DNA of 29,009 bases, taken from contig JABXHG010000333.1 in assembly GCA_013393545.1 (NCBI GenBank), positions 1-29,009 on the forward strand, given 5' to 3'. Positions 1 to 29,009 of this stretch are shown piece by piece. The DNA comes from Alteromonadaceae bacterium. Its GTDB lineage: Bacteria; Pseudomonadota; Gammaproteobacteria; Pseudomonadales; Oleiphilaceae. The position numbers and the translations under genes are program-made. The number at the start of each line of letters is the position of its first letter. Position 1 is the first letter of the stretch. The notes under the pieces are model-generated. The model searched no databases and was not told where the DNA came from. It saw only the letters and a list, made by a program, of their open reading frames with translations.

Positions 1-678
<678 letters not shown>

Positions 679-682
<4 letters not shown>

Positions 683-1557
683 ATCCATCAGAGTTTGATG
701 CGGTGATGCTCTCAGACCTGTGTCATCCGTCTAAGCTGCTTTACGGCTATCTGCGTCGCCACATGGATTACAAAACGGGTTTAACCGGTACGCCCAGGCG
801 TATCAGTTACCAGTCAATCAGAGAGTTCCTCGAGTTCGTGCCTCCGAGGGGCTCTACTGCAGCTGAGTATAAGCCGAGTAATCAGCAGATAAACCGTTTG
901 CTGCGCAAGCTTGAAACGCTTGGCGCCATCGAAAGAATGCACGGTAACCACCTCAAAGAAAGCATGGTGTTCAGGCTTGTTTTCGCCACCACGGACTTAA
1001 ACCGCCTGGATGAGGAGCGACAAGGGAGCGACACGAGAGCACCGACAAGAGCAGCGACACGAGAAAACCCAGTAGCCACGAGGGATGAACCCACTAACCC
1101 CGACACGATGAGCGACAAGGGAGCGACACGAGAGGAGCGACACACCTCCGTTACTTCCGATATAAAAGATCTCTCTCTAACGCGCGCGGGCGCGACGACG
1201 GGGTCAGACTTACAGTTCACCTCTGAATTTTTACATCTGGCCAAACTTCATGGCCCGGCTCAAACCACTGCGGAAGAAATCGAAGCGCACTTCGAGCACT
1301 TCCGATTCCACGCAAAACATCACAGCACTGCCAGAAGCCACCATGATTGGCTGGCCGAATGGCGTGCCTGGATAGCACGGGAGAAAGTCTATGCAACCAA
1401 ACAACAAACCAAGACCCATTTCGGAGCTGGCGGCAACCAGCGTCCGGAGAACTCATCTGCAAAAGCCCTGCGTGAGGCAAAACAACACTCAGAGCAGCTT
1501 GCACAAACAGGATATTACGACCAGGCAGATGAATCTGATGAAGATACTCAATTCTGA
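679..1557 (+). CDS. Lambda O-like replication initiator
   Basis: Predicted 292-residue phage replication initiator. Residues about 1-105 look like a winged-helix DNA-binding domain of the kind found in O-type and RepA-like initiators: 'SKLLYGYLRRHMDYKTGLTG', then 'ISYQSIREFLEF' and 'NRLLRKLETLGAIER'. Residues 113-156 are a low-complexity linker rich in Thr, Arg, Asp and Glu, because the DNA there is an iteron array, as in lambda where the origin lies inside O. A C-terminal helical domain (about 180-245) would contact the helicase loader. It starts at ATG 679, overlapping the upstream gene by 4 bp, and its end overlaps the P-like gene. The order O then P supports the call. The O assignment rests on architecture and context more than on residue identity. 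Confidence 0.7.
1015..1134 (+). repeat. Perfect 25-bp direct repeat within the iteron array
   Basis: The 25 bases at 1015-1039 recur exactly at 1110-1134. Each copy is two adjoining iterons (GAGCGACAAGG then GAGCGACACGAGAG). The copies are 95 bp apart and not in the same reading frame of the gene, so the identity is not explained by protein sequence. Confidence 0.85.
1015..1180. other. Candidate replication origin inside the O-like gene
   Basis: An array of about eight units related to GAGCGACACGAGAG runs from 1015 to 1143. Clear units start at 1015, 1026, 1053, 1110, 1121 and 1135, with weaker ones at 1041 and 1099. It is followed at 1151-1180 by an AT-rich, pyrimidine-biased stretch (GATATAAAAGATC) that could melt, then by a CG-rich run at 1181-1200. 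Iterons plus an AT-rich unwinding region inside the initiator gene is the arrangement of lambda ori. The protein segment encoded here is low complexity, as expected if DNA function constrains it. Binding by the O-like protein is inferred. Confidence 0.7.
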
Positions 1558-2173
1558 ACTGGTCCCGGTGCTGGTTACCTGCTGTCCGGACTTTGCTTCA
1601 CGCTTTGGAGAGCACTCCAGGGACATCATGCGCCTGTACGCCGAGCAGCTGATAAAAAATGAAATCGGTCGCAAGGGACTCAACCGCGGTATCGAGAACC
1701 TGAAAGCCGGTAACGCACCGAGCCGGTTTACGCCGACGCCGGCTGAGTTTGTCGAGATGTGCAAGCCATCAGCTGAAGACTTAGGCATTCCGTCGCTGGA
1801 TGACTGTATGCACGAAGTCAGAGAAGCGAAAGGGCGCTGGCGTTTTGAAAAGTACCCGTTCAGCCATGAGGTGGCTCGACTCCTAAGCGAGCGTATTGGC
1901 TTCGAGTTTTATCAAACGAGCGTGAACCAATTTAAAAAGCGCTGTGAGACCGAATACAAGCGACTGCTTGAACTGGCTCGTAATGGCCAATTGGGCACGC
2001 ATGCGAATCGGTTACCCCGACAGGCTGAAGAGCGCAGCCGCATCGAGCAGATGGGTAAGCAGCTCGACATTTCTCAGGCTAAAAGCTTTCTGGCGAAGCG
2101 TTTTGGCATTAACCCGTTTGAACAGGAAGGGGCGCGTGATACGTCGCGCTATGCGGCCGTGGATGGAAGGTAG
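1529..2173 (+). CDS. Lambda P-like replication protein (helicase loader)
   Basis: Predicted 214-residue protein resembling the replication protein P family, which in lambda delivers the host DnaB helicase to the O-origin complex. The central 'SRFTPTPAEFVEMCKPS' matches the conserved P-family segment (in lambda 'FLPSPGQFVAWC'). It follows a helical N-terminus and precedes 'QTSVNQFKKRCETEYKRLLELA' and a basic tail ending in 'KSFLAKRFGINPF'. The frame is open further upstream to 1391, but that part is out of frame with the O-like gene and has no family likeness; ATG 1529 or 1538 is the sensible start, overlapping the end of the O-like gene by about 20-30 bp. The overlap suggests translational coupling of the pair. 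Confidence 0.75.
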   Translation: MNLMKILNSELVPVLVTCCPDFASRFGEHSRDIMRLYAEQLIKNEIGRKGLNRGIENLKAGNAPSRFTPTPAEFVEMCKPSAEDLGIPSLDDCMHEVREAKGRWRFEKYPFSHEVARLLSERIGFEFYQTSVNQFKKRCETEYKRLLELARNGQLGTHANRLPRQAEERSRIEQMGKQLDISQAKSFLAKRFGINPFEQEGARDTSRYAAVDGR

Positions 2174-2264
2174 CAGCTCACACGCACTACGTGAGCAACT
2201 GACGCGGAACAACCGTGAGTAACGTGTAACAGCCAGTCATGTGAGTAGGAACGACAGCTGGAGA

Positions 2265-2292
2265 GGCGGCGCCAGTGGCTGGAAACGCCGCC
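2265..2292 (+). promoter_or_regulatory. Strong GC-rich hairpin in the csrA leader (terminator or attenuator)
   Basis: Arms GGCGGCG (2265-2271) and CGCCGCC (2286-2292) pair perfectly. The inner CCAG/CTGG pairs extend the stem to 11 bp with a 3-base bulge and a 3-base loop. It is followed by ACACTTTTAAAA and lies 29 bp before the csrA start. The T-run is short for an intrinsic terminator. GGA trinucleotides, the core of CsrA binding sites, occur at 2248, 2260, 2281 and 2311, so CsrA feedback on its own leader is possible but only inferred. Confidence 0.55.
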
Positions 2293-2321
2293 ACACTTTT
2301 AAAAATATGAGGACCAACAGA

Positions 2322-2507
2322 ATGCTGAATTTAACCAGAAAGCCCGGAGAAACCATCAACATTGGCGAGGACATTACTGTCACTGTGCTGGCCGTGAAAG
2401 ACAACCAGGTAAAACTGGGTATCAACGCTCCCAATGACGTCAAAGTCTTCCGGGAAGAAATCTATCTGCGCATTCAGAATGAGAATACGCCCGATGAAGC
2501 CGCTTAA
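2322..2507 (+). CDS. csrA: Phage-borne CsrA/RsmA carbon storage regulator
   Basis: Complete 61-residue CsrA. It keeps the family landmarks: [10 protein letters not shown] at the N-terminus with the RNA-contacting Leu4 and Arg6, '[18 protein letters not shown]' in the middle, and 'VFREEIY' with Arg44 at the same position as in E. coli CsrA. CsrA is a dimeric RNA-binding protein that blocks or stabilises mRNAs at GGA motifs. The longer frame from 2241 adds 27 residues unlike the family; ATG 2322 has a good ribosome site (GAGGA at 2309-2313). The next gene, rusA-like, overlaps its end by 14 bp. All key residues are intact, so it should be functional. In a phage it could retune host translation or phage timing; that role is inferred. 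Confidence 0.93.
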
Positions 2508-2862
2508 ACTCACCCTAGGATTTCCACCAAGCGTCAATACCTATTGGCGCAACATCGTCTGGCGCGGTAGACCCAGAACGCTCATCAGCAAAAAGGGGCG
2601 AGCCTATCGTGAAGAGGCTATTTGGCAATGTCGGGTTCAACGAGCTTGCAAAGGACTCAGTCAACCTCTGGCAGTCAACATTACCCTGAACCCACCGAGT
2701 AACCACAGACGGGATATCGATAATTACAACAAGGCGCTCCTTGATGCGCTGACTCACGCCAACGTGATAACCGACGACAGCCTGATAAAACGCCTGACAG
2801 TCGAATTCGGAACCATCGTCAAAGATGGCAATGCCCTGGTAACCATCGAGCCATACCACTGA
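2494..2862 (+). CDS. rusA: RusA-family Holliday junction resolvase
   Basis: Predicted 122-residue endodeoxyribonuclease that cuts four-way DNA junctions, used by lambdoid phages in recombination and in clearing branches before packaging. The start is ATG 2494, inside the end of csrA; longer frames do not resemble the family. The N-terminal '[12 protein letters not shown]' is the usual RusA opening. '[10 protein letters not shown]' at 71-80 gives Asp74 and Asp76, matching catalytic Asp70 and Asp72 of E. coli RusA, and Lys80 matches Lys76. 'TDDS' at 93-96 supplies the third acid (Asp95, matching Asp91). Length and spacing agree with the family. It sits between replication and late-activator genes, the usual ninR-like place. 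Confidence 0.92.
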
Positions 2863-2881
2863 CCAGCGAAGGAGAACACCG

Positions 2882-3235
2882 GTGACAACAACGAAAACAA
2901 ACAGCGTGTGGGAACAGGATTTAATTGAAATCATCGGGGAGATAGCGCTACTCAAACTGGAAGCCCGGTTCGGAGGCTCGTACTTACACGTTCATGTCGA
3001 ACCGAAAGAAGAAGTGATTGCTGCCATTGGGAAGTCAGCAGCTGCAAAACTCAGCGCTGAATGTGGTGGGCTCGATGTTTACGTGCCGACCATTCTCTGG
3101 CGCATGAGGCGTAACGAGTCTATCGAGAGGGAACAAAACACGGGTAGAACAATAACCGAGCTCGCTTCAAAGTACCGCTTACACGCAAAGCATATCAAGA
3201 AGATCCTACGCGAGAGGCACGGTTACAATGTTTGA
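2882..3235 (+). CDS. Mor/C-family late transcription activator
   Basis: Predicted 117-residue member of the Mor transcription activator family, which in Mu (Mor and C) binds as a dimer upstream of middle and late promoters and recruits RNA polymerase. Residues 10-70 form the dimerisation part, with 'IEIIGEIALLKLEARFGG' and 'CGGLDVYVPT' typical of the family. Residues 89-110 are a C-terminal helix-turn-helix ('ITELASKYRLHAKHIKKIL'). It starts at GTG 2882 behind AAGGAG (2869-2874). As in Mu, it stands immediately before the lysis genes; it overlaps the next gene by 8 bp. Codons 83-89 contain the first copy of an 18-bp sequence repeated before two other late gene blocks. Whether it acts as Mor or as C cannot be told; with one such gene visible, a C-like late role is more likely. 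Confidence 0.85.
   Translation: MTTTKTNSVWEQDLIEIIGEIALLKLEARFGGSYLHVHVEPKEEVIAAIGKSAAAKLSAECGGLDVYVPTILWRMRRNESIEREQNTGRTITELASKYRLHAKHIKKILRERHGYNV
3130..3147 (+). promoter_or_regulatory. Late-block repeat element, copy 1 (Plys-like position)
   Basis: GGAACAAAACACGGGTAG, identical over 18 bp to the copy at 19453 and one base different from the copy at 9662. It lies inside the activator gene, about 80 bp before the first lysis-region gene, the position of Plys in Mu. The wider TCACC extension of the other two copies is absent here. Role as an activator or promoter site is inferred. Confidence 0.5.
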
Positions 3236-3911
3236 AACGGAAATGCTGTTTAAGGTTGGCGAGCAGTACGGGTGGCTGGCCGCACTGGCAGTTGCGGTGG
3301 TTACCGTTGGCGGTAAAGTCGTTAACCGATGGCTGGAGAGCCGTTACCTGAGTAAAGAAGCCAGCGAAGCGTCAGAGCTTCAATATGTTCAGGACGGTGC
3401 CTCGCTTGATGAACACCGTTTGTTCCTGGTTTGCAATTACTGGAACCGCCTTGGTATTGACCGCATTCCGTTCCCGGATAAATTCCCCATTCGCAGTGAA
3501 ATGTATCGTGACATGCTGAAAATTCTTATCAGCACGATGACCGAGCACCTGCAATCAAACATTGACTCACTCTCGAGCGCCGACAGCAACGCAGACTGGC
3601 AACGCAAGGCCACCGATACGTTGAGTAAAGCCGTTGCTGATTACGAGCACAAATTCAGAGACCAGGGCATTCCCGAGGTGGTTATTGAGCGCTTTCGCTC
3701 CTGGAATGTGCCGGCGCTTGGATTCATCACACACACCATTGGCACACTTGAAGAAAGCCAGATAGCAACGGACCACCGATATAAGACCAGTGCAATGCTC
3801 TCGACCGTGTTAGGAGCGCTTAAAACGGCTTTCTACGATGCCGAACGCACGTTGATTGGTCTCAATGGCCAGTTGACCGGACAAATCTACCGCGGGAAGG
3901 AGGTCGAGTAA
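3228..3911 (+). CDS. Membrane-anchored protein of the lysis region, function unknown
   Basis: Predicted 227-residue protein with one N-terminal hydrophobic segment (about residues 12-30, 'YGWLAALAVAVVTVGGKVV') followed by a long soluble helical region. I do not recognise a family. It overlaps the activator gene by 8 bp and its stop overlaps the start of the endolysin gene (TAATG), so the three are probably translated together. The position and single membrane anchor would suit a holin-like, spanin-like or lysis-regulating protein. However, the 190-residue soluble part is too large for a classical holin, and the downstream 3TM holin already fills that job. It starts at ATG 3228. Confidence 0.7.
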   Translation: MFETEMLFKVGEQYGWLAALAVAVVTVGGKVVNRWLESRYLSKEASEASELQYVQDGASLDEHRLFLVCNYWNRLGIDRIPFPDKFPIRSEMYRDMLKILISTMTEHLQSNIDSLSSADSNADWQRKATDTLSKAVADYEHKFRDQGIPEVVIERFRSWNVPALGFITHTIGTLEESQIATDHRYKTSAMLSTVLGALKTAFYDAERTLIGLNGQLTGQIYRGKEVE

Positions 3912-4327
3912 TGGCTTTTAAACTGAGCAATACAAGCCTTTCACGCCTCAAGCAGTGCCATCCACAACTCTGCATTGTGGTTACCCGCGCTATTCAAATC
4001 AGCCAAGTCGACTTCATTGTCGGTGCCGGTATTCGCAGCATTGAAGAGCAGCGCGAGAACGTGCGTAAAGGCGTTTCCGAAACGATGAACAGTAAGCACC
4101 TGCCACAAGCTGATGGTATGAGCCACGCTGTCGACTTATGGCCATGGGTGAAAGGGGAGATTCCCTGGGATGACTTAAGTGAGTTTCGCCGCGTTGCCGA
4201 TGCGATGCTTCAGGCCGCGCGGGAGCTTGATGTTGAACTTCTCTGGGGTGGTGACTGGGACCGCGATGGCGACTCAAGCGACCACGACTTTATTGATGGA
4301 CCACATTTTGAACTGGTGAGCGTATGA
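3911..4327 (+). CDS. Endolysin, M15 L-alanyl-D-glutamate peptidase type
   Basis: Predicted 138-residue zinc peptidase that cleaves the L-Ala-D-Glu bond of peptidoglycan at lysis. The M15 (VanY/Ply500-like) signature is present: 'SKHLPQADGMSHAVDLWP' at 61-78 gives zinc ligands His63 and Asp75, and 'GPHFEL' at 130-135 gives His132. The N-terminal 'LKQCHPQL' and 'RSIEEQRENVRKG' are also typical of phage M15 lysins. There is no signal peptide, so it needs a holin, which follows at once with a 4-bp overlap. The usual spacing between H and D is stretched by four residues, a common variation in this subgroup. Several phages use the same fold, so the exact bond cut is inferred. Confidence 0.88.
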   Translation: MAFKLSNTSLSRLKQCHPQLCIVVTRAIQISQVDFIVGAGIRSIEEQRENVRKGVSETMNSKHLPQADGMSHAVDLWPWVKGEIPWDDLSEFRRVADAMLQAARELDVELLWGGDWDRDGDSSDHDFIDGPHFELVSV

Positions 4328-4809
4328 GCTTCTTAAGCAAGGTAACAGATTTCTTCACAGGTGGGCTGGGCGAGAAGATTGTCGACGGTGTACAGGCGTA
4401 CTTCCCACCGGATATGACGCCCGAGCAAAAGGCAAAGCTCGAGATAGCCATTAAAGACCAATCACATAAGCGAGAAGTAGAATTACTCACTTTAGCGGCT
4501 GAGCAGGATGAAGAGTTCAACAACCGCATTCGTGACCTTGAAGGGACGGCCAAAGACCTGACCCAATTTGGTTGGCCGGGTCGCGTTGTTGTTTACCTGC
4601 GGGGTTGTCAGCGTCCGGCGTGGGGCGGGCTTGTCATGTACATGGATATTCAGTGGTTCAACGGTAACTGGTCAGGCTTAAGCGAGCAGCAGGAATCGGC
4701 ACTCTGGGTCATCAACATACTGGTGCTTGGGTTCCTGTTTGGTGAACGCGCAGTGAAGAACGTTATGCCGTTTATGACTCAATTTATGAAGCAGCGCGCC
4801 CAGAAGTAG
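4324..4809 (+). CDS. Holin, 3TM family
   Basis: Predicted 161-residue protein of the 'holin of 3TMs' type, which makes the inner-membrane lesion that releases the endolysin. The amphipathic N-terminal half ('DFFTGGLGEKIVDGVQAYFP', then a charged helix) is followed by 'RVVVYLRGCQRPAWGGLVMYM' and 'LWVINILVLGFLFGERAV', the membrane segments. The 'RP' in the first segment and the 'GFLFGERAVKN' ending are characteristic. It overlaps the endolysin gene by 4 bp and is followed by the small terminase gene, the order of Mu-like phages. Confidence 0.8.
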   Translation: MSFLSKVTDFFTGGLGEKIVDGVQAYFPPDMTPEQKAKLEIAIKDQSHKREVELLTLAAEQDEEFNNRIRDLEGTAKDLTQFGWPGRVVVYLRGCQRPAWGGLVMYMDIQWFNGNWSGLSEQQESALWVINILVLGFLFGERAVKNVMPFMTQFMKQRAQK

Positions 4810-4824
4810 TGAGGTAATCGAACG

Positions 4825-5316
4825 ATGGCAGCGACAAAGCGAACACCCGACCAGGTAATGCGAGACCAGGCAAGTATCGCTGAGATGTATCTCAAGGGTT
4901 TCAAGATGTTTGAAATCGCTGATACGCGCGGACTCTCGATGAACCAGGTTAAGTATGACTTACGGGAAGTTCGTAAGCGCTGGCGCCAAAGCTCCGTGCG
5001 TGACTTTGATGCTCATCGTGAAGAGCAACTGGCACGACTGGATCTGATGGAAGCGTCTCTCTGGAGAGAGTGGGAGCGCTCGTGTGGCATTCCGGAGGCT
5101 AAGAAAAGCAAAAAGTCGGATTTACCGCCACAGACAGGTGACCCACGCTACATGACTGTCATGCTGAATATCATTGAGCGTCGCAGCAAGTTACTGGGGC
5201 TTGATGCGCCGACCAAACTGGCACCGACTAACCCTGATGGTGATGAGCCGTATAAGCAAATTGCTCCTGATGAAATAGACGCACGGATCCATGAGTTACT
5301 GGCTAAGTTGGGGTAA
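4825..5316 (+). CDS. Terminase small subunit-like DNA-binding protein
   Basis: Predicted 163-residue protein directly before the large terminase gene and overlapping it at TAATG, so very probably the DNA-recognition subunit of the packaging motor. Residues about 15-55 form a helix-turn-helix ('SIAEMYLKGFKMFEIADTRG' then 'MNQVKYDLREVRKRW'). A central helical oligomerisation region follows ('REEQLARLDLMEASLWREWE'), and residues about 100-140 carry the 'GDPRYMTVMLNIIERRSKLL' segment seen in small terminases of Mu-like and related phages. The recognition site it would bind is unknown. The protein start is ATG 4825. Confidence 0.82.
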   Translation: MAATKRTPDQVMRDQASIAEMYLKGFKMFEIADTRGLSMNQVKYDLREVRKRWRQSSVRDFDAHREEQLARLDLMEASLWREWERSCGIPEAKKSKKSDLPPQTGDPRYMTVMLNIIERRSKLLGLDAPTKLAPTNPDGDEPYKQIAPDEIDARIHELLAKLG

Positions 5317-6896
5317 TGTCGCTGGCTGCCAAGCAGGAATTATTAGCGTTACTTGAGCGCAAATTAGCATTGAGAGCGCGTGACGACCTCAATGCTTACT
5401 GTCGTTATATCGATGTGCCAGGAGCACCGCTTAATGACGACGAAGATTGTGATGAGTTTTATCCTGATAGCGTGACGCCGGCAGAGCATCACGAGCTCAT
5501 TAACAACACGATGATGGATCTCGAAGCAGGCCGTAAGAAGCGGGTCATTGTGATGATGCCCCCGGGCTCTGCTAAGTCGACTTATGGCACCGTGGTATTC
5601 CCGACATGGTACATGGGACGTAACCCGGGCAAGTCGGTTATCAGCACCAGTTACGGCTCGAGCTTGTCGCTCAAATTCTCACGTAAGGTGAGGCAAGTCG
5701 TTAAGAGCCCGAAGTTCAGTGATGTATTTAATACCGAGCTGGTACCTGATAACCGGGCGCTGGAATTCTGGTCACTGAAGAACCAGTCCAGCTACATGTG
5801 CGGCGGTATTCTCTCAGGCATTACCGGTAACCGTGCTGATGGTCTGGTAATTGACGACCCGGTGAAAGGGCGTGAACAGGCAGACAGCCAGACCATACGA
5901 GAGAAGACGTGGGAAGCGTATACCTCAGACCTCCGGACACGTCTAAAGCCCAATGGCTGGATATTGCTGATACAGACGCGCTGGCATGAAGATGACTTAG
6001 CCGGTCGAATACTTCCGGATGACTGGGATGGTGAAAGCGGCTACGTCACTGCGAAGGATGGTGAGGAATGGTACGTCGTTTGCCTTCAGGCGCAATGTGA
6101 GCGTGAAGACGATCCGCTTGGTCGTGAAATTGGTGAATGGTTATGGACTGATTGGTTCACTCCGGAGCATTGGGCACAGGAGAAGCTATCGCAGGGCAGC
6201 CGTAACTGGGAGTCACTTTACCAGCAGAGGCCGAAGCCGCTCGAAGGCTCCATCATCAAACGCATCTGGCCTAAGCGCTATAACACTCGACCGGCTGAAT
6301 TTATGCGCCTGGTCATGTCGCTGGATACGGCATATAAGCCTGAGCAGCACAACGACCCGAGCGTCTTGAGTATCTGGGGAGAGGCTGAACAGGGGCATTA
6401 TTTGCTTCATGTCTGGCGCGACAGGGTGGAATACCCTGAGTTAAAACGCATTGTGGCTAACTATTACATGAATTGGCGAACGGATGCAGTGCTCATTGAA
6501 GACAAGGCCTCGGGTCAGTCGCTGATACAGGAGCTGAGGCAGGGCGTAGAGCTTTCACAATACCCGAACAAGATAGTGATGCCGGTTATTGCTATTGAGC
6601 CTGACGGCAGCAAGCTGAACCGGGCAATACGTGTCAGTTCACAATTTGAAGCAGGGCGGGTGTGGTTACCAGAACATGAGCCCTGGCTAATTGATTACGA
6701 GTCTGAGCTATTTGGTTTCCCCCTGGCGACACATGATGACCAAGTGGACAGTACAACGCAGTATTTGGAATGGGCTAGCAATCGAACAGTTGATGTTGTT
6801 TCTGCAAGTACAGGTCGCAGAGAGACGAGCAACGATTTAGGTTTAGGTGATATGAGCTCCGGTGGTGGCCGTGGCCGTTTTGGAGGATATTTATAA
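5316..6896 (+). CDS. Terminase large subunit
   Basis: Predicted 526-residue ATPase-nuclease that pumps DNA into the procapsid. Walker A is 'PPGSAKST' at 82-89 and Walker B is 'LVIDD' at 177-181. The coupling region follows with 'ILLIQTRWHEDDLAG' at 216-230. The C-terminal RNase H-like nuclease shows 'LVMSLDTAYK' (Asp337), 'VLIEDKASGQ' (Glu395 and Asp396) and 'ATHDDQVDS' (Asp474, Asp475, Asp478). The set of acids is complete, so both activities should be intact. It overlaps the small terminase gene upstream and the portal gene downstream through TAATG junctions. Length fits the terminase_6/Mu gp28-like group. The packaging strategy (headful or other) cannot be read from sequence alone. Confidence 0.95.
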   Translation: MSLAAKQELLALLERKLALRARDDLNAYCRYIDVPGAPLNDDEDCDEFYPDSVTPAEHHELINNTMMDLEAGRKKRVIVMMPPGSAKSTYGTVVFPTWYMGRNPGKSVISTSYGSSLSLKFSRKVRQVVKSPKFSDVFNTELVPDNRALEFWSLKNQSSYMCGGILSGITGNRADGLVIDDPVKGREQADSQTIREKTWEAYTSDLRTRLKPNGWILLIQTRWHEDDLAGRILPDDWDGESGYVTAKDGEEWYVVCLQAQCEREDDPLGREIGEWLWTDWFTPEHWAQEKLSQGSRNWESLYQQRPKPLEGSIIKRIWPKRYNTRPAEFMRLVMSLDTAYKPEQHNDPSVLSIWGEAEQGHYLLHVWRDRVEYPELKRIVANYYMNWRTDAVLIEDKASGQSLIQELRQGVELSQYPNKIVMPVIAIEPDGSKLNRAIRVSSQFEAGRVWLPEHEPWLIDYESELFGFPLATHDDQVDSTTQYLEWASNRTVDVVSASTGRRETSNDLGLGDMSSGGGRGRFGGYL

Positions 6897-8380
6897 TGGC
6901 TGATACCAAGAAGCCAAAGTTTACTGAATTATCGAAGGTTGACCATGGCAAACAGATGGCCAAGGCGCTTATCGAGATCATGATCGACAACCCGGATTCC
7001 ATTCTGAAGTCGAAAGGGAATGGCCAGCTGAATATCTATAAGGATCTGTTGCGGGACGATCAGGTTAAGAGCTGTTTCCAACAAAGACGCACCGCGGTAA
7101 CTCAGTCCGAGTATCAGGTTACACCGGCAAGCGAGAGCGCAGCGGATAAAGAAGCGGCACTGTTCGTTGAGGACATGCTCAGTCATATTGGCTTTGATCA
7201 GCTGACTGACAAAATGCTTTATGCCATTCACTTTGGCTGGAGTGTTGCTGAGCTGATGTTTGGTCAGGAAGAAAGCCGGATCACATTAGACCAGGTTAAG
7301 GTTCGGGACCGCGGGCGTTTTGCCTTCAGCGCAACCAACGATTTACTGCTGAAAAAAGACAGTAAGACATTTCCTATGCCGGCTAATAAGTTCTGGGTAT
7401 TCAGTCACGGTGCAGACCACGACGATAACCCTTATGGTGAAGGGCTGGCACACTCACTGTATTGGCCCGTGTTCTTTAAGCGCAACGGCATTAAGTTCTG
7501 GCTCATATTCCTCGAGAAGTTCGGGATGCCCACCGCAACCGCTAAACTGCCCAGCTCGCAAATTAAAGACCGCAAGCAACGCGAACAGGCTCTGGAAGTG
7601 TTAGATGCTATTCAGGCGGACAGCGGCGTAGTCGTTCCGGAAGACATGGTTATCGAGTTGGTGGAAGCGTCCCGGAGTGGTACCGCGGATTATTCCCAGT
7701 TGCAGGGGGCTATGGACAGAGCGATATCCAAAATCATTCTGTCGCAAACGATGACCACTGATGACGGATCGAGTATGTCCCAGGCGCAGGTTCATAAAGG
7801 CGTGAAAGACGACATCATAAAAGCGGATGCGGATATGGTGTGCGATAGCTTCAACCGACAGGTTATCGAGCCGCTGATTGCACTTAACTTTGCTGACGCT
7901 CAACCGCCTAAGGTATGGCGTAAGACTGAGCCGGAGGAAGACCTGGCACAGGTTGCCGAGCGTGACCATAAGATTTACCAGTTAGGCTATGAGCCCACCG
8001 AAGAGTATGTAAAAGAAACCTATGGACCAGGGTGGCGAAAACGTCAGGCAGCACCATCCATGCCATTCGGTAACCAGGTCGATCCTATGGGCACTGAGTT
8101 TGCTGAAGTATCTCCATTGACGGAAAAGCGGGTTCAACACCGTCGTGACCAGCGCGACATCGTAGATGCGGGTGAGTATTTAGCAACAGATCCAGAGCAG
8201 GCGGTGGGGCCATTGGTTCGGAAAATTGTAGAGTTTGCCCGAACCGCTGAGAGTGAAGAAGAGTTCGTTAAACGCTTAGACGAACTGGCAGAGCAGGACC
8301 CGGACAATAAAGTCGTTGAGCGGGTTCGTAACGCTAACATCATGGCGCGTATGCGTGGTTATACGAAGAACGCGGGTTAA
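6896..8380 (+). CDS. Portal protein, DUF935 (Mu gp29) family
   Basis: Predicted 494-residue portal, the ring through which DNA enters the head. The pattern is that of the DUF935/Mu gp29 family: an N-terminal 'NGQLNIYKDLLRDDQVKSCF' with 'QQRRTAVTQSEYQV', then 'MLYAIHFGWSVAELMFG'. The central 'NPYGEGLAHSLYWPVFFKRN' follows, then 'KFWLIFLEKFGMPTATAKL', and 'ILSQTMTTDDGSSMSQAQVH' in the latter half. The C-terminal 100 residues are acidic and helical. It starts at TAATG after the terminase and is followed by the gpF-type gene, the Mu order 28-29-30. Confidence 0.93.
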   Translation: MADTKKPKFTELSKVDHGKQMAKALIEIMIDNPDSILKSKGNGQLNIYKDLLRDDQVKSCFQQRRTAVTQSEYQVTPASESAADKEAALFVEDMLSHIGFDQLTDKMLYAIHFGWSVAELMFGQEESRITLDQVKVRDRGRFAFSATNDLLLKKDSKTFPMPANKFWVFSHGADHDDNPYGEGLAHSLYWPVFFKRNGIKFWLIFLEKFGMPTATAKLPSSQIKDRKQREQALEVLDAIQADSGVVVPEDMVIELVEASRSGTADYSQLQGAMDRAISKIILSQTMTTDDGSSMSQAQVHKGVKDDIIKADADMVCDSFNRQVIEPLIALNFADAQPPKVWRKTEPEEDLAQVAERDHKIYQLGYEPTEEYVKETYGPGWRKRQAAPSMPFGNQVDPMGTEFAEVSPLTEKRVQHRRDQRDIVDAGEYLATDPEQAVGPLVRKIVEFARTAESEEEFVKRLDELAEQDPDNKVVERVRNANIMARMRGYTKNAG

Positions 8381-8382
8381 CC

Positions 8383-9099
8383 ATGCGCATTAACGGTATC
8401 GTTAACTATTACGAAGCAGCTGCGCAGTTTGAACTGACAGCGGAAGAAGCACTGGAGCTGTTCCTGTCGAAAGGACTCTCACGCTCATTCCGCTGGGACC
8501 AGATGATTCGTAATGAACATGATGTGGCGTTCACCGTTGCTAAGTTGATGAACGGTGACCTTCTGGACTTTGTGAAAAAGGAACTTACCAAGGTTATCGA
8601 TTCAGGCGCCACCTTTGATGACTTTGCTGACAAGATAACGCCGGCACTTCAGCGTCATGGCTGGTGGGGGAAGCGTGACGTTCTCGACCCGTATAGCGGC
8701 CAAGTTATAGAAGCTCGCCTCGGCAGTGCCAGCCGCCTGGAAACGATATTCCGGACTAACTTACAAAGCGCCTACGCAAAAGGTCAGTGGGAATCGATTG
8801 AAGAGAACATGAGTAGCATGCCGTACCTGATGTACGATGCGGTAGACGACTCTCGCGTGAGGCCTGAGCACGCTCAATGGGACGGCATTGTTCTACCTGC
8901 TGACCATTCATTCTGGCAAAGTCATTACCCTCCAAACGGTTACAATTGCCGCTGTGGCGTCATTCAGCTAAGCTGGCAGGACTTGCAGGATTACGGCTTA
9001 CAAGTGTCAGAGCCGCCATCAGTCAATTGGCAAGTACATACGGCTGCGGATGGGCGTGAGATAGCCCACCCTCAGGGGGTAGAACCGACATTTGTGTGA
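8383..9099 (+). CDS. Minor head protein, Mu gpF/SPP1 gp7 family
   Basis: Predicted 238-residue head morphogenesis protein. The family core is clear: 'SRLETIFRTNLQSAYAKGQW' at about 117-136, 'YLMYDAVDDSRVRPEHAQWD', then 'SHYPPNGYNCRCGVIQLSW' with the invariant NCRC at 188-191. In Mu and SPP1 this protein is packed in small numbers and helps procapsid assembly or DNA ejection. It is shorter than Mu gpF, lacking a long C-terminal extension. The gene is followed at once by an AT-rich accessory gene whose GTG overlaps its last codons, so an insertion has taken place just behind it. Confidence 0.92.
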   Translation: MRINGIVNYYEAAAQFELTAEEALELFLSKGLSRSFRWDQMIRNEHDVAFTVAKLMNGDLLDFVKKELTKVIDSGATFDDFADKITPALQRHGWWGKRDVLDPYSGQVIEARLGSASRLETIFRTNLQSAYAKGQWESIEENMSSMPYLMYDAVDDSRVRPEHAQWDGIVLPADHSFWQSHYPPNGYNCRCGVIQLSWQDLQDYGLQVSEPPSVNWQVHTAADGREIAHPQGVEPTFV

Positions 9100-9668
9100 T
9101 TAAAATGGTAAATTTCAGATCAGTTTTTTTTAAGATATTCAGGCTGAATAAGAAGGTAGCCGAGTGGGCAATCGTAAAAACTCTAACTTCTGATAAAACT
9201 GATAGTCTTAGGGATAAATCCTTGTTTTGGGGAGGTATTGCAATGCTCCTTGATTTATCGGGAGCAAGCGCTGGTAAGTTATTTGTTCTGGAATTCGACC
9301 CTCCGCTTGGTACACACATTCTGTCTCTTATTGTTCTGATATTAAGTGCGTATTATTTTATCCACTGGGTAAAGTCAATTCAAAGCGACGTGATTGGTTT
9401 TCAAATAAGACAGTTATCAGACCCGATAGTTGATCTCGGAGTTAAGCTTGACGAAACAAGGAATACTTGGAATAACTTACCCGAGTACCTTCTGGCTGAT
9501 GTTTCCAATGAAAGGGAGCAACTACAGATCACCTTCGCAGCTATCAAAAAGAAAGAACGACAACTGCGACGAGCTAGTTCATATAGGAACTTGCTTTTTT
9601 GGCTTGTAGATGTTCTACCAATGCCAATAATGCTTAGCATCAACCTTTATCTATTTTTTACGGAATAA
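9096..9668 (+). CDS. AT-rich accessory (moron-like) membrane protein, unknown function
   Basis: Predicted 190-residue protein (187 if ATG 9105 is used instead of GTG 9096). Hydrophobic stretches at about 44-64, 73-92 and 165-187 suggest three membrane spans with a charged helical region between the second and third. I recognise no family. It is visibly richer in A and T than the flanking head genes, with many T-runs, and splits the Mu gene order between gpF and gpI, so it looks acquired. Its TAA stop lies inside the second copy of the late-block repeat. It overlaps gpF by 4 bp and so could be translated with the late genes. Superinfection exclusion or another envelope function is a reasonable guess only. 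Confidence 0.75.
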   Translation: MIKMVNFRSVFFKIFRLNKKVAEWAIVKTLTSDKTDSLRDKSLFWGGIAMLLDLSGASAGKLFVLEFDPPLGTHILSLIVLILSAYYFIHWVKSIQSDVIGFQIRQLSDPIVDLGVKLDETRNTWNNLPEYLLADVSNEREQLQITFAAIKKKERQLRRASSYRNLLFWLVDVLPMPIMLSINLYLFFTE

Positions 9669-9684
9669 AACACGGGTAGTCACC
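9662..9684 (+). promoter_or_regulatory. Late-block repeat element, copy 2 (PI-like position)
   Basis: GGAATAAAACACGGGTAG followed by TCACC. It matches 22 of 23 bases of the copy at 19453-19475. It lies about 50 bp before the gpI-like start, where Mu has its C-dependent PI promoter. It also contains the stop codon of the preceding gene. Promoter or activator-site role is inferred. Confidence 0.55.
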
Positions 9685-9732
9685 TAATCCCCATAGGTTG
9701 ACAATCACGGCAGTCATAGAGGATTGCCGTGT

Positions 9733-10881
9733 ATGAAACGAATCAACATTTTTAAAACCGGGACGCATACCAGCTCCAATGGTGCGACCCTGGACTTTTC
9801 CGAAGATAAACTTCAAGGCTCTGCTGAGTCTTACAACCCATCCGTTCACGAAGCGCCAATTGTTATTGGCCACCCCAAAGATAATGGTCCAGCTTATGGC
9901 TGGGTTAAGTCGATGGAGTTTTCAGAGGGAAGTCTTGATGCTATCCCTGACCAGGTGAACGAAGACTTTGCCGAAATGGTTAAGAAGGGCTCCTTTAAAA
10001 AGGTCAGCGCTAGCTTCTACCTTCCTGATGCACCGAACAATCCAAGCCCGGGCAATCTTTATCTACGCCACGTAGGCTTTTTGGGTGCCCAACCGCCAGC
10101 AATCAAAGGCCTGTCAGCTGTCGACTTCTCAGAACAGGAGGAGGGCGTTGTCGAGTTTGAAGAAGACTGGCGAACAACGATGGAAGTGTCGACTGTTGCG
10201 CAAATCTTCAAAGCCATGCGCGAATTTATCATCGACAAATTTAGCAAAGACGAAGCCGACAAGACCCTCCCGGACTACCTCATTGATGATTTACGAACGT
10301 CAGCGGAAGAGCGCCGCAAGGCAGACGACTCTCCGGTGACTGATTTTAGCGAAAGCGAAACTGACCCGGAGCACGATATGAAACTGGAAGACGCACTGGC
10401 CAAGGTCAACGACCTGGAAAGCCAGAAAACTCAGCTTGAATCAGACAAGCAGAAGCTTGCTGATGAAAACGAAACCCTGAAATCAAAGGTTACTTCGTTC
10501 ACTGAAGCTGAAAACAAACGCCGCAAAGAAGCGCTGACGGCGCAAGTCGATGCGCTTGTTAAAGGCGGCAAAGTAACTCCTGCCGAGCGCGGCAAGGTGC
10601 TTGCCTTTGCTGAGCGCCTGGGCGACCAGACGGTCGACTTTGGCGAGGCTGACGATGAGAAAGGTTTGAATGCTCAGAACGAGTATTTGAAGTCTCTGGA
10701 AGATCGTAAACCTGTGGTGGACTTTAAAGAGCACTCAGGTGACGAAAACGGTGGGGATCAACCACAGACCGCTCAAAGCTTAGCTGCAAAAGCAGTTGAG
10801 TATCAGGAGCAACAACGTAAGGCCGGCCGCAATGTCTCTATTGCCGAGGCGGTTAATCATTTATCTAAAGACGCGGAGTAA
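9733..10881 (+). CDS. Phage protease/scaffold, Mu gpI-like
   Basis: Predicted 382-residue head maturation protease with a C-terminal scaffold. The start chosen is ATG 9733, behind AGAGGA (9718-9723); the frame is open three codons further with TTG. Residues 1-130 are the protease: 'IVIGHPKDNGPAYGWV' with His47, and 'FKKVSASFYLP' with Ser92 or Ser94 as likely active-site pair, in the order known for Mu-like prophage proteases. 'YLRHVGFLGAQPPAIKGL' closes the domain. Residues about 216-275 are a strong charged coiled coil, the scaffold part, and the C-terminal 'EYQEQQRKAGRNVSIAEAV' helix probably binds capsid subunits. It is the first gene after the second late-block repeat. Confidence 0.88.
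   Translation: MKRINIFKTGTHTSSNGATLDFSEDKLQGSAESYNPSVHEAPIVIGHPKDNGPAYGWVKSMEFSEGSLDAIPDQVNEDFAEMVKKGSFKKVSASFYLPDAPNNPSPGNLYLRHVGFLGAQPPAIKGLSAVDFSEQEEGVVEFEEDWRTTMEVSTVAQIFKAMREFIIDKFSKDEADKTLPDYLIDDLRTSAEERRKADDSPVTDFSESETDPEHDMKLEDALAKVNDLESQKTQLESDKQKLADENETLKSKVTSFTEAENKRRKEALTAQVDALVKGGKVTPAERGKVLAFAERLGDQTVDFGEADDEKGLNAQNEYLKSLEDRKPVVDFKEHSGDENGGDQPQTAQSLAAKAVEYQEQQRKAGRNVSIAEAVNHLSKDAE
10378..10881 (+). CDS. Possible nested scaffold protein (Mu gpZ-like internal start)
   Basis: Within the protease gene an in-frame ATG at 10378 is preceded by CGGAG (10367-10371) at good spacing. It would give a 167-residue protein beginning MKLEDALAKVNDLE, consisting of the coiled-coil scaffold without the protease. 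Mu encodes its scaffold Z this way inside gene I. The ribosome site and domain boundary coincide, which supports the idea, but the internal start is inferred. Confidence 0.45.
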   Translation: MKLEDALAKVNDLESQKTQLESDKQKLADENETLKSKVTSFTEAENKRRKEALTAQVDALVKGGKVTPAERGKVLAFAERLGDQTVDFGEADDEKGLNAQNEYLKSLEDRKPVVDFKEHSGDENGGDQPQTAQSLAAKAVEYQEQQRKAGRNVSIAEAVNHLSKDAE

Positions 10882-10887
10882 ACGCAG

Positions 10888-11247
10888 ATGAAAAACTCAG
10901 GTTTGATCAAGCAGTTTATCGCCGCCACGGCCATCCCTAAAAATCGAGTTGTAAAACTGGCCGCCGGCGATAACGAAGTCGCTCTCGCAACAGACGTTGC
11001 GGATCCATTAATTGGTGTTAGCGAAGAACCACAGGATATCGCTGCAGGCCAGCGTATTGATGTGACGTTCTCGGGCATCGTTGAGGTTGAAGCCGGTGCG
11101 GCTCTCGCTAAGAACGCAGATGTAACTGTCGACACTGAAGGTCGCGCTGTTGCTTCCGCTGCAGGCACTGACTCAACCATCGGTCGTGCTTTAACGGCTG
11201 CTAACACCGCTGGTGACATCATCAGCATTGAAATCCAGAAAGGTTAA
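10888..11247 (+). CDS. Capsid decoration-type protein
   Basis: Predicted 119-residue beta-rich protein between scaffold and capsid genes, where many phages place a small head decoration or stabilising protein. Seen in the sequence: 'RVVKLAAGDNEVALATDVAD', 'PLIGVSEEPQDIAAGQRIDV' and 'TFSGIVEVEAGAALAKNADV' form alternating strands rich in Ala, Val and Gly. The ending 'GRALTAANTAGDIISIEIQ' resembles DUF2190-type decoration proteins. No cysteine, signal or membrane segment. ATG 10888 follows GGAG in the end of the upstream gene. The family is recognised by pattern and location. Confidence 0.72.
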   Translation: MKNSGLIKQFIAATAIPKNRVVKLAAGDNEVALATDVADPLIGVSEEPQDIAAGQRIDVTFSGIVEVEAGAALAKNADVTVDTEGRAVASAAGTDSTIGRALTAANTAGDIISIEIQKG

Positions 11248-11261
11248 GGGGTAGCTAAGTC

Positions 11262-12182
11262 ATGAGCACACCATTTGTACAACAGCCCAATCTAACGGCA
11301 ATTGCGCTGGGCTATAAGAACGCGCAATTCATTGCTGACCAGGTGTCACCGCGTACACCTGTCGGCGCGACTAACTTTAAGTGGACTGAGTTCCAGGCCA
11401 AGGACACGTTCACGATTCCTAACACGCTGGTCGGCCGTAAGTCGCGTCCAAACGAAGTTGAGTTCAGCGCGACGGAAAACACTGATTCAGTTGTTGATTG
11501 GGGTCTGGAAGATCCAATTCCAAATGCTGATATTGAAGAAGCGCGTAACAACCCGGCGATCGACCCACAGGGTCGCGCGACCATGAAGCTGTCCGAGCTG
11601 ATTGCGTTGAGTCGTGAGAAGCGTGTGGCTGACATGGTCATGAACGCCGGAAGCTATAACCATACCGAGACGCTAAGCGGTACTGATAAATGGAATGACC
11701 CGGGCTCTAACCTGATTGAACAAATCAGTGATGCGCTCGACACACCGCTTGTACGTCCTAACAGCCTTATCTTAGGCCAGAAAGAAGCAACCGCTATGCG
11801 TCGCAATGCGAGCCTGGTTAAAGCCTTTAATGGCTCAACCGGTGACGTTGGTATGGTGCCGTGGGAGTTCATTCGCGAACTGTTCGAGATTGAAAACATC
11901 ATGGTTGGAGCCAGCCGCTACAACACGGCCAATAAAGGTCAGGACATGAGCCTGTCGCGCTTATGGTCGGGCGGTGCATCCCTGCTGTACATCAATCCAA
12001 TCGCAGCATTGCGTGATGATGTGACGTTCTCATTAACGGCAGAGCATGGTGAACGTGTCGCTATGACGCGTGAGGACAGCGACATCGGTCTACGCGGCGG
12101 TGTGCGGGTTCGTGTCGGTGAATCTGTGAAAGAAGTCCTGGTCGCTAAAGAAGCGGGCTACTACTTCAACGGGGTGCTTTAA
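11262..12182 (+). CDS. Major capsid protein
   Basis: Predicted 306-residue capsid subunit, expected to have the HK97 fold. It follows the scaffold and decoration genes and precedes the head-completion genes, the place of gene T in Mu. Consistent features are an N-terminal arm ('LTAIALGYKNAQFIADQVSP'), a loop-rich 'FTIPNTLVGRKSRPNEVEFS' segment, and an axial-domain-like 'LVRPNSLILGQKEATAMRRN'. The end, 'DIGLRGGVRVRVGESVKEVL' and 'VAKEAGYYFNGVL', is typical of capsid proteins of this group. There is no sign of an N-terminal propeptide scaffold, in keeping with the separate scaffold gene. Confidence 0.88.
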   Translation: MSTPFVQQPNLTAIALGYKNAQFIADQVSPRTPVGATNFKWTEFQAKDTFTIPNTLVGRKSRPNEVEFSATENTDSVVDWGLEDPIPNADIEEARNNPAIDPQGRATMKLSELIALSREKRVADMVMNAGSYNHTETLSGTDKWNDPGSNLIEQISDALDTPLVRPNSLILGQKEATAMRRNASLVKAFNGSTGDVGMVPWEFIRELFEIENIMVGASRYNTANKGQDMSLSRLWSGGASLLYINPIAALRDDVTFSLTAEHGERVAMTREDSDIGLRGGVRVRVGESVKEVLVAKEAGYYFNGVL

Positions 12183-12217
12183 GCGCCCCTCACTCACCTT
12201 AACTGGAGAACAACACT

Positions 12218-12499
12218 ATGAGTGAGAAGAACGAAAGCATTGTGCTCGCACTACCGGCACGCATTGATGGCAAGTTGGTAAAGGTTACTGATAAGCCGAT
12301 TCATGTGTCAGTCGAGATTGCTGAGCAGTTACGAGCAGCTGGCGCTGTAAAAGAGCAAGAACAAAAAGAGCGCTCGCTGAATGACCTGAAAGTGGATGAG
12401 CTAAAAACGATTGCTGCAGCCAAAGGCGTCGAAGGTGCCGACGGCATGAAAAAGGCAGAGTTGGTTGAGGCTATCGAAAAGCTTGAAGCGAGCGAATAG
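12218..12499 (+). CDS. Mu gp35-like small protein with C-terminal SAP/HeH-like motif
   Basis: Predicted 93-residue protein. The N-terminal 45 residues are a short beta-rich part ('IDGKLVKVTDKPIHVSVEIA'). The last 40 form a helix-extended loop-helix: 'LNDLKVDELKTIAAAKGVEG' then 'MKKAELVEAIEKLEA', as in SAP, HeH/LEM or Rho-N domains that often bind nucleic acid. Small proteins of this design stand directly after the capsid gene in Mu-like phages (gp35). A role in head completion is inferred from position. ATG 12218 is preceded by GGAGA. Confidence 0.7.
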   Translation: MSEKNESIVLALPARIDGKLVKVTDKPIHVSVEIAEQLRAAGAVKEQEQKERSLNDLKVDELKTIAAAKGVEGADGMKKAELVEAIEKLEASE

Positions 12500-12501
12500 C
12501 G

Positions 12502-12912
12502 ATGTACGCACAAGCGACTGACATGGTCACTCGGTTTGGTCAGGAGGAGCTGGAGCAACTGGCTCCTTCTGATACTGCTGAGAACTTTGACCAGGACAAA
12601 GTGGACTCTGCATTGAGCGATGCATCCGCTGAGATGAACACCTATCTTGGTTCAGTTTATTCGCTGCCACTTACCGACCCGAATCCTTATTTAAAAACCA
12701 TCTGTTGCGATATCACAAGGTTCCGGCTTTGGGATGACGCTGTGAGCGAGGAAGTTCGCAAACGCTACGAAGATGCCGTTGCCTGGCTTAGAAAAGTAGT
12801 GAAAGGCGACGTATTTCTTGGCATTGAAAACCAAGAAGAGTCCTTTTACGCAACGACTTCACGCAGCTCATTAGATCGCGAGTTTACCCGCAGCAAGCTG
12901 GATGGCTTTTAA
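12502..12912 (+). CDS. Head-tail joining protein, DUF1320 (Mu gp36) family
   Basis: Predicted 136-residue protein matching the DUF1320 family: it opens with 'MYAQATDMVTRFGQEELEQL', has 'DQDKVDSALSDASAEMNTYL' followed by 'YSLPLTDPNPYLKTICCDIT', and closes with 'VRKRYEDAVAWLRKVVKGDV'. This helical bundle is the connector or adaptor that attaches under the portal in gp6/gp36-type phages. It stands two bases after the gp35-like gene and touches the gpG-like gene, the Mu order. Structure-based role is known for the family; here it is assigned by likeness. Confidence 0.88.
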   Translation: MYAQATDMVTRFGQEELEQLAPSDTAENFDQDKVDSALSDASAEMNTYLGSVYSLPLTDPNPYLKTICCDITRFRLWDDAVSEEVRKRYEDAVAWLRKVVKGDVFLGIENQEESFYATTSRSSLDREFTRSKLDGF

Positions 12913-13437
12913 ATGAAGATACGCACCGAGTTCAATGAGAAGGATCTTCTCAGAATTCGGAAGGCGCTCGATCGCATGGGGAGTGATCAGCGCCAAGTGT
13001 TTTTCCGTCGTGTTGGAGTCGCACTCAAAAGTGACTTTGATATGGGTTTTCGCCGGGGGCGTTCACCGCGTGGGAATCCATGGAAACCCGTCTTACGTGG
13101 TGGCCAGCCCTTACGGGATACACGCCGATTGCAGGGGAGCCTGACTGTCCGCGCAACAAGCGACAGCACCGAGGTGGGAACCAATGTCGATTACGGACCA
13201 GCGCAACAGGACGGTGTTGATAAAGCCGTTACGGTACCAACCCATACACGACTCATTAACCAGGCATTCGGACGGAAGTTACGGACAGGTGTGTACCAGA
13301 CAGTAAAAAGTCACACCCGGAAGATGAACATTGAGGCTCGCCCCTTCTTAGGTATTGAGCGGCCACAGCAACGCAAGATAGTCCGGGTGTTTGGTCAATA
13401 TATGAGAGAGCTAGGAGCCGAAGGTAATGCTACTTGA
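12913..13437 (+). CDS. Virion morphogenesis protein, Mu gpG / tail-completion family
   Basis: Predicted 174-residue protein of the phage virion morphogenesis (tail completion S / Mu gpG) family. Typical parts are 'RVGVALKSDFDMGFRRGRSP' with 'RGNPWKPVLRGGQPLRDTRR', then 'LQGSLTVRATSDSTEVGTNV' and 'DYGPAQQDG'. The C-terminal 'IEARPFLGIERPQQRKIV' is also conserved. Such proteins close the head-tail interface. In Mu, gene G comes before the capsid gene; here it follows gp36, as in several Mu-like siphophages. It overlaps the next gene by 11 bp. Confidence 0.88.
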   Translation: MKIRTEFNEKDLLRIRKALDRMGSDQRQVFFRRVGVALKSDFDMGFRRGRSPRGNPWKPVLRGGQPLRDTRRLQGSLTVRATSDSTEVGTNVDYGPAQQDGVDKAVTVPTHTRLINQAFGRKLRTGVYQTVKSHTRKMNIEARPFLGIERPQQRKIVRVFGQYMRELGAEGNAT

Positions 13438-13867
13438 ACAAATAGAACAACGCCTTGAGGGGATCCAGTTTGAGGGTAAGGCGCTGTTTAGTGGCGTTGA
13501 CCAGGTCATAGACCCACAAACCATTGTTGATGCCAATACTGTGAAGAAAGATGCAGCGTTTGTGGTTCCTGTATCTGATGGCGCTGAGCCAAATGAGCGG
13601 ACAACAGGGCGCTTTAGTCAGCTTATGCGGCCACGCTTCGGCGTTCTCATTGTCTGTCGTGCGGTGAACGACCGGATGGGTAAAGGAGTGACAAAGCGAC
13701 TGGAGTTTATGAAGCAACAGATCCGCGGCGCTCTCATGGGGTGGACGCCGGACACTAATTACGAGCCCATCACTTTGGTTGAGGGCAATCTACTGGAATT
13801 TAAACGAGGTGGCGTTTTCTGGATGGAAGAATACATCACCGAAACAATGTACGAGGGGCAATCATGA
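13427..13867 (+). CDS. Tail terminator-like protein, Mu gp37 family
   Basis: Predicted 146-residue protein resembling Mu gp37 (DUF1834) and lambda gpU-type terminators, which cap the tail tube and join it to the head. The pattern is an N-terminal helix ('MLLEQIEQRLEGIQFEGKAL'), a strand segment 'AAFVVPVSDGAEPNERTTGR', then 'RFGVLIVCRAVNDRMGKGVT'. 'LMGWTPDTNYEPITLVEGNL' and 'FWMEEYITETMY' complete the small alpha-beta fold. It overlaps both neighbours (11 bp with gpG, 4 bp with the next small gene). The family match is good; the precise tail role is inferred from homologues. Confidence 0.8.
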   Translation: MLLEQIEQRLEGIQFEGKALFSGVDQVIDPQTIVDANTVKKDAAFVVPVSDGAEPNERTTGRFSQLMRPRFGVLIVCRAVNDRMGKGVTKRLEFMKQQIRGALMGWTPDTNYEPITLVEGNLLEFKRGGVFWMEEYITETMYEGQS

Positions 13868-14028
13868 TCATTGTGACCGCTGAGAGCAAGTGCCGCCGCG
13901 CGGGTATCGATTTCAAAAAGGGTAAGAATGAATTCAAGCAGCTGTCAGCTGCGAAGCTTGCGCAAATTGAAGCCGACGATCGTCTGTCGGTTGAGCACAT
14001 CAAAAAGAAAGAAGGTGGTGAGAAATGA
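13864..14028 (+). CDS. Small phage protein, Mu gp38/HI1506-like
   Basis: A 54-residue gene starting at ATG 13864, sharing ATGA with the stop of the terminator-like gene, and ending in the TGA that overlaps the tail tube start. The protein opens 'MIIVTAESKCRRAGIDFKKG' and continues with 'KQLSAAKLAQIEADDRLSVE' and a Lys/Glu-rich tail. This recalls small proteins found between the terminator and tube genes in FluMu and other Mu-like prophages. Tight overlap on both sides makes it a real gene despite its size. Its function is not known. Confidence 0.75.
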   Translation: MIIVTAESKCRRAGIDFKKGKNEFKQLSAAKLAQIEADDRLSVEHIKKKEGGEK

Positions 14029-14951
14029 GCCGCAGATCAAAGAAAAAGCTGATTGTTGGACTAGCCAACGATGGAGCTAGTGCTTACGGAACCGACTTCA
14101 TTGACGCCGGTGGTACCGGCCAGGCAATACAGACTACAGGCCTTGAAATAACGCCTCTTGAAGGTGAAGAAATTGAGCGTGAGCTAGATGACGGTAAATC
14201 TGGCAGTAAGCCGATGATCATGTCCGGTATACACGTGAAGCTAAGCGGAAGCGTTGAGGCTGCAGGATCTGGGGATGCGATCAGTCCGGTTAAGTACCAG
14301 GCTATTTTGCAATGCGCAGGGCGTACTGCAACCGTTGGTACAACGGAAGTGACTTATACCCGTATCAACGATAACTCAGAGCCTGATGCCACGTTTTATT
14401 ACTACAACGATGGTGCACTCCATAAACTTGTCGGCGCAAGAGCAACCAGTGGCGCATCGTTAAAAGTAGGTGAGCTGCCAACGTTCACATTCGAGATTAC
14501 CGGCCTTTATGGTGGCGTGGTAGAGACAGGCATGCCTTCCTCGCCTGATTTCTCAGGTTTCCAGACACCACTGAAGGTTGGCCATGAGAATACAACCTTC
14601 ATGCTCGATGGTACCGAGTACCCGATGTTTGAATTCGAGTATGAAGAGAATAACGAAGTCAGCTATTCAGAAAATACCATCGATGAAGAAATCGACATTA
14701 CCGACTGGAAACCGGATGGAACCATCGTAGTTGAAGCGCCAGCTTTGAGTGACTTCGATCCTTTCTCGATTGCGACGTCAAATGCTCAGTTACCGCTTTC
14801 AATCACTCACGGGCTGACAGCCGGCAATATCGTTTCGGTTACTTCAACGGCTATTCAGCTGGGTAAACCAACCTACGGCGACCGCGAAGGGAAACTGACC
14901 CTAAGCATGCCGTTTCGTTTTATTGATGATCCGATCATCGAAAGTAAATAA
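14025..14951 (+). CDS. Major tail tube protein
   Basis: Predicted 308-residue protein, rich in beta strands, Gly, Thr and Glu, in the position of the siphophage tail tube gene (lambda V). Consistent features are 'KSGSKPMIMSGIHVKLSGSV', 'EVTYTRINDNSEPDATFYYY', 'LKVGELPTFTFEITGLYGGV' and the C-terminal 'EGKLTLSMPFRFIDDP'. It precedes a frameshifted chaperone pair and the tape measure gene, the fixed order of long non-contractile tails. There is no sheath gene beside it, so the tail should be flexible like lambda or B3/D3112, not contractile like Mu. Confidence 0.85.
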   Translation: MSRRSKKKLIVGLANDGASAYGTDFIDAGGTGQAIQTTGLEITPLEGEEIERELDDGKSGSKPMIMSGIHVKLSGSVEAAGSGDAISPVKYQAILQCAGRTATVGTTEVTYTRINDNSEPDATFYYYNDGALHKLVGARATSGASLKVGELPTFTFEITGLYGGVVETGMPSSPDFSGFQTPLKVGHENTTFMLDGTEYPMFEFEYEENNEVSYSENTIDEEIDITDWKPDGTIVVEAPALSDFDPFSIATSNAQLPLSITHGLTAGNIVSVTSTAIQLGKPTYGDREGKLTLSMPFRFIDDPIIESK

Positions 14952-14962
14952 GGAGCAATTCA

Positions 14963-15292
14963 GTGGCTTTTAAATTAGCGAAGAACCCCATTAAATCAGA
15001 CGCAACGGTTTCCGTGTCTGTGCCTGGCCATAAGAAGCCTCAGGAGTTTACCGCGAAGTTTCTGATCATGAAGCATGAAGAGTACCGTGAACGTACTGAA
15101 AAGCGTTCCGATGATTTGGAGCTTTTGAAAGAGGTTGTTGTAGGTTGGGACGGTGTTGAAGACGACAGTGGCAACGACTTTCCGTTTTCGGAAGAAGCCC
15201 TGGTTCAGCTCTGTGAGTACACCTTTGTGCGAACCGCTTTACTGCGTGCGTACAACGAATTGATGTTTGGGTATACCCCGGCAAAAAACTAG
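14963..15292 (+). CDS. Tail assembly chaperone, lambda gpG-like
   Basis: Predicted 109-residue protein between tube and tape measure genes. It starts at GTG 14963 behind AGGAG (14951-14955). The fold seems to be a small beta part ('TVSVSVPGHKKPQEFTAKFL') followed by helices ('EALVQLCEYTFVRTALLRAY'). In lambda, gpG and its frameshifted form gpGT coat the tape measure during tail assembly and are then lost. Here the last sense codons before TAG are a perfect slippery heptamer, so a minority of ribosomes should shift and continue into the next frame, giving a longer fusion ending at 15651. Confidence 0.85.
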   Translation: MAFKLAKNPIKSDATVSVSVPGHKKPQEFTAKFLIMKHEEYRERTEKRSDDLELLKEVVVGWDGVEDDSGNDFPFSEEALVQLCEYTFVRTALLRAYNELMFGYTPAKN

Positions 15293-15328
15293 AAGCGGTG
15301 GCCCGTTACTGGGCGCATGGTCCCACCG
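15283..15328 (+). promoter_or_regulatory. Programmed -1 frameshift site with stimulatory hairpin
   Basis: The heptamer A AAA AAC (15283-15289) is in the correct phase and directly precedes the TAG stop. A -1 slip continues CTA GAA GCG GTG into the frame of the next gene without a stop. A stem CGGTGG (15296-15301) with CCACCG (15323-15328) begins 6 bases after the heptamer, a typical stimulatory distance, and an inner CCC/GGG pairing is possible. This matches the gpG/gpGT arrangement. Efficiency cannot be judged from sequence. Confidence 0.85.
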
Positions 15329-15651
15329 TTAACGAACAGGAGCGCCGGGAGCTTACTGCAGAAATGCGAGCTTTTGGCGCGACTGATGATGATATCGAGA
15401 GCTACCTAAAAGCAAACGCAACCGATAATGACTGCATTGTCATAGAGGAAAACTGGCCTGTACTGCAGTGGTTCCTGAGTATTGATGATCAGTTTTCGTA
15501 TGTGAATGGCGTTTGCACAGGTATCGATATTGCGTCCATCCAGGCTGATGCCGAAATGTCAGCGCGAGAACATACCTCTGAGCAATATAAGCACCTTCGG
15601 TATTTAACCAAGTGTGTAACCCGAGAGCTCAATAGCCGTCTGGAGAAATAG
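15298..15651 (+). CDS. Tail chaperone T part, made as gpGT-like frameshift fusion
   Basis: An open frame, -1 relative to the upstream chaperone gene. It is entered at 15289 after the slip, though GTG 15298 could serve as an independent start; no ribosome site is evident there, which favours the fusion. The protein is acidic and mostly helical ('NEQERRELTAEMRAFGATDD', 'EENWPVLQWFLSIDDQFSYV', 'TSEQYKHLRYLTKCVTRELN'), recalling DUF1799-type tail proteins. It should bind the tape measure protein encoded next. The full fusion (14963 to 15651 through the shift) would be about 230 residues. Confidence 0.8.
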   Translation: MARYWAHGPTVNEQERRELTAEMRAFGATDDDIESYLKANATDNDCIVIEENWPVLQWFLSIDDQFSYVNGVCTGIDIASIQADAEMSAREHTSEQYKHLRYLTKCVTRELNSRLEK

Positions 15652-15652
15652 C

Positions 15653-18301
15653 ATGCCGATGCGTCTGTCCGTTCTATTTACTGGTAATAACCGAGGCCTT
15701 AAGAAAGCCACTCGTGAAGGTCGGTCTGAACTGGATAAATTCAAAAACACTGCTGTAAATGTCGCGGGTAAATTGGCTGCTGCCTACGGTGGGGCTACGG
15801 CCGCACGCGCGATATTCAATACTACCAGAGAAGTTGAGCGGCTTGACTCTCAGTTAAATGTAGCCATGGGTGGGATGGAAGCCGGCAGACGGAAGTTTGC
15901 TCAGCTTAATAAATTCGCTTCAGATGTCGGGGTTAACGTTCAGGAGGTAACTCGCGCATTTGTTCAGCTTCGGAATGTCGGTTTGAATCCTTCCGAGGAA
16001 GCAATACTGAGTTATATGAATACGGCGGGCGCCACAGGTAAGAGTCTTGAGCAGTTCGTAGAAGCGGTTGCCGATGCGACCATGGGGCAATACGAGCGAC
16101 TGAACGAGTTTGGCATCAAAGCCCGAAAAGAGGGTGACAAAGTTGCTGTCAGCTTCCGCGGAAATACCGAAATCATTGATGACAGTGCTCAGGCGATAGA
16201 GGAATATCTCAAAGCTCTGGGCGAGAATGAGTTTGGAGGATATGTAAAAAACCAGTTAGATGGCGTGAACGATGCGCTCGCAGATCTAAATAACCAATGG
16301 ATAGACAGCATTAAAACTATGAATGATGCTGGTCTTGGTGAGGTTATATCCGCTGGTTTAGAAGTGGCAACTGAATCACTGGCCGGACTGACAGAGTTTG
16401 TTGATGAAAACGGCGAGCAAATCATCGATGTCGGTAAAGCCATCGCTGCAGTATTTGCAGCGCGTATGGCTGGTTCGATTGGAACTGCCAGCCAGGCTTT
16501 TATTATGCACATGGCTTACCAGCAGCAGGTGACAGCACGTTATGCCCGCATGAATGGTATTGCTGCGACAACTGCGACTCGATTACGCGCTATTGGAACA
16601 TCGGCACGGTTTGCTTCTCGCGGCATGGCTATGCTGGGTGGTCCGGTTGGAATTGCCGCATTGGCTGCCATGGCCATTTATGACTTTGCTTCTGAAGCAG
16701 ATAATGCAACTGAACCAACTAAATCTCTTAAAGAGCAAATTGATGGGCTGACTGAAAGCTTCGAGAATATGACCGCTGCGCAGCGCGAGAGTGCTCGTAT
16801 CAAGATTAGCGGGCGTATAGCTGAAATTGAGGATGAGATAGAAGCTGCTGAACGACTGAAATATACCCAGAAGACTCTTGCTGAGAATGATGGCGAGAGA
16901 GCTGGTTTTGAACAGTTCATTGGTTTGGAGCCTGGGGACTTAGAAAACATTGGTGACGCGGCAACGCATTCACAATCAAATATTGATGAATTAAAGGCGC
17001 GCGTTAAGGAATTAAAAAAGGATCTTAAAGACCTCGAAGAACCATCCAAAAAATCCTCTGATTCACTAGACAACCTGAACCAGTCACTCAAAGATCAGGC
17101 CGAAGAATATGGGAAAGTAACCCTCTCACTAACAGACCAGATCTATAAGCTTCAGGAAGGCGAGGCGGCATACGAACGCTTGAGCATGGCTCGTAAACTT
17201 GGGTTGTCCTTAGATAGTGAAGAGATGAAGAATCTCGATGGGCTTATCGCTATTCGGGATAAACTGATTCAGAAGAAAGAAAAGGATCTCGAATTAGAGC
17301 GCCAGCGTCAGAATATGCAAAACTCCCTTGGCTCTCTGACTCAACAGTTAACACCGGGCATGGCTGCTGTAAATCAGCATGCCAACAATATGGATAATCT
17401 GGATTCAGCACAGCAAGACCCAAGCCTTATGTCTACTTTGCAAGTTAGCGATGGGCAGGGTGGTTTCCGTGACGAGACGGAAGTAGAGAAGCGCATGCGC
17501 ATCAATCAGATGATTGAACTTGAGCAACAGCGACACGCAGGTGAGATGGCTCGTATCAATGGCGAAATGTCCTCTGAAATGGATGCAATGTGGTCGGAAA
17601 CGTTTGACCGGTTTGCAGCTGGTATTGGCGATGCTGTCGCGACTTCAGTTCTGGAAGCCAAAGACTTTGGTGACTTGATGCAGAACTTGGCTAAAAGCGT
17701 TCTGAAAACAGTCATATCTGGGCTTGTTGAAATAGGTGTTAAACGCATGATCCTGGCGGGGATTGAACAATCGACGGCTGCATCTACTGCGGCAGCAAAT
17801 ACAGCTGCGGGTGTTGCGAGTGCGACAGCTCTAACGGCTGCCTATACTCCAGCAGCCACTATGGCCAGTTTGGCTACTATGGGCGGTAACTCTGCCGGCG
17901 CAATATCGGGAATGACAGCGGCAGCCTCTACAGCTAAAGGACTGAGTATAACCGGTATGGCTCACGACGGTATTGGCCGAGTGCCAGCAGCCAACGAAGG
18001 TACCTGGATGCTTAAGCGTGGCGAGATGGTAATGAATCCAGCGCAGCGTGAGAACTTTGAATTTATGATCAGTGCTATGAAGCAGCAGCGCGCTCAATCC
18101 GGAGGTCAGCAAAGCGGAGGTTCGTCACGCCCGGTTCAGATAGTTCAAAATGTTCAGGTAGACGCACGGAACGCGGAAGCGGGCGTTGGAACTGAAGTAG
18201 AAGAAGCAATGGAGCGCGCTAACGAGCGGCTGAAGCAAGACCTATACGATGACTTCAGCAATGGTGGGCCGCTCTATCAGAGGCTGAAGGCGTCGGGTTA
18301 A
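15653..18301 (+). CDS. Tail tape measure protein
   Basis: Predicted 882-residue protein setting tail length and later passing DNA. It is almost wholly helical. An N-terminal part carries 'LNKFASDVGVNVQEVTRAFV' and related tape-measure repeats. A hydrophobic segment lies near 320-345 ('MLGGPVGIAALAAMAIYDFA'), followed by long charged coiled coils around 370-480 and 530-570. The C-terminal region is lambda gpH-like: 'DLMQNLAKSVLKTVISGLVE' and, near residue 765-800, 'MAHDGIGRVPAANEGTWMLK' followed by 'RGEMVMNPAQ'. At the usual ratio this length predicts a tail of roughly 130 nm. The stop overlaps the end of a convergent accessory gene by 4 bp. Confidence 0.93.
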   Translation: MPMRLSVLFTGNNRGLKKATREGRSELDKFKNTAVNVAGKLAAAYGGATAARAIFNTTREVERLDSQLNVAMGGMEAGRRKFAQLNKFASDVGVNVQEVTRAFVQLRNVGLNPSEEAILSYMNTAGATGKSLEQFVEAVADATMGQYERLNEFGIKARKEGDKVAVSFRGNTEIIDDSAQAIEEYLKALGENEFGGYVKNQLDGVNDALADLNNQWIDSIKTMNDAGLGEVISAGLEVATESLAGLTEFVDENGEQIIDVGKAIAAVFAARMAGSIGTASQAFIMHMAYQQQVTARYARMNGIAATTATRLRAIGTSARFASRGMAMLGGPVGIAALAAMAIYDFASEADNATEPTKSLKEQIDGLTESFENMTAAQRESARIKISGRIAEIEDEIEAAERLKYTQKTLAENDGERAGFEQFIGLEPGDLENIGDAATHSQSNIDELKARVKELKKDLKDLEEPSKKSSDSLDNLNQSLKDQAEEYGKVTLSLTDQIYKLQEGEAAYERLSMARKLGLSLDSEEMKNLDGLIAIRDKLIQKKEKDLELERQRQNMQNSLGSLTQQLTPGMAAVNQHANNMDNLDSAQQDPSLMSTLQVSDGQGGFRDETEVEKRMRINQMIELEQQRHAGEMARINGEMSSEMDAMWSETFDRFAAGIGDAVATSVLEAKDFGDLMQNLAKSVLKTVISGLVEIGVKRMILAGIEQSTAASTAAANTAAGVASATALTAAYTPAATMASLATMGGNSAGAISGMTAAASTAKGLSITGMAHDGIGRVPAANEGTWMLKRGEMVMNPAQRENFEFMISAMKQQRAQSGGQQSGGSSRPVQIVQNVQVDARNAEAGVGTEVEEAMERANERLKQDLYDDFSNGGPLYQRLKASG

Positions 18302-18714
18302 GAGTGTTTTGTATTAGCAACCTCTGCCATGTCTTGAGGGAAAGGTAGCTCGACGGGATGAGAACTAAAACCAACTAATATTACGCGTGTGAGCCCAGCT
18401 TTTTTATCTATTTTTTTTGAGAAGATAATTACATCGTCTGATGTTTTGAAGCAACCATTTTCAGACTCTTCCCAACACGGAGTGCCCAAGTGGTAGTGGT
18501 ATAAATTATAGTCTTTTGCAGTTTTAATTCGACGATCACGATTGGGTTCATTGAGGGGAACATTATCACTTTTCTTTAGCTTACCAGGTAATTGACCTAG
18601 GCCGCTTTTCATTACGTGCTTTACGAAAGTGAGTAGTGCTTTCTGCTGGATTTCACTCATGTGATAGTAATGGTGCTCTAGAAAATGCTGAGTCCTTTCA
18701 ACCTTATATTTCAT
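18298..18714 (-). CDS. Antisense accessory protein, possible YafO/RelE-fold toxin
   Basis: Predicted 138-residue protein, second gene of an antisense pair inserted between tape measure and tail-tip genes. Residues about 25-60 ('LTFVKHVMKSGLGQLPGKLK') and 70-115 ('DYNLYHYHLG', 'KTSDDVIIFSKKIDKK', 'TRVILVGFSSHP') have the helix-then-strand order and His-rich strand seen in YafO-like ribosome-dependent RNases. The likeness is faint and was judged by eye. The start ATG 18714 follows the upstream stop by 14 bp with GGGG before it, so the two are co-transcribed. Base composition is more AT-rich than the tail genes. It may be a toxin, an anti-phage effector or something else. Confidence 0.7.
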   Translation of the reverse strand: MKYKVERTQHFLEHHYYHMSEIQQKALLTFVKHVMKSGLGQLPGKLKKSDNVPLNEPNRDRRIKTAKDYNLYHYHLGTPCWEESENGCFKTSDDVIIFSKKIDKKAGLTRVILVGFSSHPVELPFPQDMAEVANTKHS

Positions 18715-18728
18715 GAGCAGCCCCGGCG

Positions 18729-19280
18729 TTAAGCCTTCATTAAAGCATCGAATTCTTCAAAGCTATCGAAGTCGCCAATTTCCTTAGTGTTATCTGTGCG
18801 GAGATCCTCGGTCATCTCATCGAGTTTGTCAGCACCTATATGCTCATAAAAGGTCTCTGAAGCTGTTCTTTCGAACAACGACGACAGGGCTAGGAACACA
18901 TTCTCTGTACGCTCTAAGAGGCCTTCAAAATCTTTTTCGAATGTCATTGGTACTCGTTTAAGTATTTTTTGTCGTTCATTTCGCATATCAAGGATCATTG
19001 TATTAACGACACCACGGAAATGGGTCGCAATTCCGGTGATGGAGCCGGGCAACTCATGTTTCTTTAATTCTTCTGTAACGTCTTCCCGCGATAAACGTAA
19101 AGCTAAAGGTTCAGCGATCGTCAGATATTCTTCAAGATTATTTTTAACTTCTTGAGCTTTCTGAATATCTTCCAGTGAGACACCTCGAATGAACTTAGGG
19201 GTGCGGATAATGCGCTCCATCACTTGGGGAGCCGTTTCAGGCGTTACATCATGAAGTAGCTGAATGTCATCTAATGGCAT
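18729..19280 (-). CDS. Antisense accessory helical protein, first gene of the pair
   Basis: Predicted 183-residue, strongly acidic, all-helical protein of no family I recognise. Visible parts are 'LHDVTPETAPQVMERIIRTP', 'LEEYLTIAEPLALRLSREDV', a central 'ATHFRGVVNTMILDMRNERQ' and an acidic C-terminus ('GDFDSFEEFDALMKA'). There is no membrane segment or signal peptide. It has its own promoter about 50 bp upstream on the minus strand and a dyad between promoter and gene, and is followed by a possible toxin gene. The arrangement would suit an antitoxin or regulator plus effector, but it is long for an antitoxin and no DNA-binding motif is evident. The ATG 19280 has AAGGA upstream at a somewhat long spacing. 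Confidence 0.75.
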   Translation of the reverse strand: MPLDDIQLLHDVTPETAPQVMERIIRTPKFIRGVSLEDIQKAQEVKNNLEEYLTIAEPLALRLSREDVTEELKKHELPGSITGIATHFRGVVNTMILDMRNERQKILKRVPMTFEKDFEGLLERTENVFLALSSLFERTASETFYEHIGADKLDEMTEDLRTDNTKEIGDFDSFEEFDALMKA

Positions 19281-19301
19281 TGTTTACAAAATCCTTATTA
19301 C

Positions 19302-19316
19302 GCAAGTTCATCTTGC
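19302..19316 (-). promoter_or_regulatory. Dyad between the antisense promoter and its first gene (possible operator)
   Basis: GCAAG (19302-19306) and CTTGC (19312-19316) form a perfect inverted repeat with a 5-base centre. It lies about 15 bp downstream of the -10 box, in the expected early transcribed region. That position would suit autorepression, or a small RNA hairpin. Binding is inferred. Confidence 0.45.
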
Positions 19317-19331
19317 ACAAATTGGTCGCGA

Positions 19332-19360
19332 ATTATACATTTTGATGCGCAAACTTACAA
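19332..19360 (-). promoter_or_regulatory. Sigma70-type promoter for the antisense pair
   Basis: On the minus strand, TTGTAA (complement of 19355-19360) and TATAAT (complement of 19332-19337) are exactly 17 bp apart. The -10 is a perfect consensus and the -35 matches four of six. The pair can therefore be expressed in the lysogen independently of late phage transcription, running against it. Confidence 0.75.
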
Positions 19361-19452
19361 CTCTGCACACAAAGCGACTATTTCTGCGACACTTCTACTA
19401 TCGGCAAGAACCAAAAAATAATCAACCCTTATTGAAAAAACGGTGAGCATTC

Positions 19453-19475
19453 GGAACAAAACACGGGTAGTCACC
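19453..19475 (+). promoter_or_regulatory. Late-block repeat element, copy 3 (PP-like position)
   Basis: GGAACAAAACACGGGTAG followed by TCACC, identical over 18 bp to copy 1 and over 22 of 23 bp to copy 2. It stands about 55 bp before the first tail-tip gene and just beyond the antisense cassette, corresponding to the Mu PP promoter. A fresh promoter here would be needed to express the tail genes past the opposing transcription unit. Role inferred. Confidence 0.55.
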
Positions 19476-19529
19476 CAGCACTAAACTTCCCACAATCCAG
19501 CCATTGTCGTTTAATTACGGAATGGCTGA

Positions 19530-20132
19530 ATGCCCGCAAATTTCCCAGAAATACCAAGAACGCGGTCCGGCTTTAAAATTCAGCCGGCGACGCGCCTTAT
19601 CCGTTCCCCATACAACCAGGTAGAGGAAATCTGGGAAGAGCCGGGGGATATGTGGCAAGCGCGTCTCGGGTTTTCATTTCTGACAAAAGCTGAGGCTCGT
19701 TTTCTACGCTCAACTCTTACTGGCTTACGCGGCCACGTCGGCACTTTGTTTATTCACGATACTGCGCATAGTAATGAAGGCAGTTGGAACGGTGTGCCAG
19801 TTGTTGATGGAATGGACGAATATGGCGTTACTTTAAACGTCCGGAACTTTGCCGTCTCTCAGGTTGTTGCTAAGCGTGGTGACCGGTTTCAGCTCAATAA
19901 CCGACTGCATGAACTTACCGAAGACGTCTTAAGTGATGGTACAGGACGTGCGTTACTAACATTCCAGCCCGAAATTAAAACTATCCCAGTAGATGGCGAT
20001 CCCATCATAAGCGATGAGCCTAAGGGCTTATTTCGACTCTCAAATCCTAATCAAATCCCTGACTGGTCCGGTACTAAAGCTGGTGTTCGCAACGTCCAAA
20101 TAGAATTTGTGGAGGCACTCAGTGAGGTTTAG
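19530..20132 (+). CDS. Distal tail / tail-tip assembly protein
   Basis: Predicted 200-residue beta-rich protein, first of the tail-tip block. The N-terminal 'FPEIPRTRSGFKIQPATRLI' and 'EIWEEPGDMWQARLGFSFLT' with 'KAEARFLRSTLTGLRGHVGT' resembles distal tail proteins of B3/D3112-like and related siphophages, where the subunit ring joins tube to tip. The C-terminal part ('LFRLSNPNQIPDWSGTKAGV' then 'QIEFVEAL') is a second small beta domain. It starts at ATG 19530 behind CGGAA and its end overlaps the next gene by 11 bp. The role is assigned from position and general pattern. Confidence 0.7.
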   Translation: MPANFPEIPRTRSGFKIQPATRLIRSPYNQVEEIWEEPGDMWQARLGFSFLTKAEARFLRSTLTGLRGHVGTLFIHDTAHSNEGSWNGVPVVDGMDEYGVTLNVRNFAVSQVVAKRGDRFQLNNRLHELTEDVLSDGTGRALLTFQPEIKTIPVDGDPIISDEPKGLFRLSNPNQIPDWSGTKAGVRNVQIEFVEALSEV

Positions 20133-20745
20133 CGATGCGTCAATTCAACAGATGCTGGCAGGTTATGAACCGAAGCGCCTGTTAGTTTTTGGTGAGCTTC
20201 AGTTTCCTTCTGGTTGGGTTCGCGCGCATACAGGCATTGGTGACCGAACTTACCAGGGACAGGTTTACAAAGGTGTCGGTGAACTGGCGAAAATAGGCTC
20301 GTTTAAAGAAAGCGGAGGACGCAGCAGTCGCGGCTTTGATGTGTCATTAGTTGTGCACGACGTTACGCTCTTTGCCGATACCGTTCAGGAAGATCCGACA
20401 AATGGTACGGCGAGACTCCACCTTGTTGGTCTTGATGAGAACCGCCGAGTCACTGAGGGGGCGCTACTGTTTGACGGTGATATCGGTGCAGTATCTGTTA
20501 AGAAGGGCAAGCCATTCGTTATCACCTTGAAACTTACCGACTGGTACGAGCGTTGGAGCAGCCCTGTTCAGAACGCGCGTATGACTGACGAAGCGCAACA
20601 GGCAAAACACCCGGGCGATAAGTTTTTCGACCAGGTAGAAAAACTGGCTAAAGGCATAGAGAGCGATGCTCCAGGGCAATACGTTGGCTCTCCTGGTGGA
20701 GGTGGTGGCTCTACTCGTCAAAGAAGGACCTTGCAGCAGCGATGA
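20122..20745 (+). CDS. Tail-tip hub protein
   Basis: Predicted 207-residue protein. The best start is GTG 20122, which has GGAGG at 20111-20115; the frame also opens at TTG 20107 with no ribosome site. Strand-rich 'KRLLVFGELQFPSGWVRAHT', 'ALLFDGDIGAVSVKKGKPFV' and 'ITLKLTDWYERWSS' are followed by 'QAKHPGDKFFDQVEKLAKGI', a pattern recurring in tail-tip proteins of the DUF2163 kind. The last 20 residues are a Gly/Ser/Arg tail. It overlaps both neighbours and lies before a peptidase-like gene, equivalent to lambda L. Confidence 0.65.
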   Translation: MRFSDASIQQMLAGYEPKRLLVFGELQFPSGWVRAHTGIGDRTYQGQVYKGVGELAKIGSFKESGGRSSRGFDVSLVVHDVTLFADTVQEDPTNGTARLHLVGLDENRRVTEGALLFDGDIGAVSVKKGKPFVITLKLTDWYERWSSPVQNARMTDEAQQAKHPGDKFFDQVEKLAKGIESDAPGQYVGSPGGGGGSTRQRRTLQQR

Positions 20746-21143
20746 AACGATTAAATGACTGGCCAACACAGCTGGCGAATTTCTTGTTGGAGAAACAAAA
20801 GCAGCCTTTTGAGTGGGGAAGTAATGACTGCTGCCTGTTTGCAGCCGATGCAATTTTAGCTATGGGAGGGCGAGATGTAGCAAAGGACGTTCGTGGTCGT
20901 TACAAAACCGCTATTGGTGCTCACCGGATAATGAAAAAGCTCGGTTCTGGTTCTCTCGTTGAGCTCTTAACACAACGGCTAGGTGAGCCTGACGGGCTTA
21001 TCACTCGGGGCTCTATTATTGTAGTCGAATCTAATGGCGAGCTAGTCGCGGGAGTGTTTTATCAGAAACCGTGGGCGCTGACTGAGAGAGGTTTGCAGGG
21101 CATGCCACTGGAATCTATTGTTCAGTCGTGGAGTCTTAATTAA
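20742..21143 (+). CDS. NlpC/P60-like tail-tip protein, DUF6950 type
   Basis: Predicted 133-residue protein. 'PFEWGSNDCCLFAADAILAM' at 22-41 is the NlpC/P60-like nucleophile region with Cys30 or Cys31 at the helix start; the domain is short and reads as the DUF6950 family common just before phage J-like genes. In lambda the equivalent (gpK) helps assemble the tip and may cut peptidoglycan during entry. A clear catalytic His is not obvious in the C-terminal half ('LITRGSIIVVESNGELVAGV'), so it may be a structural derivative. It overlaps the upstream gene by 4 bp and the J-like gene by one base. Confidence 0.8.
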   Translation: MKRLNDWPTQLANFLLEKQKQPFEWGSNDCCLFAADAILAMGGRDVAKDVRGRYKTAIGAHRIMKKLGSGSLVELLTQRLGEPDGLITRGSIIVVESNGELVAGVFYQKPWALTERGLQGMPLESIVQSWSLN

Positions 21144-24100
21144 TGCCTCCGGCTATTGCTGCAGTTGCGGTTGGAGTCGCTGCCGGTGTCGCGGCCAGCT
21201 CAGTAGTTGTCGGTATTGCCGTTGCAATAGGGACGGTTGCACTTCAGAACTCATTAAAACCTGATATGCCCGGAGTAGATGAATCTGCTCGTGAGGCTCA
21301 AACTCTTACAACTGAACCACTACAGCCAAGAAGAGGAATATACGGTGAGTGCGTTGTATCAGGCTCAATTGTTGGCTATGGCAAACGTAAGCTGGGAGAC
21401 AAAGAAGCGCACGTCGTCGCCGTTACTCTAGCAGGTCACAACATTGAAGCCGCTGAACTTTATGAAGTTAACGGTAAGACAAAGCCCTCTGGAACAACTA
21501 CTGAAATTTTTAAAGGGGGCCAAAGCTCGGCAAGTGCAACACTTTTACAATATGCCGATGGGTGGACTGAAGATCATATTGGGTTTGGTCTTTCTTATGC
21601 GGTAGTTACCATTCCTATAGATCCGGAAGAAATGCCCTCAGGCCTTCAAAACATTACCTTTAAGGTCAAGGGTAAGCGTGTCTATGATCCCCGAAAAGAT
21701 ACAATGGTTGGTGGTGATGGTCCGCATAGAGCGAATGATGAAACAACGTGGGAGTGGTCAGATAATACCATTCTCTGCGCTTTTGATTACCAGCGGTTTC
21801 ATGGGTACAAGCTTCTTGGATTAAATAAGTTTGACCTCCCTCACATCATGGAGCAGGCGAATATCTGTGATGAGTTGGTGAGCTATACAGACTCTGACGG
21901 CGAAGAGCAAACCGAGAAGCGCTTTACCTGTAACGGTTCATGGACGTTCGATCAGTCTCCGTCCCGTGTTCTTGAGCGGTTAATGAGCTCGTGTGGAGGG
22001 CAACCATATCGCCGCGGCGGGAAAATGTACCTGCAAACAGCAAGCTATCATGGCATGGCTGAAATAACGCTGACGGACACAGACGCTGCTGGTGAGATAA
22101 CCATTACGCCGCATCGGGAATTAAAGGATCGTACCAACACTGTGCGTGCTGCGTTTCAGAACCCCAAGAAAGGTTATCAACCAACCGACGCTCCGGTGGT
22201 AACAAACAGTATTTATGTCGATCGCGATGGTATGGAGTTAGAGGATGAACTTCAGCTGAACTTCACGAATTCATCGACGATGGCTCAACGCTTGATGAAA
22301 TACCACCTGGAACGGAATAGGGCGGGTATGCGTCTGGAATTTCCGTGTAAATCGAAAGGGCTATTAGCCCTTGCCGGCACAACCGTGCGTGTTGATTTGC
22401 CGAATGAAGGGATTGATAAGGAATTTATCGTCCAGGACTGGCAGTTCGATTTTAAGGCGAAAAAGACAAAGCTTATTCTCGAAGAGGAATCCCCCGATCT
22501 TTACAGCGATAGCCTGGTGCCCTCTGAAGGCAATGTAACGCCCAATACTGAGCTACCCGATTTAACACGCCCGGAGCCGCCGGAGTCGTTGTCGTTTACT
22601 CTCGACCCTATATCAACGCACCGTCAGGGGTATGTTACCTGGTCGCACCCAATACCACGAGCTGTGACTGAGTACCGTGTGGTGATCCGTAAAGACGGTG
22701 ACAACATCGTTGAGTACCCGGTTATCGCGCGAAGCGGCGCTCAGCTGAAACAGGACATCAACGGACTTGATGCAGGCCAGTACAGCCTTGAAATATACGC
22801 ACGCAACCGATACGACCGGACGTCATTGCCGGCCACCATCTCATTAACCCTGAATATTCCGTCGCCTCCAACCAACTTAGGCATTACTGCCGGCAACTGG
22901 GAAGTAACGTCTGCACCGGTATTGAGTGGCGTTGGTCTGGGCACGGTGTTTGAGTTCGCTTTTGAAGAGGTGACTAACGTTATTGGGCTTGGCATGACTA
23001 TCGTTAAGCCTGGCTTAAAGCCGGCAACCGAATATACGCTTTTCGCCCGGACAGTGAATCCGCTGGGTAAGTCTGACTGGGTATCAGAAACCTTTACGAC
23101 AACGAACCATGACGAGCAGCTTTCTCCCTGGCTTCAGGGGATACGTGAAGAGCTGGATGCAGTCGACCTGGTCATTGACAACTGGGATAGCTGGAACCCT
23201 GCGCGGGAGGTTTCTGAGCAACTGACTAATATCTTTAGTGACCATAAGCGTCAGGAAGATAACCGAGCGACTTTAGAGGTAGCTAGAGATGCGGGGCTCA
23301 CCGCGGACGGAGCTTTAGAAGCTATAAATGGAATAAGGGCGGAAATAGACGACCCTGCCAGCGGGCTGGGTGCTACCTTTGAATTTGCGCAGCAAATAAA
23401 GACTACTGTCGACGGAAATACCAATGCACTAAATACGCTGGGTAATAGTGTTTACGATGAAAACACTGGGTTAAGTGCGACGAATACACTGGCTCAGTCC
23501 GCAAAGACTGGGGCCAATAATAACGCCAGTGCCATAAGCGGGTTAGATTCGCGGGTTGAGAGTAACGAAGAGTTTGCTGCCGCGCAGCTTCAGTTGAATG
23601 CGACCTATGATAATGAGCTCGACCAGTTAGTTGCGCGAGCTGCCTTAATTACGGACGTTAACGACCGTATCACCGGGATGATAATAGAAGACGATGGCAT
23701 TGAGCGTAAGCTTGAATTCATTGGCGACAGCGCCCGTTTTGTTGATGGTAACGGGCAGTTGAAAGTCTACTTCAGTTTGACTCAGGGGCGGTTTGTCTTT
23801 GATGGCCATGTAGTCGCTCGCAGCGGCTCATTTGCAGGTGAATTGCAGGCCGCTTCCGGAACCTTCACGGGTGAGCTTCAAGCGGCAACGGGCACGTTTA
23901 AAGGTGATTTACAGGCCGCTAAAGGCACTTTTTCCGGGTATTTATCTGCTGCGGGTGGCACCTTCAAAGGTGAGCTACAAGCTGCCAGTGGCTCTTTTTC
24001 TGGAAGTCTTGAAGCGGCTTCGGGGACTTTCAAAGGAAACCTTCAAGCTGCTGGAGGCACCTTCACAGGCACGCTTAACGGTGTTGATGGCAACTTTGAT

Positions 24101-24646
24101 GGAACAGTTAAGGCCGAAAAAATAATTGGTGATGTTAATAATATAAAACGAGTTTTCCCTCCGAGTTGGGGGTATTGGCACAAAGATACAGGTAATACAG
24201 CTCCGGGCTCTAACGTAAAAGTTTGCAGCCTCTCCCTTCCGGCTGCGAGTTACAGCCGGTACGTAAAAACAATGAACCTGAGAATTGGTATCACGGAAGC
24301 AACGCTAAGCTCCGGAGCTGGTGCACTAGGTCGTGTTGAGGCTCGTCTAGCCAATGGAACAGTATTAAATAGCTGGGGACTTGGAATTGGTTCAAACGGT
24401 AATAAATCAACCGCCGGTTATGAAATTACCATTGCATACAATGAAATAAGAGTCCTAGACGGCATGTTGTTGCCTGCCAACCAAACTCGAATAGATTTTT
24501 ACGTGCAAATATATCAAACCACCGGGGATATTACTTATACCGTCGCAGCCGACATTTCGACATTCAACTCTATAGGAACTTATCACCCGTTTGTTGAAGT
24601 ACAGACGGTAGTTTCTGGTAGCTCTTTTGGCGCATCAATAAGTTAG
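21143..24646 (+). CDS. Tail-tip host-specificity protein, lambda J-like
   Basis: Predicted 1167-residue central tail-tip protein. Residues about 5-35 are a hydrophobic Ala/Val-rich segment. About 50-460 hold the tail hub domains ('QPRRGIYGECVVSGSIVGYG', 'DYQRFHGYKLLGLNKFDLPH', 'FTCNGSWTFDQSPSRVLERL'), well conserved in B3/J-like proteins. About 475-655 carry fibronectin type III-like modules ('VTWSHPIPRAVTEYRVVIRK', 'QYSLEIYARNRYDRTSLP'). Helical linkers at 660-830 are followed by a nine-fold 11-residue repeat (894-992) and 'AEKIIGDVNNIKRVFPPSWG', a joint seen in J-like C-termini. The last 150 residues are a beta domain likely to touch the host receptor. Confidence 0.92.
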   Translation: MPPAIAAVAVGVAAGVAASSVVVGIAVAIGTVALQNSLKPDMPGVDESAREAQTLTTEPLQPRRGIYGECVVSGSIVGYGKRKLGDKEAHVVAVTLAGHNIEAAELYEVNGKTKPSGTTTEIFKGGQSSASATLLQYADGWTEDHIGFGLSYAVVTIPIDPEEMPSGLQNITFKVKGKRVYDPRKDTMVGGDGPHRANDETTWEWSDNTILCAFDYQRFHGYKLLGLNKFDLPHIMEQANICDELVSYTDSDGEEQTEKRFTCNGSWTFDQSPSRVLERLMSSCGGQPYRRGGKMYLQTASYHGMAEITLTDTDAAGEITITPHRELKDRTNTVRAAFQNPKKGYQPTDAPVVTNSIYVDRDGMELEDELQLNFTNSSTMAQRLMKYHLERNRAGMRLEFPCKSKGLLALAGTTVRVDLPNEGIDKEFIVQDWQFDFKAKKTKLILEEESPDLYSDSLVPSEGNVTPNTELPDLTRPEPPESLSFTLDPISTHRQGYVTWSHPIPRAVTEYRVVIRKDGDNIVEYPVIARSGAQLKQDINGLDAGQYSLEIYARNRYDRTSLPATISLTLNIPSPPTNLGITAGNWEVTSAPVLSGVGLGTVFEFAFEEVTNVIGLGMTIVKPGLKPATEYTLFARTVNPLGKSDWVSETFTTTNHDEQLSPWLQGIREELDAVDLVIDNWDSWNPAREVSEQLTNIFSDHKRQEDNRATLEVARDAGLTADGALEAINGIRAEIDDPASGLGATFEFAQQIKTTVDGNTNALNTLGNSVYDENTGLSATNTLAQSAKTGANNNASAISGLDSRVESNEEFAAAQLQLNATYDNELDQLVARAALITDVNDRITGMIIEDDGIERKLEFIGDSARFVDGNGQLKVYFSLTQGRFVFDGHVVARSGSFAGELQAASGTFTGELQAATGTFKGDLQAAKGTFSGYLSAAGGTFKGELQAASGSFSGSLEAASGTFKGNLQAAGGTFTGTLNGVDGNFDGTVKAEKIIGDVNNIKRVFPPSWGYWHKDTGNTAPGSNVKVCSLSLPAASYSRYVKTMNLRIGITEATLSSGAGALGRVEARLANGTVLNSWGLGIGSNGNKSTAGYEITIAYNEIRVLDGMLLPANQTRIDFYVQIYQTTGDITYTVAADISTFNSIGTYHPFVEVQTVVSGSSFGASIS
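23822..24118 (+). repeat. Nine tandem 33-bp units coding an 11-residue repeat
   Basis: Codons 894-992 of the J-like gene hold nine contiguous 11-residue units of the form xG(T/S)FxGxLQAA. The seventh is SGTFKGNLQAA and the last two diverge (LNGV, VKAE). DNA of the units is similar but not identical, so the array is old enough to have drifted yet could still gain or lose units by slippage. It probably forms a rigid beta-helical stalk. Confidence 0.88.
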
Positions 24647-24659
24647 CAGGAAAATTAAT

Positions 24660-25811
24660 ATGGCATTCACTAAAGGCACAGCGAACTTTACCAATGGAAG
24701 CAAAGCCGTTACCAGTGTTTCATTAACATCAGGTCAGCTGGCTTACTTCGGCTCCGGCACTGCTGTTTTCGTCCAGTCAGAAGGCCAGCTAATTGAAGCA
24801 ACCGGACTTCCTAAAGACGGAAATGGTGATGTAATTCCTAATCAGTTCCTGCTCAGAAACAATTGGGCAGGCTCCACCGGGAGTTATACCTTTGTAGCGT
24901 TCGATACTATTGAGGGGCTTCGTGATGCAGTGCAGTCGGCTAGAGGGTTTAGCGAGCAGTTACAGGATGTTCTGAGCAGCCTTAGCGTTAACCCAGCAGT
25001 AAGTAGTATCGTTAAAAGAACAGCCCAGGGACGAGTTAAAACAGCTGACGCGTCAGCCGACGATGATGCTGTTCCTTTAGGTCAAACCGGAACTGCTTTT
25101 GATAAGGATGTACAGACAAACGCAACTGATAGCACCGCGGACCGATTGATGGCTGTTGGTGCGTTTGGTTTAGGAAGCCACACTGCACCTGTTTTAGCGA
25201 ATGCCTCTTTAACTGTGCCGCGAGTCACGGGCTTTTACAGGTACGCTTCTAACTGCACTGACAAACCGGATTCTAACAACGGTTTTTTACTCGTCAATTC
25301 GCGCTCAACGACCACTTACACTATTACAGCTATTAGTGATTCGAATAGAGTATATATATATACGGTAATTAATGACACCGTGCTATCTGGCGGGTGGGTT
25401 ACTTTATACCACACGAACAATATTCTTGGCACTGTATCCCAATCAAGCGGCGTTCCGACAGGAGCTATAATTGAGCACGATAGTAACTCCGATGGTGAGT
25501 ATATCAAATTTGCTGACGGGACTCTTTTAGTTCATAGGTCGATAGTACCTGACGTAACATCTACTGGCACTCAAACTTTTATGTGGCCGGTAAACGGTTT
25601 AAGCGATAGAACTACGATGTCCGGGTCCTATTGTACTAATTCAGGATCGCCCAACTCTGCCCTCTATAACACGAACATAAGAGCTTTCTCTGTCTACTAT
25701 GGCGGAGGCAGCGGGTGGACTTTACAGTTAGAAACCGCAGGGGCTGAAGGGGTCGCGGGAGCTACTACAGAAAATGTACAGCTTTTCGGGAAAGGCCGTT
25801 GGTACAACTAA
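24660..25811 (+). CDS. Tail fibre protein
   Basis: Predicted 383-residue fibre. Residues 1-90 are a beta-rich attachment domain ('MAFTKGTANFTNGSKAVTSV', 'NNWAGSTGSYTFVAFDTIEG') common to side fibres of lambda-like siphophages. A helical and low-complexity shaft follows (90-170), then a pyocin-knob-like module (about 185-260, 'GFYRYASNCTDKPDSNNGFL' and 'SGGWVTLYHTNN') and a tip domain opening 'SDGEYIKFADGTLLVHRSIV' and ending in 'LFGKGRWYN'. These tip modules bind surface sugars or proteins in other phages. It begins 8 bp after AGGAAA. The following small genes look like its assembly helpers. Confidence 0.82.
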   Translation: MAFTKGTANFTNGSKAVTSVSLTSGQLAYFGSGTAVFVQSEGQLIEATGLPKDGNGDVIPNQFLLRNNWAGSTGSYTFVAFDTIEGLRDAVQSARGFSEQLQDVLSSLSVNPAVSSIVKRTAQGRVKTADASADDDAVPLGQTGTAFDKDVQTNATDSTADRLMAVGAFGLGSHTAPVLANASLTVPRVTGFYRYASNCTDKPDSNNGFLLVNSRSTTTYTITAISDSNRVYIYTVINDTVLSGGWVTLYHTNNILGTVSQSSGVPTGAIIEHDSNSDGEYIKFADGTLLVHRSIVPDVTSTGTQTFMWPVNGLSDRTTMSGSYCTNSGSPNSALYNTNIRAFSVYYGGGSGWTLQLETAGAEGVAGATTENVQLFGKGRWYN

Positions 25812-25824
25812 GGAGAATGTTGAT

Positions 25825-26208
25825 ATGAAAGTTAAGTTTTTAGCTAAAGATAAAGCTCCTGATTACCAGATCTCGGGTGAGACAATAAACGAGTTAGATC
25901 TATCTATCATCGAGCATGGTGGTCAGTTCGTTCAGAATGAAACAACCCGAGAAAATGGTATCTTCGCAGCAGAGCGTACCGAAAGCGGAGAGTTGTATGT
26001 CACGTTGGCACAGGATTGCTGCGCATCTCGCTGGGGAAAACCTGCGCACTGGCGTGAGAGCGATTACATTGATCCTGAAACCTATGACTCTGGCCAGTGC
26101 TATATCGTACCAACCAATTTCGCTAGTGATGACCCCGAGACGTTCGAGGTGTTCAAATGTGATGACGGTTGGTGTGTCCGCAAACCGGAGGTAACCGAAG
26201 ATGAGTGA
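25825..26208 (+). CDS. Small tail fibre-associated protein
   Basis: Predicted 127-residue acidic protein starting at ATG 25825 behind AAGGAG (25810-25815); the frame open from 25774 overlaps the fibre gene and lacks likeness in the added part. 'LSIIEHGGQFVQNETTRENG' and 'CASRWGKPAHWRESDYIDPE' are notable, and 'FKCDDGWCVRKPE' near the end gives Cys-rich spacing. Proteins of this form often follow tail fibre genes, but I cannot name a defined family. It overlaps the next gene by 8 bp, so both are likely made with the fibre and may assist its folding or attachment. Confidence 0.72.
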   Translation: MKVKFLAKDKAPDYQISGETINELDLSIIEHGGQFVQNETTRENGIFAAERTESGELYVTLAQDCCASRWGKPAHWRESDYIDPETYDSGQCYIVPTNFASDDPETFEVFKCDDGWCVRKPEVTEDE

Positions 26209-26428
26209 CTGGTATAAAAGCCCTGACCAAGTAAAAGCTGAGAAACATGAAGCCGCTGCTCAGGCTGTCCGCAATAAGCGTGACAAACTGATAGCTGAGA
26301 CAGACTTTTATATGCTGCCTGATGCACCGGCGGCACCTGACGGTTTGACCGAATATCGACAAGCTTTAAGGGATATCACGGAGCAAACGAACTTCCCTAT
26401 CGATGTTCAATGGCCGAAAAAGATTTAG
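26201..26428 (+). CDS. Tail fibre assembly chaperone, Phage_tail_APC type
   Basis: Predicted 75-residue protein. 'RNKRDKLIAETDFYMLPDAP' followed by 'LTEYRQALRDITEQTNFPID' and a closing 'WP' is the signature of the phage tail assembly chaperone family. It starts at ATG 26201 behind GGAGGT and ends the rightward structural operon. These chaperones act on the fibre made just upstream. Confidence 0.88.
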   Translation: MSDWYKSPDQVKAEKHEAAAQAVRNKRDKLIAETDFYMLPDAPAAPDGLTEYRQALRDITEQTNFPIDVQWPKKI

Positions 26429-26470
26429 TATCTTAGGCAGCAATAGATAGTATGCGTTGTAATGAACTCA

Positions 26471-26522
26471 ACGAGATTAGCCCCTAAAAGCTAAAAGAAA
26501 ACAAATCTCGTATTCTATTTTT
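26471..26522 (+). terminator. Candidate rho-independent terminator of the tail operon
   Basis: ACGAGATT (26471-26478) and AATCTCGT (26504-26511) pair perfectly over 8 bp with a 25-base loop, followed by TATTTTT (26516-26522). It lies 42 bp past the last tail gene. The loop is long, so efficiency may be modest; no other candidate is visible before the convergent SIR2-family gene. Confidence 0.5.
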
Positions 26523-26550
26523 GGAGGACTGCTCCCTATTAAAACTAATT

Positions 26551-27465
26551 TTAACTCCAAAGCATATTAGAAAGCTTCTCAGCTGAGTTAGCCGTAAAAA
26601 AACAGGAAACATGCTCAACTACGAAATGATCGCTATATTCTTGCTGGTAACCTTTAAAGTCGTCTTCTGAACCGATATAAAGTATTCGGCAACCTTTTGG
26701 TAATTTTTCATATATAGAAGGAAGAAACTTATCTTCAGGAGTAAAACGGACGCCTATGATAACAAGTGTATCTGTAGTCTCAGCAGTACTTAATGTATTG
26801 CTTCGTATTTCGTCTATAAAATGAGCATTAAAAGGACTTCGTTTTTCTTTTTCATATGCGCTAATAACGGGCAGATAGGCTTTGGATGAATGCTCTGAAG
26901 TCGGGTCAATAACGACTGTTCCCGCCTTGAGATTTGAGGTTATATCTATTACGACAGAGCCTGCCTCAAACATATGAGCTCCTGTAGCTATAAAATTTGC
27001 AGAGCCATGAGGTTTAAGTACTTTTATCGGTTTACGAGGGCACGGAAAATTAAAGTAATCATAAATCAAATCCGTAGATCCCCAATCTATACTATAGTTT
27101 CTGTGTCGTATAGCCTGCTCAAGCAGTGATTCATAGTTTAATGAAATGAATGAAGTAGAAGCAAGTTTGCCAGGAGGGATTGAATCAATTAACTTAAAAT
27201 ACAATGAGTCTTGGCTAATAGGATTAAATCTACGAAAAAAATGTCCTGTAACAATAAGACTCAGTGTAAAAGCTTCTCCGTCATCGCCTATAGACTTTGT
27301 CCACTCCTCAAAGTCATCTTCGCACCGGCTTTGAGTTTGCTTTTCAATATTCTCAAATGCAGGGTAGTGTTTGCGAAGACATCCACCAAGTTTATTTCCT
27401 AATGGAGCTTCTGGTTTCCCGTGGCCTTTTGACGCCCCGGCACCAATTAAAAATGTCACACTCAT
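26551..27465 (-). CDS. SIR2-family (NAD-binding) protein, possible anti-phage effector
   Basis: Predicted 304-residue SIR2-like protein; start taken at ATG 27465, since the six extra codons upstream are unlike the family. Residues 4-12 'TFLIGAGAS' are the NAD-binding loop. 'SLNYESLLEQA' at 108-118 holds the conserved Asn110, with Glu where Asp is common, and 'KPHGSAN' at 151-157 supplies the catalytic His153. 'DTLVIIGVRFTPEDKF' near 232-247 is the usual late Rossmann strand. No zinc-binding cysteines are seen, so this is the non-deacetylase branch used as NAD-consuming effectors in defence systems (ThsA, DSR, SIR2-APAZ). No second domain is present. It is AT-rich and points against the tail operon, typical of lysogenic cargo. 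Confidence 0.85.
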   Translation of the reverse strand: MSVTFLIGAGASKGHGKPEAPLGNKLGGCLRKHYPAFENIEKQTQSRCEDDFEEWTKSIGDDGEAFTLSLIVTGHFFRRFNPISQDSLYFKLIDSIPPGKLASTSFISLNYESLLEQAIRHRNYSIDWGSTDLIYDYFNFPCPRKPIKVLKPHGSANFIATGAHMFEAGSVVIDITSNLKAGTVVIDPTSEHSSKAYLPVISAYEKEKRSPFNAHFIDEIRSNTLSTAETTDTLVIIGVRFTPEDKFLPSIYEKLPKGCRILYIGSEDDFKGYQQEYSDHFVVEHVSCFFTANSAEKLSNMLWS

Positions 27466-27863
27466 TTGAAACGCCCTGCACAAGTTATTTACGGGAATTA
27501 AGGCAACTTACAGCACCAAAGGTGAAAAGTCGAATATCGATATTTAACTAAGCTGAGAGCGGAAATCAGATTCGAACTAGCTGAGATACTAAGCGGAGAC
27601 TAGCAGTTTAACGAGACTATTTTGTTTCATTTTTTTCGGTGCGGCGTTGCAAATTTGCCGGCGCGCTACAAGAAGTCAGTAGGAGTGCTCTTGCCATCAT
27701 TGTTTTAATACGAATTGTTTCAATTCCTTGTATGTCTGAAATAGTTAAATGTAACTGATCCGTCATTGAATATGCCACTAACAAACGTTTATTTGAACAC
27801 CCGCTTTTAATTAGACAATAAAACTTTACAATAAGCATTTAAATTCTATTACATGGAAGCGCA
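27466..27863. other. AT-rich intergenic stretch between divergent accessory genes
   Basis: About 400 bp with no convincing gene. It must hold the promoters of the SIR2-family gene (leftward) and the membrane protein gene (rightward), though I cannot pick consensus boxes with confidence. Two perfect palindromes stand out: AATATCGATATT at 27533-27544, about 70 bp before the SIR2 start, and GCAAATTTGC at 27649-27658 in a locally GC-rich patch after a T-run. Either could be an operator. A 73-codon minus-strand frame at 27617-27838 is not supported. Confidence 0.5.
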
Positions 27864-28610
27864 GTGGACGGGATACTTAAACTTTCTAAATGGTTCGGGA
27901 TTCCATTACTTTTTATCTACATTTTTTCAATGGTTATCACCCCTTTTTTCGCGGGGGATTGGCATTATGTACAAACTGTTTGGGAACGCTGGCAAGCTCT
28001 TAACGTAGGTATCGTAGCGCTGGTGGGGAGCTTGATTGCACTGAATATATCCGCATACCTCGCAAACAATCAACGAGAACGCGAGTTTAGAGCGGCACGA
28101 GCGCATCTGCCCTCGGCTTTAGGCCAACTAAACAACTATACAAAACTTAGTGCAGTCTATTATAAAAAAGCATGGCGTTCGCTTAACGAAAAGACAACTT
28201 TTAACGAGAGTCCACCCGACGAACCGGAAAATTATCAGCAAGTATTCACTGAATGCATAAGGCATGCACCGCCTAATGTCGGTGACTGGCTGGCTAAGAT
28301 TATAAAAGATTTACAAACCCACAGTGTGCTGATGACGAAGTTGAGAAGTGATTTTGAGAATCCCAGCCTGCCGGTTCTGACTAGATATAATTTAATTGGT
28401 TACACTTATGAGCTTGGCAGACTTCAAGCCTTAATAAACCGATTATCTTCGTTCGCTAAAGGAGAGGATAACTTCGTCGGTGGCAGTATAACTCAAAAAG
28501 ACTTTGAATTAGCTCATAGTGTGATTGGTATTAACATAGATAGTTTCAGCGCAAAAATACCAGATAGCGACAAAGTGCTCTCCTTACGAGGTCTAATTGA
28601 GGGGAGGTAG
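27864..28610 (+). CDS. Accessory membrane protein, unknown function
   Basis: Predicted 248-residue protein starting at GTG 27864 with GGAAG just upstream. Two hydrophobic segments, about 9-29 ('WFGIPLLFIYIFSMVITPFF') and 45-67 ('ALNVGIVALVGSLIALNISA'), are followed by a long soluble helical domain containing 'NQREREFRAARAHLPSALGQ' and 'YNLIGYTYELGRLQALINRL'. I know no family for it. It stands alone between the SIR2-family gene and the right edge, is AT-rich, and is transcribed away from the SIR2 gene. It could be phage cargo or host; the prophage end is not located. Confidence 0.75.
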   Translation: MDGILKLSKWFGIPLLFIYIFSMVITPFFAGDWHYVQTVWERWQALNVGIVALVGSLIALNISAYLANNQREREFRAARAHLPSALGQLNNYTKLSAVYYKKAWRSLNEKTTFNESPPDEPENYQQVFTECIRHAPPNVGDWLAKIIKDLQTHSVLMTKLRSDFENPSLPVLTRYNLIGYTYELGRLQALINRLSSFAKGEDNFVGGSITQKDFELAHSVIGINIDSFSAKIPDSDKVLSLRGLIEGR

Positions 28611-28904
28611 GAGCGGGCTTTAAAGCTCTCGGGCGTTAAGAGAGAAACCGGTGAAGCTCTTTTCGGATATGGTCAACTTCAGTATGATTTTTAAGTAGGG
28701 AGCCTATTGATTAAAATAAAAAAAGAGAATCCGCTCTGTCTAACGAATTCCCTTTTTGCTTATGCATGTTTTCAGACAGGAAAACACACTTTATTTTCCT
28801 TCTGGTTAAAGCGACAGCGTAAGCGTCTATACACTAAAAGCTATCAGCCATAATCGTAGAAGTCAATAATCTTTATAACTAGCAAAACAGTGGGTTGTTG
28901 TGCT
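28611..28904. other. Intergenic region with two hairpins
   Basis: No gene seen. AAAAAGAGAATCCG (28720-28733) and CGAATTCCCTTTTT (28744-28757) form a long imperfect stem with A- and T-rich ends that could terminate in both directions. TGTTTTC (28767-28773) and GAAAACA (28780-28786) form a second, perfect 7-bp dyad with a 6-base loop. A 10-bp palindrome GCTTTAAAGC follows the upstream gene. The region presumably separates the membrane gene from the next transcription unit. Confidence 0.5.
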
Positions 28905-29009
28905 ATGAGAGTGCTACCATTATGGTTTTTATTGTTATATACCCTTATTTTAATTGGTTCGCAATACTATCGGCACTTAATCGTGCCAGTAGAAAGTTTC
29001 TTGTTCGTT
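28905..29009 (+). CDS. Start of a membrane or exported protein gene, cut by window end
   Basis: An ATG at 28905 opens 35 codons to the edge. The protein begins MRVLPLWFLLLYTLILIG, a hydrophobic N-terminal segment after one Arg, fitting a signal anchor or first membrane span. No strong ribosome site precedes it. The gene cannot be identified and may be host or phage. Confidence 0.45.
   Translation, partial: MRVLPLWFLLLYTLILIGSQYYRHLIVPVESFLFV

What the first reader, a model, noticed from the sequence alone, without database searches (positions are those of the whole stretch)
3130..19475. Three-copy 18-bp element placed exactly where Mu late promoters would be
GGAAYAAAACACGGGTAG occurs at 3130, 9662 and 19453, and I found it nowhere else on the plus strand. 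Copies 2 and 3 also share the next five bases. Each copy stands before a late gene block: lysis, gpI protease and tail tip. In Mu the C-dependent promoters Plys, PI and PP precede the same blocks, and this phage has a Mor/C-family activator but no known target site. The element is not a dyad like the Mu C site and no -10 box sits at a fixed distance, so it may be a new type of late-activator site.
Basis: partly seen in the sequence, partly recalled or inferred. Interest (0 to 1): 0.75.

Follow-up and report, generated by a model that had tools for sequence, protein, structure and literature searches.

The report
Late-gene switch sites, one inside activator
A family of marine bacterial viruses carries a repeated DNA tag in front of its late gene blocks that very probably is the landing site of the virus's own late-gene activator protein, and one copy of the tag sits inside the gene for that protein, a variant of a known control system.

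Summary
In detail: GGAAYAAAACACGGGTAG is at 3130, 9662 and 19453 and nowhere else within 3 mismatches, either strand. Copy 1 is inside the activator gene itself (Mor-family ORF 2882-3235), in the codons just before its helix-turn-helix. And a -10-like hexamer does lie at a fixed distance, 22 bases after CGGGT: at 15 reference sites from five lineages it matches TATAAT at 4-5 of 6 in 14 and 3 of 6 in one (copy 1). The element thus sits at about -50 to -33, where Mu Mor binds. The 13 records grouped into these lineages all have the site inside mor and before the protease gene; a fourteenth related phage (G031, Mor 36% identical) has no recognisable element. The element changes together at all sites of one phage: copies within a phage differ by 2.06 of 18 bases, the same site in different phages by 5.26; the adjacent spacer shows the opposite. 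I conclude these are Mor-dependent late promoters (lysis/packaging, head, tail tip) with a non-palindromic operator. No expression or binding data exist here. A new variant of a known kind.

The parts
2882..3235 (+). Mor/C-family late transcription activator gene (117 aa)
   Evidence: Pfam PF08765 38.6 bits against cut-off 24.9; PHROG 836 'late transcriptional activator' 4.5e-20
3130..3147 (+). Element copy 1 (operator of proposed promoter P1), inside mor; encodes EQNTGR just before the HTH
   Evidence: 24 nt 3130-3153 invariant in 6 phages, 7 of 7 degenerate codons unchanged
3168..3173 (+). Proposed -10 of P1, CAAAGT (3 of 6 to TATAAT)
   Evidence: fixed offset 22 after CGGGT
3228..3911 (+). 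First gene after P1 (unknown function, PHROG 18926); then endolysin 3911-4327, terminase large subunit 5316-6896, portal 6896-8380, minor head 8383-9099
9096..9668 (+). Variable ORF immediately upstream of copy 2; its stop codon TAA is element bases 5-7
9662..9679 (+). Element copy 2 (operator of proposed promoter P2)
9700..9705 (+). Proposed -10 of P2, GACAAT (4 of 6)
9733..10881 (+). Head maturation protease (gpI type; ORF listed from TTG 9724, start at ATG 9733 is my choice), first gene of the head block
   Evidence: PHROG 976 5.3e-116
19453..19470 (+). Element copy 3 (operator of proposed promoter P3)
19491..19496 (+). Proposed -10 of P3, CACAAT (4 of 6)
19530..20132 (+). Distal tail protein, first gene of the tail-tip block
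   Evidence: PHROG 1302 1.4e-32

Best explanation
The three copies are the operators of three activator-dependent sigma70-type late promoters. Each operator lies at about -50 to -33, followed after 20 bases by a weak -10 (consensus CAMAAT) and no good -35. The 117-residue Mor-family protein binds there, probably as a dimer next to sigma region 4 and alpha-CTD, and replaces the missing -35 contact. P1 (predicted start about 3180) drives lysis, terminase, portal and minor head genes; P2 (about 9712) protease, scaffold, major head and tail; P3 (about 19503) the tail tip. P1's operator is written inside the activator's own coding sequence. Shown: conservation, concerted change and fixed spacing. 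Inferred: that Mor is the binding protein, the start points, and the RNA polymerase contacts.
For: (1) Exact pattern in IMG/VR: 12 matches, in only four contigs, three in each, at the same three places. (2) A prophage in Idiomarina sp. ATCH4 has the same three; in four whole host genomes all 8 exact matches to the 13-base core lie in the prophages. (3) Lineages with Mor 39-55% identical to the window's carry altered elements inside mor and before the protease. (4) Concerted change: same phage, different site 2.06 mismatches of 18 (16 pairs); different phage, same site 5.26 (23 pairs); the adjacent 20-base spacer 14.38 against 11.43. (5) Hexamer at offset 22: all 8 protease and distal-tail sites of the five lineages match TATAAT at 4 of 6; next best offset averages 2.5; 0 of 3000 shuffles reach it. 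Control: 15 matches (13 distinct) of the D/E element in other IMG/VR contigs, none with a Mor hit in the stretch held, have 0 to 3 matches there. (6) Geometry: the Mu Mor dyad spans -51 to -36, centred at -43.5, in a promoter with a -10 but no -35 (PMC4287176, passages). (7) GGAAN5-6ACGGGTR in 72 sequences (1.12 Mb, both strands): found in the window (3 sites plus one match at 23858 taken as chance) and 7 loci of lineages A-C; in none of 60 other head-protein loci or 4 pieces of G031 and G022.
Against: No transcript or binding data. The element is not palindromic, although Mu Mor and C bind dyads. The in-mor copy and its -10 lie in codons of conserved residues (NTG; LAxKY), so their conservation is not independent evidence, and the window's own P1 -10 is the weakest (3 of 6). 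G031, with the same head-gene order and a 36%-identical Mor, has no recognisable element. Seven Mor genes in G128, G099, G065 and G017, 38-41% identical to the window's (as close as lineage E) but with no related late genes in the fetched flanks, lack the element. More distant Mor-like hits in L138, L084 (G022), L145 and L154 also lack it. G731 (lineage E) has no convincing third site, only a 4-mismatch candidate inside the tape-measure gene. A core-plus-hexamer pattern also matches in 32 of 38 IMG/VR stretches that are not sites of these lineages. The alignment and the offset were found by inspection before being tested.
Confidence: 0.85

Rival explanations
1. The promoters are real, but the factor that binds the element is another phage or host protein, not the Mor-family protein.
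For: No binding data; Mu-type activators bind dyads and this element is not one. G031 has a Mor but no such element.
Against: Exact matches to the core are absent from the rest of four host genomes, so no host regulon is visible. The element differs between lineages whose mor genes differ, and in all 13 records one copy is inside that gene. Mor is the only late-activator family hit among the window ORFs scanned (20 with PHROGs, 17 with Pfam; not all ORFs were scanned).
Confidence: 0.1
2. The element is a recombination or module-boundary sequence that lets neighbouring genes be swapped, and it was seeded from the mor gene.
For: Between the window and its five close relatives DNA homology resumes 0-14 bases before copies 2 and 3 in 9 of 10 comparisons; in 000026 it runs through the slot before copy 2.
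Against: In lineage B (3 of 4 records looked at) both slots are empty, the element starting 6 bases after the last base of the minor-head and tape-measure genes, yet it is conserved. Copy 1 is at no module boundary. A -10-like hexamer at one fixed offset is not expected of a recombination site.
Confidence: 0.04
3. The copies act in RNA (antitermination, processing or translation), not as DNA operators.
For: They lie 62 to 98 bases before gene starts in the window, on the coding strand only.
Against: The conserved downstream feature is a -10-like hexamer at fixed offset, with short leaders of about 20-50 bases from the predicted starts to the gene starts; spacers of one phage differ at 14.38 of 20 bases. 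RNA folding was not run.
Confidence: 0.04
4. Copy 1 is only coding sequence: the codons for E-Q-N-T-G-R happen to match the operator of copies 2 and 3, and no promoter lies in mor.
For: Residues NTG and LAxKY are conserved in the protein; the window's P1 -10 is weak.
Against: All 18 bases are identical to copy 3, and 7 of 7 degenerate codons are unchanged in six phages where mor overall keeps 33 of 86. The in-mor site changes with the other sites across five lineages and carries the hexamer at the same offset.
Confidence: 0.1

Closest known systems
Bacteriophage Mu C-dependent late promoters (Plys, PI, PP, Pmom)
   Same: Mor/C-family activator encoded just before the lysis genes; separate late promoters for lysis, head (I) and tail (P) genes; activator site near -35 with poor core elements (PMC4461284, part 1 and passages).
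   Different: Mu sites are dyads (PMC4287176 passages); these are not. Mu Plys is annotated at 10403-10469, after the end of gene C at 10385; here the equivalent site is inside the activator gene. The window carries a lambda P-type replication protein and RusA.
Mu middle promoter Pm with Mor
   Same: Activator site at -51 to -36 replacing the -35, with a -10 (PMC4287176, PMC4390567 passages).
   Different: Pm site is two 5-bp inverted repeats with a 6-bp spacer; here an asymmetric GGAA-N5/6-ACGGGTRR.

Membership tests
Mor/C transcription activator family (the 117-aa protein) | Mor domain by curated profile | tested here: met
   PF08765 38.6 bits, cut-off 24.9; PHROG 836 late transcriptional activator 4.5e-20
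Mor/C transcription activator family (the 117-aa protein) | Match to solved Mu C / Mor structures | tested here: inconclusive
   Profile search of PDB: none at 1e-3 with A1; with A3 Mu C E=0.028 and Mor 0.27. Foldseek best hit Mu C in 9l0x but E=0.23, TM 0.34
Mu-type C-dependent late promoter set | Shared site before lysis, head and tail blocks | tested here: met
Mu-type C-dependent late promoter set | -10 hexamer at fixed distance from the activator site, site near -35/-43 | tested here: met
   hexamer at offset 22 has 4 or more matches at 14 of 15 reference sites, 3 at the other
Mu-type C-dependent late promoter set | Dyad-symmetric activator site | tested here: not met
   best 5-6-5 register averages 2.07 of 5 pairs
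Mu-type C-dependent late promoter set | Transcription depends on the activator | not testable with these tools
   needs transcript mapping and reporter assays

The most novel reading that the evidence does not exclude
The activator's operator is written into the codons of its own DNA-binding domain, so one stretch of DNA specifies both the loop before the recognition helices and the sequence the protein must find. The gene would then travel with its own specificity tag and drive concerted change of all late operators in a phage. Mor dimers would here read an asymmetric site.
Probability: 0.3. Interest if true: 0.8.

Novelty: new variant of a known kind. Interest (0 to 1): 0.6.

Why it matters
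It gives a defined, testable late-promoter code for a group of phages that use a Mor/C activator but carry lambda-type replication genes, beyond the Mu sites described in the papers I saw. Five natural activator-operator pairs, with Mor proteins 38-67% identical to each other, would allow the specificity of the Mor/C family to be mapped. The operator inside the activator's DNA-binding-domain codons poses a clear question about how an activator and its targets stay matched during module exchange.

Tried and rejected
A dyad in the Mu 5-6-5 arrangement was sought and not found. GGGTAGTCACC(C) looks like a small palindrome at copies 2 and 3 of the window, but copy 1 and the other lineages lack it, so it was dropped. 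G031 (same head-gene order, Mor 36% identical) was searched for the element and for any recurring 17-mer of its mor gene; nothing stood out, though sense-strand matches were more numerous than antisense ones and I did not pursue them. The fetched pieces of G022, G128, G099, G065, G017, G376 and G086 have no GGAAN5-6ACGGGTR in or near mor; one match in G065, about 19 kb from mor, and the match at window 23858 were taken as chance. The C/T difference at element base 5 was explained: T in copy 2 gives an in-frame TAA that ends the upstream ORF in 4 of 6 clade A phages. Terminator scans near copies 2 and 3 gave nothing above shuffles. PADLOC found no defence family in 10 slot proteins. In the phages collection, window 1-24000 has no megablast match and the Mor protein no tblastn match at 1e-5. 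Literature searches (only listed rows seen, e.g. 15 of 93) showed no paper on this element; subscription journals are mostly not held.
Full report
What is there. The 18-mer occurs three times, on one strand, with no other match at 3 mismatches. Copy 1 lies inside ORF 2882-3235, whose product matches Pfam Mor and PHROG 836, late transcriptional activator. It encodes residues 84-89 (EQNTGR), at the end of a predicted helix and in the loop before the last two helices (AlphaFold model, mean pLDDT 82.1, 8-row alignment). Copy 2 lies before the head maturation protease, copy 3 before the distal tail protein. Downstream of copy 1 come an unknown gene, an endolysin, the terminase large subunit, portal and minor head genes.

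Relatives. An exact scan of IMG/VR found the element in four contigs only, three copies each, at the same three places in phages 72-93% identical to the window over BLAST blocks. A genome scan with the major head protein found prophages in Idiomarina sp. ATCH4, I. loihiensis SN11, a Pseudidiomarina indica MAG and I. xiamenensis. I group the records that carry the element into five lineages. A: window, four IMG/VR contigs and ATCH4 (6 records). B: L026, L027, L098, L100 (4 records; L026 and L098 may be the same prophage). C: I. xiamenensis, mor and late genes on different contigs (1). D: UViG_3300026367_000108 (G210). Pairwise Mor identities between lineages are 38-67%. The in-mor site and the protease site are present in 13 of 13 of these records; the site before the distal tail gene in 11 of 12 that have that gene (E lacks it; no homologue was found in the 35.5 kb of D searched).

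D and E. D has two further same-strand sites: one inside the terminase gene (2 mismatches to its in-mor form) and one inside the ORF 4136-2748, 174 bases before the start of the next ORF (3 mismatches). The opposite strand and the backward control gave none. In the whole 4.2 Mb genome G731, the only two exact matches to its own form are the two prophage sites; with 2 mismatches there are four more, against three for the backward control.

Concerted change. The element reads GGAAYAAAACACGGGTAG in A; GGAAAAAACACGGGTGG or -AG in B and C (in mor it ends -GT; C's distal tail copy has CGCGGGT); and GGAANTNNTACGGGTAA in D and E (E's protease copy starts CGAA). Aligned on CGGGT without gaps, the GGAA of A lies one base further upstream than in the others. 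Within a phage, different sites differ by 2.06 of 18 bases (16 pairs); the same site in different phages by 5.26 (23 pairs). For the 20-base spacer the order is reversed, 14.38 and 11.43. Sites of one phage therefore follow each other and not their genes, as expected for operators of one protein.

The -10. Aligned on CGGGT, the hexamer 22 bases further matches TATAAT at 4 of 6 in all 8 protease and distal-tail sites; the next best offset averages 2.5; 0 of 3000 shuffles reach 4.0. Over all 15 sites the matches are 3 (window copy 1), 5 (D terminase) and 4 (13 others). A natural control: 15 matches (13 distinct) of the D/E element in IMG/VR contigs without a Mor hit in the stretch held have 0-3 matches at that offset. 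Taking the hexamer as -12 to -7, the 18-mer spans -50 to -33. Mu Mor binds -51 to -36, centred at -43.5, in a promoter with a -10 and no -35 (PMC4287176 passages; PMC4390567 passages). For Mu C I read part 1 of 4 and passages of PMC4461284.

The copy inside mor. In six clade A phages the run 3130-3153 is invariant, starting at the first base of the element. It holds 7 of 7 degenerate codons unchanged, where mor as a whole keeps 33 of 86. It is the longest run in mor and the ninth longest of 1992 runs in 11 genes, so it is notable but not unique. In Mu, Plys is annotated after the C gene, not in it.

Limits. G031 has the same head-gene order and a 36%-identical Mor, without any element I could recognise. 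In it the residues NTG are replaced by ETK. Seven Mor genes of G128, G099, G065 and G017, 38-41% identical to the window's and without related late genes in the fetched flanks, also lack the element. Of 67 head-protein loci in IMG/VR, 7 (all of lineages A-C) carry GGAAN5-6ACGGGTR and 60 do not; 3 of those 60 gave a Mor-profile hit (L138, L145, L154), and many are fragments. A looser scan for core plus hexamer gave 38 IMG/VR stretches, of which 6 are mor or protease sites of lineages B and C and 32 are other places. Nothing here measures transcription or binding. PDB comparisons support Mu C as nearest solved relative only weakly.

Variable slots. Between the window and its five clade A relatives, homology resumes 0-14 bases before copy 2 or 3 in 9 of 10 comparisons; the exception is 000026 before copy 2. 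The slot before copy 2 is 556-570 bases long in all six phages although most pairs do not align. In lineage B (L026, L027, L100 looked at) both slots are empty and the element starts 6 bases after the end of the upstream gene. So new genes arrive upstream of the promoter and leave it intact. In 4 of 6 clade A phages the upstream ORF ends on the TAA inside copy 2.

Verdict. Activator-dependent late promoters, very probably read by the Mor-family protein, of a known general kind, with an asymmetric operator and one operator inside the activator gene.

Noticed in passing
window 9096-9661 and the same slot in L012, L013, L014, L015, L025: The slot between minor head gene and copy 2 is 556-570 bases in all six clade A phages, yet only 2 of 15 pairs align by blastn: a constant-length, fast-changing or swapped gene of unknown function. 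In G031 and G731 the same slot holds about 8 and 10 kb.
   Followed up: partly
window 18302-19452 and the same slot in L020-L023, L025, L028: A second variable slot before copy 3; window has two antisense ORFs there, 000056 and ATCH4 share theirs, 000320 and 002212 share 211 bases. No PADLOC family in 10 proteins of the two slots.
   Followed up: partly
window 9662-9679: Base 5 of the element is T only in copy 2 of clade A, which gives a TAA that ends the upstream ORF in 4 of 6 phages.
   Followed up: yes
window 1012-1142: Three 36-nt direct repeats (64-92% identical to the first) inside ORF 679-1557, next to a lambda P-like gene; may be replication-origin iterons.
   Followed up: no
window 10329-10385: 57 nt of the protease gene are invariant in six phages, the longest such run of the 11 genes compared; unexplained.
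   Followed up: no
L184, L186, L188, L189, L191, L193 (G128, G099, G065): Genomes with two Mor-like genes each that have no related phage late genes in the fetched flanks.
   Followed up: no
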